Positions 1-64,000 of a DNA stretch of 64,000 nucleotides are shown piece by piece. The stretch is from Paenibacillus aceti. Lineage in GTDB: Bacteria > Bacillota > Bacilli > Paenibacillales > Paenibacillaceae. The position numbers were made by a program, and so were the translations under genes. The stretch lies in contig NZ_KZ987724.1 of assembly GCF_003614185.1 (NCBI RefSeq), forward strand, positions 5,446,135-5,510,134. Reading direction: 5' to 3'. The notes beneath the pieces were generated by a model. It had not been told where the DNA came from. It was given only the letters and a program-made list of their open reading frames with translations, and did not search any database. The number at the start of each line of letters is the position of its first letter. Positions within the stretch are counted from its first letter, which is position 1.

Positions 1-931
1 GAAGCTAGGGGCCGATGTCAAGTGGGATAACGCAAACCAAATCGTAACTATTATCCATAAGGGGAATACGATTGTAATGCCAGTAGGGTCGAAAAAGGTC
101 ACTGTGAATGGCAGCGAAATCACTCTCGATACAATGGCGATTAAGAAAGAGGGTCGTGTTGTAGTTCCTCTTCGTTTTGTGAGCGAAACTCTCAATGCCG
201 AAGTTAAGTGGGACGGTGCATGGAGTGCGGTGAATATCGTAAGTCCAGAATACCAAGAAAAGGTTAATGCTGGTTCTGTAACTCTGGATAAGTGGGGTAG
301 AGAGCTTCGTGCGAACCAAAACTCTAAAAAGTGGATTCTTATGAGCGACACTCCAGATAATGTTTATGAAATTAAGAAATATAAGATCTATCATATTGAC
401 GGGGAACAGGTAGCTAAAGAGTTTGGACAAGGCTTCCATAAAGACGAATTGGATCGTATTGTGAGGAACGTCAAAGAGTACTACAAGCTAGCTCTTAACA
501 TAGATTATAGAACAATAAATTACAGTACTTACTATAATAGTAGTTTCAAGCTACTTGGGCACAATGGGTACATGAATCCTGAACCTTTCCAAGAGTTCGT
601 AAGCTATATTAAGAAGATTAAAGTTATCGTAGAAGGTTATGCATACCCAGATCCGACGACAATCTACTCTTATTATGGTACACCGTTCATTAGAACTAAA
701 TTTAAGTTTCGTGTATTAAGCGCTACTGATTATAATCAGTTCAATGCTGACAGCTACAAGCCTGGAGATAAGTCAGAAAAAGTGACATGGGTTAAACCAG
801 GTCAGTGGTATGAAACTTATTCAGACGTGTCCCTATTTAGTAATAGCCAAGATTTCAGAGCTACACTTAAAATAGGATCTACTGCGAATATGTTTACAAA
901 AGGAGCGTATCGGCATAAGGAGTTGAAATAA
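1..931 (+). CDS. Stalk-domain (copper amine oxidase N-terminal domain) protein, 5' partial
   Basis: The reading frame is open from base 2, so the gene starts before the window and the signal peptide is missing. The visible part begins inside one copper-amine-oxidase N-terminal (stalk, PF07833-type) repeat (KLGADVKWDNANQIVTI) and continues through a second with the VVVPLRFVSETLNAEVKWD motif. About 220 residues of a private C-terminal domain follow. Stalk domains in Paenibacillus are extracellular, cell-wall-linked modules; no enzymatic residues are visible. It is closely similar over its whole length to the next complete gene (1247-2386), so the two are tandem paralogues. It stops with TAA at 929-931. 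Function is unknown beyond a likely surface role. Confidence 0.85.
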   Translation, partial: KLGADVKWDNANQIVTIIHKGNTIVMPVGSKKVTVNGSEITLDTMAIKKEGRVVVPLRFVSETLNAEVKWDGAWSAVNIVSPEYQEKVNAGSVTLDKWGRELRANQNSKKWILMSDTPDNVYEIKKYKIYHIDGEQVAKEFGQGFHKDELDRIVRNVKEYYKLALNIDYRTINYSTYYNSSFKLLGHNGYMNPEPFQEFVSYIKKIKVIVEGYAYPDPTTIYSYYGTPFIRTKFKFRVLSATDYNQFNADSYKPGDKSEKVTWVKPGQWYETYSDVSLFSNSQDFRATLKIGSTANMFTKGAYRHKELK

Positions 932-1205
932 TTGAAACAAAAACTGTTCAATATCTGTATGATATTGGTATTACTAATTACGATGATTCCAACTACAACA
1001 AGTGCCGATGGTGCGAGGCGGTGGGGGTAATGACGGTATCGCTGTACAGGATCGCTAGGTCTTACGTTCATAAAGGAACCATATAATCCAAAATATGGAG
1101 ATATGCATTGCGAAGCTCTCGACACGACAGCGACCACTAGCATACATACAAAGCCGTATGAGAATAAAGAAGTCATGGCCGTATTTGAAGAAGCATGTCG
1201 GTAAA
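932..1205 (+). pseudogene. Decayed secreted-protein gene following the first stalk gene
   Basis: Directly after the stop at 931 a TTG codon opens a short frame with a signal-peptide-like start (LKQKLFNICMILVLLITMI, ending near Thr-Ser-Ala) and a stop at about 1030. Further pieces with Gly-rich coding potential continue in other frames. The same arrangement is seen after the second stalk gene (about 2387-2560), also broken. I read this as a small secreted partner gene that was duplicated with the stalk gene and then lost. The rest of 1030-1240 shows no intact frame. Confidence 0.45.
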
Positions 1206-1246
1206 TTAGCAATAGATTTAAACGTCTAAAAGGAGATGTGATAAAT

Positions 1247-2386
1247 ATGTTTAAGAAAACGTTGATGGCAATTATTGTGGGTACTACTGTATTTACCTCT
1301 GTTGGTGTGGCGAGTGCAGCGACTTTACCACCTGTACAAAAGCCTTCATTAGCTATTGATCTTATTGTAGACGGAAAAAGAGTTACTCTTCCAGACACTG
1401 AGCCATTTATCGACAATGCTGGAAATACGATGGTTCCTATCCGTTTCGTGAGTGAGAAACTGGGAGCCGATGTTAAGTGGGATAATGGAAAACAAATCGT
1501 AACTATTATCCACAAAGATAATACAATCGTTATGCCGGTTGGTTCGAAGAATGTTACTGTAAACGGAAATACTACCACTCTTGATGCAATGGCAATCAAG
1601 AAAGAAGGTCGGGTGGTAGTTCCTCTTCGGTTTGTGAGTGAGACTCTCAATGCCGAAGTTAAGTGGGACGGTGCATGGAGTGCGGTGAATATCGTAAGTC
1701 CAGAGTATCAAAGTAAGATTGATAATGGTGCTGTAACACTAGATCGCTGGGGTCGTGAGCTTAGAGCTAATCAAAACTCTGATGAATGGATTCTTATGAG
1801 CGATACTCCTGATAATGTGTATAAGATTGGGAAGTATAAAATTTATCATATGAAAAGTAGTATTAATGCCCCAGAGTTACAAAAAGACTTTATAAAAGAA
1901 GATTTAGATCGTATAGTCAAGAATGTTAAAGAGTACTATAAGTTAGCTTTGAATATAGATTATAGATCGTTTAACTTTAGTACATACTATAATACATCAT
2001 TTAAATTAACAGGACATAATGGTTACGTAGATCCGACTTCTTACCAGAAATTGGCGAATTTTGTCAAGAAAAATAAAGTAATAGTAGAGGGGTATGCATT
2101 TCCTGATCCTGATACGATCTACTACTATCATGGTACTGAATTTATCAGAACTAAGTTTAAATTTAGAGTACTGAACTCTAATGATCTTAGCCAGTTTAAT
2201 ATGGATAGTTTTAATCCAACCGAAGCATCAGAGTCTCCTAAATGGATAAAGAAGGGCCAATGGTATGAGACGTATTCTGATGTGTCTTTATTCTCTAACA
2301 GTCAAGACCGAAATGGTACGTTAAAAGTAGGGTCTGGTGAAAATATGTTTAGAAAGGGATACTATGTTTACAAGGGGTTGAAGTAA
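1247..2386 (+). CDS. Secreted stalk-domain (copper amine oxidase N-terminal domain) protein
   Basis: The complete protein is about 379 aa. I chose ATG at 1247, giving MFKKTLMAIIVGTT. The upstream in-frame GTG at 1238 lies only 2 nt after the AAAGGAG site (1229-1235), which is too close. A signal peptide (Lys-rich start, hydrophobic core, cut near ASA-A, residue about 24) is followed by two stalk repeats (residues about 45-140, motifs MVPIRFVSEKLGADVKWDN and VVVPLRFVSETLNAEVKWD) and a C-terminal domain of about 235 residues shared with the gene upstream. It is probably exported and bound to the cell surface. No catalytic motif was recognised. The neighbouring copy and the broken partner genes show a tandem duplication. 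Confidence 0.88.
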   Translation: MFKKTLMAIIVGTTVFTSVGVASAATLPPVQKPSLAIDLIVDGKRVTLPDTEPFIDNAGNTMVPIRFVSEKLGADVKWDNGKQIVTIIHKDNTIVMPVGSKNVTVNGNTTTLDAMAIKKEGRVVVPLRFVSETLNAEVKWDGAWSAVNIVSPEYQSKIDNGAVTLDRWGRELRANQNSDEWILMSDTPDNVYKIGKYKIYHMKSSINAPELQKDFIKEDLDRIVKNVKEYYKLALNIDYRSFNFSTYYNTSFKLTGHNGYVDPTSYQKLANFVKKNKVIVEGYAFPDPDTIYYYHGTEFIRTKFKFRVLNSNDLSQFNMDSFNPTEASESPKWIKKGQWYETYSDVSLFSNSQDRNGTLKVGSGENMFRKGYYVYKGLK

Positions 2387-2560
2387 TTGTAAATCAATGT
2401 TTTCACCTGTCTAATTCTTCTAATAACAACGATGCCCACAGCCTATGGTGCAGGTGCTGGTACCGGAAACGACAGCTTTCAATTAATAAGGTCCGTAGAT
2501 TCAATCGTATTTTGTGAATTTACGAAGTTCGTGAATGTTATGTTATGAAATCGGCGGAAA
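2387..2560 (+). pseudogene. Decayed secreted-protein gene following the second stalk gene
   Basis: The segment after the stop at 2386 matches the one after 931: a TTG start is followed at once by TAA, and then comes a frame with a signal-peptide-like core and a Gly-rich stretch (AYGAGAGTGNDS). The frame is closed early and frameshifts follow. It is the second copy of the same lost partner gene. No other gene is seen between 2387 and 2658. Confidence 0.4.
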
Positions 2561-2658
2561 TAAGGTGAAGTAGTAAATGTATTCTGAGAACGCTCGACTA
2601 TAAGTAATAAAATTAAGATTGAAAGAAGAATTAGGGCGAATTTGTAGGAGGTAGAACG

Positions 2659-2916
2659 ATGAAATGGCAAGAAGTGAGAGAACTGTTCCCTGACCAATTT
2701 GTTCTGGTTTCCATACTTAATTATCATGAAGAAGGCAATAAAAAAATAGTAGATGAAGTTGCTCCGATTCGCTCAATACCCGAAGAAAATGCTACTAAAG
2801 AGCTTTTCCAAGCAAAGCCAGGGAATTTAGTATACCATACTTCAAATCAAGACTTCGTGATTCATCTTCGCCGGGATCCATTAATGAGAGTGAGACGTAA
2901 TAGTAATGAAAATTAA
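2659..2916 (+). CDS. Small hypothetical protein, usual partner of a retropepsin-like protease
   Basis: The protein is 85 aa with a strong ribosome site (GTAGGAGG, 2646-2653) and an ATG at 2659. It is soluble and mixed alpha/beta with no membrane segment; it starts MKWQEVRELFPDQFVLV. From memory, small Firmicutes proteins of this kind lie just upstream of retropepsin-like aspartic protease genes. Here the next reading frame starts at ATG 2906, overlapping this stop (TAA ends at 2916), and matches such a protease at its start and end. Molecular function is unknown. Confidence 0.7.
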   Translation: MKWQEVRELFPDQFVLVSILNYHEEGNKKIVDEVAPIRSIPEENATKELFQAKPGNLVYHTSNQDFVIHLRRDPLMRVRRNSNEN

Positions 2917-3155
2917 CTATGACGGACGGTTAATTACGACATTACATACCGTGATATTCAGAGGACGAGTGAAGCATAACGGATTGGCGGAAGCATTCCT
3001 TCCTATGCCTAAATTACGGACAAGATTGAAATTGGTGCATGAAGCATTAAAAATATAGCAATAGATGTAGATTCTGCCTAAGGATCATATAGGGCTACTT
3101 GGATTAGATAACGAAATTGAAGAGTATTCAGACAACACACGACCCGACCTAAGAT
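2906..3155 (+). pseudogene. Remnant of a retropepsin-like aspartic protease gene
   Basis: ATG 2906 overlaps the previous stop, which suggests translational coupling. The start (MKINYDGRLITTLHTVIFRG) looks like the first strands of the small Firmicutes retropepsin-like family. However, the catalytic Asp-Thr-Gly region is absent and a stop occurs at 3056-3058. A second piece in another frame (about 3083-3155, DHIGLLGLDNEIEEY) resembles the family's C-terminal Gly-Leu-Leu-Gly-Leu-Asp segment. The middle has been deleted and frame lost, so no active protease is expected. The family call rests on recall, not on a search. Confidence 0.5.
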
Positions 3156-3178
3156 AAAAGCTATCTAAGGTCGGGTCG
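3140..3178 (+). terminator. Long GC-rich hairpin
   Basis: A 17-bp inverted repeat with one mismatch (CGACCCGACCTAAGATA paired with 3162-3178) and a short loop. There is no clear T-run on either side, so it may be a terminator relic or an RNA-processing or stabilising hairpin at the end of the broken protease gene. Confidence 0.45.
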
Positions 3179-3255
3179 CGTCATAGATACAGGACGTTAT
3201 ATGACAGGGATACAGGATAAAGACTGTAAACAAATAAAAAGAAATATAGGAACGC

Positions 3256-3284
3256 TTGTACGCAGATGTAAATAAAGGTAAAAT
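3256..3284 (+). promoter_or_regulatory. Promoter of the small toxin gene
   Basis: TTGTAC (3256-3261) and TAAAAT (3279-3284) are separated by 17 nt, a good sigma-A arrangement. A start near 3291 gives a leader that includes CTTGGGTGGG (3301-3310). That stretch is complementary, with one bulged C, to the 3' end of the toxin message (CCCACCCCAAG at about 3440-3450), a layout typical of type I toxin mRNAs. Confidence 0.6.
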
Positions 3285-3339
3285 ATAACTACAATTGAAT
3301 CTTGGGTGGGCATGGTTTCCCTTGAAAGGAGGTGAAGCC

Positions 3340-3435
3340 ATGGAAGTTAAGGATGCAATAACGATTATGTTCCTATTTGGATCATTCATTCTTGCTCTTT
3401 TAACTTACATTAATAATAACAACAAGAGAAAGTAA
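3340..3435 (+). CDS. Putative holin-like type I toxin, 31 aa
   Basis: ATG 3340 follows a near-perfect AAAGGAGGT site (3325-3333). The 31-residue product has an acidic start (MEVKDAITIM), one hydrophobic membrane segment (about residues 8-23) and a basic Asn/Lys/Arg tail (NNNNKRK). This is the standard form of the 'putative holin-like toxin' (TxpA/BsrG-type) family, which acts at the membrane and is normally silenced by an antisense RNA. A convergent promoter at 3558-3586 and a shared hairpin at the 3' end supply that arrangement here. I assign it to a type I toxin-antitoxin system from size, context and promoters; no expression data exist. Confidence 0.75.
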   Translation: MEVKDAITIMFLFGSFILALLTYINNNNKRK

Positions 3436-3474
3436 AAACCCACCCCAAGGTTACGAGCCAAAGGTGGGTTTTCG
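3436..3474 (+). terminator. Bidirectional terminator between toxin mRNA and antisense RNA
   Basis: AAAACCCACC and GGTGGGTTTT form a hairpin of about 10 bp with a loop of about 18 nt. A-tracts and T-tracts on both sides let it end transcription in either direction, as needed for convergent toxin and antitoxin RNAs. Confidence 0.75.
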
Positions 3475-3551
3475 TTCTTAACTGACTAAGAAGGGAATAC
3501 CTATCCAAGCCAATTGTACTGGCCAAGTGTTCGCCGCACTTGGTCTTTATT
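3436..3551 (-). ncRNA. Predicted antisense antitoxin RNA (RatA-like arrangement)
   Basis: On the minus strand a strong promoter (TTGATA, 17-nt spacer, TATTAT; plus coordinates 3586-3558) fires toward the toxin gene. A transcript starting near 3551 would run over the shared hairpin at 3436-3474 and overlap the end of the toxin message. Promoter quality, convergent direction and the partner gene make a type I antitoxin RNA the best explanation. The exact ends are inferred. Confidence 0.6.
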
Positions 3552-3557
3552 AACTAT

Positions 3558-3586
3558 ATAATAACACATGTAAAAACATGTATCAA
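3558..3586 (-). promoter_or_regulatory. Promoter of the antisense antitoxin RNA
   Basis: The minus strand reads TTGATA, exactly 17 nt, then TATTAT. This is near consensus and stronger than the toxin promoter, as expected for an antitoxin RNA kept in excess. Confidence 0.65.
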
Positions 3587-3650
3587 AACAATATTGAAAA
3601 ATGATAAAAAATGATTTATTTAAGTAAATCAAGGAAGGCATCACCATCAT

Positions 3651-3797
3651 ATAACACAGTATCTATGCCGCCTTGATCTGCTAAGGAATTTCGAGGAAGC
3701 AGACTCAGCAGACAACCCTGCAAGGCTAAGTAGCGAAGCCACCAGTCGCATACGCTCCTTTAAGCCTTTCGTAGATACAATAACGTTATCGATGATG
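3651..3797 (+). ncRNA. Structured leader-like sequence, copy A
   Basis: This stretch recurs at 4430-4591 in front of another gene. Shared blocks come in the same order: ATAACACA, CTATGC, CAGCAGA-AAC-CTGCA (3706-3722), CCTTTAAGCC, then ATAACG..ATGATG. Copy A can fold: GTATCTATG (3659-3667) pairs with CGTAGATAC (3770-3778); TCTGC pairs with GCAGA; GCAG-loop-CTGC and GGCT-loop-AGCC form inner hairpins; and AACGTT sits at the end. It ends about 30 nt before the start codon of the next gene. It may be a cis-regulatory RNA or a repeated mobile RNA element. I know no named family that fits. Confidence 0.5.
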
Positions 3798-3827
3798 CGA
3801 AGAATGTAATAAATGGAGGTATATGCT

Positions 3828-4403
3828 ATGAAGTTATATGAAGAGCTTAAAGCAAGAAAAGAAGCAGGTGAAAAATTAAATCTAGAAGAACTCACCCCAG
3901 AACTACTTAAGAAACTGTTTTTTGAAGAAGAACTGTCTGATTACCTTATCTCACAATTATATGATGTAAAAGAATCTAGTATTGCGTATAGAAGAAGGAA
4001 GTACGGGATCACAATAAGGAATTCTATACTTGATGAATTACTTCTAGCGAAGACTGATGAAGCAAAGAAAATTAATGAAAAATATAAAAATAATCTAATG
4101 GTTAATGATAATTTAACAATGATTTCAAAAGCAATTACGCATTTTGCTTTTAGAAATGGTCCTATTGAAGATATGCATGCGAGCCCGAAAAATCAACTTT
4201 CTCAAGATGATATGAAAACGCTTAATAAGTTTATGGTTAATAAAATAGCATATGTTTTTAAGTTGATTATTGAGAATCGATGGATTGAACTTGACTTTCT
4301 TATTAGACACACTGATATGATGTATGGTCAAGATTGGGATAATGCTGAACCAGATGATGGTGATAATAGAGAACTCATCCAAATGATGATAAAAAGGCAA
4401 TGA
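3828..4403 (+). CDS. Hypothetical protein with HTH-like N-terminus
   Basis: ATG 3828 is placed 8 nt after GGAGG (3816-3820), so I prefer it to the ATG at 3813, which overlaps the ribosome site. The product is about 191 aa. The N-terminal 70 residues are charged and helical and include ISQLYDVKESSIAYRRRKYGI, like the recognition part of a helix-turn-helix. The C-terminal half contains AFRNGPIEDMHASPKNQLS and DDMKTLNKFMVNKIA, a pattern I associate with small uncharacterised Firmicutes proteins. No enzymatic motif was recognised. The gene lies between the two copies of the structured leader. Confidence 0.65.
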   Translation: MKLYEELKARKEAGEKLNLEELTPELLKKLFFEEELSDYLISQLYDVKESSIAYRRRKYGITIRNSILDELLLAKTDEAKKINEKYKNNLMVNDNLTMISKAITHFAFRNGPIEDMHASPKNQLSQDDMKTLNKFMVNKIAYVFKLIIENRWIELDFLIRHTDMMYGQDWDNAEPDDGDNRELIQMMIKRQ

Positions 4404-4429
4404 TGCGGGTATATTCAAAGTATCATAGT

Positions 4430-4591
4430 ATAACACAATACCTATGCTGCGGAGGTAAGCCCCTTAATCTGACGAAAAATTTTTAGGGAAAGTAAATTCA
4501 GCAGATAACTCTGCAGTCGCTAAGTTCGTCGAATCTGGGCGATGTTCCTTAAGCCAGTGGTGGTTTATGAATAACGGACGTTATACATCAT
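4430..4591 (+). ncRNA. Structured leader-like sequence, copy B
   Basis: Second copy of the sequence at 3651-3797. The 17-nt hairpin CAGCAGATAACTCTGCA (4499-4515) differs from copy A only at two loop bases (C to T), so the stem is kept. The terminal hairpin ATAACG-GA-CGTTAT (4570-4583) replaces the uninterrupted palindrome in A. It ends about 20 nt before the 5'-nucleotidase start at 4612. The long outer pairing of copy A is not clear here. Order and hairpins are conserved while spacers differ, which favours a functional RNA over a recent DNA duplication. Confidence 0.5.
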
Positions 4592-4611
4592 GAAAAGGAA
4601 GAGATTTTACT

Positions 4612-5541
4612 ATGGCATATAAAATTGAAGAAAAAATAGTTATAGCAGTAGCATCGAGTGCTTTATTTGATTTAAGTGATTCCGATAAGGTTTTTCAAGA
4701 ACAAGGTGAAGATAAATATAGAATATATCAAAGGGAAAATGAATCGAAAATATTGGGCCAAGGTGTTGCATTTCCACTAATAAAAAGACTTTTAAATATT
4801 AATACGAAAACAACTCAGCCTGTGGAAGTTGTCTTATTGTCGAGAAATGATCCAGATACAGGCTTAAGAGTATTTAAGTCAATTGAACATTACAACTTAC
4901 CTATAAGTAGAGCGGCGTTTGTTACAGGTAATAATCCGTTTCGTTATATGGAGGCATTTAATGCATCACTATTTCTCTCAGCTAATAATGAGGATATAGA
5001 GAAGGCTGTAGCAATGGGGTACCCCGCGGGGTGTGTTTATCCTAGTGAATTTGTAGATAATGAGAATGATCATGAATTGAGATTAGCTTTTGATTTTGAT
5101 GGAATTGTAGCAGATGATTCAGCAGAAACGATCTTTCAAGAAGGAGAACTTAGGGAATTTCAAATCCATGAAACAGAAAAAGCTAATGAACCTTTGCCGG
5201 AAGGTCCATTATTTAGATTCTTTCATGAAATATCTAAATTACAAAAGAAAGTTTCTGAGATTAGAAATAATGATCCGCAATATAAAATGAAAATAAGAGT
5301 TGCAATAGCAACTGCCAGAAATGCACCAGCACATGAAAGAGTAATAACAACATTAAGAAAATTTGATATACGTGTTGATGAGGCATTTTTTTTAGGCGGT
5401 ATTGATAAGGGGAGGGTATTAAGTATATTTCAGCCCCATATTTTCTTTGACGATCAAAAAAGTCACATTGAACGCGTTGCTAAAATCGCACCGTCTGTGC
5501 ATGTTCCGTTCGGAATAACTAATCTAAAAGTTGAACAATAA
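4612..5541 (+). CDS. 5'-nucleotidase (cytosolic IA/PF06189-type family)
   Basis: The protein is 309 aa, with ATG at 4612 after AAAGGAAGAG. It matches the bacterial members of the 5'-nucleotidase family related to cytosolic IA enzymes. An N-terminal half with SALFDLSDSD and FPLIKRLLNIN is followed by VEVVLLSRNDPDTGLRVF, and then a HAD-type nucleophile motif LAFDFDGIVADDSAE (residues about 160-175). HAD motif III/IV-like segments follow: VAIATARNAPAHERV and PHIFFDDQKSHIE. It should dephosphorylate nucleoside monophosphates in the cytoplasm. The preceding structured leader (4430-4591) may regulate it; that is inference. Confidence 0.82.
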   Translation: MAYKIEEKIVIAVASSALFDLSDSDKVFQEQGEDKYRIYQRENESKILGQGVAFPLIKRLLNINTKTTQPVEVVLLSRNDPDTGLRVFKSIEHYNLPISRAAFVTGNNPFRYMEAFNASLFLSANNEDIEKAVAMGYPAGCVYPSEFVDNENDHELRLAFDFDGIVADDSAETIFQEGELREFQIHETEKANEPLPEGPLFRFFHEISKLQKKVSEIRNNDPQYKMKIRVAIATARNAPAHERVITTLRKFDIRVDEAFFLGGIDKGRVLSIFQPHIFFDDQKSHIERVAKIAPSVHVPFGITNLKVEQ

Positions 5542-5667
5542 AGCTTATAATTACTTATAACACCTAATTCACAACAAGGGAGTACCTCTGAATCGGAGCT
5601 AAGATAAGATTTATCCAAAGATCAGAATATTCCCTAAATAACCCTAAAGTGAGGGATCATTATCAAA

Positions 5668-6795
5668 ATGATAATAAACAATACCACCAGTTTACCTATA
5701 GAGAAGAAAGTAGACCAGCTCTATGCTTGTATCCATAAGATGATCGGTGAGAATGATTTTGAGATAGATGCCTTCACGTGTGATGCCTTAGACAATGAAG
5801 CTCTGAATTTTACTACAAAAGGTATTTATCATTTATACGGTTTCTTAGAAGCTGGCAATGAACAGCTACCATGGTCTATTATTCTAAAAGTAATCAAGCC
5901 AGATAGTGAAGAAAAGGATGATATCCAACATCACAATTATTGGCGTCGGGAGGCGCTTTTGTTTGAATATAACCTTCTTGATGATCTTTCTGAATATATC
6001 ATAGCTCCCAATATTTATCTTGTTGAGGAACAGGATGATGGAACTATCTGGTTGTGGATGGAGCGGGTAAATGGTCGTTTTCCTCATTCAAGGGAGCAAT
6101 TCAATTCTATTGCACATCGACTTGGTATGTTTAACGCAGAGTACCTTACTGCTGCCAAAGCCCTACCAGATGAGATATGGATCTGCAGAAATTGGCTTAA
6201 ATCGTGGACAATCTCAAGTCGAATGTATGCGCCTAATCCAGAGTCGTACATATATAAGTTACAAGATGAAGAGACAAAGTATATTTGGGATTGGTTCAAG
6301 AATCTGAGTGAAAACACAAATGAAATGTTGGATTCTCTTAGCCAATTGCCACGTGTGTTAGCACATCAAGACCTAGGACAAAAAAATATGATTTTAACTT
6401 CAGATGATCAATTGGTGTTCATTGATTGGCAATTCTTGAGTATCTCAGGTATTGGAGAAGATCTGGGTAAAATGTTTGGCGTAAATATGAGCCTGGGCAT
6501 CATTCCTACAGATCAATATGAAACTTATCGAGAATCTTTGTTCTACTCCTATATTAAAGGAATGAGGGAATTGGGGTGGAAAGGAGATGAAGGGTTAGCT
6601 AGATACGGTTATTGTATAAGTACCGCTTTACGAAGTGTCTGGGAAGTTCCTCAGCTCTGCTCTTTAGCTGCCGAGCTTGAAAGTAACCCAACGAATGCTA
6701 AACTGCAAGAAAGGGTATATCAGCTAAAACAAATAATCAATATTCATAAAGCAATGGATTACGAAGCAGAATCATTAAAGAGGACTTCACTATAG
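5668..6795 (+). CDS. APH-type phosphotransferase
   Basis: The protein is 375 aa. It has the aminoglycoside/choline-kinase-like fold: the Brenner motif LAHQDLGQKNMIL (residues about 231-243) carries the catalytic Asp and the metal-binding Asn, and FIDWQF (about 251-256) is the DFG-equivalent. An N-lobe with WSIILKVIK supplies the ATP-contact lysine. Substrate is unknown; the family includes antibiotic kinases, homoserine and sugar kinases and many uncharacterised members. ATG 5668 lies after GAGGGATCATTATCAAA, a weak ribosome site. No operon partner is evident. Confidence 0.78.
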   Translation: MIINNTTSLPIEKKVDQLYACIHKMIGENDFEIDAFTCDALDNEALNFTTKGIYHLYGFLEAGNEQLPWSIILKVIKPDSEEKDDIQHHNYWRREALLFEYNLLDDLSEYIIAPNIYLVEEQDDGTIWLWMERVNGRFPHSREQFNSIAHRLGMFNAEYLTAAKALPDEIWICRNWLKSWTISSRMYAPNPESYIYKLQDEETKYIWDWFKNLSENTNEMLDSLSQLPRVLAHQDLGQKNMILTSDDQLVFIDWQFLSISGIGEDLGKMFGVNMSLGIIPTDQYETYRESLFYSYIKGMRELGWKGDEGLARYGYCISTALRSVWEVPQLCSLAAELESNPTNAKLQERVYQLKQIINIHKAMDYEAESLKRTSL

Positions 6796-6843
6796 TTTGC
6801 ACAGCATTTCTCATCCTAAATTCACAAACCGAGGTGATCACTT

Positions 6844-7533
6844 ATGGAAAATGCCAAAATCATATCCATCAATATAGGTAAACCGATACAGGTGCAGTAC
6901 AACAATAGAGAAGTCTCCACAGGTATATTCAAGAAGTCCATCGATGAGCCGGTGTTCTTGACTTCACTCAATTTTGAGGGGGACGGGCAGGCGGATCTTG
7001 TCCACCACGGGGGCAGAGATAAGGCGGTCTGTGTGTACCCCTATGAACATTATCCCTATTGGGAACAGGAATTGGGGAGGGCGTTGAAATACAGCGCCTT
7101 CGGTGAGAATTTAACGACCCAAGGTTTGCTGGAGACGGAGGTTTGTATCGGCGATATTTTTCAGCTGGGAGAAGCGGTCGTGCAGGTGAGTCAGCCCAGG
7201 CAGCCATGCTTTAAATTGTCTGTAAGATATGGGGCGCCCGACATGCCGATGAAGGTGCAGGAAACTGGCTATACTGGCTTTTATTTTCGCGTGCTTCAGG
7301 AAGGGCTTGTATCAAAGTCGGATAATCTGATTAGGACCAGCCGTCATCCGAAGGGGATTTCGGTTTCCTATGCTAACCAGATCATGCACCGGGATAAGAA
7401 TGATAGAGAAGGAATTAAGAAGATCCTTGAAGTGGAGGAGCTCTCGGCAAGCTGGAGAAAAACTTTTGTGAAGCGTCTGGAAGGAAACGTGACGGATACG
7501 AAGGAAAGACTAACAGGGGATAAGAGGGAGTAG
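6844..7533 (+). CDS. MOSC domain protein (YiiM-like)
   Basis: The protein is 229 aa, with ATG at 6844 after GAGGTGATC. The MOSC domain (about residues 15-165) shows VHHGGRDKAVCVYPYEHYPYW, SAFGENLT and the conserved cysteine in SQPRQPCFKLS. A C-terminal 3-alpha domain (about 165-215) follows, the YiiM-type architecture. MOSC proteins bind a sulphur-carrying molybdenum cofactor and take part in N-hydroxylated compound reduction or sulphur transfer. The next 170 bases are non-coding up to an IS3 insertion. Confidence 0.85.
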   Translation: MENAKIISINIGKPIQVQYNNREVSTGIFKKSIDEPVFLTSLNFEGDGQADLVHHGGRDKAVCVYPYEHYPYWEQELGRALKYSAFGENLTTQGLLETEVCIGDIFQLGEAVVQVSQPRQPCFKLSVRYGAPDMPMKVQETGYTGFYFRVLQEGLVSKSDNLIRTSRHPKGISVSYANQIMHRDKNDREGIKKILEVEELSASWRKTFVKRLEGNVTDTKERLTGDKRE

Positions 7534-7700
7534 TGTGCCACTAAGGGACCACTCCTAAGCTTAGCGTTATAAAATGAGTTATATTAAGGTAAGAATGAGT
7601 AAGGAGCCGTGCGGTAACACGACTCCAGTGTACAATAACTGCATAAAGAGCAAGTCGGCCACATAAGATGGGTCGGAAATAGACCGTTATCCTAGTGAAG
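7534..7700 (+). other. Intergenic segment cut by the IS insertion
   Basis: No gene is seen. A GC-rich stem (GGAG..GTG-loop-CAC..CTCC, about 7601-7627) lies in an otherwise unstructured stretch that runs directly into the left IS end at 7701. It may be the remains of a leader or RNA whose downstream part was separated by the IS; nothing firmer can be said. Confidence 0.3.
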
Positions 7701-7785
7701 TGCTCCCTGTCAAGTAGACAGTGTAAAAAACAAAATAGTTAGTTTGCATTCCTCAGCTCGGTTAAACCGAGCTGAGTTTTTTTCA

Positions 7786-8640
7786 TTATGCAGCACGTCG
7801 GTATTCGTTAGGTGACAAGCCATCCAAACACTCTGTATAGCGATAGTTGTTGTAATAATGAATATATTCCTTAACGTCTTTGAGGACGTCTTCATAGGTA
7901 TCGTGCTTTGTAAGATAATAGCTTTCTGATTTGTAAGTGCCCCAGAATCGTTCAATAGGTTGGTTGTCCAAGCATCGGCTTACACGAGACATGCTTTTCA
8001 TAAATCCGTATTTTATATGGAGCCAATTATACTCATGTGAGGTATATTGGAAGCCTCTATCGCTATGAAGAAGTGGAGTGACCCCCGAATTCTTACAGTA
8101 GGCTTTCTTCACCGTATCCATGACGAGTTTATTGTTGTTGGAGGGGCTTAACACCCATGAGACGATAGAGTTATCGTATACATCGAGAATAGCACTCAGA
8201 TAGGCTTTACGACCGTTCCCGTACTTCAATTCTGTAACGTCGGTACACCACTTCATATTAGGAGCATCTGCTTGAAATTCACGGTTCATTACATTTTCCG
8301 CTACATGAATTTCTGAAGCTTTCACATAGTTGGGTCGTTTCCTGCGAATGACTGCTTTCAATCCAAGAGCACACATGATTCGATAGTAACGCTTTTTGTT
8401 GTAATTTTTCTTGAGTTTTCGGTTTAATTGGGTGCGGATTTGACGGTATCCGAGTGCTCCTTTTCTCTTGTCATAGCGCAGCTTTACTTCCTTAGCGAGT
8501 GAAATCATTTCAAGTTCTCTGGTGGATGGCTTCCATTTCAGCCATTTATAATAGGCAGACCTAGCGACTCCAGCTAGCTTACACAGCTTTGTGATGGCGT
8601 AGCCTTTCTCCGAGTGCAGTTCTTGGATGGCTTGATACAA
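7786..8640 (-). CDS. IS3-family transposase OrfB (DDE integrase domain)
   Basis: The protein is 284 aa with an rve-type catalytic core. DDE residues are visible in KWCTDVTELK (first Asp), LLHSDRGFQY (second Asp) and NQPIERFWGT (Glu). An N-terminal HTH_21-like segment (TKLCKLAGVARSAYYKW) precedes it. It is probably made as an OrfAB fusion: the minus strand carries the slippery run A6G (plus 8700-8694) near the end of orfA, and the -1 frame is open from there into this gene. The TTG at 8640 is then not a true start. All catalytic residues are present, so it may be active. Confidence 0.9.
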   Translation of the reverse strand: MYQAIQELHSEKGYAITKLCKLAGVARSAYYKWLKWKPSTRELEMISLAKEVKLRYDKRKGALGYRQIRTQLNRKLKKNYNKKRYYRIMCALGLKAVIRRKRPNYVKASEIHVAENVMNREFQADAPNMKWCTDVTELKYGNGRKAYLSAILDVYDNSIVSWVLSPSNNNKLVMDTVKKAYCKNSGVTPLLHSDRGFQYTSHEYNWLHIKYGFMKSMSRVSRCLDNQPIERFWGTYKSESYYLTKHDTYEDVLKDVKEYIHYYNNYRYTECLDGLSPNEYRRAA

Positions 8641-8660
8641 GTCTACATGTCGAACTAAGG

Positions 8661-9368
8661 TTAACGTGTATTTCGTCGCCGGATCTCTGCCAACTTTTTT
8701 GCAAGGGCGTTCTCCATTTCCAGGTACTCATTTCGCGCCTCTAGTTCTTTGATCCGAAGCTTGAGCCGTTCATGATCATTTAGCTCTTCTACAGGCTTAT
8801 TACGTCCCCGATGATCATGAAGCGCATCCTCACCGCCAGATTGATATTTACGAACCCATGCATACACCTGTTGATAAGAAACTTTGTATTTCTCAATCGA
8901 CTTCTGATAATCGAAATCATTAGCGATCGTATATTGAGCAATTTCAATACGTTCTTGGAGAGTGGTTTTACGTCCTTTATTCATATGAGATAGTCCTTTT
9001 CCTTTACGAGTAGGTTTCATTTCTTCCCCACTAGTATACTTGGAAATCCATCTCGTCAAAACACTTTTACTCGAAATATGATATTTCTTCGTCGCCTCCC
9101 GTATGGAATGATTACCGGATAGGACATCCATGATTGCAGTAAGCCTCAGATCCTTTGAATAGGCTTTCCACCCTCTAGACTTCTTTAATCCCTCAAAACC
9201 ATCTGCTTTATATTTTCTAACCCATTCTGTGACGGTGTGCCTATCTACCCCAAGCCGTTTCGCTTCATGAGTTGGGTTAGTTTCATTCTGAAGACAACGT
9301 TCTACGACATGTAACTTGATCTCAAAAGAAATTGGACTCTTTTTGGACATTAGAAAAACTCCCATCAT
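8661..9368 (-). CDS. IS3-family transposase OrfA (helix-turn-helix protein)
   Basis: The protein is 235 aa, long for OrfA and typical of the IS150 subgroup. It carries three successive HTH-like units (residues about 15-60 TVTEWVRKYKADG, 70-115 VLTRWISKYTSG, 140-180 QVYAWVRKYQSGGEDAL) and a C-terminal leucine-zipper segment (RIKELEARNEYLEMENALAKKLAEI) that would mediate dimerisation. It binds the IS ends. The A6G run near its 3' end permits -1 frameshifting into orfB. Start is near the IS right end at 9368, or a few codons downstream at an internal ATG. Confidence 0.88.
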   Translation of the reverse strand: MMGVFLMSKKSPISFEIKLHVVERCLQNETNPTHEAKRLGVDRHTVTEWVRKYKADGFEGLKKSRGWKAYSKDLRLTAIMDVLSGNHSIREATKKYHISSKSVLTRWISKYTSGEEMKPTRKGKGLSHMNKGRKTTLQERIEIAQYTIANDFDYQKSIEKYKVSYQQVYAWVRKYQSGGEDALHDHRGRNKPVEELNDHERLKLRIKELEARNEYLEMENALAKKLAEIRRRNTR

Positions 9369-9502
9369 TATAGAAGTAGAAGTTTTTGTTTTTTTCTACT
9401 GTCTACTATGATGGGAGCATATCAGGATGATAGGGGGCTTTTTTATGTTTTTGCCAAGGTATGAGGGGAGATGTGGGCAGCCGTTTATGATAGAATGAGT
9501 AT

Positions 9503-9521
9503 GCAAATGATAACCATTCTC
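9503..9521 (+). promoter_or_regulatory. Fur box upstream of the Btr-like regulator
   Basis: GCAAATGATAACCATTCTC matches 15 of 19 positions of the classical Fur consensus (GATAATGATAATCATTATC). It lies 24 bp before the regulator start, so iron repression of this gene is likely. Confidence 0.7.
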
Positions 9522-9544
9522 AGCATAAGGCGATAAGGTGGTAC

Positions 9545-11179
9545 ATGATGATCGATTCAAAATATAGTGTTACGGATTTTCACCCCAGCGCTGTAAGACT
9601 GTGGGATGTAGATTTCTTCCACCGAACGGTATTGAATATGGAGCAGCAGCTGGCGATCCAGAATGTGCTAATCATCATCTTAAAGGGGGAGCTGGATCTT
9701 GATCTGAAGGAGCGGACGATCCGTATCAGTGAAGGAGATATTCGATTATGCCCTAGTGGCAGCACATTTGGAGTGAGAAGCAAGGGATCGCATGGAGTGA
9801 CAGCGGCTCTGTTTCATTTCAGTCTGTATCAAGCTGATACCTCGCGCAAGGACAGGCTGATCGAGATGGAGGATGTAGCGGCTGATATGTTTTGGACAGC
9901 TGGCGCGACGACGTGTCCGGCGGAGAACCTGCAGGCGATTTGCCGCAAGGTATATAGGCATTTCCATCATAGTCTTCCGCATAAGCAGTGGCGGGCCCAG
10001 CTTGATTTCCAGGAGCTGCTCTATGAGCTGCTGACAGAGAGCGGGGGCGGGGACAGGAATGACAAGGTTCAAGCCATCGAACGGGCTAAAGCTTATATCG
10101 AAGACAATTACAGCGAGGAACTGACGGTGAATCGGTTGGCGGATGTAGCGGATTTTAGTCCGAAATATTTTGCCGACTTGTTCAAGAAGACGTATGGATA
10201 CAGTGCGATGGAATACGTCACGCGGGTACGGATGAATAAGGCGAAGCAGTTGATGCTGGGGTCCGATGTTCTGCTGAAGGAGGTGGCCCATTTGGTCGGC
10301 TATAAGGATGAATTCTATTTCAGCAGGAAATTCAAGAAGGAGGTAGGCTTATCGCCTTCTAGCTATGTGAAGGAACGAGGCAGCAAGATTGCGCTGTATG
10401 GTTCTACCTCGCTGCTGGGCTATTTAACTCCGCTGCAGATCATTCCTTACGCTGCCCCGTTGCATCCCAAATGGTCGGCGGAGCTGTATCATACGATAGG
10501 GCCGGAAATTCCTATTCACTTGGATGCTTATCGCCAGAATCATAATAAGGAGGCGAATCTGACCAAGCTGGAAGCGGCCCAGCCGGAGCGGATTATCTGT
10601 CCCCGCGGTTTGGAGCCATGGGAGAAGCAGAGACTGGAGCAAATAGCTCCGGTAGATGAGCTGTCACTGGAAGAGGACTGGAGGGGGGAGCTAACTGCCC
10701 TGGCCGGATTACTCGGCAGGAGAACGGAGGCTGAGCAGTGGCTGCATGCGTTCGAGCAGAAAATAAGCCGGCTCCGCCAGCGGATTGCCGAGCATACTGC
10801 GCTTCCCACACTGGTAACCGTCCGTGTCTTTCGCAATCAATTTACCTTATACAATAGCCCGGCCGTGCAAGAGGTGCTGTACAATCTGCTTGGCTGCTCA
10901 GTGCCGTCCTCCTTACCGGCAGAGCCCTTTGTTTCTCTAGCTATAGAGCAGCTTGGGCTGATCGAAGCGGGGCATATCTTCGTGCTGGTGCGTCAGGATA
11001 CGGAGACGCTGGCCTATTGGCGGGAGCTCTCGTCATCGGCAGCCTGGATGTCCCTGCCGGCGGTAAGAGAGGGGAGAACCCATCTGATCACTTCCTATCC
11101 CTGGCGTGAATACTCCCCAGCATCGATCGAGCATATGGCTGAAGCGGCTGCACAATTACTAACTGAGAAAAATCCATGA
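9545..11179 (+). CDS. AraC-family regulator with siderophore-binding domain (Btr-like)
   Basis: The protein is 544 aa in three parts: an N-terminal cupin-like sensor (about 1-165), two AraC-type HTH motifs (about 175-275, ELTVNRLADVADFSPKYFADLFKKTYG and VAHLVGYKDEFYFSRKFKKEVGLSPSSYVK), and a C-terminal periplasmic-binding-protein-like domain (about 280-544). This is the layout of Bacillus Btr, which senses ferric siderophore in the cytoplasm and activates the uptake operon feuABC-ybbA. The gene lies just upstream of exactly such an operon. ATG 9545 or 9548 follows AAGGTGG. A Fur box overlaps its promoter region. Confidence 0.88.
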   Translation: MMIDSKYSVTDFHPSAVRLWDVDFFHRTVLNMEQQLAIQNVLIIILKGELDLDLKERTIRISEGDIRLCPSGSTFGVRSKGSHGVTAALFHFSLYQADTSRKDRLIEMEDVAADMFWTAGATTCPAENLQAICRKVYRHFHHSLPHKQWRAQLDFQELLYELLTESGGGDRNDKVQAIERAKAYIEDNYSEELTVNRLADVADFSPKYFADLFKKTYGYSAMEYVTRVRMNKAKQLMLGSDVLLKEVAHLVGYKDEFYFSRKFKKEVGLSPSSYVKERGSKIALYGSTSLLGYLTPLQIIPYAAPLHPKWSAELYHTIGPEIPIHLDAYRQNHNKEANLTKLEAAQPERIICPRGLEPWEKQRLEQIAPVDELSLEEDWRGELTALAGLLGRRTEAEQWLHAFEQKISRLRQRIAEHTALPTLVTVRVFRNQFTLYNSPAVQEVLYNLLGCSVPSSLPAEPFVSLAIEQLGLIEAGHIFVLVRQDTETLAYWRELSSSAAWMSLPAVREGRTHLITSYPWREYSPASIEHMAEAAAQLLTEKNP

Positions 11180-11228
11180 TAAATCGGAAGATTGTCCATG
11201 GCGAATTTGCCGATCCTCCTATACTATC

Positions 11229-11247
11229 AATAATGATAATCATTATC
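11229..11247 (+). promoter_or_regulatory. Fur box of the siderophore uptake operon
   Basis: AATAATGATAATCATTATC matches 18 of 19 bases of the Fur consensus. It lies 39 bp upstream of the lipoprotein gene. The transporter operon should be repressed by Fur when iron is plentiful and activated by the Btr-like protein when ferric siderophore is present. Confidence 0.85.
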
Positions 11248-11285
11248 AATTATGTAGGATCGTCGAAGGGAGAAGTTAGAGAGAA

Positions 11286-12290
11286 ATGAAAAGAATCAAG
11301 TTGTTATTAGGGGTAATTCTGTCATTAACCGTAATCCTGTCGGCCTGCGGTAAAGACAACTCGGCGTCAGAGCCAGCAGCATCGCAAAATACAAATCAAA
11401 CCGCCGCCGAGCAGTCTGCGGAAACGGCAGAACCGGCAGCGTCAACGGATACAAGAGTCATCAAGTATTTGGATCAGGAGTATACTCTTCCTGCGAAGAC
11501 GGAGCGGATCGTTATTACCGGTGCCGTGGAAGCGATGGAGGACTCCATCGTGCTCGATGTGAATCCGATCGGAGCTATTTCATTCTCGGGCAAGTTCCCG
11601 CAACTCTTCGAGTCGATTACTAAGGATGCCAAGTCGATCGGTGAGAAGACAGAGCCGAATTTCGAGACAATTCTATCGCTGAAGCCGGATGTTATTCTCG
11701 GCTCGACCAAGTTCAAGCCTGAAGTGCTGGAGAAGCTGGAGAAAATCGCACCGACGATTCCATATTCCCACGTATCTACGAATTGGGAAGCTAACCTGAA
11801 GCTGCTCGGCCAGCTCAGCGGCAAAGAAGCCCAAGCGGATGAAGAAATCGCTAAGTATAAGGCAGATCTCGATGCAGCCAAGACACAAATCGGGGATAGC
11901 TTGAAGGATAAGAAAGTTGTAGCAGTACGGATTCGCGGCGGCGAAGTGTATGTTTATCCGGCAGCGGTCTTCTTCAATCCGGTACTTTATGAAGATCTTG
12001 GCATAGCTGTTCCAGCTGAGGTAGAAGCTGCCAAGGCTCAGGAATTGGTCTCCAAAGAGAAATTTGCCGAAATGAACCCGGATTACCTGTTCATCCAATT
12101 CTCGCCGGATGAGAATAAGGATACGCCACAAGCGCTGGACGACTTCCAACAGGATCCGATTATTAAAAGTCTGAATGCGTTTAAGAACGACAAAGTATTC
12201 GTGAACGTGGTAGATCCGCTGGCGCAAGGCGGAACCGCATATAGCAAGATCGAGTTCCTGAAAGCAGCAATAGCCAATCTTACCAAGTAA
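11286..12290 (+). CDS. Ferric-siderophore-binding lipoprotein (FeuA-like)
   Basis: The protein is 334 aa. The signal peptide ends in a lipobox (LSAC, Cys21), followed by a Ser/Ala/Glu-rich linker (to about residue 57) and a type III periplasmic-binding fold typical of FepB/FhuD/FeuA: RIVITGAVEAMEDSIVLDVNPIG..ISFSGKFPQLFESITK and LKPDVILGSTKFKPEVLEKLEKIAP. It captures the ferric siderophore outside the membrane and passes it to the two permeases that follow. First gene of the Fur-controlled operon. Siderophore identity is inferred from the Btr/esterase context (a catecholate trilactone such as bacillibactin) and is not proven. Confidence 0.88.
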   Translation: MKRIKLLLGVILSLTVILSACGKDNSASEPAASQNTNQTAAEQSAETAEPAASTDTRVIKYLDQEYTLPAKTERIVITGAVEAMEDSIVLDVNPIGAISFSGKFPQLFESITKDAKSIGEKTEPNFETILSLKPDVILGSTKFKPEVLEKLEKIAPTIPYSHVSTNWEANLKLLGQLSGKEAQADEEIAKYKADLDAAKTQIGDSLKDKKVVAVRIRGGEVYVYPAAVFFNPVLYEDLGIAVPAEVEAAKAQELVSKEKFAEMNPDYLFIQFSPDENKDTPQALDDFQQDPIIKSLNAFKNDKVFVNVVDPLAQGGTAYSKIEFLKAAIANLTK

Positions 12291-12323
12291 AAATACAACA
12301 GTTCAGTATAAGGCGTGTTGACG

Positions 12324-13331
12324 ATGCGATTAAAACGTACGCTGCCGGTGGTCATTCTCGGAATGGCCCCGGCAGCCATTGTATTATTGATCCTTGCTTC
12401 CATTCTATATGGCGCCAAGAGCATTACAGCAGCAGAGGTATGGAATTCCATTACGGCCTTTGATCCGGATAATGTAGATCATCAGATCATTATCACTTCT
12501 AGGCTCCCACGAGTTATCGGAGCACTACTGATCGGGGCTTTTCTGGCCGTGTCCGGCGCTTTGATGCAGGGGATGACTCGGAATTACCTCGCTTCGCCAT
12601 CGATCATGGGGGTGTCGGATGGCTCCGTGTTTGCGGTTACCCTCTGCATGGTATTTTTGCCGAATGCCAGCCCCAATTTATATATTACCAGTTCGTTGAT
12701 TGGTTCTGCCTTGGGAACGGCCATCGTGTTCGGGCTAGCCTGGCTTATTCCTAATGGGCTAAGTCCCGTCAAGCTGGCCATTCTCGGTTCGATCATCGGC
12801 ACCTTTCTTAGCGGAACGGCTCATGCGATGTCGACTTATTTCCAGGTCTCGCAGAATATCAGCTTCTGGTATAACGCCAGATTACATCAGATGGACCCCG
12901 AACTGATCCGGCTCAGCATCCCGTTCGCACTCGTCGGCTTGACGCTGGCTTTGCTAATTTCCAAGTATATCTCGGCCCTGTCTTTGGGAGAAGAGGTGGC
13001 GCAGGGACTGGGCATCCGCACCTGGATCATCAAGGCTCTGGCTATACTGGCGACCGTTTTGCTGACCGGTATCTCGGTTGCGCTGGCTGGGAAGATCGCC
13101 TTCGTTGGCCTGATTATCCCCCATATTGCCCGCTTTCTTTCGGGTGTCGATTACCGCTGGATCATTCCGGTCTCCGGGGTGCTAGGCGGACTTTTCCTGG
13201 CGGCATGTGATATTGCAGCCCGTTTCATTAACTATCCGTTTGAAACTCCGGTAGGAGTGGTCACCTCGCTGATCGGCGTACCGTTCTTCCTGTATTTGAT
13301 CAAGACTAGGGGAGGTGCGCAGCGTGAATAA
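12324..13331 (+). CDS. FecCD-family permease 1 (FeuB-like)
   Basis: About 335 aa and polytopic, with roughly nine or ten membrane segments. It carries the FecCD landmarks RLPRVIGALLIGAFLAVSGALMQG (coupling to the ATPase), GTFLSG, VALAGKIAFVGLIIPHIARFLSG and GVVTSLIGVPFFLYLI. It forms the import channel with the next gene. ATG 12324 is preferred over the in-frame GTG at 12315 because it is better spaced from AAGG. The stop at 13329-13331 overlaps the start of the second permease. No ATPase gene is in the operon, as in the feu locus, where a shared ATPase (YusV) serves. Confidence 0.88.
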   Translation: MRLKRTLPVVILGMAPAAIVLLILASILYGAKSITAAEVWNSITAFDPDNVDHQIIITSRLPRVIGALLIGAFLAVSGALMQGMTRNYLASPSIMGVSDGSVFAVTLCMVFLPNASPNLYITSSLIGSALGTAIVFGLAWLIPNGLSPVKLAILGSIIGTFLSGTAHAMSTYFQVSQNISFWYNARLHQMDPELIRLSIPFALVGLTLALLISKYISALSLGEEVAQGLGIRTWIIKALAILATVLLTGISVALAGKIAFVGLIIPHIARFLSGVDYRWIIPVSGVLGGLFLAACDIAARFINYPFETPVGVVTSLIGVPFFLYLIKTRGGAQRE

Positions 13332-14343
13332 CATATCTTCGCGGAAATTCTGGGCTGTCATTGTCACCGGGATTCTGCTGGCCATTGCCGCCGCTTATCT
13401 TAGCTTGACCAACGGCACATTTGACATGTCGGTGTTAGAGGTGATCAAGACACTGTTTAGAATTGATCCACAGCAGGATCATACTCTGGTCGTGTTCGAA
13501 TTCAGGCTGCCGCGGATTGTGCTGGGGGCGCTCGTCGGCTTCGCGCTTGGGATCGCAGGCGCGATTATCCAAGGGGTTACGCGAAATGGTCTCGCCGACC
13601 CGGGCATATTGGGCATTAATGCTGGGGCAGGTCTGGCTGTCGTGCTGTTCATGTTCCTGTTTCAAGGAGTCATGAACTTAACGGGTTGGCTGGGCGTCAT
13701 GCTGATGCCGCTATTTGGCATCGTTGGCGGACTGCTGGCCACGTCTCTGATATACATATTCGCCAGAGAGAAGGGCCGACTCGATCCGCAGCGGTTGATT
13801 CTGGTCGGTATCGCGATTGCCTCCGGCTTCGGCGCGCTTACGATGTATATTTCGCTCAAGATGAATCCGAAGGATTACGAGATGGCCGTGGTGTGGCTTG
13901 CCGGAAGTCTACATAGCGCGAATTGGAAATTCGTCGTCACCATGCTGCCGTGGCTGCTGCTTCTGCCGGTGATCTGTCTCCGGTCACGTAAGCTTGATCT
14001 GTTCCAGCTTAGTGAAGATAGTCAGACCAGCGTAGGGCTGAATGTCGAACGGGAGAAGAGTATATTTCTGCTCTGCAGCATCGGTTTGGTCAGCGCAAGT
14101 GTCGCTGTCTCCGGCAGCATCGCTTTTATCGGTCTGATCGCGCCGCATTTGGCCAGGCAGCTGGTCGGTCTGCGGCATATACGCATCATTCCGGTCAGCG
14201 GCCTGGTGGGCATGATTATGGTGCTGATCGGCGATTTTATCGGTAAAACGATATTTGCTCCGGCTGAATTGTCGGTCGGCATCGTCGTGTCTATCATCGG
14301 CGTGCCGTATTTCGTATATTTACTGCTCCGCACTAGGGGATAA
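13324..14343 (+). CDS. FecCD-family permease 2 (FeuC-like)
   Basis: About 339 aa from GTG 13324, which lies 8 nt after GGAGG and overlaps the previous stop by 8 nt (translational coupling). Membrane segments are spread over its length, with RLPRIVLGALVGFALGIAGAIIQGVTRNGLADPG, AVSGSIAFIGLIAPHLARQLVG and GIVVSIIGVPYFVYLLLRTRG. It is the second half of the ferric siderophore channel in the cytoplasmic membrane. Confidence 0.88.
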   Translation: MNNISSRKFWAVIVTGILLAIAAAYLSLTNGTFDMSVLEVIKTLFRIDPQQDHTLVVFEFRLPRIVLGALVGFALGIAGAIIQGVTRNGLADPGILGINAGAGLAVVLFMFLFQGVMNLTGWLGVMLMPLFGIVGGLLATSLIYIFAREKGRLDPQRLILVGIAIASGFGALTMYISLKMNPKDYEMAVVWLAGSLHSANWKFVVTMLPWLLLLPVICLRSRKLDLFQLSEDSQTSVGLNVEREKSIFLLCSIGLVSASVAVSGSIAFIGLIAPHLARQLVGLRHIRIIPVSGLVGMIMVLIGDFIGKTIFAPAELSVGIVVSIIGVPYFVYLLLRTRG

Positions 14344-14361
14344 GAGGGTACAGGAGGGAAT

Positions 14362-15918
14362 ATGAACCGATATCAACAGCTTAATCTAGGAGACTGGAAG
14401 CTGATTCTCCATTTACCGCCATCCTATGAGGAATCCGGTCGCCATTATCCGGTAGCCTATGTTCAGGATGGGGGAGAGCTTTTTAGTGTATGTCTTACTT
14501 ATCTGGATCATTTGTATATAAGCGGGCAATTGGAAGAGGTTATCCTGGTAGGTATTGAGCCGCACTCACGGAATGACGAATATACGCCCTGGCCTGCTGC
14601 GGCATTGGTCGATCATTTCCCTGCCTTTGGCGGTCAGGGACGGGCCTATGTGAATGCAGTCGCCGATGTGATCAAGCCTTATATTGACGAGCATTATCGC
14701 ACGAGAAGACAGGCGGAGGACACGGCGATGATCGGCGGTTCGCTGGGCGGACTTATCTCGTGCTTCGCTGGCTGCTGGCGGCCTGAAGTGTTCGGCAGAA
14801 TCGGCATGCTATCCGCTTCTTTCTGGTATGATGGGGTGCTGGATTATATCCGTGAACATGCCGGCTTCGGAGAGAAGCAGCGTATGTATATGTCTGTCGG
14901 AGATAAGGAAGGAATCTATAAAAAAACGCGGCAGCGTCATATGGTGGAGTACACCAAGGAGGTTCATCGTTTGTGGCTTGAGAAAGGGCTGACGGCGGAT
15001 CGGCTGAAGCTGGATGTAGAGCCGGAAGGCACGCATGATGATCTGTTCATGATGAAGCAATTTCCGCAGGGATTGAAGTGGCTCTTCGGCGCTAAGCAGG
15101 AGCGGGTTCAGCCTGCGCAGATTTCTGAGGAAATGATGCATATTCCCGGTACTCGCATCTGGCATATGAAGGCGAGCAAGACCGGGCGAGAATACCGTAT
15201 CTTCATCGCCGAACCAATGGCCCCTCCGCCTGAGAGCGGCTATCCGGTTCTCTACACACTGGATGCCAATGCCAGCTTCGGATCGCTTGCAGAAGCGGCC
15301 AGATTGCAGACGAGAGGGCCCCGCGGTATGACTCCGTTCGTGATCATCGGCATCGGCTATAATTCTGACGATCCGCTCGTGACAAGCGAGCGCTTCTACG
15401 ATTACACGGTCTATGCGGATGAGAGTGAGCTGCCCCAAAGACCCGGTGGGTCTGATTGGCCGTTGACCGGCGGTGCTGAGGCCTTTCTTGATTTTATAGA
15501 GCATGAGCTTAAGCCAGGGGTAGAGAAGCAATTTCCTATTGATCGATCGAGACAGTCTCTATTCGGTCATTCATTGGGCGGCTTTCTGACCCTATATACT
15601 CTGTTCACGCGGCCGTCTATGTTCCGGCGTTATTTTGCTGCCAGTCCGTCTATTTGGTGGAAGAATCAGGTATTGCTTCAGCTATGGGAGGAAGGGAAGC
15701 AGCAGATTGCTCTCCACGAGATGGATGCAGAGCTTTATCTGAACGTAGGCAGCCTTGAAAAGCCGGATATGGTCAGCGCTTCCCAGAAGCTGTATCAAAT
15801 GCTGAAGGCGAGCCCTTATGGTCCGAAGAGCCTGACGCTCCATGAGGTTCCTGGCGAGGGGCATGTCTCGCTCCTGCCTTCTTTAATCAGCCCGATGCTT
15901 CGTTGCGTGATCCGCTGA
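14362..15918 (+). CDS. Tandem double-domain siderophore esterase (EstD/YbbA-BesA-like)
   Basis: The protein is 518 aa, about twice the usual length of the family. It has two esterase-D-like alpha/beta hydrolase units: residues about 1-240 (YPVAYVQDGGELF, nucleophile elbow GGSLGG near Ser128, His in EGTHDD) and about 265-518 (YPVLYTLDANASFGS, GHSLGG near Ser404, His in PGEGHVSLLP). Both keep a nucleophile and a His, so both may be active. ATG 14362 follows GGAGGG and closes the transporter operon. By analogy with YbbA/BesA it should cut the ester bonds of imported ferric siderophore to release iron. The fusion is unusual. Confidence 0.82.
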   Translation: MNRYQQLNLGDWKLILHLPPSYEESGRHYPVAYVQDGGELFSVCLTYLDHLYISGQLEEVILVGIEPHSRNDEYTPWPAAALVDHFPAFGGQGRAYVNAVADVIKPYIDEHYRTRRQAEDTAMIGGSLGGLISCFAGCWRPEVFGRIGMLSASFWYDGVLDYIREHAGFGEKQRMYMSVGDKEGIYKKTRQRHMVEYTKEVHRLWLEKGLTADRLKLDVEPEGTHDDLFMMKQFPQGLKWLFGAKQERVQPAQISEEMMHIPGTRIWHMKASKTGREYRIFIAEPMAPPPESGYPVLYTLDANASFGSLAEAARLQTRGPRGMTPFVIIGIGYNSDDPLVTSERFYDYTVYADESELPQRPGGSDWPLTGGAEAFLDFIEHELKPGVEKQFPIDRSRQSLFGHSLGGFLTLYTLFTRPSMFRRYFAASPSIWWKNQVLLQLWEEGKQQIALHEMDAELYLNVGSLEKPDMVSASQKLYQMLKASPYGPKSLTLHEVPGEGHVSLLPSLISPMLRCVIR

Positions 15919-15954
15919 TCCGCTGAAATGAAGATTGAAATATCCGCTCGGATT

Positions 15955-16010
15955 CAAAAAGGGAGCGCTCTTTGCCATTGTGGTGGACGAAGGGCGCTCT
16001 TTTTTATCTG
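15955..16010 (+). terminator. Terminator of the siderophore operon
   Basis: AAAAAGGGAGCGC and GCGCTCTTTTTT flank a loop of about 26 nt, and the descending arm runs into a T-run. It ends the operon and may also serve the convergent PAS gene. Confidence 0.75.
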
Positions 16011-16042
16011 GATGTATCTTGATTGGTATAGTGGACTCGTGC

Positions 16043-16660
16043 TCAGGAGCAGGAGGGCTCGTCCAGCATGGACGAATATTCGGGATAGAGGCGGCGGATG
16101 CATTCCGGACATATGTCATGGGTAAACTCGACGTGGGTGTGCTTCTCCAGGAAGCTCTCAATCGAGCTCCAGATGTTATGTTCATCGCGGATCTTCTTGC
16201 ATACGGCACATATCGGCAGAAGGCCATGCAGGGTGCAGATTTGCGCCAGCGTCTTCAGATGATTAAGCTCAAGCATCTTGTTCCTCGTAATATCGGCAAT
16301 ACAGATAAGCGCCCCCTTCACCGTTTGCCCATCCATCTTATAAATGGTGGAAGCCTCGATGGTATACCATTTCATTTCGAGTCGCCGTGAATACTGGAAC
16401 TCTCTGCGAAGGTAGGGCTGGCTTCCCGTTAATACGAGATCCAGTTCCTCCCCGGACAAGCCTTCAGCTTCGGCCAGAGCGTAATAGACCGGCAGGAGAT
16501 TGACCCCGGTCCATACGAAGGAGGAGGGAATGCCTTTGTCCAGCGAATGCTGATGCCATGCGCGATTAACCAGCAAAATGAAGCCCTCACGATTGATGAC
16601 AGCGACACCCTGTTTGAATGAGTTGATGATTTCAACCAAATTATTATCTGAATTAGGCAA
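16043..16660 (-). CDS. PAS-domain protein with C-terminal Cys-rich module
   Basis: The protein is 205 aa, starting at TTG 16660 after GAGGGAG. A PAS domain (residues about 8-125, GVAVINREGFILLVNRAWHQHS) senses a small ligand or redox state. The C-terminus carries the conserved unit LLPICAVCKKIRDEHNIWSSIESFLEKHTHVEFTHDICPEC, whose CxxC and CPxC pairs look like a metal knuckle. This unit is otherwise found at the ends of response regulators and PAS kinases. No kinase or GGDEF output domain is present, so it is a stand-alone sensor or adaptor. Confidence 0.75.
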   Translation of the reverse strand: MPNSDNNLVEIINSFKQGVAVINREGFILLVNRAWHQHSLDKGIPSSFVWTGVNLLPVYYALAEAEGLSGEELDLVLTGSQPYLRREFQYSRRLEMKWYTIEASTIYKMDGQTVKGALICIADITRNKMLELNHLKTLAQICTLHGLLPICAVCKKIRDEHNIWSSIESFLEKHTHVEFTHDICPECIRRLYPEYSSMLDEPSCS

Positions 16661-16912
16661 ATAAGTTCGCTCCCTCGAATTGAGATGGAACTGCTTGTAA
16701 TTAAAAGGTCAGGGTGGGTGTATTGGGAATTATAGCCAATATTTAGGCGAGTGTTCATGAGGAGTCCATAGTAAAAAGCATGGAATTAATGGTACAATTA
16801 CCAGTATGCTATAATTGCTGTTGCATAAAGAAAAGTATATACGTTTTTGCGTTACATCGCAAGGGAAAGTTACTGAAATGCGTCTTAATGAATTTTTGGA
16901 AGGCGGTTTTAT

Positions 16913-17263
16913 ATGCAATCCATTTACGATCGAATTGAATCGTTAATCAAAATGCGAGGAATGACCAAGAAATCATTCTGCGAGGAAGTCAGCATTAGTA
17001 CAGGAAACTTGGGAGATTGGAAAAGAGGAAAATCGACACCGAGTACGAATAAACTAGTTGAAATTGCCTCTTTCTTCGATGTTAGCCTCGATTGGCTTAT
17101 ATTAGGCAAGGAGCAGCAGGATATATACCTGAAGGAAAATATGGAGTCCTACTCATGGGATGAGCTAAGAGAGAATGTGTCATTGTCGGAAAAAGAAAAG
17201 GAATTTATTATGGAGTACATTAACTTTACACGATACCGGAGACAGCAGTCTTGCGATAAATAA
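16913..17263 (+). CDS. XRE-family transcriptional regulator
   Basis: The protein is 116 aa, with ATG at 16913 after GGAAGGCGG. An N-terminal Cro/CI-type HTH (residues about 5-60, MTKKSFCEEVSISTGNLGDWKRGKSTPSTNKLVEIASFFDVSLDWLI) is followed by an acidic helical tail (SWDELRENVSLSEKEKEFIMEYINF). It probably represses a local or unlinked promoter; targets are unknown. Confidence 0.82.
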   Translation: MQSIYDRIESLIKMRGMTKKSFCEEVSISTGNLGDWKRGKSTPSTNKLVEIASFFDVSLDWLILGKEQQDIYLKENMESYSWDELRENVSLSEKEKEFIMEYINFTRYRRQQSCDK

Positions 17264-17379
17264 ACGTACTAAGCTTTTCTGATGCGCTGAGGCAAGAAAT
17301 GCAGGCCTGTAAATCCATGAGGATTGACGGGCTTGCCAGCATCCATTAGCGATAAACCAAGCATATTTCAAAAAGAACG

Positions 17380-17408
17380 TTTACTTTTCGAAATATTCGG
17401 TGTATAAT
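17380..17408 (+). promoter_or_regulatory. Promoter of tRNA-Leu
   Basis: TTTACT, a 17-nt spacer and a perfect TATAAT (17403-17408) lie about 30 bp before the tRNA. Confidence 0.6.
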
Positions 17409-17437
17409 AAAAGAGTTGCTGAAAAAGTTAATAATAT

Positions 17438-17520
17438 GCGGTAGTGGTGGAATGGCAGACACGCTATCTTGAGGGGGTAGTGGGCGTACGCCCGTGGAGG
17501 TTCGAGTCCTCTCTACCGCA
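17438..17520 (+). tRNA. tRNA-Leu (anticodon GAG)
   Basis: The 7-bp acceptor stem GCGGTAG pairs with CTACCGC. The D-arm contains GTGGAATGGCAGAC, the anticodon arm CTATC-TTGAGGG-GGTAG reads GAG, and there is a long type II variable arm (TGGGCGTACGCCCGT). The T-arm is GGAGG-TTCGAGT-CCTCT. The discriminator base is A and CCA is not encoded. The long variable arm and A73 fit leucine. Confidence 0.96.
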
Positions 17521-17527
17521 TTAATGA

Positions 17528-17562
17528 TAAAAGATTCTTACTTAAAAGTAAGAATCTTTTAT
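17528..17562 (+). terminator. Terminator after tRNA-Leu
   Basis: AAAAGATTCTTACTT and its exact complement form a 15-bp hairpin ending in TTTT, directly downstream of the tRNA. Confidence 0.85.
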
Positions 17563-17819
17563 TGCTTTTTGGGGTATGATGAACTGTATGACACTCGTTC
17601 GTTGTAGGTTGATGAAAACGCTTGAATTTATTATTTTTCTGAACTTTGCTGATCGGGCAGGCCTTGACAATTGGATTCAAGTTGACATGTAGTGAAAAAT
17701 TATTTAATATGACTTAGGTACAAAAGTGAGAGTTCCAAAAGTCAAGCTTTGTTTGTAAAGATGATTTTTTGAACTTCCGCTTGAACAGCTTTTCTAATTT
17801 AATAAAACGGGTGATGACG

Positions 17820-18098
17820 ATGTCTTACAGACCAAGTATTCAGAATGTGTCCATAGCCGGAAGCAACGAGAAGGAAGGATTGTACGAATTTGCCGTGAAA
17901 TTGGCCGATGGAACGCAGTGCAGAGTATTTTATCACCGTTTTCCAGAATGGCGCCTGACCAACATTAACCGACTGCAAAAGACGCCATGTCCGGTATGCC
18001 GTAAGGACTACATTTGCAATTGCATGGAGGGCTTTGCGGAAGAATTCCATAGCCAGCTTGTAGGCGATCAATGGATCGAGAAGCTGCTAGCGGAATAA
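17820..18098 (+). CDS. Small hypothetical protein with zinc-knuckle-like cysteines
   Basis: I place the start at ATG 17820 (MSYRPSIQNVSIAG), giving about 92 aa. The upstream in-frame TTG/ATG codons lack a ribosome site, and only a weak GGGTGA precedes this one. It contains CPVCRKDYICNC (about residues 61-72), a compact Cys4 cluster likely to bind metal, and an aromatic-rich N-terminal half. No catalytic motif. A terminator follows at 18112-18153. Confidence 0.6.
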   Translation: MSYRPSIQNVSIAGSNEKEGLYEFAVKLADGTQCRVFYHRFPEWRLTNINRLQKTPCPVCRKDYICNCMEGFAEEFHSQLVGDQWIEKLLAE

Positions 18099-18111
18099 GC
18101 TGCGCGGGATG

Positions 18112-18153
18112 AAGAATACGGGGGAGAGCTACTCCTTCGTATTCTTTTTTTAT
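18112..18153 (+). terminator. Rho-independent terminator
   Basis: GAATACGGGGGAG and CTCCTTCGTATTC form a stem with loop AGCTA, followed by seven T. It ends the Cys-cluster gene. Confidence 0.75.
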
Positions 18154-18213
18154 TTCTCTGAGCGGGGGATACTATGCAAGTTCTCCTATGTTCCCTGCTC
18201 CTCCGGGCACGAA

Positions 18214-18392
18214 CCTGCATAAATGCAGGTTTTATCGCCTCCCAGCCCCTATTCTTAAGGAATTCCTGCAAATGTGCAGGCTTTTCCTCCATTTTACGTG
18301 GAAACAGTCCAGCATGATGGAAATACCTGCATTCTAGCAGGAATTTAACGTTGCGGGTCGGATTATTGGTGAAATTCCTGCATAAATGCAGG
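18214..18392. repeat. Array of four CCTGCA..TGCAGG palindromes
   Basis: Four copies of a 16-bp palindrome lie at 18214-18229, 18265-18280, 18326-18341 and 18377-18392. They have CCTGC and GCAGG arms and a variable 6-bp centre; three are followed by TTT or CTTT. Start-to-start spacing is 51, 61 and 51 bp, close to whole helical turns. No gene overlaps them. They look like REP-type dispersed repeats or an operator array. Confidence 0.65.
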
Positions 18393-18409
18393 CTTTCGTA
18401 TTTACCGGC

Positions 18410-18745
18410 TCGGCCCCCTAGATCTGGAGTCTAGCCCAACAAAAAGGCTTTGCTCGCAGGCCGCCAGCTGTAATGAAACTAGGTAACGCTATTTGTGCCC
18501 AAAATCGGCATTTGGGATTCTAACGAAACTGAGGATTGCTATTGGAGTGAATTAGGCACCTAGAGGGGGGATTTCGCCGGAATAACGATATGGAGTAGCG
18601 TTAAAATTTTTTTATCGCTGTTTTTGAGTAAATAACGCTCTCTAGTTTCGTTAAAGATCCAACAGTTTGAGCCATCCCTTTACCTGTTCCCGCTCCTTTT
18701 TGTACTAGTATGAAAGAAGGATTATAATTAAGCTAATGAGAGTAG
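18410..18745. other. Gene-free segment with second repeat type
   Basis: No gene is seen. The motif GAAACTA..TAACGCTATT and its inverted relatives (AACGAAACTGAGGATTGCTATT, TAACGCTCTCTAGTTTCGTTA) occur about four times between 18475 and 18655 in both orientations. I take them as degenerate dispersed repeats. Confidence 0.4.
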
Positions 18746-18761
18746 CGGGGAGGGGTCCTTG

Positions 18762-19190
18762 ATGCCAAAAGCAAGAATGAGTGATGATGCAGTCGTGTTG
18801 TTCGATGGCGTATGTGTTCTATGCCAGGGGGCTGTGAAATTCATCATTAAGCGTGACCCTCACGGCTGCTGTAAGTTCGCAGCGATGCAATCCGAACTGG
18901 GCCAGCAATTGCTGCGTCAGAATGGAGCAACAGGGATTGATGGCGTGCAGATGGATACCATGTTCCTATTGGAAAATGGCGTCCTATACAATCGTTCTTC
19001 CGCCGCGCTTAGAATTGTCAGGAGACTTCGCTTTCCTTGGCCGCTATTGTATGTGTTTATTTTTGTTCCCCGGGTAGTTAGAGATGCGATGTACCGCTGG
19101 ATCGCCAAGAACAGGTACCGTTGGTTCGGCAAGGCTGAGGCTTGTATGCTGCCCTCCAAGGAAATCCGTGGGCGCTTTTTGGATTTATAG
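18762..19190 (+). CDS. DUF393 / DCC-family thiol-disulfide oxidoreductase-like protein
   Basis: About 142 aa from ATG 18762 (GGGGAGGGG just upstream); the TTG at 18759 is an alternative. It has the family signature VVLFDGVCVLCQGAVKFIIKRDPHG with the CxxC pair (residues about 18-21), FAAMQSELGQQLL, and the C-terminal YRWIAKNRYRWFGK. The fold is thioredoxin-like; a redox role is inferred from the family and the substrate is unknown. Confidence 0.85.
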   Translation: MPKARMSDDAVVLFDGVCVLCQGAVKFIIKRDPHGCCKFAAMQSELGQQLLRQNGATGIDGVQMDTMFLLENGVLYNRSSAALRIVRRLRFPWPLLYVFIFVPRVVRDAMYRWIAKNRYRWFGKAEACMLPSKEIRGRFLDL

Positions 19191-19267
19191 AAATTGAAAT
19201 TGGGACTTGTCCGAACCATTAATCTATGATATCCTGACTGTAAATATTAGGAACTTGAGAACGGTAG

Positions 19268-19312
19268 CACCGTCCATATGACCGAGAGATCGGTATGTGG
19301 GCGGTGTTTTTT
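19268..19312 (+). terminator. Terminator or attenuator before the Tad operon
   Basis: A long stem (CACCGTCCATA and TATGTGGGCGGTG, capped by ACCG-AGAGAT-CGGT) is followed by seven T. It lies only about 30 bp before the CpaE-like start. It may end the DUF393 transcript or attenuate a Tad-operon transcript. Confidence 0.55.
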
Positions 19313-19341
19313 TGTTTTCGGGTAGGGAGGTAGGTGAAGAA

Positions 19342-20487
19342 TTGAACCCCGTTAGACTGGTTCTGGCCGTGCAGGACGAATTGTATATGGAGCCTTTTTT
19401 ACAATATGTCCACGGTTCAGAGTTTGAGCGGCGGCTTATTATTACAGGCTTCAGCCAGCAGGATGCTTTCGTGAAGTATATGAAGGATTCGGGTGAACTG
19501 GTAGATGTTTTGCTGGCTGAACCGGGATTTCTGGATCATTTAGAGGCTACGAAGTCGGGACGTTTGACAGCTATTACTCTATGTGAGCGGGAGGAGTCTG
19601 TCTCGGGATTAAGTCTCCCTAAATATCAGCCCTTGCATCAATTGCTGTCCGCCGTGTGGAGCATAGCTCAAGGAGATCTCGGCAAGAAGGAGGGTTCGGA
19701 AGGTAAAGCGGATGTGATCGGTGTCCATTCAGTGGTTGGTGGGCTGGGCAAGACGACAGTGGCTTTGAATATCGCGAGGCAATTGGCTGTCGAGGGGGCT
19801 AAGGTATTTTATTTAAATCTGGAGACTGTTAGTAACAAGCTTCTCTTTGAAGGACAGAATGCCTATGAAGGGCAGCCGGGGGGATTAGCACGTCTGCTCT
19901 ATGATTTGAAGGCTGCGGCGGAAGAACAACAGCTCCCGAAGTTGCCTATCTCTGCTTATGCCAGCAGACATCCGCTGCTTCAGGGGGATACCTTTGCTCC
20001 GTTGGATAATTTGAATGAAATGCTTGAATTGCAGCGTCAGGAGGCGGTAGATCTAATTGAATTCATCGCCGCAAGCGGCCTTTATGATGCCGTTATTGTC
20101 GATTCGGATTCGTACCCGAACGGCAGGGCTGAAGCGGTGCTGGAGCGCGCAGATAAGCTGGTCTGGCTCGTTGCGGATGACGAGAATGTCATGCGTAAGA
20201 CAGGGCTGTGGTTTCACCATTTAGAGCATTCTCACCCGGCATTATATAGCGACATCATGAAAAAATCTTTACTGACGGTAAACCGATACGTGGGCGAAAT
20301 GACGACCTCCTTGCCAGTGAGTGGGATGATGATTGAAGTGATGCTCTCCTACATATCCGCTTGGAAGAACGGAATCAGGCAGGCTTCAGCGCTCTATTCT
20401 CCGCTCTATCAGCGTGACGTACAGCAGCTCTGCCGTCGACTCTATAGGGATACTGGAGTCCTTCAAGGAGGGAACGGAGCAAGATGA
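19342..20487 (+). CDS. CpaE/TadZ-like ATPase of the Tad/Flp pilus system
   Basis: About 381 aa from TTG 19342, which is 11 nt after GGGAGG; the frame is open further upstream, but without a ribosome site. The N-terminal domain (about 1-110) resembles an atypical receiver (VRLVLAVQDELYMEPFLQY). The MinD/ParA-type ATPase domain has a deviant Walker A (VHSVVGGLGKTTVALNIARQL, residues about 126-146) and a weak Walker B (DAVIVDSDS). TadZ/CpaE proteins position the pilus machine at the membrane. Its stop overlaps the cpaF ATG by 4 nt (ATGA), so the two genes are coupled. Confidence 0.75.
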   Translation: MNPVRLVLAVQDELYMEPFLQYVHGSEFERRLIITGFSQQDAFVKYMKDSGELVDVLLAEPGFLDHLEATKSGRLTAITLCEREESVSGLSLPKYQPLHQLLSAVWSIAQGDLGKKEGSEGKADVIGVHSVVGGLGKTTVALNIARQLAVEGAKVFYLNLETVSNKLLFEGQNAYEGQPGGLARLLYDLKAAAEEQQLPKLPISAYASRHPLLQGDTFAPLDNLNEMLELQRQEAVDLIEFIAASGLYDAVIVDSDSYPNGRAEAVLERADKLVWLVADDENVMRKTGLWFHHLEHSHPALYSDIMKKSLLTVNRYVGEMTTSLPVSGMMIEVMLSYISAWKNGIRQASALYSPLYQRDVQQLCRRLYRDTGVLQGGNGAR

Positions 20488-21356
20488 CAGAGGAGAAGTT
20501 CGCTCAGATCCGGGCAGAGATTCGCTCCGGTCTTGATGTTACTTCGACGCTTCAGGATGAGCAATTAATGGACTATATCGAGCAGCATGTGCTCCGGGAT
20601 AATCGGCTGTCCAATCTTACCGCATCGGACAAGCGAAAATGGGTTCGCCGGCTATATGACTCGTTTCGGGGTCTGGATGTACTGCAGCCGTTGGTGGAAG
20701 ACCGTACAGTATCTGAGATTATGATCAACAGCCATGAAGAGATCTTTGCCGAGCAAAATGGTAAGGTGCGCAAGCTTGCGCTCCGCTTCGAATCACAGGA
20801 AAGATTGGAGGATATTATCCAGAGTATCGTTTCCGGGGTAAATCGGGTCGTGAATGAATCGTCTCCGATTGTGGATGCCAGATTGAAGGACGGTTCCCGG
20901 GTCAACATCGTACTGCCGCCGATTGCACTGAAAGGGCCGACTATGACGATTCGTAAATTTCCCGAGCGTCCGCTCACCATGCAGCAGCTGATCGAGAAGG
21001 AGTCACTCAGCGAGGAGGCGGCCCGCCTCCTGCAGACTTTGGTTCGCAGCAAATACAATATTTTCATTAGCGGGGGTACAGGCTCGGGGAAGACGACCTT
21101 CTTGAATGCTCTGTCACGATTTATTCCCACGGATGAACGGGTAATTACGATTGAGGATTCAGCAGAGCTGCAGATCGTGACGCTGCCGAACTTGGTATCA
21201 CTGGAGACTCGCAACGCGAACACGGAGGGCAAGGGAGAGATTACGATTCGCGATTTGATCCGTTCTTCTCTGCGGATGCGGCCTGACCGGATTATCGTGG
21301 GTGAGGTCAGAGGCAGGGAGGCGCTGGATATGCTGCATGCTATAATTAACAAATAG
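20484..21356 (+). pseudogene. cpaF: cpaF/tadA secretion ATPase, 5' part, cut by an integrated element
   Basis: 290 codons remain of a protein that is normally 380-450. It contains the N-terminal three-helix region, Walker A (GGTGSGKTT, about 198-206), the Asp box (VITIEDSAELQI) and Walker B (MRPDRIIVGEVRG). It should continue with Met-Leu-Gln-Ala-Met-Asn-Thr-Gly-His-Asp-Gly-Ser and the His box. Instead, after Met-Leu-His the reading enters element 1 (His-Ala-Ile-Ile-Asn-Lys-stop), the stop lying in the attP arm. Codons for Gln-Ala-Met-Asn-Thr-Gly-His-Asp-Gly-Ser reappear at 42256-42285. The His box is missing, so the fragment should not power a pilus until the elements excise. Confidence 0.93.
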
Positions 21357-21357
21357 G
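21332..21357 (+). other. attL of element 1
   Basis: The cpaF half-site ends at CA (21336-21337). The element half follows: nine bases, then TAACAAATAGG (21347-21357). That arm is the exact complement of CCTATTTGTTA at 42236-42246, which also lies nine bases from CA at 42256-42257. Confidence 0.9.
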
Positions 21358-21372
21358 ACACGGAGTGATAAA

Positions 21373-21582
21373 ATGTATAACGTTAGATTAAATTCCATTG
21401 AACAATTAGTTTTCTTTATGGATACTAAGGGAATGGTTTCAATTGAGTATGGTGAAGAAATCGAAACAGGTTTAATAGAATTAGTTACTGAAGAGCTGAT
21501 TAAAGTGAATGGGATTTATTTTTTTTGGGAATACTGCAATATTTATTTTTCATTGACCTCATCCTGTAAATCAGAAAGGTAG
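21373..21582 (+). CDS. Small hypothetical protein at the element 1 left end
   Basis: The protein is 69 aa, with ATG at 21373 after GGAGTGATAAA and a stop 8 nt before the recombinase start. It has an acidic middle (EYGEEIETGLIELVTEELIKVNG) and an aromatic C-terminal half. Its position between attL and the recombinase, in the same direction, suggests co-expression, possibly as a recombination directionality factor or regulator. That is inference only; no motif supports it. Confidence 0.55.
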   Translation: MYNVRLNSIEQLVFFMDTKGMVSIEYGEEIETGLIELVTEELIKVNGIYFFWEYCNIYFSLTSSCKSER

Positions 21583-21590
21583 GAAATCCA

Positions 21591-23375
21591 TTGAAAGTTA
21601 CGTTTTACGCAAGAGTAAGTAGTGATAGCGAGGAACAAAAAAAATCTATACAGTCTCAAATATCGTATTTTAATGATTATATAGAAAGAAATGGATATGA
21701 ACGTGTTGAAGAGGGAATATTTTATAGGAAGGACGGGACATGTGAACTTACTGAAGGGTACTATGTAGATGAAGGCTATTCTGGAGCTAAGTCATATAGA
21801 CATAGAAAAGCCTTTCAAGAAATGATGAAGGATGCTAAACAAAGAAAATTTGAAATGCTCTTTGTTAAAGATATAAAGAGATTTGGTCGAAATGTTCGTG
21901 AAACATTAGAATGTATTGCAGAACTAAAGAAAAATAATATTGGTGTATATTTTGATGATATTCAGGCTAATACACTAAAAAAAGATGATGAATTTAAAAT
22001 AAATATGTTCGCTGCACTGGCTGAACAAGAATCTACTTCTAAGAGTTCAAGTGTTCATTTTGGAAAAATGCAAGGATTTAAGAAAGGAAAGTGGGGAGGG
22101 AAAAAACCCTACGGCTATAATATCAAAGAAGGAAAATTAGTAATTAAAGATGAGGAAGCAAAAATAGTTAAAATAATTTTTGATTTATACATAAATCAGG
22201 GAATGGGCTTAAGGAGCATTGCAATGAAGTTAAATGAACAGGGGATTCCAACCCAGTCAGGTAAAAATGTTTGGGATCAAAGTTTAATTTCAAAGTTATT
22301 ATCAAACAAAGTTTATACGGGTGAGATTAGAAATCATAGAACTAGAAAAACTGATATTAATTTAAATATTATTGAAAAGGTTCCTCCTGAAAAACAAATT
22401 ATTGTTCAAGATGAATCAATTAGAATAATCGATGATGAGTTATTTAATCGTGTACAAATAGAGAAAGATAAAAGACTCAAGATGCACGGGAATTTTAATT
22501 TGAAGAAAACATTAGTTATTCATGAAGACGGATCGGAAGAATTCGTTTCGAAGAATACATTAAAACGATCGGATACTAGGTATTCTAACAAACATATATT
22601 TTCAAATTTATTAAAATGTGGAAATTGTGGTGGGAGTTTGAGAAGAAAGGTTCAGAATAACCCTACTAAGACTTATATACTTTGGTTTTGTAGGAATAAT
22701 GATCAATTTGGAAAATATAAATGCTCGGAGAGAAATTTACAACATGAACAAGAACTACTAGAGAATATTCAAGAAGAAATAAGGGCATATAAAGATTTAA
22801 ATATTATTTGGGAGCGTTATTTTAGCTATTATTTGTATCTAAAATACGAGACAACGGAATCAGATGAATCAATTTCAGAATTGAATGAGGGATTAAAAAA
22901 GTTAGAGAATAGGAGACAACAAATTCTTGATTTATATCTTGAAGGGAAGATAGAAAAAGAACATTACGAAGTAGTATATGAACAAGTAAATAATGATATT
23001 TCAGATATAAAAGAAAAAATCAATAGGCAAGTATATAAAGAAAAAATGATTTCTGAAGATGTATTACGCTTTAAACATTTTATTGAAAAAATCAATAGTG
23101 TTGATGTAGATAATTTATCTAATACAACCTTACGTGAAATTTTTGAATGTATAGTAATTAATACAAAAGATGGATTTAGGGATTACTCCTTGAAATGGAA
23201 GTTTATGGGCACTTCGTTTGATGAATTAGATTTGGCACTCAAAGAGAATATTAGATTCAGAAAAAAAAGAATAGGAATCCAAAACAATGGAACTGTTGAA
23301 GAGGAACTAAGTGAAGAAGAGGTAGAAGCTATGATGAGTGAAATAGAATTATATGCTGAACCTTATTTAATCTAG
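21591..23375 (+). CDS. Large serine recombinase, integrase of element 1
   Basis: The protein is 594 aa from TTG 21591 (AGGTAGGAAATCCA upstream). The resolvase catalytic domain (1-150) carries the nucleophile Ser10 in YARVSSDSEEQKKSI and the KDIKRFGRNVRETLE segment. A recombinase domain (about 170-285, GKKPYGYNIKEGKLVI) and a zinc-ribbon domain (CGNCGGSLRRK..CRNNDQFGKYKCSE, about 345-385) with a coiled coil follow. It should cut attB in cpaF and attP with 2-bp CA overhangs. AT-rich codon use contrasts with the chromosomal genes to its left. Confidence 0.93.
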   Translation: MKVTFYARVSSDSEEQKKSIQSQISYFNDYIERNGYERVEEGIFYRKDGTCELTEGYYVDEGYSGAKSYRHRKAFQEMMKDAKQRKFEMLFVKDIKRFGRNVRETLECIAELKKNNIGVYFDDIQANTLKKDDEFKINMFAALAEQESTSKSSSVHFGKMQGFKKGKWGGKKPYGYNIKEGKLVIKDEEAKIVKIIFDLYINQGMGLRSIAMKLNEQGIPTQSGKNVWDQSLISKLLSNKVYTGEIRNHRTRKTDINLNIIEKVPPEKQIIVQDESIRIIDDELFNRVQIEKDKRLKMHGNFNLKKTLVIHEDGSEEFVSKNTLKRSDTRYSNKHIFSNLLKCGNCGGSLRRKVQNNPTKTYILWFCRNNDQFGKYKCSERNLQHEQELLENIQEEIRAYKDLNIIWERYFSYYLYLKYETTESDESISELNEGLKKLENRRQQILDLYLEGKIEKEHYEVVYEQVNNDISDIKEKINRQVYKEKMISEDVLRFKHFIEKINSVDVDNLSNTTLREIFECIVINTKDGFRDYSLKWKFMGTSFDELDLALKENIRFRKKRIGIQNNGTVEEELSEEEVEAMMSEIELYAEPYLI

Positions 23376-23407
23376 AGGTTTTCGGGTTGTAAACTGATGT
23401 ATATAAT

Positions 23408-24768
23408 TGAGCGTTTTGCAGTAATCTGAGGCCTTGAGCCGTAAGGATTTTCGGACATAAAAAAGGGACTTCACCCCAACTTGGAGAAGTTTTCAAGTGA
23501 CCAAACCCAAAAACCTCAAGGATGGAGGAAGTCACTTTGTATATTCTCCAAGAATGTCTGTTTTCCTTCGAAGAACTTTTAAAAATTCAACCCAAGGAGA
23601 GATTGCCGATCTTCTTCAGTTCTCTCGATCTGAGACCGTATGCCAAGGAACTGAGAAGCCGTTCACCCCGAGGCGCTGAGGGATACTGCAGACAAGGTAT
23701 TCTACGAGCACTCTTGGCTGCGCCGCTTGAAGGAATAAGTACCTTTTCAGGGTTGCATAAGCGTTTGGATACGGATCTCCGGTTTCGTTATCAGTGTGGT
23801 CTTCCGCTGGATCGAGAAGCTCCTTCCATATCCACATTAAGCCGAGTTTTCTCAGAACTGACGAGAAAGGACTTGGCAAAACGGCTTTTTGAGGATTTGG
23901 TCACACGCTGTCAGCAGGAAGGTATCATAGAAGGCAGTAACGTCGCCATAGACAGCGCCGCTCTCCGCGCTTACGAGAAAAAGCAGCCCAAACGCAAAAG
24001 CGAGCAAACGGGTAATGCGAACTGGGGCGCAAAAATTGATTCCTTCGGCAATAAAATCACATGGTTTGGTTACAAAATTCATCTGGCGGTCGATACGAAA
24101 AGTGAATTGCCGATCGCCTTGGAAGTAACGCCGGCGCATGTCAATGATGGAGAAATGGCGCCGGGCCTGATCGAGAAAACAGCGTCCAGGACGAGCACAC
24201 GATTTTTCATACTCGATGCGGGCTACGACCAAATGAAAGTTTATGAGGCCGCCCGCAACGTCAAGGCACAAGCCATCATTCCCCTTAATCTGCGGGGGGA
24301 GAAGGAACCGCCTGCTGGCATGACCTCGAACGGAACACCGTGCTGTTCCATGGGTTATGCGATGACATACTGGGGAGTTGACGGCGATATGCATAAATTT
24401 CGCTGCCCGCATGCCACGGGTAAAGTCGACTGTCCGCTTGGCATGGCTGCCTGCTCGTCTTCAAACTATGGAATGGTCGTCAAAGTAAATGCGAAGGATG
24501 ATCTCCGGCGATACAGCATCCCTCATCGGGATACAAAGCGTTGGAAGGAACTTTACAATGAACGAACCAGCGTAGAACGCTGCAACTCCCGATTGAAAAC
24601 CTATTTGACGGCAGACGCCGCACATGTCCGGGGCATTCAGAAAGTCACAACTCACCAGTATTTGAATGCCATTGTTCTGCTTGCATCTGCGCTCGCCGTT
24701 TCTCATCATTCAAAACGGGCTGCCGCTTAAAAAACGAGCTGTTCTAAAATTCTGCAAGTCTGCCCTTT
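23408..24768 (+). mobile_element. Insertion sequence inside element 1 (IS4/IS1182-like)
   Basis: One transposase gene is flanked by imperfect inverted ends, near 23408 (GAGCGTTTTGCAGTAATCTG) and, on the complement, near 24768 (GGGCAGACTTGCAGAATTTT). The ends are approximate. GC content is clearly higher than in the surrounding element, so it is a later arrival. It lies between the integrase and replication genes without breaking a recognised gene. Confidence 0.65.
23522..24730 (+). CDS. DDE transposase (IS4/IS1182-type, DUF772 N-terminal domain)
   Basis: The protein is 402 aa. The N-terminal DUF772-like helical domain (about 40-120, YCRQGILRALLAAPLEGISTFSGLHKRL) is followed by a DDE core: Asp144 in VAIDSAALRAY, Asp232 in FILDAGYDQM and Glu352 in RTSVERCNSRLKTY. 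A cysteine-bearing insertion lies at about 274-311. The real start may be TTG 23537, nine bases after GGAGG, rather than ATG 23522, which overlaps that site. All catalytic residues are present. Confidence 0.88.
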   Translation: MEEVTLYILQECLFSFEELLKIQPKERLPIFFSSLDLRPYAKELRSRSPRGAEGYCRQGILRALLAAPLEGISTFSGLHKRLDTDLRFRYQCGLPLDREAPSISTLSRVFSELTRKDLAKRLFEDLVTRCQQEGIIEGSNVAIDSAALRAYEKKQPKRKSEQTGNANWGAKIDSFGNKITWFGYKIHLAVDTKSELPIALEVTPAHVNDGEMAPGLIEKTASRTSTRFFILDAGYDQMKVYEAARNVKAQAIIPLNLRGEKEPPAGMTSNGTPCCSMGYAMTYWGVDGDMHKFRCPHATGKVDCPLGMAACSSSNYGMVVKVNAKDDLRRYSIPHRDTKRWKELYNERTSVERCNSRLKTYLTADAAHVRGIQKVTTHQYLNAIVLLASALAVSHHSKRAAA

Positions 24769-25040
24769 TCTTCACCCATATAATACCATTTTCGAAAATT
24801 ACCCCTTAACGACAGTGAATATGCTATCGCTTCTTCTCTGAAACGGAATTATGCAAAACACTCAATTAAGAAATAAAGAATCAATTTCATAATATCTTTA
24901 ACTGCTTCAATTAAGAGTTATGAAATTGATTCAAATACTAATCGACATTAGATGCTATATTAATAACACATACATTGGTCGTATGTAACTAATATTATTA
25001 TTATGTTTTATTAGTATTTTCTAATGTCTAAATTGACAGA
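24769..25040. other. Gene-free region with inverted repeats, possible replication origin of element 1
   Basis: No gene is seen. GAATCAATTTCATAA (24879-24893) and its exact complement (24918-24932) form a 15-bp stem. ACATAC-7-GTATGT (about 24967-24985) is a second hairpin, and CATTAG and CTAATG pairs flank it. All lie directly upstream of the Rep_trans-like gene, where rolling-circle origins or oriT sites are often found. The origin call is inference. Confidence 0.4.
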
Positions 25041-25054
25041 GGAGAGATGCGATA

Positions 25055-25852
25055 TTGATTGATGTAAGTGTTGATACTCTATGCCTAGTAAGTAAATTAA
25101 ACAGTTCACAGATAAGTGAAGTCTATAATCATATTGACTTTACTCAATGGAACGGTAACAAAGTATGGAAACATTGTATTTACAACAAAGAAGAAGGATA
25201 CTATATTTATTTCATTCCAAGAGGTGGCAATGGAAAGTGGCTAGGGAAACATTATAATATTATGATTTTGCTACAAAAAGAAGCGTTGCTTAATAAGCCA
25301 GCAATAATAGAATATTTAATTAGAGCTTCCGAATGGACAATCAAGCGTTTAGATATAGCCTTTGATTATTATGAATCTATTGATAGAAGCTTCTTATTGC
25401 GGTCGGGGAAATCTAAATTCAAACCTTATAAGGGTACGAGTAATTATTATTATTACGGAGATCGTAATAGTAAAAAAATATGTCATTACGATAAAAAAAA
25501 TCAACTATTAGAACGAAAAAATATAGTGATAGATGAAGATGTACTAACAAGATTTGAAGTAAGATTAAGACCTAAACTAAAAGATAGGCATCTTATTAAT
25601 GGTGATTTTGGTTGGGTTCAAAATGAGCTTTCAACGATAAAATTTGTTGCTAACTCAGGTGTGATTACTAAACATCTAAAAACAAAAGAAGATAAACAAT
25701 ATTTTAGGAACATTAAAAGACGACAAAAACAAGATTGGACGAGTATACCTCGCTCAAATAAAACACGAATACGAAAGGTGATAGATGAACATGCTATTGA
25801 CCTACATGAAGAATGTAAAAAACATGGAGTATTTGATCAGCTCAAATTCTAA
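25055..25852 (+). CDS. Rep_trans-type replication initiator / MobT-like relaxase
   Basis: The protein is 265 aa from TTG 25055, nine bases after GGAGAG. It shows the pattern of the Rep_trans family (plasmid RepD-type initiators, ICE NicK/MobT relaxases): WTIKRLDIAFDYYES, YYYYGDRNSKKICHYDKK, and TRFEVRLRPKL. These proteins nick one strand through a tyrosine and start rolling-circle replication or transfer. It is shorter than typical members (about 300-400 aa). With the upstream inverted repeats it may let the excised element replicate, or be mobilised by a conjugative helper. Confidence 0.65.
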   Translation: MIDVSVDTLCLVSKLNSSQISEVYNHIDFTQWNGNKVWKHCIYNKEEGYYIYFIPRGGNGKWLGKHYNIMILLQKEALLNKPAIIEYLIRASEWTIKRLDIAFDYYESIDRSFLLRSGKSKFKPYKGTSNYYYYGDRNSKKICHYDKKNQLLERKNIVIDEDVLTRFEVRLRPKLKDRHLINGDFGWVQNELSTIKFVANSGVITKHLKTKEDKQYFRNIKRRQKQDWTSIPRSNKTRIRKVIDEHAIDLHEECKKHGVFDQLKF

Positions 25853-25913
25853 AGAAAATAAATAACGTCCCGATTCAATTTAACTGATTGAAATGGGACG
25901 TTATTTATTTTCT
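25853..25913 (+). terminator. Strong bidirectional terminator
   Basis: Perfect 19-bp arms (AGAAAATAAATAACGTCCC and its complement at 25895-25913) enclose a 23-nt loop with A-tracts and T-tracts outside. It follows the Rep_trans-like gene immediately. Confidence 0.85.
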
Positions 25914-26061
25914 ATTTCATATTAAACTGGGTACAAGTGAATCAAAAGGTTATTATATTTATTATCTGATTGTTTATACAAAAATGATAATATATAGAAA
26001 ACAAAAGAAGTATCTATTATAATATAGGAAAAAAGAACCAAAATTGAAAGAGGGGACGACC

Positions 26062-27492
26062 ATGACTGATGAAGTGAAATCATTAGCTGAGTTACCTGAA
26101 AACAAAATAGTAAGTGGAGTGGAGAATTTCTCAGAAGGTCTACATTCTTTTTTAAGTTATCTCGGTCTTCCAACAGAGAATGTATTAGTAGCTTCAGAAG
26201 AAAGAAGAACTGTAATTAATAATCTCCCAGCTATTATGGACAAGATTACACCTGAAATTAGAGCTAATTCTATGTACCTATCACAGTTTATTGCAGCCTG
26301 TGGTGCAGGTTTGTTCAATGCAGCACTGAATATGATCTGGAATGAGGTTGTGGTTAATTTACGTCAAAAAGTAATGCACTTTGACTTTCAATATTTCTTA
26401 GATAGTGTTGTTACAGATGTAAGGAGAAGAGCTTCCATAAAATCTGAAGAGGATTTAGCAAAATTAGATGAATGGGAGTTAATTAAAGGGTGTAAAGATA
26501 CAGGGATTCTTACTGATATTGGATACAAGCATATGGATTATATCAGAGAAATGAGAAATCATGCTAGTGCTGCCCATCCTAATCACAATGATTTAGATGG
26601 ACTACAATTGGCAAGTTGGCTTCAAACTTGTATCAAGGAAGTGTTAGCAAGAGAACCTGAAGGTCCTGTACTGGAAATTAAGAGATTACTCCATAATCTT
26701 CGTACAAATGATATTTCTAGAGATGATGTTCAACCAATAAAAGCGAGTATTCAAAGACTACCTGTTGATCTTGCAGATTCAATATTAAGAGCTGTCTTTG
26801 GTATGTATACAGATCCAACCTTGGATGCAAGGATTAAAAATAATTTAATTCTGGTAAGTCCAAGTTTTTGGGAGTGTAGCTCGAAAAACGCAAAAAATGA
26901 TGCAGGGATGAAATATGCAGTTTTTTCTGCTAACGCTGATATTCAAAGGAAACAACTTGCTAATGAGTTTTTATCATTAGTCGGAGGTCTATCATATCTG
27001 TCTGTGGAACAAAGAGCAATAGAAATGGATCAGATTCTGGACGGTCTGTATTCAGCTCATTATGGGTGGAATAATTTTCATAATGAGCCCCCTTATGCAA
27101 AGATGTTAGTACCATATGTACCTAAGACAGGCGAAATTCCAAATGAAACTAATTATAAATATGTAAAAGTATTAATATTGTGTCGTATTGGGAATGGTTA
27201 TGGTGTCTCTGATGCGGCAGCATACTATTATGATGAATTAATTTCGCGTTTTGGTGAATCCCAATTTTTAATATTTGTTAATCTGTTATGGGAATCTGAT
27301 ATACAATCACGATTAACTCATGCAGACTGTGCAAATCGGTTCAAAAATTTCGCTGGACAGTTTGCTAATCGATCTATAAATGTGAAATTAAAAACTGCAC
27401 TTGAAGAGATTGAAAAGACTTTTTATTCGGCATTGAGTAAGCTCTCTAATGTCAGTAAATTCGATGAATTAGTAAAATCAATAGTTATTTAG
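26062..27492 (+). CDS. HEPN-motif protein, candidate defence RNase
   Basis: About 476 aa from ATG 26062 (AGAGGGG upstream); the TTG at 26044 is less likely. It is helical throughout. Near residues 165-172 it has REMRNHASAAH, an Arg-Asn-His..His arrangement (R-x6-H) like the catalytic motif of HEPN-domain RNases, preceded by MDYIREMRN. The remainder (DLADSILRAVFGMYTDPTLDARIKN) resembles no domain I know. HEPN proteins often act in abortive-infection or toxin systems. No partner antitoxin lies beside it, and it stands alone between two terminators. Function is a hypothesis. Confidence 0.6.
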   Translation: MTDEVKSLAELPENKIVSGVENFSEGLHSFLSYLGLPTENVLVASEERRTVINNLPAIMDKITPEIRANSMYLSQFIAACGAGLFNAALNMIWNEVVVNLRQKVMHFDFQYFLDSVVTDVRRRASIKSEEDLAKLDEWELIKGCKDTGILTDIGYKHMDYIREMRNHASAAHPNHNDLDGLQLASWLQTCIKEVLAREPEGPVLEIKRLLHNLRTNDISRDDVQPIKASIQRLPVDLADSILRAVFGMYTDPTLDARIKNNLILVSPSFWECSSKNAKNDAGMKYAVFSANADIQRKQLANEFLSLVGGLSYLSVEQRAIEMDQILDGLYSAHYGWNNFHNEPPYAKMLVPYVPKTGEIPNETNYKYVKVLILCRIGNGYGVSDAAAYYYDELISRFGESQFLIFVNLLWESDIQSRLTHADCANRFKNFAGQFANRSINVKLKTALEEIEKTFYSALSKLSNVSKFDELVKSIVI

Positions 27493-27525
27493 TGACTTTT
27501 TGAATTACCGTTCAATATATATTTG

Positions 27526-27553
27526 TAACCCACCTTGGAGGTGGGTTTTATTT
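27526..27553 (+). terminator. Terminator of the HEPN-motif gene
   Basis: AACCCACC-TTGGA-GGTGGGTT hairpin followed by a TTATTTT tract. Confidence 0.8.
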
Positions 27554-28771
27554 TACAAATTTCGAAGAGCACTTAGTTGCTCTTTATAGCTTGTTCACTA
27601 GAACCGCCTATTTACATCCAAGTAACAGTAAAATCTAGTATAACTTGAACTCTTCTTGTTGTAAGGCGCCCAGAAGCTCTGAGACGAACAGAAATGATGA
27701 AGAGGTGTTATTTGTTATCTTTAAGTTATAATGCGTTCTAGGCAAGTTACAGGGCTTCTTATTATGTTCCTATATCGGGTTGAAGTTGACTAAAAAGAAA
27801 ATCTGTGTTTTATACTGATTTTACGGCTGAAGACCTATAAATCAGCTACAATTCCTCATATCTTTCCGATTGGAAGACACTCAACTGAAAAAGCAGCAGC
27901 AGCCAGTTTGAAATGCTTAGAGTAGCTAATTTAATATAGAAAAAATAGTAATTTCCAATTAATTTAAAAAGTGACTTTCTCAAAAGTATCATATTTTACC
28001 TGCCCTATATAATTAGAATTATATATTATTTATTAATATAATTATTATTAATATACTAGTATATATATTATATATATAATTCTTATTATATAGGTGAGGT
28101 AAAATATGATACTTTTAGAAAAGTCACTTTTTCAAGTTACTGGAAAAGTACAGTCATGTATTTTATACGCTCTCTACGCCCGTTTAAATCGATTTTAATT
28201 TCCCACCCTCCGACTTTACCACATTGTTCATTCAGAGCCTTCTAGACACCTTGGAGATTGTCTGAGACGACGTTCATAGCTTGGTGTGCTGCGGTTAATA
28301 ACCAACTATCTACCTAATGAGTAAACTTAATCTAGGAGCCTATAACCATAAATTTTTTAATTATGAAATAAACTGATATTCTCTACTTTCTCTTACCAGA
28401 GACCCTTAATTAGTTCATTCTTACTAATAGTCACTATTTTGATTCATGATGGATAGTTAATAAGTTGGGCAAGGAACTGTACTACAAAGCCGGACAATAA
28501 TACCCTCAAGCCTAATCTAGATAATTTTCCATGATTGATCATTTTTTTGTAGTATCCATATCACTGAGAGATTACGATTCACTCATAATATGTATGAGCA
28601 AAGTAAAGTGGGTTAAATATTTTAAATACATACTGTTAATTCCATCTGTGGTAAATATAACAAATTAGTAGTATAATGAATTTAATCTCATAGCTTCATT
28701 TATTATTTAATATGGTGTCTAATAAACGAAAGAGTAGATATTTTTATATTTGATAAGGAGACTATCTAAAT
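27554..28771. other. 1.2-kb gene-free region
   Basis: No intact gene was found on either strand. Stop codons are dense, base composition is AT-rich, and the only striking structure is the large inverted repeat at 27966-28132. The stretch around 28200-28320 is somewhat richer in GC and may hold decayed coding sequence, but I cannot name it. Confidence 0.5.
27966..28132. repeat. Large inverted repeat (about 40-bp arms, AT-only centre)
   Basis: The left arm 27966-28004 and right arm 28093-28132 are complementary through a 20-bp perfect block (AGGTAAAATATGATACTTTT on the right) and a 13-bp perfect block (AAAGTCACTTTTT), with a 3-base mismatch between them. The 88-bp centre is almost pure A/T and itself partly palindromic (TATATATATTATATATATA-like). 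It could be a single-strand origin, a MITE-like insertion or a barrier cruciform. Confidence 0.7.
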
Positions 28772-29137
28772 ATGCTAAAAAAAGCAGTTCTAATATCAAT
28801 AATGATAATATCGCTAGTTGGTTGTACTACTACAATAAACTATAAAGGGGAAAGTACAAGCTGGAGAGGAAATTACAGCGCAACAATCAATAGCAAAAAT
28901 AACCGTGAACAAGGTACTTATGAATTTGTATATATTGGAAATATTAGGATTGATACTATTCAGAAGGCAATCATAAAAAATGGAAGTAGAACTACTGAAA
29001 TTACGGATTTTTCATTGCTCGACGGAAAGATGCAAATACCTACATCTTGTTCTGGTTGTTCAAATAAAAATAATCCAATAGAAGTAACAATTTGGTGGAA
29101 CGATACTGAAGAAACTTTTGAATTAATATATCGGTAA
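28772..29137 (+). CDS. Small lipoprotein
   Basis: The protein is 121 aa, with ATG at 28772 after ATAAGGAGAC. The signal peptide ends with lipobox LVGC (Cys18). The mature part is polar and beta-rich (GESTSWRGNYSATINSKNN), with a CSGC pair near residue 90. It should be anchored to the outer face of the membrane. Lipoproteins on mobile elements can exclude phages or related elements, but nothing here shows that. Confidence 0.75.
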   Translation: MLKKAVLISIMIISLVGCTTTINYKGESTSWRGNYSATINSKNNREQGTYEFVYIGNIRIDTIQKAIIKNGSRTTEITDFSLLDGKMQIPTSCSGCSNKNNPIEVTIWWNDTEETFELIYR

Positions 29138-29905
29138 TTCTAATTCAAAGATACTTGACAAGCTCTTATAGTGATTTAGTTTAAATTCTTTTAGTAGGTG
29201 TTTTTCGCATATTAGTTTTCAAAGTATTAAAAGAAGAGCAACACTTAAAAGTGGGATAGTGAACATCTTAATAAATAAAGTAAATAGAATATAGAAGAAT
29301 GCGTTTTATTTCTTCAAGTGACGTTACTCTCTGTTCAAATTGTCCTCTAGAATCGTTAGAGTGATGTTTATTAATTGTTGTAGGGTAAGACTGACTGAGC
29401 CACACTTGCGATGAAGAGAAATGTCTTGAGTACCCGTATCGCTCTCTAAAATGATCGCTTTGTCCAGCAGTTCGCTCCTGTTCTGATAGGACTCGAAAAT
29501 GTAAGTTTGGAACTTACTGTTTCGGTCGCGAAGTGCCACTAGATTTTTGATATTGATCTATTGTGCAGGATGCATGTGCAATAATTTCGACTACTTGTCG
29601 ATTTTCTTGTTTGTTATCCATGATTACTTATTTATTTAGTGCCATTTAAAACTACAGTTTGTCTTATATAAACTGGGTGACAACATAGATTCTCAGACGT
29701 TTTGGATAAGTACTAATTGGGTAGGGTATTTCTCGGAGATGATGTTTAAACTTCGAGAAGATTATCCTACTATTTTTGTGCCATACTTGACCCAAAATAA
29801 TCATATGTCATCACCCACTAAAAACAAGTTACTCTACTAGTTTGAATTCTATAATAAAACTAAGACGACAAGATAGAATCTGAATTATTTGCTTAACCTG
29901 AGTAT
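29138..29905. other. Gene-free region
   Basis: No supported gene was found. A 71-codon minus-strand frame (29539-29324) lacks a ribosome site. A partial hairpin lies around 29717-29770 (TCTCGGAG and CTTCGAGA). Otherwise the sequence is AT-rich and unstructured. Confidence 0.4.
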
Positions 29906-29910
29906 TTCCT

Positions 29911-30675
29911 TTAATTTGTAAGATTATTTTGTAAATGTAAAGTCCATTCATAAGTACCGCTTTGACGTTTAAGTGTAATGTAAGTATTGACTCCCATTAC
30001 AACATTAGATTCAAGAGCAGGCCAAGAAGATGGGGCTGTGTAATCAAACGTATTTTGATTAGGATATAAATCTCCAGAGGACTTAGAAACAGCTATCCCA
30101 CTTCCTTGAGCATTTCCTGTAATACCGTATTTAACTTTACGCTCTATTATTAAAGTACCATGATCATAACTATTCCAACCACCACTTACAGAGTCTAATT
30201 TATAAGTATATAAGTTATTATTAGTTGATCTTGTATATTTTACTGTAGAATATGCCCTTACACCTTTAGAGCTATCCCAGTCCTCTTCTTCTTTACTACC
30301 TCTAGGTTGAATAAGGCCGGGTTTTTCTTCGTCGGTAGATTTTTCCTCCGTATATACTAGGAATGAAACTGTTTTGAAGCTCTCCTCAAGTACTCCATTT
30401 TTTTCGACTGCTAATAATTTTTGAGTTGTTGTATATTCCTTTATAGTTCCATTAATAGGGGCATCGCTAACAAATGCTATATTCTGGTCAGGGTTTTTAC
30501 TAACTACATCGCTGATCCCGTGTTTAGCTCTTTCATAAAGTAAATCTATATCAGTAATTTCTTGAGCATTGTAAAGAACTTTACTATCTAACTCGGATAA
30601 GGAATTTGCAAAACTGACATTTCCAAATGAAAAAATAAAAATAAAAGACATAACAATACCAACGATTTTTTTCAA
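29911..30675 (-). CDS. Secreted protein of unknown function
   Basis: About 254 aa from TTG 30675, nine bases after AAGGAG; the GTG at 30684 sits on the ribosome site. The signal peptide MKKIVGIVMSFIFIFSFGNVSFA is followed by an N-terminal acidic domain, a charged linker (TEEKSTDEEKPG) and a beta-rich C-terminal domain with Trp/Tyr-rich strands (YTYKLDSVSGGWNSYDHGTLIIERKVKYGI, TYEWTLHLQ). It resembles extracellular jelly-roll-like or immunoglobulin-like folds in character only; no family is recognised. Confidence 0.7.
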   Translation of the reverse strand: MKKIVGIVMSFIFIFSFGNVSFANSLSELDSKVLYNAQEITDIDLLYERAKHGISDVVSKNPDQNIAFVSDAPINGTIKEYTTTQKLLAVEKNGVLEESFKTVSFLVYTEEKSTDEEKPGLIQPRGSKEEEDWDSSKGVRAYSTVKYTRSTNNNLYTYKLDSVSGGWNSYDHGTLIIERKVKYGITGNAQGSGIAVSKSSGDLYPNQNTFDYTAPSSWPALESNVVMGVNTYITLKRQSGTYEWTLHLQNNLTN

Positions 30676-30684
30676 TTGAATCAC

Positions 30685-31225
30685 TCCTTAGTAATATTTT
30701 ATAATAATTTGTATTATAAAGGAAAATCAAGGAAAATCAAAACATTTTTTACATATTTTTCATGTATGTAAGAATAAATAGTGAGTTTTATGATTACACT
30801 CTGCTTAAAACTATTAGGACGAAGTGTTCTCTGCCAATTGATTTTTCAATTTTCAACAACTTTGGAACAGGAATTCCTTCATTTTTCTCTGTTCTATTTT
30901 TTTGAAGTATAAAATATCGATGAATTGTTCAAAATTACATTTCAAAAACTGATTTTAATAAAATTTGTGGTTTTTATAATGATGCAATCGGGAAGACGCT
31001 TACGATATAAGATTCTTAATCTTTTACTATGTAAGTTCCAAATAAACTACCTCAATCGTATCGTAAATAATATTCACCGTGATTTTGTGCGTGTAAGTGT
31101 TTGGGCAGTATGTACAGGAATATGAAATGCATAAAACTGTAAACCCTCCCCCCTCAATAAATATATCTAATCATCCAATAAATGGATGGTAATTGCGTTT
31201 GCTTTGGAGATTAAACATTTCTCAC
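30685..31225. other. Gene-free region
   Basis: AT-rich, with no ribosome-site-supported frame. A 66-codon plus-strand frame at 30925 has a low-complexity hydrophobic product and no Shine-Dalgarno site, so I do not call it. Confidence 0.4.
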
Positions 31226-31230
31226 CACTT

Positions 31231-31279
31231 AAAGAAAAAGTAGACCGTCCTCTTGGATAAGGAAATACGGTCTACTTTT
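31231..31279 (-). terminator. Bidirectional terminator
   Basis: AAAAAGTAGACCGT and ACGGTCTACTTTTT form a 14-bp stem with A- and T-tracts on both ends. It would end the minus-strand transcript carrying the small genes at 31312-32236. Confidence 0.8.
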
Positions 31280-31311
31280 TGATCGTCACCTATTCAACAG
31301 CCAACCGTCTT

Positions 31312-31497
31312 TTAAGCGGTAGACCATGTACGAGTCAGGATGGTAGCACATCTTGGCTCGCACATATATACTACTACAATTAAGGGAAAATACCCAAGGA
31401 TTTGAGACATTAATTGTACAGAGATTATTATAAGCGTTACTAAAATTATTAATGGAGCAAATGCAAAGAGGTATGTAAAATTCTGATCAGCCGACAT
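31312..31497 (-). CDS. Possible small membrane protein
   Basis: A 61-codon frame that starts at ATG 31497 with AAGGAT about 13 bases upstream. It encodes two hydrophobic segments (YLFAFAPLIILVTLIIISVQL and ILGYFPLIVVVYM). The ribosome spacing is poor and the composition is AT-driven, so it may be spurious. Confidence 0.3.
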   Translation of the reverse strand: MSADQNFTYLFAFAPLIILVTLIIISVQLMSQILGYFPLIVVVYMCEPRCATILTRTWSTA

Positions 31498-31554
31498 TAT
31501 AAAAACTATCCTTATATGAATGTATATCTATTATGTCTTTAGGCAGAATTAACA

Positions 31555-31857
31555 TTATTTATTTTCATACCCTTCTGCCCAATTAACATGATCAGGATTG
31601 TTTCTATCTAATATTACTTTCCCATATATGCTAGGAAGTCTCTTTGCAGTTTTTAGAAATGCTGAACTAACTTCTTCATCATCTCTCATTGCTTCCATGC
31701 TCTCACGTTTATCTTTTTCTGTCATTTTGTGAAATGGAATAGCCTTATACCGATCAGCTTTTTTATTCTTAGTTTTTATTTTTGAAGGAGAGTTACCAAC
31801 CAGATTAAGTCTTGGTACTGTAGCATTCATTTGTCGTTCTCCTTGTTTTCTCTTCAT
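31555..31857 (-). CDS. Small basic hypothetical protein (third gene of a TA-like operon)
   Basis: About 100 aa from ATG 31857, nine bases after AAAAGGAG; the ATG at 31866 overlaps the ribosome site. The N-terminal half is Lys/Arg-rich (SPSKIKTKNKKADRYKAIPFHKM) and the C-terminal half is mixed (FLKTAKRLPSIYGKVILDRNNPDHVNWAEGYENK). Its start overlaps the end of the broken frame upstream (stop at 31860). No family is recognised. Confidence 0.6.
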   Translation of the reverse strand: MKRKQGERQMNATVPRLNLVGNSPSKIKTKNKKADRYKAIPFHKMTEKDKRESMEAMRDDEEVSSAFLKTAKRLPSIYGKVILDRNNPDHVNWAEGYENK

Positions 31858-31859
31858 CT

Positions 31860-32064
31860 TTAACATCTCCTTTTCAAATTATATCTATCCTCATCAAGGG
31901 ATTCGTCATGTAGAAAATCATTCATATCTTGAGAGTATCCTTCTATTATTCTTTGCTTCCTTCGAGCAGTTCTAGGAATAACTACACAATCAAAATTAGC
32001 TAGATATTCCAAATCTTCTTCGGATAATCTAGCTATAGTATATCCCTCATCATAGTTTACTTCC
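31860..32064 (-). pseudogene. Frame without a start codon, middle gene of the TA-like operon
   Basis: A frame of about 65 codons (YDEGYTIARLSEEDLEYLANF..VVIPRTARRKQRIIEGYSQDMNDFLHDESLDEDRY) ends at TAA 31862-31860. Its composition is clearly protein-like, but no ATG/GTG/TTG lies at a sensible place. The ATG-ATG at about 32053 is out of frame and closes after six codons. A one-base deletion near the start would explain this. It lies directly between two intact small genes. Confidence 0.45.
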
Positions 32065-32236
32065 TTTTATTTTCGAACTCCTTGAAATAAGAGATAAGTT
32101 GTTTTGCGTTTTGCCGTGACCTATCAGAAGGTTTATTTTTTAACGATTCTAACAATCTTTGTGCATCTCGACCCTCCAGAGTTGGGGTAGCAGCCATTTG
32201 TGTAGCCATTATTCTTCCTTCTTTTTCTCGCTTCAT
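32057..32236 (-). CDS. Small antitoxin-like protein
   Basis: The protein is 59 aa from ATG 32236 (GGGAGATG upstream). It reads MKREKEGRIMATQMAATPTL and then EGRDAQRLLESLKNKPSDRSRQNAKQLISYFKEFENKRK. This matches the character of small Firmicutes antitoxin-like proteins with a Thr-Pro..Leu-x-Gly-x-Asp-Ala start that precede toxin genes. It is the first gene of a minus-strand trio whose second gene is broken. Toxin-antitoxin function is inferred. Confidence 0.5.
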   Translation of the reverse strand: MKREKEGRIMATQMAATPTLEGRDAQRLLESLKNKPSDRSRQNAKQLISYFKEFENKRK

Positions 32237-32471
32237 CCATCAACATCTCCCTATCGCTTAAATAAGAAATATTCATATTAACAGTTACATAAGTTTTCGA
32301 TGTTTTCAACGAGAACACGTTGGATAGTATCCTGTTATACTCATTGTAACATATTGGAATTACCATTCGTTTTTTAATTTCAGTACTTATAGGGGTTTAG
32401 AGATTGATGATGAAGTGATAGAAGAGGAATCCTACTAATCACTTGTTGACGAACCACTCAACATTTTTATG

Positions 32472-32519
32472 CTTCAAGTTACGAAAACATTGCTTTTCGT
32501 AACTTGAAGATGATATAAT
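32472..32519 (+). promoter_or_regulatory. Promoter with overlapping 16-bp inverted repeat (operator)
   Basis: CTTCAAGTTACGAAAA (32472-32487) and its exact complement (32494-32509) have a 6-bp centre. TTGCTT (32490-32495), an 18-nt spacer and TATAAT (32514-32519) form a promoter whose -35 box lies inside the repeat. A dimeric repressor bound here would block it; the tyrosine recombinase gene starts 40 bp downstream. Confidence 0.6.
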
Positions 32520-32558
32520 TAAGTTACCTGAAATATCCATATTGAGGTGATTAGCGAA

Positions 32559-33428
32559 ATGGGTGAATTGATAAATATTGATGTATTTGTAACAGATAAA
32601 AAAGTGAATGATGCGATTCAACTACAGGTTGATAAGAAATTAAATGTTTATAAAGGAGATTTTAAAAGATTTAAATACTACTGTTCAATAAACAACCGTG
32701 AAATTAACTTTGAATCACTTGAAGTATATTTATATGAAACAATCGAAAATGGTTTAAAACTATCTACTTTTAATAGAAGATCAGCAGCAATTAAATATCA
32801 TCTTGAGAATGTATATGAGTTATTGCAAACATCAGAGCAGCGAAAACGAATTGCACAATTAAGAAGTATTTATAATAATCAGGAGTATAGTGAACAAAAA
32901 CGGATTCAAGGTCAATCAGCACAGCCTAAAGATGAAGTGTTGATGCTTATTAAGCAACTTGATGTTCGAGCCAAAGCAATAACTCTACTTAATTTAGTAA
33001 CTGCTGCGAGACCGAGTGAAATGATTACCCTTAGAATAAAACATATTGATTTGCAAAGTCGCTCAGTGAGTGTATATATGAAGAAACAAAATGAATGGAA
33101 AGTAAAGAGGCTTACATTAGAATGTACTAATGCAGTTAGGTCGTATATAAAAGAATACGGCTTACAAGATGAGGATTATTTTGTTGGACAAGTAGACAAG
33201 CATGGAAATTATACAAGTGCGAAAATCAGTGATACAGCTTATCGTAAGACTATACATAAATGGCTAGGCTTTGCCCCATATACACTACGCAAAACTCAAA
33301 TAACAGCGATGCATGAAGTTGGGGCTGATATTGCTACAATTGCTAAACAAAGTGGTCATAAGAATCTAGAGACGATTACGAAGCATTATCTTGAAGTAAA
33401 TGATACTTTGGTAGATAAATATATTTGA
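32559..33428 (+). CDS. Tyrosine recombinase/integrase-like protein with altered catalytic box
   Basis: About 289 aa from ATG 32559, nine bases after GAGGTG; the GTG at 32547 overlaps it. An N-terminal SAM-like core-binding domain (about 15-110) is followed by a catalytic domain with Arg-I (TAARPSEMITLR), the Arg-II region FAPYTLRKTQITAMHEVG, the box-III histidine in SGHKNLETITKHY and the nucleophile Tyr (HYLEV). The usual His of the His-x-x-Arg box is replaced by Tyr (Tyr-Thr-Leu-Arg). It may be a low-activity or specialised recombinase (for example dimer resolution) rather than the integrase of this island, which is the serine enzyme. Confidence 0.75.
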   Translation: MGELINIDVFVTDKKVNDAIQLQVDKKLNVYKGDFKRFKYYCSINNREINFESLEVYLYETIENGLKLSTFNRRSAAIKYHLENVYELLQTSEQRKRIAQLRSIYNNQEYSEQKRIQGQSAQPKDEVLMLIKQLDVRAKAITLLNLVTAARPSEMITLRIKHIDLQSRSVSVYMKKQNEWKVKRLTLECTNAVRSYIKEYGLQDEDYFVGQVDKHGNYTSAKISDTAYRKTIHKWLGFAPYTLRKTQITAMHEVGADIATIAKQSGHKNLETITKHYLEVNDTLVDKYI

Positions 33429-33554
33429 ATTGGAATGAGTGAGTGCGCAAAATTATGAAGAAGATAATGGTTCTAAAATTGGTTAGAACATCTCTTACAT
33501 CTCTTATTTCAATCTTGAGATTGAAGTATAGAACACTTTCTGAGGGGGATTTAT

Positions 33555-34949
33555 ATGTATAATTCTCTAGAAAAATTTTTTGAATTAGTTGAAAAGGGAA
33601 CAGAGAATAATAAATGGGACTATAAAAGAGATATTCACTTAAATCCAAACATTTCATTTGCAAATTTATTAAAAGATATATTAGCGTTTGCAAATAGCGG
33701 TGGCGGCTGGCTAGTCTTAGGTGTTGATGATAATTGTAATATAGAAGGTATAGAAAATAAGATCGACCCGACATCATTAGGTCAAAAAATATTAAGCCAA
33801 ACTGGTGAGCAAATAATATTTGATTTAAATTACTATAATATTTATAAAGAATCAGAAAAAATAGTTGGTTTATTGTATATTCATGATTCTGAAAAAGTCT
33901 TAGTCTCGCCAGACAACTTATACAATGATAAAGGAAAACCAATAGTTAGTGAAAATACTGTTTATTATCGTAGAAATGCAAGTTCGATTAAAGCAAATAT
34001 AGATGATTTAAATACTCTTATTTATAAAATTAGTCAGTTAGGCAAATATGAATTTAAAAAAGAAGACATTAATTTGCTAGAAAGTAAAAAGTCAGAATAT
34101 TCATTGTTTAAAGAAGAATCTAATTTTTATAAAGGTGAATTTAAATTTGATGTTGCAACATTTGCTGATAAATTGAACACTATTTTCCATTTTTATCAAA
34201 CTAAGTACACTAAATATGAAATAGGAATTTTGTTAGGTTTTGAGGTTAATGCAATTGATGATTATTTTGACGGTAAGAGATTTCCTAAACTAGAGCATTT
34301 ATTACGTGCTGTTGAGATATTTGATTTACCGCATGATTACTTTTTCCAAACAACAATCTATATGAATAAACCATTTATACAGGAGCCTTTGATAACATAT
34401 GTAATATTAGAGAAAACGGAAGATAAACTAGGATTGTTTAATTACGGTTTTGGTAATGCTGTTGAAAAAATATTCAGCAATACAGCAGAAGAGTTTTCTT
34501 ATTTTAAAAAATGGTTGTCTTGTAATAAAAGAGAAGAATTAAAACCAAAAGAAGATGAACGGAATTGGTTGAATGAAACTATGATTATGTATGAAAATTA
34601 TGAGAAGTATTTGGATAATATTGGGGAATCATCATACAATGAATTTAAAAAGCATTTAAGTGTTCAATACTATAAGGAATTGGAAAAAACCCCTGGAGTA
34701 AACGAAAGATTTTTAAATGAAAAAATAATGACTAATTTAACACATAGTAATACTAATTTTGTATGTAAATTTATTTCAGAATTAATTAGAAGAATACATA
34801 TAATAGATGGAGAAATTCATATAGAGTATAATTTTATGTACGAAGTACAAAATAAATTGATTCGTCATAGAAAATATGATGAAAAGAATATGAAAGTGAT
34901 TTTTAGTGGTGAAAGAACTTTAGATATTTCAGTTGACTGTGATTATTAA
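33555..34949 (+). CDS. AlbA_2 (Schlafen-type) domain protein
   Basis: The protein is 464 aa, with ATG at 33555 after GAGGGGG. The N-terminal Schlafen AlbA_2-like domain (about 10-155) shows WDYKRDIHLNPN, KDILAFANSGGGWLVLGVDDNCNIEGIE, GLLYIHDSEKVLVS and VYYRRNASSI. A middle HTH-like part (TKYTKYEIGILLGFEVNAIDDYFDGKRFPKLEHLLRAVEIFDLPHDYFFQ) resembles an XRE domain. The C-terminal 190 residues are unassigned. AlbA_2 proteins are common in regulators and phage-defence islands; here it precedes a DUF4365 gene. Role inferred. Confidence 0.72.
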   Translation: MYNSLEKFFELVEKGTENNKWDYKRDIHLNPNISFANLLKDILAFANSGGGWLVLGVDDNCNIEGIENKIDPTSLGQKILSQTGEQIIFDLNYYNIYKESEKIVGLLYIHDSEKVLVSPDNLYNDKGKPIVSENTVYYRRNASSIKANIDDLNTLIYKISQLGKYEFKKEDINLLESKKSEYSLFKEESNFYKGEFKFDVATFADKLNTIFHFYQTKYTKYEIGILLGFEVNAIDDYFDGKRFPKLEHLLRAVEIFDLPHDYFFQTTIYMNKPFIQEPLITYVILEKTEDKLGLFNYGFGNAVEKIFSNTAEEFSYFKKWLSCNKREELKPKEDERNWLNETMIMYENYEKYLDNIGESSYNEFKKHLSVQYYKELEKTPGVNERFLNEKIMTNLTHSNTNFVCKFISELIRRIHIIDGEIHIEYNFMYEVQNKLIRHRKYDEKNMKVIFSGERTLDISVDCDY

Positions 34950-35042
34950 GCCTAATGCAAGTAAAGCTAAAAGAAAAACATGCGCGACTTAATAAATTTT
35001 GCAGAAACTTTGAGTGAGTGTTATGAAATAGACCAAGGAGAG

Positions 35043-35977
35043 ATGAACATTAGTAAAGAAAAAACATCACACATGAAAAGAAGACCATTACAACATATAA
35101 TGGAATCCGACTCGCTAAGCCTAATAAATGAATCTCTCCCAGCAGAGTGGGTAATTCGAGATTATAAACCCGACTATGGTCTTGATCTGGCTATTGAATG
35201 TTTTGAGTATGTTAATGGTCAACCAAACATGGCTGAACATTGGGAGAACATTTCTTTGCTCAAGTAAAAGCCATACATTCAACAGAAATTAAGACCATAA
35301 AAGTGTATGCTCGGTATAATGTTGAGAAGACAGCATTAAGAAACAACGAAGAAGAAATGATTGAGATTGAAGTGATTAAGTTCCCGATTGACACAAGCTT
35401 ACTTCTAACGGTTCAATCGATGGGGTCAGGAATACCTGTGATACTCTTTGTTGTTTCTCTTGATATGAGAAAAGTGTTCTTTGTATGTTTGAATGACTTG
35501 ATAGATAAGGTCATAGTTCCTGAAGACCCCAATTTTTACGAGAAAGAAAGTAAAGTCATAAACGTCCCCGTAAAGAATGAGGTTTCCAGATTACACGAAC
35601 ATTTAGTAGGAATAAAATTCTACGCTAAAAGGATAAAATTCTATTCTGCTTTCATGAAGTTTATCTATCAGGAAAAGGAGTTGCACTACCTTGATTGGAG
35701 TGATCGAGATAGTGTGCTTACGACTCTCAGACACTTCATAGGTATAATTAGCAGATTTGACATTTGGGATGCACAGCAATGGCGTATCGTGCAAATATAC
35801 TATCATAGGATTTTAGAATTAGAGCGAGGTTTGGAGACTGAAGATTTTGATCTGTTGTATCATAAAGTTATACCACTTTGGGAAGGATTGACTACCCTTT
35901 CGAGAAATTATGAAGAGATGTGTCGAGAATGGTTTCTTCCAACATACTTAGCGCAACTAACATCCTATCCAGAGTAA
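35043..35977 (+). pseudogene. DUF4365 protein gene with a frameshift
   Basis: The first frame (to about 35237) begins in the style of the family (MKRRPLQHIMESDSLSLINESLPAEWVIRDYKPDYGLDLAIE). The second frame (from about 35238) continues GEHFFAQVKAIHS and runs to 35977. Adding one base near 35237 joins them as AETLGEHFFAQVK, restoring the PD-(D/E)xK-like Asp..Glu..Gln-x-Lys signature. A one-base loss, or a sequencing error, has split the gene. The start is uncertain (35043 or 35073; an upstream ATG at 34980 lacks a ribosome site). DUF4365 proteins are nuclease-like and occur in defence loci. Confidence 0.75.
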
Positions 35978-36148
35978 TACACCTAGTTATAGTCAAGAAG
36001 CCGAAATTTAAATAAGCAATTTAGAGCAAACACATTCCTCGGACACGTACATACTTGTTTTCACTGTCTACTCAACACATTTTGGGTTGGTGTAGTAGGC
36101 TTTTGGTAATATCCTTAAACAGAAACAAAAAAAAGAGGAAGAGGAAAA

Positions 36149-36475
36149 TTGTACATAAAACAGAGAAATGACGGGTTAAGATACGCTGTTTACTATGAAT
36201 TTGATAAATATTATGTTGAATTAATCAATCAAAAGAATGAAGTGGTCAAAGGATTCAGCATACCATTTCAATCAGAAGCAGACGCTATAGAACTTATTAG
36301 CTTTTTAGAAGAGATATATAACGATGGTACAAAGAATACATTAGACATGTTTGAAAGACAGGTTAGCAAGTTTGAAAAAAGTGTTCCTGAGACTGTCACT
36401 AAAATGGAACATGAGAAAACAATTCGGATTATTAGAAGTATTGCAATTGAGGTTAAAGAGACAACAAAAAAATAA
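36149..36475 (+). CDS. Small hypothetical protein
   Basis: The protein is 108 aa from TTG 36149 after GAAGAGGAAA. The N-terminal half is an antiparallel-strand pattern (MYIKQRNDGLRYAVYYEFDKYYVELINQKNEVVKGF); the C-terminal half is helical and charged. No motif recognised. A hairpin near 36066-36104 (CTACTCAACACA and TGGTGTAGTAGG) separates it from the DUF4365 gene. Confidence 0.55.
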   Translation: MYIKQRNDGLRYAVYYEFDKYYVELINQKNEVVKGFSIPFQSEADAIELISFLEEIYNDGTKNTLDMFERQVSKFEKSVPETVTKMEHEKTIRIIRSIAIEVKETTKK

Positions 36476-36564
36476 AAAGAATCTAGTCAATGTGATAGTC
36501 CCTTTATGCTAAATTTGACAGTGTCTTGGATACTTTCCTAAATTGGGGTTAGAAAAACATAAAG

Positions 36565-36591
36565 AGGCAGTAGACTCGATGTCTGCTGCCT
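36565..36591 (-). terminator. Terminator of the tail-spike-like gene
   Basis: AGGCAGTAGAC and GTCTGCTGCCT pair over 11 bp; on the minus strand the stem is followed by a T-rich tract. Confidence 0.75.
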
Positions 36592-36609
36592 ATAAAAATA
36601 AATTATTAA

Positions 36610-39600
36610 TTAGTTCAAATCAATTCTTGTACCAGTGATTTTAACCCCATTAGGACTTAATACTATACCGCTACCTCCACATGAGATAGTAACTTTAGTA
36701 TCAGAATCAATTTTGATTTCTCCAGCTTCGGCATAAATACGCAATGCATCTCCTTGACTTGCATTAAATTCAATTGCTCTTGTTTTATTTGTATCGTTAT
36801 TGTACTGAAATTGAAATGCATTAGATGTTTTTTTTATATATCCAATATTACCACCATTTACACCATTTCCCTGACCCCAAATCATTTCTGGATAACTATA
36901 TTGATTATCGTCTTTTGTTAAATGCAACTTGAACTTTGTAATATCACTTTTTGCTGATGTCCCTGTATTCAGTTTAATGAAGTTATCACGAATATAAATA
37001 TAATCTTGTTCATCCTTGCTGTTTCTAACGGCTTTCAAGCTATTTACCATTAGATCGGAGATATATCCATCGGTTTCTTCGTCTAGAACTAAACCATCTT
37101 CCATATCTGGTTCAATAATTAGCTTTCTAGCGCGAAGAGTGCCATCATTATGAATCCAGAATCTCTTTTCGCCTTTAACATCAATAGTTATACCTTTATT
37201 GGCATTCAATCTAATTTGCTCATCATTCTGACCATTTATAGTGATACCTTCAAGTGAGTCAAAGATAATTGCATCTCCAAGTTTAGCGTCAAGAATTCTC
37301 AGTCTCTTAGTACTCATATCCTCAGCGAATAAATTACCATCCACGTCTACATAAAAGACTTTATACCACACTGGAGAGCTTGCGGTTCCATCGTTTCTTT
37401 CAATCTTGATGCCCTCAGTCGCATTTAGAGTAGTTTTATTCTTATAGTTACCTCTGGTGACTACTACGCCATTCACAGCGTCTATAACAGTGTTGTTATA
37501 GTTCCTACCCAGTTGTAGCGAACTCTTCTCTAGGAAGTCAGACAGCTTCGCTCTAGCGCCCTCATAAGCCTTGTAGAAGTCTTCCCACTTCTGGTGGAAT
37601 ATAAATCTAGTAGAGTGAAGATCGTTCACTATATGGGTCGTAGCGTTCATATTAGAGAATATAGGATTCATGTAATTGGTCAATGCATCATATGTTGACT
37701 CTAACTCATTTCCAGCTCTGACCAATTCTTGTTGAGCAGTATCTAATCCATAATAGGAAGAATCCCTATCATCATAAATAGTCGTTGCGTACCGATATAT
37801 TTGCTCTTTGAGAGTAATATATTGTTGTGTGATAGTCTTATAAGTGTTAGATAAAGTGATTTTCTCCATTGAGGTAATAACATCGTCTAGGATGATATTG
37901 TCAATAACGCTAAAGTCAATATTCAATCCATCTGAATCAAGGATTACATCACCAAACTTATTTTCGATCCTCAAACGCTTTGCAACTAAGTCTTCTGCAA
38001 TCAGAGTTCCATCTTCATATGAAGAGTTACCAATAGAAGCATATACCTTATTGACCCACTTGTTCTTCTCCCACTTCTGCAATGCTAAACCATTTGTAGC
38101 ATTCAACACTGAACGATATTTACCATCACTACGTAGAGCAATGAAGCCATATTCTCCAATGACAAGGTTGTTGTAAAAACTACCCATATTAAGACCAGAA
38201 TAAAACTGAGCATCCTCGATCAAATTCCGTAATCTCTTCTCTTCATCATAATAAGTTTTAAATTTGAGAATGAATTCAGCTCGATCAGGTACTTCACTAG
38301 TTTTTTCGGTTAGAGGAGAGTTAATATCGATATTCAATGGCACTTGAGTGACAATTGAAATGTACTGAGACATATAATCAAGTAAATCAAAAAAAGCCTT
38401 CGTCAAAGGCTCCGTGGAGTACAAGTCTTTTGTGCTGCTGGTCTTAGTAAGGAATTGAGCTTCTATATCAAATTCATCATCACGTTGGGATCGCTTATAT
38501 TTTTCAGCTTGCTCCAACATTCTATAATATGCAGATTCGATCTTATGCAGTTCAGTGATGAGCTGCATCTTTTCTACGGATGTTAATTTGTTATCCATGA
38601 TGATATTACTTAGATCGCCAAGATTAAGATAGTTATTCTCAGCATCTAGAATGATATCTCCAACATTGTTAACGATCTTAATGTTCTCAGCAACCAGATC
38701 ATGAGTATATAAGGTTCCATCTGTAGGGTCTGCCCACATGATCTTCTCCCAGCCATCAGGATGATGTAATTTATCAGTTGTTGCACGATCAATAACAAAT
38801 CCCTCAATATTGTCCATTTTAACTCTGGTAATGTCGTTAAATGACCATAATCCAAACTTGTCAGGATTCTCAGCTACAAGACCTGATTTCATAACTAAGA
38901 TTCCGTTGCGATCAAAGATTTCTCCTTTAGAACCTTGGAATTTTAGAACACCATCTTCATCTTGAAGTGCAAGGTTAACACCCATCCATATTTTTCCGTA
39001 AATACGTTCGCCAACGATCAAATGTTTTTCAAAATGATCCAATGCAATCTGTACATTAAAAATGTTTAGATTTTCTTTTTCTTTAACCTCACATTTTAGA
39101 AATTCGCTAATGCCTTTTTGATTTATTCTATATACAGTTAATGTACCACCAATACCCTCATAAGATATTTCATCAAATACGGATTTAAATACTTCAGGAA
39201 CACTTTTTCCTATTGAGATGTATTTACAAACTGAATTATAGGATTCCTCTGTTTTGATTCCCGCCGAGAGAATATTTACTCCATCCTTAGGAATGTCTGT
39301 GTATGTGATAATATCGAACTTATTATATGGTGAAAGTTGATACAACCACGTTTTATTATCCTTATACTCACCAATAACTACATCAATTTTTTCGCCGTTG
39401 TAGCTATTAAGGAGAATTTCTCTTAGCGAATAAACATTTTTGTTACTTTGATAAGAGAATTGATTCATTACACTATAGCAATAGTCTAGGTTTCCTGAAC
39501 AAAAAACAACCAAGTTGTCGAATTTAAACAACTTGGTCGCTTTTGTATCTAATCTATATAATTGACCACGTAATAGTACTGAGGTCGCTGAATCAGAGCC

Positions 39601-39645
39601 TATGAATATATCACTATTTGTTTGGATAATAGTAGCATTACTCAA
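36610..39645 (-). CDS. Phage tail-spike-like protein with N-terminal Ntn-hydrolase-like domain
   Basis: The protein is 1011 aa. Residues 1 to about 190 (ATIIQTNSDIFIGSDSATSVLLRG, TKLFKFDNLVVFCSGNLDYCYSVM) resemble a proteasome/HslV-type Ntn-hydrolase unit seen in some Bacillus-group phage proteins. The rest is a repetitive minor tail or receptor-binding protein: the unit NNTVIDAVNGVVVTRG..TTLNATEGIKIE..FYVDVDGNLFAEDMSTKRLRI recurs in at least three degraded copies (near 290, 520 and 750), with coiled-coil insertions and a beta-rich C-terminus (IVLSPNGVKITGTRIDLN). No other tail, head or lysis gene is nearby. The start overlaps the preceding HTH gene by 8 nt. Confidence 0.75.
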   Translation of the reverse strand: MSNATIIQTNSDIFIGSDSATSVLLRGQLYRLDTKATKLFKFDNLVVFCSGNLDYCYSVMNQFSYQSNKNVYSLREILLNSYNGEKIDVVIGEYKDNKTWLYQLSPYNKFDIITYTDIPKDGVNILSAGIKTEESYNSVCKYISIGKSVPEVFKSVFDEISYEGIGGTLTVYRINQKGISEFLKCEVKEKENLNIFNVQIALDHFEKHLIVGERIYGKIWMGVNLALQDEDGVLKFQGSKGEIFDRNGILVMKSGLVAENPDKFGLWSFNDITRVKMDNIEGFVIDRATTDKLHHPDGWEKIMWADPTDGTLYTHDLVAENIKIVNNVGDIILDAENNYLNLGDLSNIIMDNKLTSVEKMQLITELHKIESAYYRMLEQAEKYKRSQRDDEFDIEAQFLTKTSSTKDLYSTEPLTKAFFDLLDYMSQYISIVTQVPLNIDINSPLTEKTSEVPDRAEFILKFKTYYDEEKRLRNLIEDAQFYSGLNMGSFYNNLVIGEYGFIALRSDGKYRSVLNATNGLALQKWEKNKWVNKVYASIGNSSYEDGTLIAEDLVAKRLRIENKFGDVILDSDGLNIDFSVIDNIILDDVITSMEKITLSNTYKTITQQYITLKEQIYRYATTIYDDRDSSYYGLDTAQQELVRAGNELESTYDALTNYMNPIFSNMNATTHIVNDLHSTRFIFHQKWEDFYKAYEGARAKLSDFLEKSSLQLGRNYNNTVIDAVNGVVVTRGNYKNKTTLNATEGIKIERNDGTASSPVWYKVFYVDVDGNLFAEDMSTKRLRILDAKLGDAIIFDSLEGITINGQNDEQIRLNANKGITIDVKGEKRFWIHNDGTLRARKLIIEPDMEDGLVLDEETDGYISDLMVNSLKAVRNSKDEQDYIYIRDNFIKLNTGTSAKSDITKFKLHLTKDDNQYSYPEMIWGQGNGVNGGNIGYIKKTSNAFQFQYNNDTNKTRAIEFNASQGDALRIYAEAGEIKIDSDTKVTISCGGSGIVLSPNGVKITGTRIDLN

Positions 39646-39901
39646 TATTACTCACCTCTTTCATGGGATATAGATTTTTTATTGTCTGGTTAGATATTTT
39701 GATAATTGATGTGCGATATTTTTCCTCTTTGTCTCTGCTAAGATTAACAATTTCATTCTCATACATTGATAACATTGGTACCGACACTCCTACTATGGCG
39801 GAAATTTGTTTGAGTTTGATTCCTTTAAATTGTCGTAATAACTTATATTTCCCCCGTAAGCTAATGTCATTAAAACATTCGAATTCATTTTTAGTTTGCA
39901 T
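39638..39901 (-). CDS. Small XRE-type HTH protein
   Basis: The protein is 87 aa, with ATG at 39901 seven bases after AAGGAGG. The middle KYKLLRQFKGIKLKQISAIVGVSVPMLSMYENEIVNLSRDKEEKY is a Cro/CI-like HTH. It overlaps the start of the large tail-spike-like gene, so the two are translationally coupled. It may be its regulator. Confidence 0.7.
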   Translation of the reverse strand: MQTKNEFECFNDISLRGKYKLLRQFKGIKLKQISAIVGVSVPMLSMYENEIVNLSRDKEEKYRTSIIKISNQTIKNLYPMKEVSNIE

Positions 39902-40275
39902 TTATATTCCTCCTTAAGATGTCTTCTACCCATTAAAGTCATTACGACTTAAAAAGTTACTTAAAAAGTTAAGTGATTTTGGGATGGAGAAAACTCTAAG
40001 AGCGGGTTGTATTCTTTAGCGAATTGCTCTGTAGACGTTTGAGTGATCTTGTATTTACGGATACTAGCGTAGCTCTAACATCTTGACTATTACTGAAAAG
40101 AGTTTTCTTAAACATATTTTTATCACGGAGGAAGCGGAATGCGGATGAGAGCCTATTCGTTACATTAAATTAGTTCTATTTGACCGCTAACCTATTGAAC
40201 ATTTAATCTCCTAGACCTATATTGTCGATTAATGATATAATTATGGAAAATATTGAGATTGGGGATATTAGAGGG
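39902..40275. other. Gene-free divergent intergenic region
   Basis: It separates the minus-strand HTH/tail-spike pair from a plus-strand membrane protein, so promoters of both must lie here. No clear box pair was seen, and no other gene. Confidence 0.35.
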
Positions 40276-40584
40276 ATGGAATCCAATAAAATTGCAAAAG
40301 TCATTCTATGGATCGGTATCATAGAAATTTTTTTAGCTTTCATTGTAGGAATTGTATCAGGGCAACCGGAAAGCAGCTATGATAGTTTCCATTGGGCAAT
40401 TGCTTTTACATGGTGGGTAGGTGGTTTTGTATCTGGGATGCTCTTTTTAGCATTTTCAGAGGTAATAAACATTCTTCATGAAACACGATATTATACATAT
40501 CAAAATTATCTATCGCATGGTGGGGAACGAAAAGTTGAAAAGGAAACAGCTTCTCGTTTTGAATCTTTTAGACCAAATTTTTAA
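40276..40584 (+). CDS. Small membrane protein
   Basis: I prefer ATG 40276 (GGGGATATTAGAGGG upstream), giving about 102 aa. There are two membrane segments (KVILWIGIIEIFLAFIVGIV and FHWAIAFTWWVGGFVSGMLFLAF) and a polar C-terminal tail. No family recognised; earlier in-frame starts at 40222 and 40243 lack ribosome sites. Confidence 0.6.
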   Translation: MESNKIAKVILWIGIIEIFLAFIVGIVSGQPESSYDSFHWAIAFTWWVGGFVSGMLFLAFSEVINILHETRYYTYQNYLSHGGERKVEKETASRFESFRPNF

Positions 40585-40721
40585 ACTATATATTCTGAAG
40601 TACTAGATCTATTTCTTAGACGAGTTGGAGCTATTGTTGGTGGTATGAGCGGAATAGCTATAGAAAAGACAGAGGAAATAGTAGAACAAAATTACATACT
40701 AATTGAGTGATAAAATAAAGG

Positions 40722-40858
40722 CGAAGAAGTAGTAAATGTTACCGTCCGAATATACAAGTTCATTTTGTGATGAAATTATTAAGAAGGCTTAAGGGGAAGG
40801 ACTTACCAGTTGAAGGAGTTAAAGATGTAGTAACTAAAGAACCATATGAAATATTATG
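40722..40858 (+). pseudogene. Frameshifted remnant of a small protein gene
   Basis: Three adjacent frames hold successive coding-like pieces (VVNVTVRIYK, then DEIIKKA, then RLKGKDLPVEGVKDVVTKEPYEIL and stop at 40856-40858) that would join with small indels into a protein of about 50 aa. It is followed at once by a terminator. Confidence 0.35.
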
Positions 40859-40887
40859 AAAAAGAGTGTCCTTTTCTGGACACTCTT
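40858..40887 (+). terminator. Terminator
   Basis: AAAGAGTGTCC-TTTTCT-GGACACTCTTT hairpin with T-tracts; it can end both the plus-strand remnant and the minus-strand gene at 40968. Confidence 0.8.
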
Positions 40888-40967
40888 TCTCTGTTAGTAG
40901 TGGTTATTCTTGTGAAAATATTCAGTAAAATTATTATCCATATCTACACCATCCTTGTTGAATTAAC

Positions 40968-41594
40968 TCAATTTACTAGTCTTTTCTTGCCAACAATCAT
41001 TTCTTCTATTGAGTCTATAACTTTCACAGTATCCTGTAAAAAATATTGTTCTTTACATGACAAACATCTAGCAGCACCTTTTACAGTAACTCCTCGAATT
41101 GATTCTTGACCTGGAAACGATAAATCTATTTGGGTATTCTCAACATTGTTGCAGCCACAAGAACAATTTATTAAATTGACAGCCATTTCTTCGTAATCCT
41201 TCTGTAATTTCCTGTTCTGATAAAGTACGGAGTGTTTCTCTATTTTTTCTTTGTTTAACTTAATAAAACTCATAAGTTCACTTTCTTCAGGGGATTTTTC
41301 ATTTTTAATGATTTCTAGAAGATCAATTTGAACCCTAACTACAGTTTTAAGTGACTTTTTCACTAAGGATGAATATCTATTCTCTAACCATTCAATCCTT
41401 ATCTTTATATCATCATCGAGTACTATAACAAGACTATTCATTATTTCCTGTAGGGTTTGCCCTTTAAAGTAGTCTTTAAACGAAGGGGCATTAACTTGAT
41501 TAAGAACTTTGGATAATACCTTCAAGCTATATTCCAATCTGGCTTGTTCTGTTATCTCCTCAGAACACTCATTAATGTTATCACTCATACTCAT
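40968..41594 (-). CDS. Hypothetical protein with C-terminal zinc-ribbon-like cysteines
   Basis: The protein is 208 aa. Residues 1-140 are helical with coiled-coil character (VRVQIDLLEIIKNEKSPEESELMSFIKLNKEKIEKH). The C-terminus has CSCGCNN and CLSCKEQYF about 35 residues apart, a likely four-cysteine metal site. It follows the 136-aa gene at 41665 in the same direction. Function unknown; both genes lie next to attR. Confidence 0.62.
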   Translation of the reverse strand: MSMSDNINECSEEITEQARLEYSLKVLSKVLNQVNAPSFKDYFKGQTLQEIMNSLVIVLDDDIKIRIEWLENRYSSLVKKSLKTVVRVQIDLLEIIKNEKSPEESELMSFIKLNKEKIEKHSVLYQNRKLQKDYEEMAVNLINCSCGCNNVENTQIDLSFPGQESIRGVTVKGAARCLSCKEQYFLQDTVKVIDSIEEMIVGKKRLVN

Positions 41595-41664
41595 ACTCCC
41601 TTGTTATTTTTCCGTTAGCCATCTCAATTGAACATGGATTTTATTTAGAATTTAAGAGATTGCT

Positions 41665-42066
41665 TTATAGGATTGTTAATTTTGGCTTTTGTAAGCAAAG
41701 TAACTGCATCTCCTCACCAGTCTCCATACAAATCAATGACACTAAGATAGGTTTCTTTTCATCATAGCTTTCTAAAAACTTCTCATAACCTGATCCTTTT
41801 GTATCAGTTAAACCAGCGAACCCAATAATTTTTGACTTTGCTATAAAACTAAAGTTTAGGGAAATACAGTCTTCCTTTTCAATAATTTCGACTTGGCTTG
41901 TCAATAAAAAATTAACACTAGAGTTTTTGGTTTGATTACTAAGACCAAGAAAACTTTTGGACTCAATGACCTGATTAACAATTGATAAGTACTCTGTCCT
42001 AGTAGTAAAAGCCTTTCCAATAGCGGGACTAAATCCTATTTGTCCAATAAAGATTTGATTTTCCAT
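41665..42066 (-). CDS. Hypothetical protein near attR of element 1
   Basis: About 133 aa from ATG 42066, nine bases after GAAGGA; the ATG at 42075 overlaps that site. Beta-rich pattern (MENQIFIGQIGFSPAIGKAF, VNFLLTSQVEIIEKEDCISLNFSFIAKSKIIGFAG). No motif known. It heads a two-gene minus-strand unit with the zinc-ribbon-like gene, about 170 bp inside the right end of the island. Confidence 0.58.
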   Translation of the reverse strand: MENQIFIGQIGFSPAIGKAFTTRTEYLSIVNQVIESKSFLGLSNQTKNSSVNFLLTSQVEIIEKEDCISLNFSFIAKSKIIGFAGLTDTKGSGYEKFLESYDEKKPILVSLICMETGEEMQLLCLQKPKLTIL

Positions 42067-42235
42067 AGATGTCATTCCTTCGAGGTGTTTTTTGAATCAT
42101 CAATGTATCATAACAATATTAAATTGTAAAGTTATTACTTTTATTCCAGTACTTTCTCTAGAACTAGGTGATTAATAACCTTTTGTATAGCCAATCATCA
42201 ATGTTCGTAATCTAGACAAGTATTTTTTTGTATGA

Positions 42236-42299
42236 CCTATTTGTTATCTGTTACGCAGGCGATGAATACCGGACATGATGGAAGTCCATCATGGGTATT
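42236..42299 (+). other. attR of element 1 joined to attL of element 2
   Basis: From left to right: arm CCTATTTGTTA (42236-42246), nine bases, crossover CA (42256-42257), then cpaF codons for Ala-Met-Asn-Thr-Gly-His-Asp-Gly-Ser to about 42285. After that, sequence that is not cpaF runs into the second recombinase gene. The second junction is itself symmetric: CATGATGGA (42274-42282), AG, TCCATCATG (42285-42293), with AATACC and GGTATT outside. AG at 42283-42284 is therefore the likely crossover of element 2. Confidence 0.88.
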
Positions 42300-42325
42300 G
42301 TGGTAGTGAATCAAACATGGAGTCT

Positions 42326-43807
42326 TTAGTTGAACGAGATCTCTTGGATGTAAGCATCAAAAAACTTGTTTTTTACACCTTTAATTTTTCTTAAGTCAGT
42401 GTTTACTACAATCTTGTCGAAGACAGTATGAATAATTTCTTTTTTCTCTTGATCATCGAAATACGCCCAGCCTTCTGCTAATCCAACCAGTTCTTCAATT
42501 CGAGGTATGCCAGAAAAAGCCTTTTGTTCTTGGGCAATCCGTTGGCGAATTTCCTTCTCACGCTCATCCTCTTCAGCCATTCTCTTACGAATTTCCTGCT
42601 TCCCAATCAAGCCTTCAACAAACATGTACTGCCACTTTTCCCGACGTTCAGCTACCTTTGAAAGTTCGCGTTTGGCGCTGTCGATTGCACTTTTCTTTTT
42701 TCCTTCATCAGCAAATATTTTCATAGCCTCTTCGTTAAGTTTTTCCATATCTTCTTGAATTTGATTAATGTATTGGAACACCAAGTGTTCGATATGTGTC
42801 TGACGAAAGATGGGAAGATCGCATGTTTTACTGTGATGACGGTTAGAGCAGATGTAATACTGAGTTCGAACAGTCCCTTTGGTTGTTGTTCTTTTCGTTG
42901 TCATCCTTCCGAACATAGCTGCTCCACAACGGCCGCAACGCAGTACGCCACTAAACCAGTATTCACCCACTTTGCTGAATCCGCCTTGAGCTTTCCGTTT
43001 CATGAATTTCTTGAGTTCTTCATACTCCTCTTGAGTAAAAATAGGTTCATGTGATCCTTTACCATATACGCACTTTACCCTCTCATCCCGTTTGCTGTTA
43101 ACATATGTACCGGCAGGGGTCTTTGAACTAATTCTAATGATTCCTGCGTAATATGGGTTCTCTAATGTGTAGGCAACGGTAGCATCAGTCCACTCTCGCC
43201 CTCTTCGAAGCTTACCCGAGCGATTCATAATCATAGCCACAGATTTATAACCTTTACCACTCATATACAAATCTCTGACTTCACGAATCAGTGCAGCCTC
43301 TTCAGGAATGAGTTGCTCGTCCTGCGTGTATCCATAGGGCACTACGCCACCTGGACGTCGCCCCTCCGCAACCATTTGCTCGACTCCGAAGCGTACACGC
43401 TCTGAGATCGTCCCACGCTCCCACTCAGCCATTGCACCGACAAGGGTGATAAAGAACCTCCCCATTGCTGTCGTCGTCTCAAAAATCTCTGTAGCGCTCT
43501 TAAACTTCACGCCATAAAGATCAAATGTTTTAAGTAGGGAGTGTAGGTCGCCTACGGAACGAGTAAGGCGGTCGAGTTTGTAAACGAGAACAACATCAAA
43601 CAGTTTCTTCTCCATATCTTCCAACATACGCTGCATATCTGGGCGTTTTAAGTCTTTTGCTGAATAGCCATCATCAACGTAAAAGTCGTGTATGACCCAA
43701 TCCTGTGATTCTGCAAAGCTGATTAAACGACTACGTTGCCCCTCAATGCTAAAACCTTCTTCTGCTTGCATGTCTGTTGATACACGAATATAGATAGCAA
43801 CACGCAT
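42326..43807 (-). CDS. Large serine recombinase, integrase of element 2
   Basis: The protein is 493 aa. The catalytic domain has Ser10 in IYIRVSTDMQAEEGFS, with YKLDRLTRSVGDLHSLL and GRFFITLVGAMAEWERGTISERV. The recombinase domain is GGVVPYGYTQDEQLIPEEA. The zinc ribbon is CGRCGAAMFGR..CSNRHHSKTCDLP (about 290-335), followed by a coiled coil. It resembles site-specific recombinases of the TP901/SpoIVCA type and is only distantly like the 594-aa enzyme of element 1. It should integrate element 2 at the cpaF codons for Gly-His-Asp-Gly-Ser. Confidence 0.93.
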   Translation of the reverse strand: MRVAIYIRVSTDMQAEEGFSIEGQRSRLISFAESQDWVIHDFYVDDGYSAKDLKRPDMQRMLEDMEKKLFDVVLVYKLDRLTRSVGDLHSLLKTFDLYGVKFKSATEIFETTTAMGRFFITLVGAMAEWERGTISERVRFGVEQMVAEGRRPGGVVPYGYTQDEQLIPEEAALIREVRDLYMSGKGYKSVAMIMNRSGKLRRGREWTDATVAYTLENPYYAGIIRISSKTPAGTYVNSKRDERVKCVYGKGSHEPIFTQEEYEELKKFMKRKAQGGFSKVGEYWFSGVLRCGRCGAAMFGRMTTKRTTTKGTVRTQYYICSNRHHSKTCDLPIFRQTHIEHLVFQYINQIQEDMEKLNEEAMKIFADEGKKKSAIDSAKRELSKVAERREKWQYMFVEGLIGKQEIRKRMAEEDEREKEIRQRIAQEQKAFSGIPRIEELVGLAEGWAYFDDQEKKEIIHTVFDKIVVNTDLRKIKGVKNKFFDAYIQEISFN

Positions 43808-43822
43808 TTATACATCGCTTCC

Positions 43823-44302
43823 TTAAACATTAATATTTTTTGCATTCCAGGCTTCCCATCTATTTTTGGCTAAGTCGAGTGGAACGACAAATTCTTCAGC
43901 AATCCAGCGAATACCTTCATCAAGGTAATTGATGTGTGCAATATCGTCATGATTGATCATGTGAAGGGGTACAAGCAGATACTCTGCGAAATGTGCTGCT
44001 TGTATTTCGTGGCGCTGGATATGTAAGTTCGATATTTCTAAGTGGGAGGCTACATGTAGAACATGATGACACAACTCATGGGCTACGGTCTGTCGCCATT
44101 CAGGCAGAGATAACTGATCGTTGATATATAAACCGCTCCATCCAATTTTTGTGGGATGGGCGATACAATGACTGCGGATTGAAGTTGGAAAGACTTCGGC
44201 TTTACAAGCATAAGCGATGGCTTCGATGTCAATTTCGTGTGGGTAGTGGATATTGAGATAATTCAAGAGTTTATTCACTTGCTGCTCTAAGTTTAAGTTC
44301 AT
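43823..44302 (-). CDS. ImmA/IrrE-type metallopeptidase
   Basis: The protein is 159 aa. The zinc-binding HExxH (HELCHH, residues 75-80) is followed by HAAHFAEYLLVP, the downstream metal-binding segment of ImmA. In ICEBs1-type elements ImmA cuts the repressor ImmR after DNA damage to switch on excision. Here it lies between the recombinase and an XRE repressor, all on the minus strand. A LexA-type box lies 62-73 bp upstream. Confidence 0.88.
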   Translation of the reverse strand: MNLNLEQQVNKLLNYLNIHYPHEIDIEAIAYACKAEVFPTSIRSHCIAHPTKIGWSGLYINDQLSLPEWRQTVAHELCHHVLHVASHLEISNLHIQRHEIQAAHFAEYLLVPLHMINHDDIAHINYLDEGIRWIAEEFVVPLDLAKNRWEAWNAKNINV

Positions 44303-44354
44303 GAAACATCGTCCTTTTTCTTGGTGATTATGGTGTTCTAAGCTTTGAAAACAC

Positions 44355-44384
44355 GTTTAAACGGAACGTATGTTCTGTTTAAAC
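44355..44384. promoter_or_regulatory. LexA/DinR-type box in a longer palindrome
   Basis: GAACGTATGTTC (44364-44375) fits the Gram-positive SOS consensus GAAC-N4-GTTC. It is extended on both sides by GTTTAAAC, giving 13-bp arms with one mismatch around GTAT. It lies upstream of immA and the recombinase, so DNA damage may induce both directly. The extended palindrome could instead be the operator of the XRE protein. Confidence 0.55.
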
Positions 44385-44393
44385 TGTAAAAGA

Positions 44394-44411
44394 AAAGCCC
44401 TAAAGGGCTAT
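44394..44411 (-). terminator. Terminator of the XRE repressor gene
   Basis: AGCCCT-TT-AGGGCT on the minus strand, followed by TTTTCTTTT. Confidence 0.65.
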
Positions 44412-44415
44412 AGAA

Positions 44416-44856
44416 TTATTTATCTTTCAAATCCCAAGCGGATTCGTCAGTGTCTTTTTCTGTAGGAGGTACTTTCTTTTTCTTTTTGATTTCTTCATGC
44501 CAGTAGCGAATAATTTCTTCCTTTTCTTCGTTTGAAGCCTCTAAAAAACCATCGAAAAAAATTTGTTCAAGAAGTGGTGGCTTTGGAGAATTAGTGATTG
44601 AATTCTTCAAGACTTGTCCGGAAATAATGGGTGAATCAACAGAACGTACATCTGATTTTCCTACGAGATAATCGATAGACACATTAAAGACGTTTGATAT
44701 TTTTATGAGGGTGTCCATGTCAGGAGTTCTATTTCCATTTTCATAACCTGAAATGGAAACTTTAGTTAGGTTCAGTTTTGCACCTAGCTCTTCTTGTGTC
44801 CACTTATGCTCTTTTCTAAGTTGCTTTAAACGATAGGGAAAAGACAATTTAATCAC
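44416..44856 (-). CDS. XRE-family repressor (ImmR-like)
   Basis: The protein is 146 aa. The HTH at residues about 8-65 (LRKEHKWTQEELGAKLNLTKVSISGYENGNRTPDMDTLIKISNVFNVSIDYLVG) is a standard SinR/ImmR-type domain. The C-terminal part is acidic then Lys-rich (DGFLEASNEEKEEIIRYWHEEIKKKKKV). It is divergent from a second small XRE gene at 45009, the usual layout of an ICE or phage control switch. It is the probable substrate of the adjacent ImmA-like protease. Confidence 0.85.
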   Translation of the reverse strand: MIKLSFPYRLKQLRKEHKWTQEELGAKLNLTKVSISGYENGNRTPDMDTLIKISNVFNVSIDYLVGKSDVRSVDSPIISGQVLKNSITNSPKPPLLEQIFFDGFLEASNEEKEEIIRYWHEEIKKKKKVPPTEKDTDESAWDLKDK

Positions 44857-45008
44857 TCCAGAACAAGTTCAATTAACTTAATAATAAGTTAACGAGCGGC
44901 TAACTTCAATGTAGTTAACTAAATAGAAATTATTCATTGACAATTCACTAAACGCTAACATATACTGGGTATAGTTCACTAATGGTTTATTCAAGGAGGT
45001 GCTGCATA

Positions 45009-45203
45009 GTGCTCTTGACTTTAAAGCAAATAAGAAAAAATAATAATAAAACTTGTCAGGAAGTCGCTGATGCTGTAGGGATAAGTAAGGTTTACTACTG
45101 GCAAATCGAGAACGGTAAAAGGAAACTTTACTATGATCTTGCAGTAAAAATAGCAGCATTTTTTAATATGTATCCTGATGATATTTTTTTACCTCAAAAG
45201 TAA
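45009..45203 (+). CDS. Small XRE-family regulator
   Basis: About 64 aa from GTG 45009, eight bases after AAGGAGGT; upstream in-frame codons lie before the ribosome site. Nearly the whole protein is a Cro-like HTH (TLKQIRKNNNKTCQEVADAVGISKVYYWQIENGKRKLYYDLAVKIAAFF). It starts the plus-strand transfer operon, opposite the repressor. It is comparable in place to Xis-like or Cro-like regulators of ICEs. Confidence 0.8.
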   Translation: MLLTLKQIRKNNNKTCQEVADAVGISKVYYWQIENGKRKLYYDLAVKIAAFFNMYPDDIFLPQK

Positions 45204-45270
45204 ACTAAATGAAAACATGATTTCAAAAAAAGTATTCTTTATAGAAACTTTGTTGGAGGCGATTATTAGA

Positions 45271-45411
45271 ATGCAAATCTCAAAACCATATAACCCTGGT
45301 TTATCTGAAAAAGCTTGGAATAAGCTGCACAAAATGCTGGCAGCTTTAAATATCAAATACGCTGCTGAGATTCAAGCTAGCCGAAAAGCAAAGCAAGAAA
45401 AAGCTATGTAG
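45271..45411 (+). CDS. Small hypothetical protein
   Basis: 46 aa from ATG 45271 (TTGGAGGCG upstream): MQISKPYNPGLSEKAWNKLH and an Ala/Lys-rich helical tail. No known motif. It fits between two intact genes of the operon. Confidence 0.55.
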   Translation: MQISKPYNPGLSEKAWNKLHKMLAALNIKYAAEIQASRKAKQEKAM

Positions 45412-45439
45412 TAAGTAAAACGATGAAGGAGGTACTCTG

Positions 45440-46234
45440 ATGGGAGCTGCGTTTGCAATACAGGTTATGACTGGTAAAGAGAACAATGTTAAAAAGCTGA
45501 TGGAGTGGGCGTTTGCTCGAAATGAATCCGCTCAAAATTGGATCAAGGCAGTACATACATTTACAACAACTACTCGACGATTGCTCGGTCAGGGAAAGCT
45601 TGGAAAAGAGATTAAACGTGCTATTATGCCCGGTTATATTTTTATTGAAATGAATTACTCAGTCGATGAAAATAATTGCTCGGCGCATTTACCTGTCGAT
45701 GTGTGGCATCTCATCAAGAGTATCCCCGGAGTAATAAAACAATTTACTGGCTCTGGACAAGTTATCGGAGCTGATGAGTTTCAAAAAATGCTCGGGCTGG
45801 AACCAGAAGAACAACAAGTTGAGATAGCAGTCCCTGTTGAAGAAACATCGGCATCTAATGAAGTCGATGAAGTTGAGAAAAATATGAAGAATGCTCTGCA
45901 TGAAGTCAATATGGCCAAGACTAAGGAAGAGCGCGCGCAAGCACTAAAAGCTTTGGATATTGCTGAACAACAGATGAATGTATTGGTTGAAAAGGTTTAT
46001 GAAGAGCCGGTTGGAGTAGTAGCGAAGGAACTGAGTGGTATTCAGCAGCTTAAGAATCGTATGGCTGAAAGGGTACGAGCATTTGTAAGAAATAACAAAG
46101 AAATTGTGAGTTTTCCAAGAACCTTTTTGGACAAAATTATATACTCTGTTGATCTTCAAAGCAAATGGCTGCAATCACCGCGATCATTGATAACTTTATT
46201 GTTTAAATATCTTCGTGAGCCAGGTGTTAGCTGA
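45440..46234 (+). CDS. NusG-family (LoaP-like) protein with NGN domain
   Basis: The protein is 264 aa, with ATG at 45440 after GAAGGAGG. The N-terminal NGN-type domain (about 1-120) has AFAIQVMTGKENNVKKLMEWAF, RAIMPGYIFIEMNY and IKSIPGVIKQFTGSGQVIGADEFQKML. An acidic and helical linker follows, with a C-terminal region where KOW is expected but not clear. NusG paralogues of the LoaP/RfaH type act as processive antiterminators for long operons, which would suit a conjugation operon. The stop overlaps the helicase ATG by one base. Confidence 0.75.
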   Translation: MGAAFAIQVMTGKENNVKKLMEWAFARNESAQNWIKAVHTFTTTTRRLLGQGKLGKEIKRAIMPGYIFIEMNYSVDENNCSAHLPVDVWHLIKSIPGVIKQFTGSGQVIGADEFQKMLGLEPEEQQVEIAVPVEETSASNEVDEVEKNMKNALHEVNMAKTKEERAQALKALDIAEQQMNVLVEKVYEEPVGVVAKELSGIQQLKNRMAERVRAFVRNNKEIVSFPRTFLDKIIYSVDLQSKWLQSPRSLITLLFKYLREPGVS

Positions 46235-48465
46235 TGGAAGCACCATTACTAGAAATGAGCACAGGCCATGTGGTGTACTTCATCCATCCACGTAACGGTA
46301 GTTTGAGTGAGGAGGATACCTTTGGTGTAGCGCGTTGGCAGCCGGAAAACGGCGGTGAACCCTTTGCCATTAAAGGCAATCTTTACGGAGTAAACAAAGG
46401 GGAGCGGATTACTGTTCATGGTAAGTGGGAGACTCACCCCAAATATGGACTACAGTTTGCTGTAGATCACTGGGAGCGGCCTTTGCCTAAAACCAAGGAC
46501 CAGATTATTTCCTTCCTCAGTTCTAAATTCGTCAAAGGGTGCGGAGTGAAAACTGCTGAATTGATCATTCAAAAGCTCGGTGATCGGGCACTGGAACGAA
46601 TTATGCATGAGGGTGCCGCTTGTCTAATGGGTATTAAGGGGATTGGCACGAAAAGTGCAGTGAAAATTGCAGATAGCATTAAAAGCAATTTTGAAATTCA
46701 GCAGATTATGATGACGCTGTTGCCCTACGGAATTTCTGCGGATACTGTAACGAAAATGTATAAGCAATGGGGGAACGAGTGCGTTGATATTGTGCGGCGC
46801 AACCCATATCGACTCACGGAGATTCATCTAATCGGGTTTCTTAAGGCTGATGAGATAGCTATGACAATAGGTATTAGTATGGACTCACCGTATCGCTTAA
46901 ATGCAGCGTTACAGCATGTTCTTAACGAGACGTGCTATAAGGGTGGTCATTGTTTTGTCTTTGAACACGAACTAATTGATCGGACTAAAGAGCTTTTACG
47001 AGGCGTTTCAGAACAGGATATTGAAACAGAGCTTCAGTTAATGGCAGCTCACGAACAAGTAATATGGGAAGAAGATAAGATTTATCCGAAGCACCTGTAT
47101 ATCTATGAGAATAAACTTGCTCATAAGCTGGCTTGCATGGCAACCCGGAGTGGTGGAGCTATGCCTTCTATAGAAAATTCAATCAAACAGTATCAGATGA
47201 AGCATGGTATAGTTTTGGCTGATAAGCAACGTGAAGCCATTAGAGAAATGTTTCGTCAGCAGATTCTAATTGTTACAGGGAATCCAGGCACCGGCAAAAC
47301 AACTGTGGTAAAGGCTATGATCGACATATATAAAAAGCACTATCCCGAAGCATCCATTGGGCTATGTGCGCCTACAGGCCGTGCAGCTCGTAAGCTTGGA
47401 GAACTGACGGGAATGAACTCTTCAACTATTCATATGATGCTTGGCTTCCGACCAGGAGCAGAACCAGAGTATGGGGATGATATGCCGTTGCCGTTTGACC
47501 TGATTTTCACGGATGAAGTGTCGATGAAGGACTTGCAATTGGCTTATCATCTATTTCAGGCAATCGGGCCAAATACAAAAGTGGTCCTTATAGGAGACAG
47601 CGATCAGCTTCCATCTGTGGGGCCGGGTAATGTTTTACACGACATGATCACAGCAGGAGTTCCGCATGTTCGTTTAACAGAGATATTCCGCCAGGCGCAA
47701 GAAAGCCAAATCATTATGAATGCTCATCGCATAAATAATGGAGAACAGATCGTCATTGATAAAAATAAAGACGATTTCTTTTTCATCGAGCAGCCTGAGC
47801 CTGAACGGATTGCTCATCTGGTTGTGCTCAGTGTACTGAGATTTTTGGACAAGGGGCATAAGTTAGAAGATATTCTAGTTCTCAGCCCAATGAAGAAAGG
47901 TGTAATTGGCACTGAGGAACTGAATAATGCACTCCAAGCGGCGGTGAATCCTCCGGCACTAGATAAAGCCGAGATAAAGACCGTTGGGCGTATATATCGT
48001 CAAGGAGATAAGGTTATTCAGATTCGTAATGACTATAAGAAAAAGATTTTAAATGGTGATATTGGCGTTGTCATAGGTACAGCCTTAGTGAAGGATGAAG
48101 AAGGCGAGTTGACGGATGAAATAGGGCTTGCCTGTGATTTTCACGGGAAAGTAGTGGTCTACAGTAAGCATGAATTAAAAGACTTGCTCTTGGCCTATGC
48201 CATTACCATACACAAGGCTCAAGGTGGACAAGCCCCTGTAGTTATTATGCCTGTCTCTACCAGCCATTACGTTATGTTGGCTCGAAATCTGATCTATACT
48301 GGCCTGACGAGAGCTGAGGGTGTCTGTGTCATGATTGGAACTCGTAAGGCACTTAGTGTGGCTATAAGCAACAACAAGATGGTGCAGCGTAATACAGCGC
48401 TAAGGGAGCGGATAGAGAGTAATATGCAGAGTATTCCTACAGGGCAGAGGAAGGTATATGGATAA
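46234..48465 (+). CDS. RecD2-like helicase
   Basis: The protein is 743 aa. The N-terminal OB-like and helix-hairpin-helix region (KGCGVKTAELIIQKLG, GIKGIGTKSAVKI) is followed by SF1B helicase motifs: Walker A GNPGTGKTT (about 349-356), Walker B IFTDEVSM, motif III VLIGDSDQLPSVGPG, motif V/VI AITIHKAQGGQ and YTGLTRA. It moves 5' to 3' on DNA and probably takes part in element replication or transfer. Starts within the NusG-like stop (TGATG) and overlaps the next gene's ATG. Confidence 0.88.
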   Translation: MEAPLLEMSTGHVVYFIHPRNGSLSEEDTFGVARWQPENGGEPFAIKGNLYGVNKGERITVHGKWETHPKYGLQFAVDHWERPLPKTKDQIISFLSSKFVKGCGVKTAELIIQKLGDRALERIMHEGAACLMGIKGIGTKSAVKIADSIKSNFEIQQIMMTLLPYGISADTVTKMYKQWGNECVDIVRRNPYRLTEIHLIGFLKADEIAMTIGISMDSPYRLNAALQHVLNETCYKGGHCFVFEHELIDRTKELLRGVSEQDIETELQLMAAHEQVIWEEDKIYPKHLYIYENKLAHKLACMATRSGGAMPSIENSIKQYQMKHGIVLADKQREAIREMFRQQILIVTGNPGTGKTTVVKAMIDIYKKHYPEASIGLCAPTGRAARKLGELTGMNSSTIHMMLGFRPGAEPEYGDDMPLPFDLIFTDEVSMKDLQLAYHLFQAIGPNTKVVLIGDSDQLPSVGPGNVLHDMITAGVPHVRLTEIFRQAQESQIIMNAHRINNGEQIVIDKNKDDFFFIEQPEPERIAHLVVLSVLRFLDKGHKLEDILVLSPMKKGVIGTEELNNALQAAVNPPALDKAEIKTVGRIYRQGDKVIQIRNDYKKKILNGDIGVVIGTALVKDEEGELTDEIGLACDFHGKVVVYSKHELKDLLLAYAITIHKAQGGQAPVVIMPVSTSHYVMLARNLIYTGLTRAEGVCVMIGTRKALSVAISNNKMVQRNTALRERIESNMQSIPTGQRKVYG

Positions 48466-49123
48466 GATTGGGGCGTTAAAGCAGACACTTCAACAGGCAG
48501 AATTGAAGGCGAAAAGGCGAACTGAGATTGATCTAGGTAAGGTCAATGATGAAGAAGCCAAAGCCAATGAACAAGGCTTCATGATTGTACGCAAAAGGCA
48601 GAGAGCAGTAAATCAAACAAGGTTCTCTCAAACCATTGATGAAAATATAGCCTATTTATGTCAGACTCAATATTTAACTAGTGCTGAGTTTAGCTTCATC
48701 TTTACACTGGCTCCAATGCTTAAAATGAACGTTAATGCTATCGTTGATCCTGTATCGGGCCAATACTGCTCGGTATCTGAGATCGCAGCCTATTTGAAGC
48801 GAAGTAGGCAAAAGACAAGTGAAATGATATCTGTACTCATTGAAAAAGGGATTATGTATGAATTCGCTAATGTCCACGAACTTAAAATACACGGTCGCCA
48901 TGTCACTCGGCGTCCGTTTTTTTTGAATCCAGAGATTTTATGCTGTGGGGATAAAAATAGGCTTCAAAGTGGGATTGTCCAACTGATGATACATCACAAC
49001 ATTTTGGAAAGGGCTAGGGTGAAGCTACCTATTAAGGCTATTGTCGAACCACATAGTCAGTATGGAAAGTTGGTTAAGCGAAAAAAGTTTTTGGAAGTTT
49101 TAAAACAGCAGAAAGGAAAATAA
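48458..49123 (+). CDS. RepL-like winged-helix replication protein
   Basis: The protein is 221 aa and overlaps the helicase stop. The winged helix (about 105-150, CSVSEIAAYLKRSRQKTSEMISVLIEKGIMYEF) and the strand-rich tail (RRPFFLNPEILCCGDKNRLQSGIVQLM) resemble Firmicutes RepL-type initiators. Two 20-bp palindromic repeats lie directly after the gene (49161-49202) and may be its binding sites. ICE replication after excision would be its role; inferred. Confidence 0.6.
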   Translation: MDKIGALKQTLQQAELKAKRRTEIDLGKVNDEEAKANEQGFMIVRKRQRAVNQTRFSQTIDENIAYLCQTQYLTSAEFSFIFTLAPMLKMNVNAIVDPVSGQYCSVSEIAAYLKRSRQKTSEMISVLIEKGIMYEFANVHELKIHGRHVTRRPFFLNPEILCCGDKNRLQSGIVQLMIHHNILERARVKLPIKAIVEPHSQYGKLVKRKKFLEVLKQQKGK

Positions 49124-49160
49124 TACCGTTAAAAAAATGCAGGTTTTTTGTGAGCAGGGG

Positions 49161-49202
49161 GTGTCACCAAAAGGGGACACATGTGTCACGAAAAGGTGAC
49201 AC
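49161..49202. repeat. Pair of 20-bp palindromic iteron-like repeats
   Basis: GTGTCACCAAAAGGGGACAC (49161-49180) and GTGTCACGAAAAGGTGACAC (49183-49202) are near-identical palindromes with a centre of AAAA, 22 bp apart (two helical turns). They follow the RepL-like gene. Flanking AATGC repeats (AAAAAATGC near 49130, AAAAATGC near 49205 and 49217) add to an origin-like look. Confidence 0.65.
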
Positions 49203-49317
49203 CCAAAAATGCGGAAAAATGCTTATGTATCAAGGGTTTCGCGATTTTAGCGGGTGGTCTTCTTTCTTAATCTATATAAAATACAGAGTCCATGGAATTC
49301 AGGAGGAGATGAAATGA

Positions 49318-49536
49318 TTGAGGATAACAAAAAACGTGCGTATTCAATTTAGCTTTGGTGAAGATGATGAAGATACAGAAGATACATACGATATTGATCT
49401 TCAAATTTCATGGGAAGCATCAAACCCAACAGAAACAGAGATTAAAACGTCGTTGGATGAAGTAGTACGAAAATGGATCAGAGAAAATGTGAGTTATACA
49501 TGGGAAGAGGTTGAAGTTGAGGAGGATGATCCTTAA
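49318..49536 (+). CDS. Small acidic protein
   Basis: 72 aa from TTG 49318, nine bases after AGGAGGAG. The ATG at 49314 is in another frame and closes after 12 codons. Sequence is strongly acidic (FGEDDEDTEDTYDIDLQISWE, VEVEEDDP). It could be a DNA-mimic or single-strand-binding accessory, but no family is recognised. The next operon genes are separated from it by an IS. Confidence 0.6.
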   Translation: MRITKNVRIQFSFGEDDEDTEDTYDIDLQISWEASNPTETEIKTSLDEVVRKWIRENVSYTWEEVEVEEDDP

Positions 49537-49603
49537 AACTCAGGGCATGCGCGTGCGCACCATGGACCTCTGTCAATAGATTGGACAGCCAGAATCGAGA
49601 AAA

Positions 49604-50464
49604 TTACGCAATTTGACCGTACATTTGTTCGTATTGAAAAGGTGTAAGATACCCGATAGCGGAATGTACGCGTTTCCGGTTGTAGAAAAACTCGATGTAT
49701 TCAAAAATCCGACTTTGGGCTTCCTTGCGGGTTCTGAACTTCTCCAGATAGACGAGTTCCTTTTTGAGCACGCTGTGGAACGATTCGATGCAGGCATTGT
49801 CATAGCAGTTGCCCTTGCGGCTCATGCTGCATTTCATCCCGTATTTCAAGAGCCGTTTTTGGTACTCATGAGATGCGTATTGGCTGCCGCGATCGGAATG
49901 ATGCAGGACTTCGCCTTTCGGCCGTTGACGGTTGTAAGCCTGATCCAGAGCTTGCAGGACCAATTCCTTGGTCATTCGCTCATCGGCGTGCCAGCCTACG
50001 ATTTTGCGCGTGTACAAGTCCATCACGCTCGCGACATAGAGCCATCCCTCGTCTGTCGGAACGTAAGTGATGTCCGCCATCCAGACTTGATTGGGAGCTT
50101 GTGCCCTGAACTGCTGGTTCAGCACATTGTCATGCACTGGCAGATTGTGGTTCGAGTTCGTCGTCGCCTTGTATTTCTTGACGGTGCGCGACTTAAGCCC
50201 CAGTTCCTTCATGATGCGGGCGACCGTTTTTTCGGATACCCGAACACCTTGCTGGCGCAAGACTTGAGCGATCTTCGGGCTGCCGTACAGGCGACGCGAG
50301 TCCACAAAGATACGGCTAATCTGTTGTTCCAGTTCTCGGCGACGTTTCTTTTGCTCGCTTTCCTGGCGCCTGGTCCATTGATAATAACCACTCCGGGATA
50401 CGTTCAAAACCTTGCACATCTCCGATACCGGATACTTGGAGCGGTGTTTGTGGATAAACGCAAA
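49604..50464 (-). CDS. IS3-family transposase OrfB
   Basis: The functional part spans about 285 residues from HLRKRPELIFAFI; the frame is open further upstream and overlaps orfA. HTH_21-like start (YPVSEMCKVLNVSRSGYYQW), then the rve core with Asp in VWMADITYVP, Asp in LHHSDRGSQY and Glu in DNACIESFHSVLKKE. The open upstream overlap fits programmed frameshifting from orfA. Catalytic residues are intact. Confidence 0.88.
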   Translation of the reverse strand, partial: FAFIHKHRSKYPVSEMCKVLNVSRSGYYQWTRRQESEQKKRRRELEQQISRIFVDSRRLYGSPKIAQVLRQQGVRVSEKTVARIMKELGLKSRTVKKYKATTNSNHNLPVHDNVLNQQFRAQAPNQVWMADITYVPTDEGWLYVASVMDLYTRKIVGWHADERMTKELVLQALDQAYNRQRPKGEVLHHSDRGSQYASHEYQKRLLKYGMKCSMSRKGNCYDNACIESFHSVLKKELVYLEKFRTRKEAQSRIFEYIEFFYNRKRVHSAIGYLTPFQYEQMYGQIA

Positions 50465-50466
50465 GA

Positions 50467-50754
50467 TCAGTTCCGGTCTTTTGCGAAGATGTGCATCGCC
50501 TTTTTTAAAATTTCGTTCTCCATCTCGAGTTGGCGGATTCGTTTCTGCATTTCGAGAAGGGTTTTTTCCTCGATTTTCAGGTTGCCGCTGCCGCGAAACG
50601 CATTGACCGGATCCTGTTTGAATTCGTTGATCCAGCGGTACAGAGTATTGTCGGATACGCCCAATTCTCGGGCGACCTGCGCCACCGGCTTCCACTGTTC
50701 CTGAATCATTTTTACGGTTTGGATTTTAAACTTTTTGTCATATTTCTGACTCAT
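50467..50754 (-). CDS. IS3-family transposase OrfA
   Basis: 95 aa. HTH_Tnp_1 domain (KKFKIQTVKMIQEQWKPVAQVARELGVSDNTLYRWINEF) and a leucine-zipper tail (RIRQLEMENEILKKAMHIF). It binds the IS ends and joins OrfB by frameshifting. Confidence 0.9.
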   Translation of the reverse strand: MSQKYDKKFKIQTVKMIQEQWKPVAQVARELGVSDNTLYRWINEFKQDPVNAFRGSGNLKIEEKTLLEMQKRIRQLEMENEILKKAMHIFAKDRN

Positions 50755-50826
50755 CTTCGGACTCCTCGATTTTGCTAGGTTTATTGTCGCATTTTGGATT
50801 CTCGGTGTCCACTATTTAGTCTAGCA

Positions 50827-51030
50827 TCACCATGAACAGTCTTTGAAGCACCGGCTGTGGTGGGTGTCACTTTGGCGAATGGGCTGAGGGGCACTGGAGG
50901 GAGGAACAGGGAGCGCTAAGCAGGCATGATGGCGTCAGGCAGACATGGAGCAATCCCATCCCTAGCCCTGTCAGCCCCATATCTCAAAGCCTGTTATTGC
51001 ACTAAAGACACAAATAGCGAAAGGAAGTGA
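50827..51030. other. Intergenic region between IS and DUF3850 gene
   Basis: No gene is seen. The stretch contains GGTGTCACTTTGG (about 50870), which resembles half of the iteron-like repeat at 49161-49202. It is otherwise GC-rich without a clear hairpin. It may be part of the origin region pushed apart by the IS. Confidence 0.35.
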
Positions 51031-51035
51031 GATAA

Positions 51036-51281
51036 ATGACAACGCATGAACTAAAAATCCATCCGAAATATTTTAGCGCTGTGGTAACTGGAATAAAAAC
51101 ATTCGAGGTACGCAAAAAAGATCAGGATTATAAAGTTGGAGATGTCCTTTTACTCAAGGAGTTTGATCCTGTTACCAACAAGTACACCGGAGGTTACGTT
51201 GGTCGGGAAGTGACTTACATTTTCGACGAGCAACCATTTGTACCAGAAGGGTATGTAATTATGGCGATTGAGCCGGCTTAA
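51036..51281 (+). CDS. DUF3850 (ASCH/PUA-like) protein
   Basis: 81 aa, with ATG at 51036 after GGAAGTGAG. Family signature: HELKIHPKYFSAVVTGIKTFEVRKKDQDYKVGDVLLLKEFD and GREVTYIF. The PUA-like barrel suggests binding to RNA or modified nucleotides. Common as a small accessory gene on ICEs and phages. Confidence 0.85.
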   Translation: MTTHELKIHPKYFSAVVTGIKTFEVRKKDQDYKVGDVLLLKEFDPVTNKYTGGYVGREVTYIFDEQPFVPEGYVIMAIEPA

Positions 51282-51311
51282 TGCACATTCCGAAATTTAA
51301 TGCAACGCAAT

Positions 51312-51352
51312 AGATAGCCTTTGACTGCTTATCAGGTCAGAGGCTTTTTGTA
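51312..51352 (+). terminator. Terminator after DUF3850 gene
   Basis: AGCCTTTGAC and GTCAGAGGCT pair around a 9-nt loop, followed by TTTTTGT. Confidence 0.75.
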
Positions 51353-51403
51353 TTTTATAGAGAGTGAGACAACTCTTAAAAAGTAAAAACGGAGGAATTC
51401 GAT

Positions 51404-51679
51404 ATGTCTGAAAATGTATTTAAAGTATCTTCAAAATCTTCGGTAAACGCACTAGCTGGTGCTGTGGCTGGCTTTATCCGCGATGGAAAGGTGAAGCTGG
51501 AGTTACAAGCCGTTGGTGCAGCAGCTGTCAACCAGGCGCTTAAAGCTGTAGCTGTAGCTAGGGGGTATGTATCATCCCAAGGTATCAACTTGACTTGTAT
51601 ACCTGCTTTTGTGGATGTCGTGATCGAGGGGGAACAGAGAACAGCTATGAAACTGATTGTCGAGTCTGAGAGCCATTGA
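51404..51679 (+). CDS. spoVS: Stage V sporulation protein S homologue
   Basis: 91 aa, close to the usual 86. VFKVSSKSSVNALAGAVAGFIRDGKVKLELQAVGAAAVNQALKAVAVARGYV matches the compact Alba-like SpoVS fold, with GINLTCIPAFVDVVIEGEQRTAMKLIVE. Chromosomal SpoVS affects septum formation and sporulation in Bacillus. An ICE-borne copy may alter host development or bind nucleic acid. GGAGG precedes the ATG at 51404. Confidence 0.9.
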   Translation: MSENVFKVSSKSSVNALAGAVAGFIRDGKVKLELQAVGAAAVNQALKAVAVARGYVSSQGINLTCIPAFVDVVIEGEQRTAMKLIVESESH

Positions 51680-51720
51680 TCAATGACAAACTTTCTGGAA
51701 AGTGGAAAGGGGCGGGAAGG

Positions 51721-52134
51721 ATGTACTTTGCTAACGAACAACACAAAATTAATTTTCAACGTATTGCAGCGAAATTTCCTGACGTAAAAAAGGCAAGAGA
51801 TTATTACGCTGCTTGTTACATCGGAGCATATCCTGAGATTTACAAATGCTTTGTTTTAGAGAAGCAAGTACATGGTCCGTTTGACTGGTATTTTGATTAT
51901 TTAAGTGATCCGGGTGACTTTGCCGAGCGCAGAGATCGCGGAGAAACAACTGGTGATACTGCCCCGCTTACCGGACAAACCAGAAGCTTGTTGGAGCTTG
52001 GTTTGAATCTTTGGAATGGCCGCGATTTTGACTTGTCCGTGGGTTTACGTTCTTGGGATCAGGCGTTATACCTTGTAGCACTACAGGCCATTGATTTGCG
52101 CCGCTCTTCTCCAATATTGTCATTAACTCAATAA
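51721..52134 (+). CDS. DUF6075-type hypothetical protein
   Basis: About 137 aa from ATG 51721 (GGGGCGGGAAGG upstream); the longer frame from 51676 overlaps spoVS. MYFANEQHKINFQRIAAKFPDVKKARDYYAACYIGAYPEIYKC is the typical start of this Firmicutes family, and LELGLNLWNGRDFDLSVGLRSWDQALYLVALQAIDLRR its end. Function unknown; frequent on mobile elements. Confidence 0.75.
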   Translation: MYFANEQHKINFQRIAAKFPDVKKARDYYAACYIGAYPEIYKCFVLEKQVHGPFDWYFDYLSDPGDFAERRDRGETTGDTAPLTGQTRSLLELGLNLWNGRDFDLSVGLRSWDQALYLVALQAIDLRRSSPILSLTQ

Positions 52135-52156
52135 TTAGCTTGGAGGAATCGTTCAT

Positions 52157-52996
52157 ATGAGCACATTAACAAAGCCTGAACGAATTCGTAGTAGAGAAAA
52201 CATCCAGAACATCCGTGAAGAATCTGGACATAGTTGTGAGTACATCGACCTTGCTACTGGAGAACGTTGTAGTCATCCAGCAGAAGGTGAACCTCATCAT
52301 ATTCGTACTCGTGGGGCTGGCGGGGATGATCGAAGGGAAAATCTAATTCATTTGTGTGGTTGGCATCATAGACTGTTTCATGATGGCAATTTGGACAGAA
52401 ATGAATTAATAGCTGTCGTTGCCAAGCGTGAAGGGCTAACACCAGAGGAAGTGGCGGATATTTTGAAACTGAGCTATCAGTCTCCTCCAGCCCAGCCAGC
52501 CCCTCAGCCCAAGGTTGAGGAACTGCTGCAAGCGTATATCCAGATTGATGAACAAGAGCAAGAAACAAGGTTCGTTAAAGGGCAGTTGCTGGACGCAATG
52601 TTGGCTGCCGGAGCCAAGCAAAAATTCCTGTCATCTCAGATTGGAATCAGCCCGGCGCAAATTCGGGAGCTGGTGCATGTGTACCGTACATTCCCGACAC
52701 CAGAATCTCGTATCCCTTCGCTCAGTTGGTATCACCACCGAGTAGCCAGTCATTCAAACCAACCTGCTGTGCTATTGGCCAAAGCTAATGATGAATCTCT
52801 GAGTACGAGGGATTTAAGAAAGGTCATTTTGGAGCAGGAGGGGGATGGTGAGATTGTTAAACAAGAGGAAGATCAGGAACAGAAGAAGGCTCAGCGGTTA
52901 TTGGCATCTGTACAAAAGATGCTGGCTACCGGAGGCGAGGCCGCCAAGTGGCTTGAAAATGAATTAAAGCAGTTGCTTAAGGAGGAGCAAAATTGA
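52157..52996 (+). CDS. HNH nuclease-domain protein
   Basis: The protein is 279 aa. HNH-type motif (residues about 20-80): CEYIDLATGERCSHPAEGEPHHIRTRGAGGDDRRENLIHLCGWHHRLFH, with paired Cys and the His-His..His-His metal and catalytic residues. Then comes a linker rich in Pro/Ala/Gln, an HTH-like segment (QKFLSSQIGISPAQIRELVHVYRTFP) and an acidic C-terminus. It may nick DNA during transfer or act in defence. Its stop overlaps the next start by 4 nt. Confidence 0.78.
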   Translation: MSTLTKPERIRSRENIQNIREESGHSCEYIDLATGERCSHPAEGEPHHIRTRGAGGDDRRENLIHLCGWHHRLFHDGNLDRNELIAVVAKREGLTPEEVADILKLSYQSPPAQPAPQPKVEELLQAYIQIDEQEQETRFVKGQLLDAMLAAGAKQKFLSSQIGISPAQIRELVHVYRTFPTPESRIPSLSWYHHRVASHSNQPAVLLAKANDESLSTRDLRKVILEQEGDGEIVKQEEDQEQKKAQRLLASVQKMLATGGEAAKWLENELKQLLKEEQN

Positions 52997-53535
52997 TTTT
53001 AGAAAATGTGCTAAATATGCTTGATCGTGATCATGCCAGACGAGTCAGCAAATTTTCAATGTCACTAGCACGCCAATTGGGTTTATGTGAGGATGAGATT
53101 CACCTCATCGGTCAGGGAGCTTTATATCACGACATTGGAAAAATAGCTATTCCTACGTCTTTGCTGGAATCGAAAGAAAAGTTTAATGAAGATGAATATA
53201 GGTTGATGCAACGGCATGTAGAGTACGGATTATCCATTCTATCTGTACATACAGGCGAAGAGATTGAAGCGGCGAGGGAGATTATTGCCTCACATCATGA
53301 ACGTTGGGACGGTCGTGGCTATCCTCATGGTCTAATGGGTGAAGAGATCCCACTGTATGGTCGTATCGTTGCTGTATGTGATGTGTTTGATGCTTTATGT
53401 TCTGATAGGCCATACAAGGCAGCTTGGCCTGTAGGAAAAGCGTTGGACTATATTAAAGACCAAAGTGGAGAGTCGTTTGATCCAAGAGTGGTTGAAGCAT
53501 TCTTGCAGATGATGGCAGAGGGGGTAGCGGTATGA
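52993..53535 (+). CDS. HD-GYP domain phosphodiesterase
   Basis: 180 aa from TTG 52993, overlapping the HNH gene. Metal-binding HD (YHDIGKIAIP, His46-Asp47) and the HD-GYP hallmark HHERWDGRGYPHGLMGEEIP with DVFDALCSDRPYK. Such proteins hydrolyse cyclic di-GMP. No receiver or membrane sensor is attached, so it is a bare catalytic domain. On an ICE it could lower c-di-GMP in the host and change motility or adhesion. Confidence 0.88.
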   Translation: MILENVLNMLDRDHARRVSKFSMSLARQLGLCEDEIHLIGQGALYHDIGKIAIPTSLLESKEKFNEDEYRLMQRHVEYGLSILSVHTGEEIEAAREIIASHHERWDGRGYPHGLMGEEIPLYGRIVAVCDVFDALCSDRPYKAAWPVGKALDYIKDQSGESFDPRVVEAFLQMMAEGVAV

Positions 53536-53984
53536 ATGGGGCTTCTCATCTAGTTGGCGGAGTGACCGCCGCAATGGTGCTTGGCATCCACTCTCCAGCC
53601 CAGCTTGCTGTTGTAGCAGTATCATCCTTATTGCCTGATATAGACCGTTCCAACAGTTTGCTGGGGCGCTGGATTCCATTTCTACCGTTCATGCTGGAGC
53701 AAGCGCTGGGTAAACGCACTTTGACGCATAGCCTTCTCTTTGGATTAGGCATTTGGCTATTACTAGGCTTTCATTCAAGCTGGCAGTGGCCTTTTTTGAT
53801 TGGTTATGTTTCGCATCTGCTGTTGGATGTCATTACAGGTAGAGTTGCTTTACTGTGGCCGATTCCATGGAAATTCGGTATACCACTCTTTGGTATACCT
53901 CCGGTATTTGTGGAGACAGCAGCAATGGCAGCTTGGGGAGCATGGATGGTACTTGGAGGATACAGTTATTTCTATATCACATAA
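53532..53984 (+). CDS. YdjM-type membrane-bound metal-dependent hydrolase
   Basis: 150 aa, overlapping the HD-GYP stop by 4 nt. Family signature: GASHLVGGVTAAM (His), LPDIDRSNS, RTLTHSLLFGLGIWL and GYVSHLLLDVIT, with four hydrophobic segments. The His/Asp residues are the predicted metal site. Physiological substrate unknown; often under LexA control in other bacteria. Confidence 0.85.
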   Translation: MNGASHLVGGVTAAMVLGIHSPAQLAVVAVSSLLPDIDRSNSLLGRWIPFLPFMLEQALGKRTLTHSLLFGLGIWLLLGFHSSWQWPFLIGYVSHLLLDVITGRVALLWPIPWKFGIPLFGIPPVFVETAAMAAWGAWMVLGGYSYFYIT

Positions 53985-53996
53985 TCGAACGACTTT

Positions 53997-54030
53997 GAGG
54001 CTCCTGCATATTGCGGGAGCCTTTTTGCTT
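53997..54030 (+). terminator. Terminator
   Basis: GAGGCTCCTGCA and TGCGGGAGCCT hairpin followed by TTTTTG. Confidence 0.75.
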
Positions 54031-54062
54031 TTATCGAGAACATATGAAAGGAGGAAACCAAG

Positions 54063-54152
54063 ATGTTTGCAGGTTGGATTAGCAAAAAGTACGGCATTGC
54101 GTGGTCGGTAAGTGAGTTCCGGAAAGACAAACGAGTAGGAGTATGCAAATAG
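54063..54152 (+). CDS. 29-aa hypothetical protein
   Basis: ATG 54063 has a very good ribosome site (GAAAGGAGG). The product (MFAGWISKKYGIAWSVSEFR and a basic end) is small and positively charged. The excellent site and tight fit between a terminator and the VirB2-like gene support it; function unknown. Confidence 0.5.
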   Translation: MFAGWISKKYGIAWSVSEFRKDKRVGVCK

Positions 54153-54165
54153 GGAGGTCATTCAC

Positions 54166-54558
54166 TTGAAAAGGTTAAAGCAGATTTTAGTTGTTATGAT
54201 GGCAGGTTTGTTGTTTATGTTCAGTGCTGTCCCTCTTCAGAATTCTGTACATGCACAGAGCATCAAGGAGAGAATTCAAGGCAGCCAAGGCAGCGAAGTA
54301 TCTAATTTGGAGAAAAAGGTAGATGAATCAACCACTGCGGGGGTTGATATGGCACGGCGCATTTTTGTGACACTCACAATTATCTTTGGGCTGTGGCTTG
54401 CTATCAGCTATTTCCGGGCAGGTTTTTCCCCGGACACTTTAAGAGAGACGAAAGGGAAAATTGTGTTTTTCCTTGCTTTCTTAGTTTTGTCGTTTTGGAC
54501 AGAAGATATCTTGGGCGCGGTCTTCAAATTATTTGGTATAGACCTATCCAAACTGTGA
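54166..54558 (+). CDS. VirB2/TrbC-like pilin-type protein
   Basis: 130 aa from TTG 54166 (GGGAGG upstream). Signal peptide (MKRLKQILVVMMAGLLFMFSAVPLQNSVHA) and two membrane segments (RIFVTLTIIFGLWLAISYF, KIVFFLAFLVLSFWTEDIL), the VirB2-like layout. First of the type IV secretion block. Assignment rests on topology and position. Confidence 0.6.
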   Translation: MKRLKQILVVMMAGLLFMFSAVPLQNSVHAQSIKERIQGSQGSEVSNLEKKVDESTTAGVDMARRIFVTLTIIFGLWLAISYFRAGFSPDTLRETKGKIVFFLAFLVLSFWTEDILGAVFKLFGIDLSKL

Positions 54559-54568
54559 GGAATTGGCT

Positions 54569-54895
54569 ATGTGGGGACAATATCATCCGATACCGTACAA
54601 AAGCGCGATCAAAGAAAAGTTCATTACAATCTTTGGCATTGGCCTTAGTCTCAGTCAAGCGGCATGGTGGACAGTTGGAGGGTATTTGTCTGTTCAAATG
54701 TCCAAGGTGGTTCCGCGCATTGGGACAGACTGGTTCTATTCAAGGCTCCACTATTCTATACCGTTCTTATTCTGCATGTATCTTTGCTATTTCAAACATA
54801 CCGGGACTAACCTCCCGGTATGGAAGTATTACTATCTGATGCTTCGGCTGAGATTGCGGAGAAGGAGATATTTGTACAAGAAAGGAGGAGCATGA
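54569..54895 (+). CDS. PrgI/VirB3-like membrane protein
   Basis: 108 aa from ATG 54569 (GTGAGGAATTG upstream). Starts MWGQYHPIPYKSAIKEKFITIFGIGLSLSQAAWWTVGGYLSV, then a second membrane segment and a basic tail (RLRLRRRRYLYKK). Position just before VirB4-linked genes matches PrgI/VirB3. Confidence 0.62.
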   Translation: MWGQYHPIPYKSAIKEKFITIFGIGLSLSQAAWWTVGGYLSVQMSKVVPRIGTDWFYSRLHYSIPFLFCMYLCYFKHTGTNLPVWKYYYLMLRLRLRRRRYLYKKGGA

Positions 54896-54896
54896 T

Positions 54897-55682
54897 ATGG
54901 TCCTGATGCTCATTTTAGCTTTAGCGGCAGCGGTGTTCTATTTTATGAACTATCAAAAAAAAGAGAAACCACTTACCGTTCAGGAACTAATCGGAGCGAA
55001 AAATTCCAAAATCACATGGGATGGGCTTGCTCAAAACGGCAATAAATATCGCTTAGTAGTTGAAGTCGAACCTATTAATCTGGATAATGCCTCAATTGAG
55101 GAAAACAAAGCAGTTTGGCTTAACTTTCTTGGCCTCATTAACACGATCTCATTACCGGTTACATTCATCACGCAATCCCAACTGTTTGAGATGAAGGATT
55201 ATACGGATGCCTACGGACAATCAGTTCAAGAGCTTCCTGATGAATATCCTGACCTGAAGAAATCGGGAGAATTGGTAAGACAATATTTGATAGAGAGTTT
55301 GGATCAAGGCACGATCAGAAATTATCACGGATATATTATTTTTGAATACGACCCTTTGAAGGCAGAGACAGGTGTGGCAGGGGCAGGGAGAATGAATGCG
55401 ATTTTGGACAAAGCCGCTCCTAAGAAAAATAACTTATCAGAAGAAGAGCAATCTGATCTGGCATTGCAAGTATTAGAAGAGGTAGAGAACATCTTATATG
55501 GCTTCTGTGAACAAGTAGGAATGCGATATCAGCGTCTGGATAAGGCGGGAGTATGGAACTATACTTATCAAACCTTACAGCGTGAGCTGGCTCCACAAGC
55601 GCGGATGATTGATGCAATACGATCAGATTCATTCAAAAGATTAAAGCACTCTTTAACACAGGAAGAGTTGCAAAATGCGTAA
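54897..55682 (+). CDS. Conjugation protein of the TraC/TrsD N-terminal type
   Basis: 261 aa. One N-terminal membrane segment (VLMLILALAAAVFYFMNY) and then a soluble domain with WLNFLGLINTISLPVTFITQSQLFEMKDYTDAYG, like the N-terminal domain that precedes or forms part of VirB4-type ATPases in Gram-positive systems. It lies one gene before the ATPase. Overlaps the next small gene by 8 nt. Confidence 0.55.
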   Translation: MVLMLILALAAAVFYFMNYQKKEKPLTVQELIGAKNSKITWDGLAQNGNKYRLVVEVEPINLDNASIEENKAVWLNFLGLINTISLPVTFITQSQLFEMKDYTDAYGQSVQELPDEYPDLKKSGELVRQYLIESLDQGTIRNYHGYIIFEYDPLKAETGVAGAGRMNAILDKAAPKKNNLSEEEQSDLALQVLEEVENILYGFCEQVGMRYQRLDKAGVWNYTYQTLQRELAPQARMIDAIRSDSFKRLKHSLTQEELQNA

Positions 55683-55848
55683 AGGAACCTGGTCAGATGC
55701 AGTAAAAAGGGTCAGGAAGAATGAAATTGATCAAGTTTCAAGTAGGCCCGGAGTTTGTCCTTGTGGGAGTGTAAGATTTTCACTGAGCTATTTAGGCGGT
55801 CAGCTTGTGCGTACATGTAAAGTTTGTGGAGATAAATTAGCGGTGTAA
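55675..55848 (+). CDS. 57-aa zinc-ribbon protein
   Basis: ATG 55675 overlaps the previous stop. The product has CPCG (residues about 28-31) and CKVCG (about 48-52), a complete four-cysteine zinc ribbon, after a basic N-terminal helix (RKGTWSDAVKRVRKNEIDQV). It ends 9 nt before virB4. Not a known T4SS part; possibly a nucleic-acid-binding accessory. Confidence 0.6.
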   Translation: MRKGTWSDAVKRVRKNEIDQVSSRPGVCPCGSVRFSLSYLGGQLVRTCKVCGDKLAV

Positions 55849-55857
55849 GAAGGTGGA

Positions 55858-57855
55858 ATGGAAGTGTTCAATTTTTTAAAAAGGAATAAAAAAGGTGAGG
55901 GGATGGGAAATGAAACCCAGGCTCATCTTGATACCGGGAAAGCTAGTGGAGCTGACTTCGCTGCCCCTTCATTTATTCGAGAAACAATTCCGAAAGATAT
56001 AAGCGCTAACCAAATTAAGCTTGATGACTATGCGGTAGAAGTCGGTGGAACAATTACACCAACTCGATATTTCCGTAGTTTTTATGCTGAGATTTCTTCG
56101 GGCAATACCTGGGCAGGGATGCTGGATTCCTTAATTCGAGCAGATCATGGTAATGGGGATGTGGACTTAGCGATCCATGTTCAGCCGTCATCAAATGATC
56201 GAGAACTGGATGAGATCGGCAGACGGATAGCAGGATTGTTATCAGATTTGGCTGATGAAAAAGATGTTCGTAAGATTGATGCCATGAGAGACGAAATTGC
56301 AGACTTGAAAGAACGACAAAAACGCATTCGATTGAATGTTGAACGAAGTTTTCGAGTGTCTATTCAGGTCATCGTCAGCGCCCCTGAATGGAAAGAACTC
56401 ATGAAACTGTGTCGCTCACTTGTTCAGCGCTTTGCTGGGAAGTCGATCTATCTCCGATCAGCCGATGGTCAACAACTTGCGGCGTTGCAATCCGTATTAC
56501 CTACTGCCGAAACTACGGCAGTTCAAAAAGAGCACATTCTATCATTGGAAAGCTCTAACGTGGCCGATCTTTTTCCATGGGGTGGAGGTAGCTTAAATCA
56601 TCGTAGTGGTGTTGTAATTGGTAAAGATAGGATGGGCCGCCCGGTGTGGCTGGACAACTGGCATCCAGAACTAGCGAATTATAATATGTGCATCATTGGA
56701 CGTTCAGGTGCCGGGAAAACGTTTGTGACCATGTTAGTTACACATCGTTCCTCACATCTAAGAAGGCAAATTGGAATTATTGATTGGAAGGGAGAGTACG
56801 GCGACTTTCTTCGTGCTTTGGGCTGCCCATTTATTGAACTCCACGAGCATTCTAAGCATCGTATCAATCCATATGATGTTGACATTACAGAACTTGCAGA
56901 CGGAACAAGATTTGTTGATATCGAAGAAGCGGCGAATTCTGTGCAGGCACTAGTCTTTAAAATGATTTCTGTTTATGACCGAAGTGTATTAACCGGCGAA
57001 GTGAAAGTATTTATTGGTCGAGCTATAAGACAGCAGTATGCGGAGTACGAGATAACTACAGATCCTGAGAGCTTATATACGACAGATCAAACAATGCAAG
57101 GTCAAGGCATTTTCAGGACTGGTAAGGTAAGAAAAGCAATGCCTGAATTGATTGGGTTATGGGAGAAAATGAATGCCCATAAAAGTGAAGCAATTCGAAA
57201 AGCAAGTGAGTTGCTACAGCCATTTACCAGAAAAGGTGAAATGAGTTCATATTCGATATTTGATGGTCCTTCTACAGTAGAGTTGAAGAATGCGCCAATC
57301 TTTGGTTTTGCTATCAACCGGCTTGATCCTGAGATCATGCGTCCAATTGGTTTATTTGTTACAGAACGTTGGATGATGGAACGCTGGGCGAAGAAACATC
57401 CAGAGGTCAAGAAACTCCTTATCATTGAGGAATGCCAGAATATCTTTCTTGACGAAGATTTTGGAGCTGTTTGGGCAGAGAGTGCATTTCGGGAGGGGCG
57501 TGCAACGAATACAGGAATCGTCCCTGTTACTCAGGGCTTGGAGGTATTTACTCGTTCTCAAGCTGGAATGGCTGCAATTAAAAACAGCCCAATCAAAATT
57601 ATTGGTATTCAGGAAGCTTTGGATATTGATGCTGTTCGCGGGAAATTAGCATTAACCGAAGGTGAAGCAGACTTTCTCGTTTATCAAGCTCGTAAGGGAG
57701 ATATGCTCGTCAAAGTGGACAACCAATCGGCTATAGTACATGTAGATGCAGCTCCATTCGAGCACATGTTGTTTACCACAGACCCCAATGATCCGTTATA
57801 CGCCGAGCGTAAACGATATATCAAGGAAAGAACAAGGGCTGAAGGAACAGCATAG
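55858..57855 (+). CDS. VirB4-family conjugation ATPase
   Basis: 665 aa. N-terminal TraC-like domain (YAVEVGGTITPTRYFRSFYA, about 60-85), coiled coil (about 115-160), then a RecA-like ATPase: Walker A GRSGAGKTF (about 281-289), Walker B KLLIIEECQNIF (about 518-529), and AFREGRATNTGIVPVTQGLEVF. It powers the type IV secretion system at the inner face of the membrane. ATG 55858 follows AGAAGGTGGA. Central gene of the transfer block. Confidence 0.92.
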   Translation: MEVFNFLKRNKKGEGMGNETQAHLDTGKASGADFAAPSFIRETIPKDISANQIKLDDYAVEVGGTITPTRYFRSFYAEISSGNTWAGMLDSLIRADHGNGDVDLAIHVQPSSNDRELDEIGRRIAGLLSDLADEKDVRKIDAMRDEIADLKERQKRIRLNVERSFRVSIQVIVSAPEWKELMKLCRSLVQRFAGKSIYLRSADGQQLAALQSVLPTAETTAVQKEHILSLESSNVADLFPWGGGSLNHRSGVVIGKDRMGRPVWLDNWHPELANYNMCIIGRSGAGKTFVTMLVTHRSSHLRRQIGIIDWKGEYGDFLRALGCPFIELHEHSKHRINPYDVDITELADGTRFVDIEEAANSVQALVFKMISVYDRSVLTGEVKVFIGRAIRQQYAEYEITTDPESLYTTDQTMQGQGIFRTGKVRKAMPELIGLWEKMNAHKSEAIRKASELLQPFTRKGEMSSYSIFDGPSTVELKNAPIFGFAINRLDPEIMRPIGLFVTERWMMERWAKKHPEVKKLLIIEECQNIFLDEDFGAVWAESAFREGRATNTGIVPVTQGLEVFTRSQAGMAAIKNSPIKIIGIQEALDIDAVRGKLALTEGEADFLVYQARKGDMLVKVDNQSAIVHVDAAPFEHMLFTTDPNDPLYAERKRYIKERTRAEGTA

Positions 57856-57871
57856 GAAGGGGGGAGCAACT

Positions 57872-59893
57872 TTGCGCCGTATCACGATAGTTACTTGTAT
57901 GCTAATAATGCTGGTTCACAGCTTTGCCCTCGCTACGCCAGCTTTGGCAGCTAGTGAAAAAGGCATCATAGGTCAACAGGTCGAGCAGTATTATGAGGAT
58001 GAGGATAATAAGCCTGGCTTGATGGAGCGAACCCTTTCTGATGTCCTCATTGGAGCGGCTAATTTTTTGATAAAAAAATTTAATATGAAAGATGTAACTT
58101 TGCTGGTATTCGGCAAAAATCCCGAAACATCCAATGATGGGTTCTTGCAGGGGGGTACGGAAGACCTTCGATCAAGTTTATACCTTGGAGTATTTTCCGA
58201 GGGAATGATGGATGCGATAGACGCGATCTATACTGCTTTGGAACGTTTTATACCGTATCCTATTTTTATTGCTCTTATACTGATGGCTTTTTTACTTCTC
58301 TGGCACGGATACACTGGAGAAGGCAGAACAAAGGCCAAAGATTATGCAACAGCCTTTGTTGTCGGACTAATATCTTTAAGATTTGGTGTGTATTTGTGGA
58401 AGTTCGTTGCTACGATTGTTAGCTGGTTTACGGATTTAATCTGGGCGGTTATGGTCGATTACGGACTTCAGCCAGGACTGTTCCTCAATACGATTTGGGG
58501 AACTGGCGAAGCTGGGTATGATGATATGGTTAGCTATCGGGGATTTATCGTTTCAATTTTAGTTCTGCTAGCCGCACTTATGACTGCAAAACTAAACTAC
58601 GACTATACCATACGATCCATCAACCTGATGCTACTCATAATCACATTCGTTCCGTGTTGCATAATGACGCTGTTTCCTCGCTATCGCAACGCTTTGCAAA
58701 CGTGGTGGGATCAGTTTGTTGCCAATATGATATTGCCCTTAGCCCATGCTCTAGCATTAGGGCTATTTTTTTTATTGCTTCATTTTAGTAGTGAAGGTAT
58801 TTCTAATTGGGTGATTGTAGCGTATCTGTTTGGTTTTTCTTCCATACAAAATTTTGTTCAACGTCTATTAGGGGTTGAGCAGCCAGACTCTAGAGCGGGG
58901 AGAGCTTTAGGTTTCGGCACGATCCTTGCGATGAGTAAAATGTTTTCAGGAAAGAAATCAAACAGTGTTAATAATGGAAAGACGAGCGCGTCCAAAGACC
59001 AGTTGGTAGGAGAGAATAGCTCATCTGACGCGATCGGCGGTATGCCTGGTGATGCTACGTCTGCGGGGACAAGAGGAACCGTTTCTGGTACTTCGTCTTC
59101 TAGTGCAATGTCTGGTAAGCCGAATTTCAGAAATAAGGCGACAAATATAAGTAAAAAGGTCGCAGGTTTCGCATTAAATCAAGGAGCCAAAGGTGCTGGC
59201 GCTGTTTTAGGGACCTCTATCGGACTTATGGCTGGGGATCCCCTAAAAGGCGCTGTAATTGGCGGAGCGGCTGGAGGCCTTATCGGAAAAGGAACCCAAA
59301 AAATTGGCCAAGGCAGTATGTGGTTGGGTAAGAAAGCTTACTCTGGAGTACAGAAATTAAGTGGATTGAGGAACTCAGAAACAATTTCAAGCGAAGAGAG
59401 TGAGATCGGAGAAGATATGCCGATTTCTTACCCAGTTTCCTCAGTTCCGTATGAAGAAAAGCCAATACAGCGTTCTAATACAACAACGACTGAACAGCCC
59501 TTTAGACCAAGAGTGACTAATACAAAAGCGTCAAACGAAGGTGTAACTATGCACAGTAGTAGACTTGGCAGAATGGTAACTGGTCAGCCTACTACTAGAA
59601 TGGAGACTGATCTGAGTGGTCAATCTGGAAAAATCAAAGATGAAAACACCATAAACAGGGGCGTTAAAAACAACGGCGAAAACTTTAAAAGCAACGTTGT
59701 TGTAAACGGGAGAAATGGGGGAGTCACGATTAAAAAAGAAATGATAGACGCCAATCAAATCAAAAATGAGGAAGGGGAGACTGTATATTCATCGAGAGAG
59801 GACAATACTCCTTCACAATCTGGTTTTTTTCAAAAATCGGATTCGTCTAAATCCCCCCCATCTGGAGGAAAGCATTATAACTACCACGTATAA
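57872..59893 (+). CDS. VirB6/TrbL-like polytopic channel protein
   Basis: About 673 aa from TTG 57872 (GGGGGGAG upstream); the frame is open into virB4 but without a start signal. Signal peptide (RRITIVTCMLIMLVHSFALATPALA), six or so membrane segments between about 130 and 380, and a long Ser/Gly/Thr-rich C-terminal tail. The tail includes a glycine-zipper-like unit (GAVLGTSIGLMAGDPLKGAVIGGAAGGLIG). Typical of Gram-positive VirB6-like pore proteins. Confidence 0.8.
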   Translation: MRRITIVTCMLIMLVHSFALATPALAASEKGIIGQQVEQYYEDEDNKPGLMERTLSDVLIGAANFLIKKFNMKDVTLLVFGKNPETSNDGFLQGGTEDLRSSLYLGVFSEGMMDAIDAIYTALERFIPYPIFIALILMAFLLLWHGYTGEGRTKAKDYATAFVVGLISLRFGVYLWKFVATIVSWFTDLIWAVMVDYGLQPGLFLNTIWGTGEAGYDDMVSYRGFIVSILVLLAALMTAKLNYDYTIRSINLMLLIITFVPCCIMTLFPRYRNALQTWWDQFVANMILPLAHALALGLFFLLLHFSSEGISNWVIVAYLFGFSSIQNFVQRLLGVEQPDSRAGRALGFGTILAMSKMFSGKKSNSVNNGKTSASKDQLVGENSSSDAIGGMPGDATSAGTRGTVSGTSSSSAMSGKPNFRNKATNISKKVAGFALNQGAKGAGAVLGTSIGLMAGDPLKGAVIGGAAGGLIGKGTQKIGQGSMWLGKKAYSGVQKLSGLRNSETISSEESEIGEDMPISYPVSSVPYEEKPIQRSNTTTTEQPFRPRVTNTKASNEGVTMHSSRLGRMVTGQPTTRMETDLSGQSGKIKDENTINRGVKNNGENFKSNVVVNGRNGGVTIKKEMIDANQIKNEEGETVYSSREDNTPSQSGFFQKSDSSKSPPSGGKHYNYHV

Positions 59894-59902
59894 GGTGAAA
59901 AA

Positions 59903-61618
59903 ATGGATATTGAAAAAATATTAAAACAAGGTGGCAAGCTTCTTCTTGATAAAGCGGTCAAGGCAATACTCAAAGCAATTCTCCCCTACGCACTTGCTAT
60001 TGGAGGAATTGTACTGCTGCTATTTTTGATCTATTTTATGATTTTCGAGCTGCCGAAGCAGTCAGTGATGGGGACGCTTGATACGGTTAAGGAGCGCACA
60101 TCTGGTTTCTTCTATGGGACGAAAGAAGAAACGGATGAACAGTTGTTTGATGAGTATCAGAGCATTGCTGATCGCTGGCATGAAGAATTAACAGCGGAGC
60201 AGGAAGTACAGGTTCAAAGCTACGCCTTGAATTGGCAGTGGCTTGCTCAGGTGGATCGTTCATTGAACGATCCTTCTTTTTTTAACACATTTTTAGATGA
60301 AAACGTCAAAGAAGTTGTGCTGAAACCAGAGGAGACTTTTGAAGAAGTACGCCCCAAGTTCACCTGGAAAAATTCTGAGATTGTCACGGCGAAAGAGGTC
60401 TGTCTTCGAAATGAAGATGAGGAAGGTGAAGTTACGTACAAAAAGTCAACAGTGAGTGAGCGTCAGCCCGTTCTTCTTCTGAAAAAGGCAGAGACGATTC
60501 AAAATGATTATGTCTATACTTATGCTTCGGAAACAACAACTGAAACGTCACCGTCTCCATGCGGCGAGTTGACAACAACGGTAACCCAAGACAAATTACA
60601 ACGGATTGAACCAATGTACAGCGAAGATTGGGAGCCATTAAGAGAAATCCTTATTGCTCATGGTGCAAAGAGAGTAGAAGATCAGGACTTTCTTTTAGAA
60701 TACTGGCTTTCATATCTTTCTGATGGTGACGGCGAAGGAAATCCTCTAATTGGCTGGTCTCCAGTTATTGGGGGATTAGTTTGGCCAACAGAGGGAAGTA
60801 AGATCACATCAACTTTTGGTAGCCGAGTCCATCCAATCACAGGGCTGATAAAACTGCACGCGGGCGTTGATATTGGAGTACCGATTGGTACACCTGTTTA
60901 TGCTGCGAAATCCGGTAAGGTGATCTTTGCTGACTTTTTGGGTAACGCAGGCAATGCGATTATGATTCAACATGATGGCGGTATGGAGACGAGGTATTAT
61001 CATCTGAATAAGGTTAAGGTGGAATCAGGACAAACGGTAGAGGCAGGGGAAGAGATTGCAGAGTCGGGGAATACTGGCGGTTCAACGGGACCGCATTTGC
61101 ACTTTGAAGTACGTGTAAATGGAGAGCCTGTGAATCCGCTGGTTTATTTCGGTTATGAAGAATCATCCGATATATTGACTTACCGCCCTTTGGATATTCC
61201 TGTATTACTTGAATGGTTAGGCAAACGAAATTCGATGTTGGCTACAAAAGAGATATTAACCATGATTGACGATGCGGCAAAAGCTCAAGGGGTTGATCCT
61301 TATTTGCTAATTGCTATCACTGGAGCAGAACAATCTTTTGTTCCAAAAAGCAATAAGTATGCTGATAAGATAGTGAAGAATCCATGGAATGTCTTTGGAA
61401 GCTGGAAAGAGGGGAAGGGAGCTGAATTAACAACCAAGGATGCCGCTATAATTGCAGCCAAGACGATAGTAAAGCTTTCGAAGGGGAAACCATCTACAGT
61501 TAGTCCTATCGCATGGTTGAGCGATCCTGAAAATCCAAACGGGGTATATGCAACAGGTTCAAATTGGGTTAAGAACGTAACTAGTATTTATGAACAATTA
61601 TCCCAATTAGGGGATTGA
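59903..61618 (+). CDS. VirB1-like cell-wall hydrolase: M23 peptidase plus lysozyme-like domain
   Basis: 571 aa. N-terminal membrane anchor (AILPYALAIGGIVLLLFLIYFMIF, about 25-50), a linker domain, then an M23 endopeptidase (about 300-415) with HPITGLIKLHAGVDIGVP and GPHLHFEV carrying the His/Asp zinc ligands. A C-terminal lytic-transglycosylase/glucosaminidase-like domain follows (about 445-571, AKAQGVDPYLLIAITGAEQSFVP, NPWNVFGSW). It opens peptidoglycan for the transfer channel. Confidence 0.88.
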   Translation: MDIEKILKQGGKLLLDKAVKAILKAILPYALAIGGIVLLLFLIYFMIFELPKQSVMGTLDTVKERTSGFFYGTKEETDEQLFDEYQSIADRWHEELTAEQEVQVQSYALNWQWLAQVDRSLNDPSFFNTFLDENVKEVVLKPEETFEEVRPKFTWKNSEIVTAKEVCLRNEDEEGEVTYKKSTVSERQPVLLLKKAETIQNDYVYTYASETTTETSPSPCGELTTTVTQDKLQRIEPMYSEDWEPLREILIAHGAKRVEDQDFLLEYWLSYLSDGDGEGNPLIGWSPVIGGLVWPTEGSKITSTFGSRVHPITGLIKLHAGVDIGVPIGTPVYAAKSGKVIFADFLGNAGNAIMIQHDGGMETRYYHLNKVKVESGQTVEAGEEIAESGNTGGSTGPHLHFEVRVNGEPVNPLVYFGYEESSDILTYRPLDIPVLLEWLGKRNSMLATKEILTMIDDAAKAQGVDPYLLIAITGAEQSFVPKSNKYADKIVKNPWNVFGSWKEGKGAELTTKDAAIIAAKTIVKLSKGKPSTVSPIAWLSDPENPNGVYATGSNWVKNVTSIYEQLSQLGD

Positions 61619-61691
61619 CGGGTGTACAAAGTCGAGATACAATAGTATTGTCCTTAGCGAAGCTATGGGCTTTTAATTGTAAAAATATACC

Positions 61692-61730
61692 AAAACAACA
61701 ACCTCTATAATCAGGGGTTGTTTTTGTTTT
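61692..61730 (+). terminator. Terminator within the transfer region
   Basis: AACAACCTC and GAGGTTGTT-like arms (AACAACAACCTCTATAATCA then GGGGTTGTTTTTG) followed by a T-run. It may limit or attenuate read-through into the next genes. Confidence 0.65.
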
Positions 61731-61752
61731 GCTATAAAATGGAGGAGTACAG

Positions 61753-62190
61753 ATGATTTTAAAAGTACGGGCGTTGTTAATGGCGATTATTTTACTGGTC
61801 AGCCATGTCCCCTTAAATACGGCTTTTGCTTTAAATGATGCATCTATTGAAGCATCTATAACTCAGGAGATCAAAGACAATTCTAAGGCATTTGATCCTG
61901 AAAAAGTGGGGAATCGCTTAAATGAAAAGGGAGAGGAACTTTTTTCTGCTGTTCGGTCAGGAAGTAACTTTTATATTTATCTCGCACTTGCCATTTTTCT
62001 AATCTTGCTTATCGGTGGTCTATTCTATAAGAAGTTGTTGTCACTTGCATTTTTGGTTTTATTCTTATCCATAATTGGTTATCTAATTATTAATTTCTGG
62101 CCGCAGATATTTGACGGGGTTATGTCTATTTTGAACTGGTTGTTTGATGATAAGGGAGGAGCGAACAGTGAAACTACACCTGGTGTTTGA
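61753..62190 (+). CDS. Membrane protein of the transfer region
   Basis: 145 aa. Signal peptide (MILKVRALLMAIILLVSHVPLNTAFA), acidic extracellular part, then two or three membrane segments (IYLALAIFLILLIGGLFY, LAFLVLFLSIIGYLIINFW). Resembles pilin-like or channel accessory proteins. The stop lies past the next gene's start (22-nt overlap). Confidence 0.6.
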   Translation: MILKVRALLMAIILLVSHVPLNTAFALNDASIEASITQEIKDNSKAFDPEKVGNRLNEKGEELFSAVRSGSNFYIYLALAIFLILLIGGLFYKKLLSLAFLVLFLSIIGYLIINFWPQIFDGVMSILNWLFDDKGGANSETTPGV

Positions 62191-63457
62191 TTTGTCCATT
62201 CTAACGCCACTTGCTGAAGCTTTAGAAACACAAGGTTATTTTATTGCTGGTACGGATGTAACGCTTGAGCAGTTTGCCGTTGCTGCATCAGCAGGGCAGG
62301 TAGATGCGGAAATCGCAATTGTTGATGGAGGTCTAGGAGTAGTACATAGGCAGGATTGTGTGAACTTCTTGAAGGAAGTGCGTATGCGCGTACCAGATAC
62401 AAGACTGATTGTTATCTTGCCAGAAGTAGATAGCGAGTGGCAAAGAAGTTTGGGGATGTACGGTATATATGATGTTTATGCCGCCGAACAATTCGGAATA
62501 GAGGATGTACAAAGATGGATTCAAACGAAAAAAACATTGGCTGATATTCCTGGCTTTAATCCTGAATTACCGGCGTCTCAAAAGAAAGTTGAGAGGAAAG
62601 TTGGATTTTCTTTAGAGAAGAATAAGGGGAAGGTTCAGACGCTGTTGTCCGACTGGACAAGGGGATTTAAACGGGCTGAAAAAATTACTGTACCGGTAAA
62701 TGATGAAAGTAAAGAGAGAGAAGCCCGTGAGTTAACAGATCATGTAGAGAGTCCTGTTACTTTAAAAGAAAAACAGGAATATGTAGACATGGATAAGCAG
62801 AACAAAACCGATTCTCAACCGGAGAAACTGCCGATCTATCATGTATCCCAGCCCTACATCGTTGCAGTTGGGGGACTGGCACGTAGGAGTGGTAATACAC
62901 ACACAGCCCTCCAGATTGCCTATGAGACAGCGAGTAAGGGATTGAAAACGGCTTTTGTTGAATATAGAAATAAGCCCAGACCATCAGACATCGTGAGTTT
63001 TGCTACAGATTTTGACGGTTTAAAGTTCAAGCGCCACGGTATTGATTTCTTCCCTAATCGTTCGCCATTTGATGTAGCTGAAGTTTATACGCTCGGGTAT
63101 GACTCAGTTATTCTTGACCTTGGCGTATTGGTGGATGAGAACGAAGGAAGATTAGAAATGAATTCGGCTGCGCAAGAATTTTTGCGTTGCCCATTTCAAC
63201 TCATTACGCTCTCAGCTGCACCATGGGATTTACACTATATTGTCCAACACTTAAGCCAACTTTCTGTCCTGTTGAGGAAATCCTCTTTCATTATTAATTA
63301 TGCCGATGAAGATATGATCAAGGAATTTAGAGAGATGTTCCCATCTATAACCTCTATTATGAATCTTCTAGAGGCTAATCCATTTACGGATGCAGGGGAA
63401 CTTGCTTATTGGCTGGAGCAGCCCAAAACAAAAAGAAAACGATGGTTTGTACAATAA
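62168..63457 (+). CDS. TadZ/CpaE-like protein with degenerate ATPase
   Basis: About 429 aa from GTG 62168, eight bases after GGGAGGAG; the frame is open upstream. N-terminal receiver-like domain (HLVFDLSILTPLAEALETQGYFIAG..LIVILPEVDSEWQRSLGMYGIYDVY), basic linker, then a MinD/ParA-like domain whose P-loop reads GLARRSGNTHTALQIA: the usual Gly-Lys-Thr is replaced by Gly-Asn-Thr, so ATP hydrolysis is doubtful. SVILDLGVLVDE stands for Walker B. Same architecture as the chromosomal CpaE-like protein beside cpaF. Confidence 0.65.
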   Translation: MKLHLVFDLSILTPLAEALETQGYFIAGTDVTLEQFAVAASAGQVDAEIAIVDGGLGVVHRQDCVNFLKEVRMRVPDTRLIVILPEVDSEWQRSLGMYGIYDVYAAEQFGIEDVQRWIQTKKTLADIPGFNPELPASQKKVERKVGFSLEKNKGKVQTLLSDWTRGFKRAEKITVPVNDESKEREARELTDHVESPVTLKEKQEYVDMDKQNKTDSQPEKLPIYHVSQPYIVAVGGLARRSGNTHTALQIAYETASKGLKTAFVEYRNKPRPSDIVSFATDFDGLKFKRHGIDFFPNRSPFDVAEVYTLGYDSVILDLGVLVDENEGRLEMNSAAQEFLRCPFQLITLSAAPWDLHYIVQHLSQLSVLLRKSSFIINYADEDMIKEFREMFPSITSIMNLLEANPFTDAGELAYWLEQPKTKRKRWFVQ

Positions 63458-63470
63458 AGGAAGCCTCTAC

Positions 63471-63499
63471 TCTATTTTTGAGTGGAGGCTTTTTTTATT
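63471..63499 (+). terminator. Terminator
   Basis: AAGCCTCTACTC and GAGTGGAGGCTT form a 12-bp stem followed by seven T. Confidence 0.85.
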
Positions 63500-63556
63500 T
63501 AAGAATGAGGGGAACATCTATTCCCCGATGAATTTTATTTGGAAAGGAGACACGGA

Positions 63557-64000
63557 ATGCTTAGATGGAAGAAAGAAAAAGAACCACCGCGCTCACCGAC
63601 AGGCGTTATGGTTGCGCTGTGGAACCCAGCGGGTACAGATTCTTCACTTCTTTTAGAGAAGCTGTTGAGTCAGGTGAAAAAACGGGAAGAAACGGCCGTG
63701 GTTGTTGAGTTTCCATGTTTGGGTTTGCCACGCGTTGCTTACCGCATGGGGGTGACGGAGCTCGAGCATGCACAGTCGGTAGATCAGTTGCTGATTGACT
63801 ATGATAGGGGGATGTTACAGGGGATTCACCAGTATTTGCAGCATTTTGATGGGTTTGATGGATTACTGATTCAGCCCAAAAGCAAGCCTGACAGCCCTAC
63901 GCTAATTAAGCTACAGCAAGAAAAGACGCTGAGTGAATTGCCCGCGTATTTGAAAGTCCATTTGTCTGGATATCACTACATCTTTACGGTCCTACAGGGG
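63557..64000 (+). CDS. CpaE/ParA-like protein, 3' partial
   Basis: ATG 63557 follows AAAGGAGACACGGA, and the frame is open to the window end (148 codons). It reads MLRWKKEKEPPRSPTGVMVALWNPAGTDSSLLLEKLL, like a P-loop-fold N-terminus in which the nucleotide loop (Asn-Pro-Ala-Gly-Thr-Asp-Ser-Ser) lacks Lys. Then VVVEFPCLGLPRVAYRMG and LIQPKSKPDSPTL. It is probably another member of the TadZ/ParA group within the ICE; the rest is unseen. Confidence 0.6.
   Translation, partial: MLRWKKEKEPPRSPTGVMVALWNPAGTDSSLLLEKLLSQVKKREETAVVVEFPCLGLPRVAYRMGVTELEHAQSVDQLLIDYDRGMLQGIHQYLQHFDGFDGLLIQPKSKPDSPTLIKLQQEKTLSELPAYLKVHLSGYHYIFTVLQG

Follow-up and report, generated by a model that had tools for sequence, protein, structure and literature searches.

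Insertion of a 20.9-kb element into the Tad pilus motor gene cpaF of Paenibacillus aceti, probably by its own large serine recombinase, and a second insertion site 27 bp downstream

What interrupts cpaF, the motor ATPase gene of the Tad pilus, in Paenibacillus aceti, and how did the interrupting DNA come to lie exactly where it does? In the window, by which we mean the whole 64,000-nucleotide stretch analysed here, cpaF starts at 20484, and its 5' part (20484..21337, forward strand; Pfam T2SSE, 5.4e-43; 74–90% identity to the best match in same-genus genomes) is cut inside codon 285 (Gln) behind its second base, that is, after the CA at 21336–21337. The conserved codons are back after another CA at 42256–42257 (both on the forward strand, the right one read directly in the window). 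These breakpoints, proposed in an earlier note on this DNA, hold to the base, as does the island of about 20.9 kb with a CA crossover: the DNA in between, element 1, measures 20,920 bp, and the CA and the symmetry around it are repeated in elements of relatives. The G+C content per kilobase is 0.40–0.55 at 10 to 21 kb of the window; between 22 and 42 kb it is 0.26–0.40 in all but one of the 20 kilobases, the exception being at 0.455.

With a weakly ParA/CpaE-like gene upstream of cpaF and two T2SSF (TadB/TadC-like), a TadE-like and a prepilin peptidase gene beyond the insertions, the locus is a Tad pilus operon. What remains of CpaF stops directly after the EVRGREALDML segment; lacking the GHDGSLSTGHAN motif and the C-terminus, the truncated protein should be inactive. 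After the right CA of element 1, just 25 bp of cpaF follow (42258..42282, forward strand; read in the window and compared with same-genus cpaF) before element 2 begins, with its core at 42283–42284; the rest of cpaF is found at C1:70615, near the start of the same contig. Since element 2 also splits cpaF, removal of element 1 alone would not restore the gene.

The empty site, attB, was rebuilt by joining the cpaF parts and compared with 29 cpaF loci from 29 of 40 same-genus genomes. No base is gained or lost: 28 of the 29 loci carry MLQAMNTGHDGS and one carries MLQAMNTGHEGS, the Gln codon being CAG in 28/29 and CAA in 1/29. The motif MLQAMNTGH(D/E)GS lies across the predicted attB in all 29, which bears out the proposal that the rebuilt attB encodes the CpaF consensus, and no uninterrupted gene without this attB was seen among them. 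Twenty-six of these genes continue unbroken past both sites; in G032, G018 and G026 attB 1 is intact and a different element lies 27 bp downstream. G026 also holds a second, unbroken cpaF-like gene (G026:C14:742594-743709; 65% to that of the window) besides the element-split one.

The element-side arms lie 9 nt from CA at either end, TAACAAATAGG on the left (21347..21357) and CCTATTTGTTA on the right (42236..42246), both given on the forward strand, so that the joined ends read CCTATTTGTTA-9-CA-9-TAACAAATAGG. The earlier description of a perfectly symmetric attP is correct for the 11-bp arms, which are exact, and fails for the 9-nt spacers, where three of nine positions match. In 20,000 arm shuffles, an inverted run of at least 11 appeared once at the CA centre and 12 times at any of 13 centres; chance symmetry is ruled out by the shuffles and by 12 elements, among them some close relatives, that show the same symmetry. 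A core of GC or GCA instead of CA was also rejected, as several relatives have unlike bases to the left of CA at their two ends, and shifted centres lose the symmetry.

The integrase of element 1 (594 aa, TTG start; 21591..23375, forward strand) has the Pfam domains Resolvase, Recombinase and Zn_ribbon_recom, a zinc ribbon, in the order that identifies a large serine recombinase (LSR) of the phiC31/Bxb1 type. Residues Ser10 and Arg8 are invariant in ten aligned LSRs, that of element 1 included, and we take both to have catalytic-site roles, with Ser10 as the catalytic serine near the N-terminus. The sites are likewise of the LSR type, attP having inverted arms around a non-palindromic 2-bp core common to attB. 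LSRs of this type recombine attB with attP unaided and require a directionality factor for excision; no such factor was identified.

Site 1 recurs across the family. A full-length CpaF search of 395 Paenibacillaceae genomes gave matches in 391, and 33 genomes were re-searched, 31 chosen by eye because their best E-value was poorer than in their genus-mates, plus G121 and G057, which had no match at the cut-off (G378 and G391, incomplete and likewise with no match, lay outside this set). Junctions were read in 26 genomes with a break at either site, plus G000 (the genome of the window), G018, G026 and G032. In at least 30 of the 395 genomes cpaF is broken at site 1 or site 2, a lower bound since the re-searched set was picked by eye; re-searched genomes counted at neither site were G031, G313, G338 and G326 (other breaks) and G306, G121 and G057 (no orthologue seen). 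Site 1, the Gln codon, is broken in at least 13 of the 395 (G000, G048, G085, G102, G145, G183, G274, G280, G296, G299, G315, G362, G381). CA is present at both ends in 12/12 site-1 elements read at both ends, own included, and the arms, with common forms TATATAATAGG and TATAAAATAGG, are symmetric about it at 160 of 192 positions, compared with 48–79 at 24 other centres (12 elements). In G048, G085 and G315 the ends share more than CA, and the crossover there is fixed by symmetry, not by shared bases. A held-out element of P. allorhizosphaerae, from the scan of named genomes, has CA at both ends and symmetry of 14/16 versus at most 9 elsewhere; CA thus stands at both ends in 13/13 elements read at both ends, own included.

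Both LSRs of the window were searched for in the element ends, usually about 3.5 kb each. An LSR of the element 1 group was found in 11 of the 13 site-1 elements, in other genera as well, which supports the assignment of the gene at 21591–23375 as the element's own integrase. G085 has no LSR like either of the two across its 15.5-kb element, so some site-1 copies are relics; in G274 the 3' part of cpaF was not found, nor was an LSR in the stretch searched. As to whether the same island might have its ends elsewhere in other genomes, the body of element 1 was not refound (its 482-aa cargo gene occurs in 1 of 390 family genomes), and all 11 integrase relatives read at both ends stop at the same CA. 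It is the LSR group and the site that are common to the relatives; the 482-aa gene is not. Six of those 11 relatives were first reached via a broken cpaF, and integrase-led counts are less biased.

An integrase search of 246 family genomes (E 1e-30) gave 30 rows in 25 genomes, with a cpaF fragment within 1.5 kb of the integrase in four of them (own, G102, G145, G183); in G048, also at site 1, the fragment lies beyond 1.5 kb. These five are the best full-length rows, with identity of at least 37%. A partial relative in G221 (38%, residues 236–580) has no cpaF within 1.5 kb, its genome having one full-scoring CpaF match, and the same distance holds no cpaF in 24 rows at 27–36% identity. Since the 25 rows without a site-1 cpaF are 27–38% identical and several are partial, site choice is a trait of the closer integrase group only. 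A profile of ten site-1 LSRs was also run against genome_contigs, where 80 of 89 loci were kept. Eleven of the 80 reach at least 35% identity, all in Paenibacillus, and ten of these sit at cpaF, nine with a cpaF fragment within 4 kb and the tenth (L170, P. terrigena) at site 1, where about 9 kb separate the integrase from the cpaF part; nine of the 11 overlap genomes already counted, only L164 and L173 being new. The exception is L173 (P. radicibacter, 35%), where cpaF, tadB and tadC are intact and the LSR stands directly before a TadE-like gene of the same operon, i.e., between tadC and tadE (L173, L256); about 160 kb follow tadC, the start of this stretch encoding a recombinase zinc-ribbon fragment and a phage holin. 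Of the 69 remaining loci, L242 alone shows an ATPase match, a weak one without a break at the site.

The second site, site 2, lies 27 bp downstream of site 1 on the Ser codon of GHDGS, and the window's genome holds elements at both. It is broken in at least 18 of the 395 genomes (G000, G018, G026, G032, G047, G054, G090, G168, G198, G224, G238, G267, G321, G342, G345, G349, G350, G383), the junctions of G054 and G321, whose elements stop at contig edges, being read at one end only. In the window, the symmetry centre of element 2 is the dinucleotide AG at 42283..42284 (forward strand), the first two bases of this codon, and the centre falls on these two bases in all 16 elements read at both ends, with a symmetry sum of 180/256 versus 49–100 at 16 other centres. 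The core is AG in 12 of the 16 and TC in four, the same dinucleotide at both ends; of 26 intact same-genus cpaF genes, 20 have an AGY codon here and six a TCN codon. The TC-core elements (G026, G198, G267, G345) are not grouped by integrase: in the LSR tree G345 (TC) pairs with G342 (AG), G198 and G267 branch apart, and the integrase fragment of G026 (TC) is 84% identical to the LSR of the AG element in the window. As the TC elements are scattered among AG integrases, cores have likely been switched from one Ser codon block to the other, judging from these sequences.

The LSR of element 2 (493 aa; 42326..43807, reverse strand; Pfam) is one of 15 intact LSRs of its group among the 18 site-2 elements, with a fragment in a sixteenth, that of G026. 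No crossed pairing of LSR and site was found in the stretches searched, where site 1 had no LSR of the element 2 group. Identity is 36–88% within the site-1 group, 40–100% within the site-2 group and 20–28% over the aligned parts between them, 157 of 165 pairs aligning. The tree sets the two groups apart with support 100/100 ("group" rather than "clade" here, given midpoint rooting). This separation shows the two sites to have different enzymes; as the LSRs were collected by site, it is not a measure of the specificity of either enzyme family.

Our preferred reading, to which we assign a probability of roughly 0.93, is that element 1 is an integrative element placed in cpaF by its own LSR through attP × attB exchange at CA, cpaF being a double dock. 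A circular attP, CCTATTTGTTA-9-CA-9-TAACAAATAGG, would have been recombined by this LSR with an attB in cpaF whose centre is the Gln codon in the conserved motif MLQAMNTGH, strand exchange taking place at CA. The insertion would truncate CpaF after residue 284; the Tad pilus motor would presumably be lost, and pili probably with it. The reaction may be reversible, with formation of a circle. Both cores coincide with positions 1 and 2 of a conserved codon, Gln (CA) and Ser (AG/TC); placed away from the wobble base of an invariant codon, a core would probably stay matched across hosts.

Compatible with this reading is an old immobile remnant, with boundaries and origin as described and an integrase that is dead now; we consider it possible, if on the unlikely side. 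The case for it comes from the contents of element 1, scanned as ORFs of at least 80 aa without overlapping or antisense ORFs (18 with Pfam, 10 with NCBIfam, 17 with PHROGs). On the forward strand are a transposase (23522..24730; domain and NCBIfam scans, nearest NCBIfam model IS1182, under its cut-off), a possible, weakly matching Rep_trans-type replication/mobilisation protein (25055..25852; Pfam 5.1e-4, under the cut-off), the 482-aa phage-associated protein phrog_27609 (26044..27492; PHROGs; in its own genome only), a tyrosine recombinase (32547..33428; Pfam Phage_integrase, 1.1e-19) and a Schlafen/AlbA_2 domain protein (33555..34949; Pfam). On the reverse strand are a phrog_27470 family protein (29911..30684; PHROGs), a 1011-aa protein like the phage minor tail protein phrog_6211 (36610..39645; 1.3e-96) and a weak replication-initiation-like protein (40968..41594; 2.3e-5). 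Apart from the weak Rep_trans match, no relaxase, coupling protein or mating-pair gene scored above cut-off (18 ORFs in Pfam, 10 in NCBIfam), and apart from the tail-like protein no terminase, portal or capsid was found (18 ORFs in Pfam, 17 in PHROGs). Hence, by these scans, element 1 is neither a complete prophage nor an ICE, and may be a satellite, a mobilisable element or a remnant. The mix of a transposase with phage-like genes and the existence of LSR-less copies (G085) argue for immobility; against it, the integrase has an open frame that keeps its three domains and its catalytic serine, and the att arms are exact.

Nor does element 1 correspond to a known phage or plasmid: the top-ranked phage match to its integrase has 29% identity over 88%, and the viral_contigs scan gave no relative. 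The sole plasmid match, in P. cellulosilyticus (48.5%), also sits next to a cpaF fragment with its break in this very codon and, as a probable repeat of G102, was not counted again. Defence cargo was rejected as well, with one weak PADLOC match among 10 proteins. A nested element around the tyrosine recombinase was considered, and the only nearby pair, of 24 nt at 83% (33495, 37386), was not accepted as evidence. At 27952–28146 of the window, element 1 contains a 94-nt inverted repeat, 80% complementary, with a 7-nt loop.

A further-reaching proposal, which we regard as speculative and rather doubtful, sees in the Tad motor gene a dedicated double dock, two LSR lineages having converged there since breaking it pays the element. 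The gain might be the blocking of pilus-borne DNA uptake that could cure the element, or of pilus-using phages; the crossover bases would be fixed on non-wobble positions, and the AG/TC cores would track Ser codon blocks, so that synonymous codon choice would decide which elements enter a host. Croucher and colleagues reportedly described in 2016 a prophage inserting in the competence pilin gene comYC of pneumococcus. Both cases have a type IV filament gene broken by a mobile element at a specific site; comYC belongs to a competence pilus and cpaF to the Tad pilus, where any effect on DNA uptake would be speculative. Tad pili depend on CpaF for their assembly as well as their disassembly, and in Micrococcus luteus they have been linked to transformation (PMC12019362).

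The exact insertion in a conserved motor gene and the presence of an LSR would also suit a programmed switch of the skin or comK prophage type, in which excision under some condition rebuilds cpaF and turns the pili on. We find this highly improbable: element 2 also splits cpaF, so excision of element 1 would be insufficient, the body of element 1 was not found in relatives, and none of the 29 same-genus cpaF has an element at site 1. That the tyrosine recombinase at 32547–33428, an intact-looking integrase within element 1, moves the element instead of the LSR can practically be dismissed, as the ends show the 2-bp core and symmetric arms of LSR sites, lack the longer core repeats that tyrosine-integrase ends usually share, and recur with this LSR group in other genomes.

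Insertion of element 1 by its own LSR follows a principle that is already known, namely LSRs with inferred attB and attP, and convergence on a conserved site. Durrant et al. (2022) report 6,207 LSRs with inferred sites, the ends and sites having been derived from occupied versus empty genomes. A single conserved coding site can be the point of convergence for diverse LSRs, as with a prolyl isomerase site used by 33 of them and with a Mg chelatase gene, and DNA competence genes are enriched among the targets (PMC10083194). Our data resemble that set in how sites were inferred and in diverse LSRs meeting on one conserved coding site, and differ from it in that two sites separated by 27 bp are each used by an LSR group of their own, both being occupied in one genome (PMC10083194). 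The words "ATPase" and "pilus" are absent from its main text, the supplements being outside this statement, and among titles and abstracts, with most subscription journals and supplements beyond reach, no relevant paper on cpaF as an LSR target was found. An integrase with both attB and attP known had been rated a useful find: support for both sites stands, and the find is less unusual than it was scored, thousands having been published (PMC10083194). What the locus offers is twelve integrase-and-site sets read at both ends at one target codon (11 relatives plus own) and a neighbouring second set, which open LSR site choice, core switching and the recognition of arms to direct tests. The Tad pilus operon is a recurrent casualty of mobile DNA in Paenibacillaceae, and this recurrence bears on whether elements gain from silencing pili.

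Finally, element 2 would span about 155 kb if C1 (5,572,757 bp) closes on itself, compared with insertions at site 2 of about 86 kb in G032, 109 kb in G018 and 58 kb in G026. Relatives of its LSR include integrases of the deep-sea thermophilic phage D6E, Geobacillus virus E2 and Paenibacillus phages, at 34–39% identity among the best 10 of 14 matches. The element carries a TraG-like P-loop ATPase and an M23 peptidase, and just right of the window (L032:1347-6478, G000:C1) it encodes a CpaF-like ATPase and a DUF4320 protein; nearby matches to TadB-like and CpaB-like proteins are under the cut-off. Element 2, which splits the host Tad motor gene, thus looks as if it supplies a pilus-like machine of its own, with the TraG-like ATPase gene near. 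About 65 bp before its right end (L160; also L155, L159), a stretch resembles, by eye, a second full attP-like palindrome, most clearly in G032: CCCATGATAGG-TC-TCCATCATGGG.
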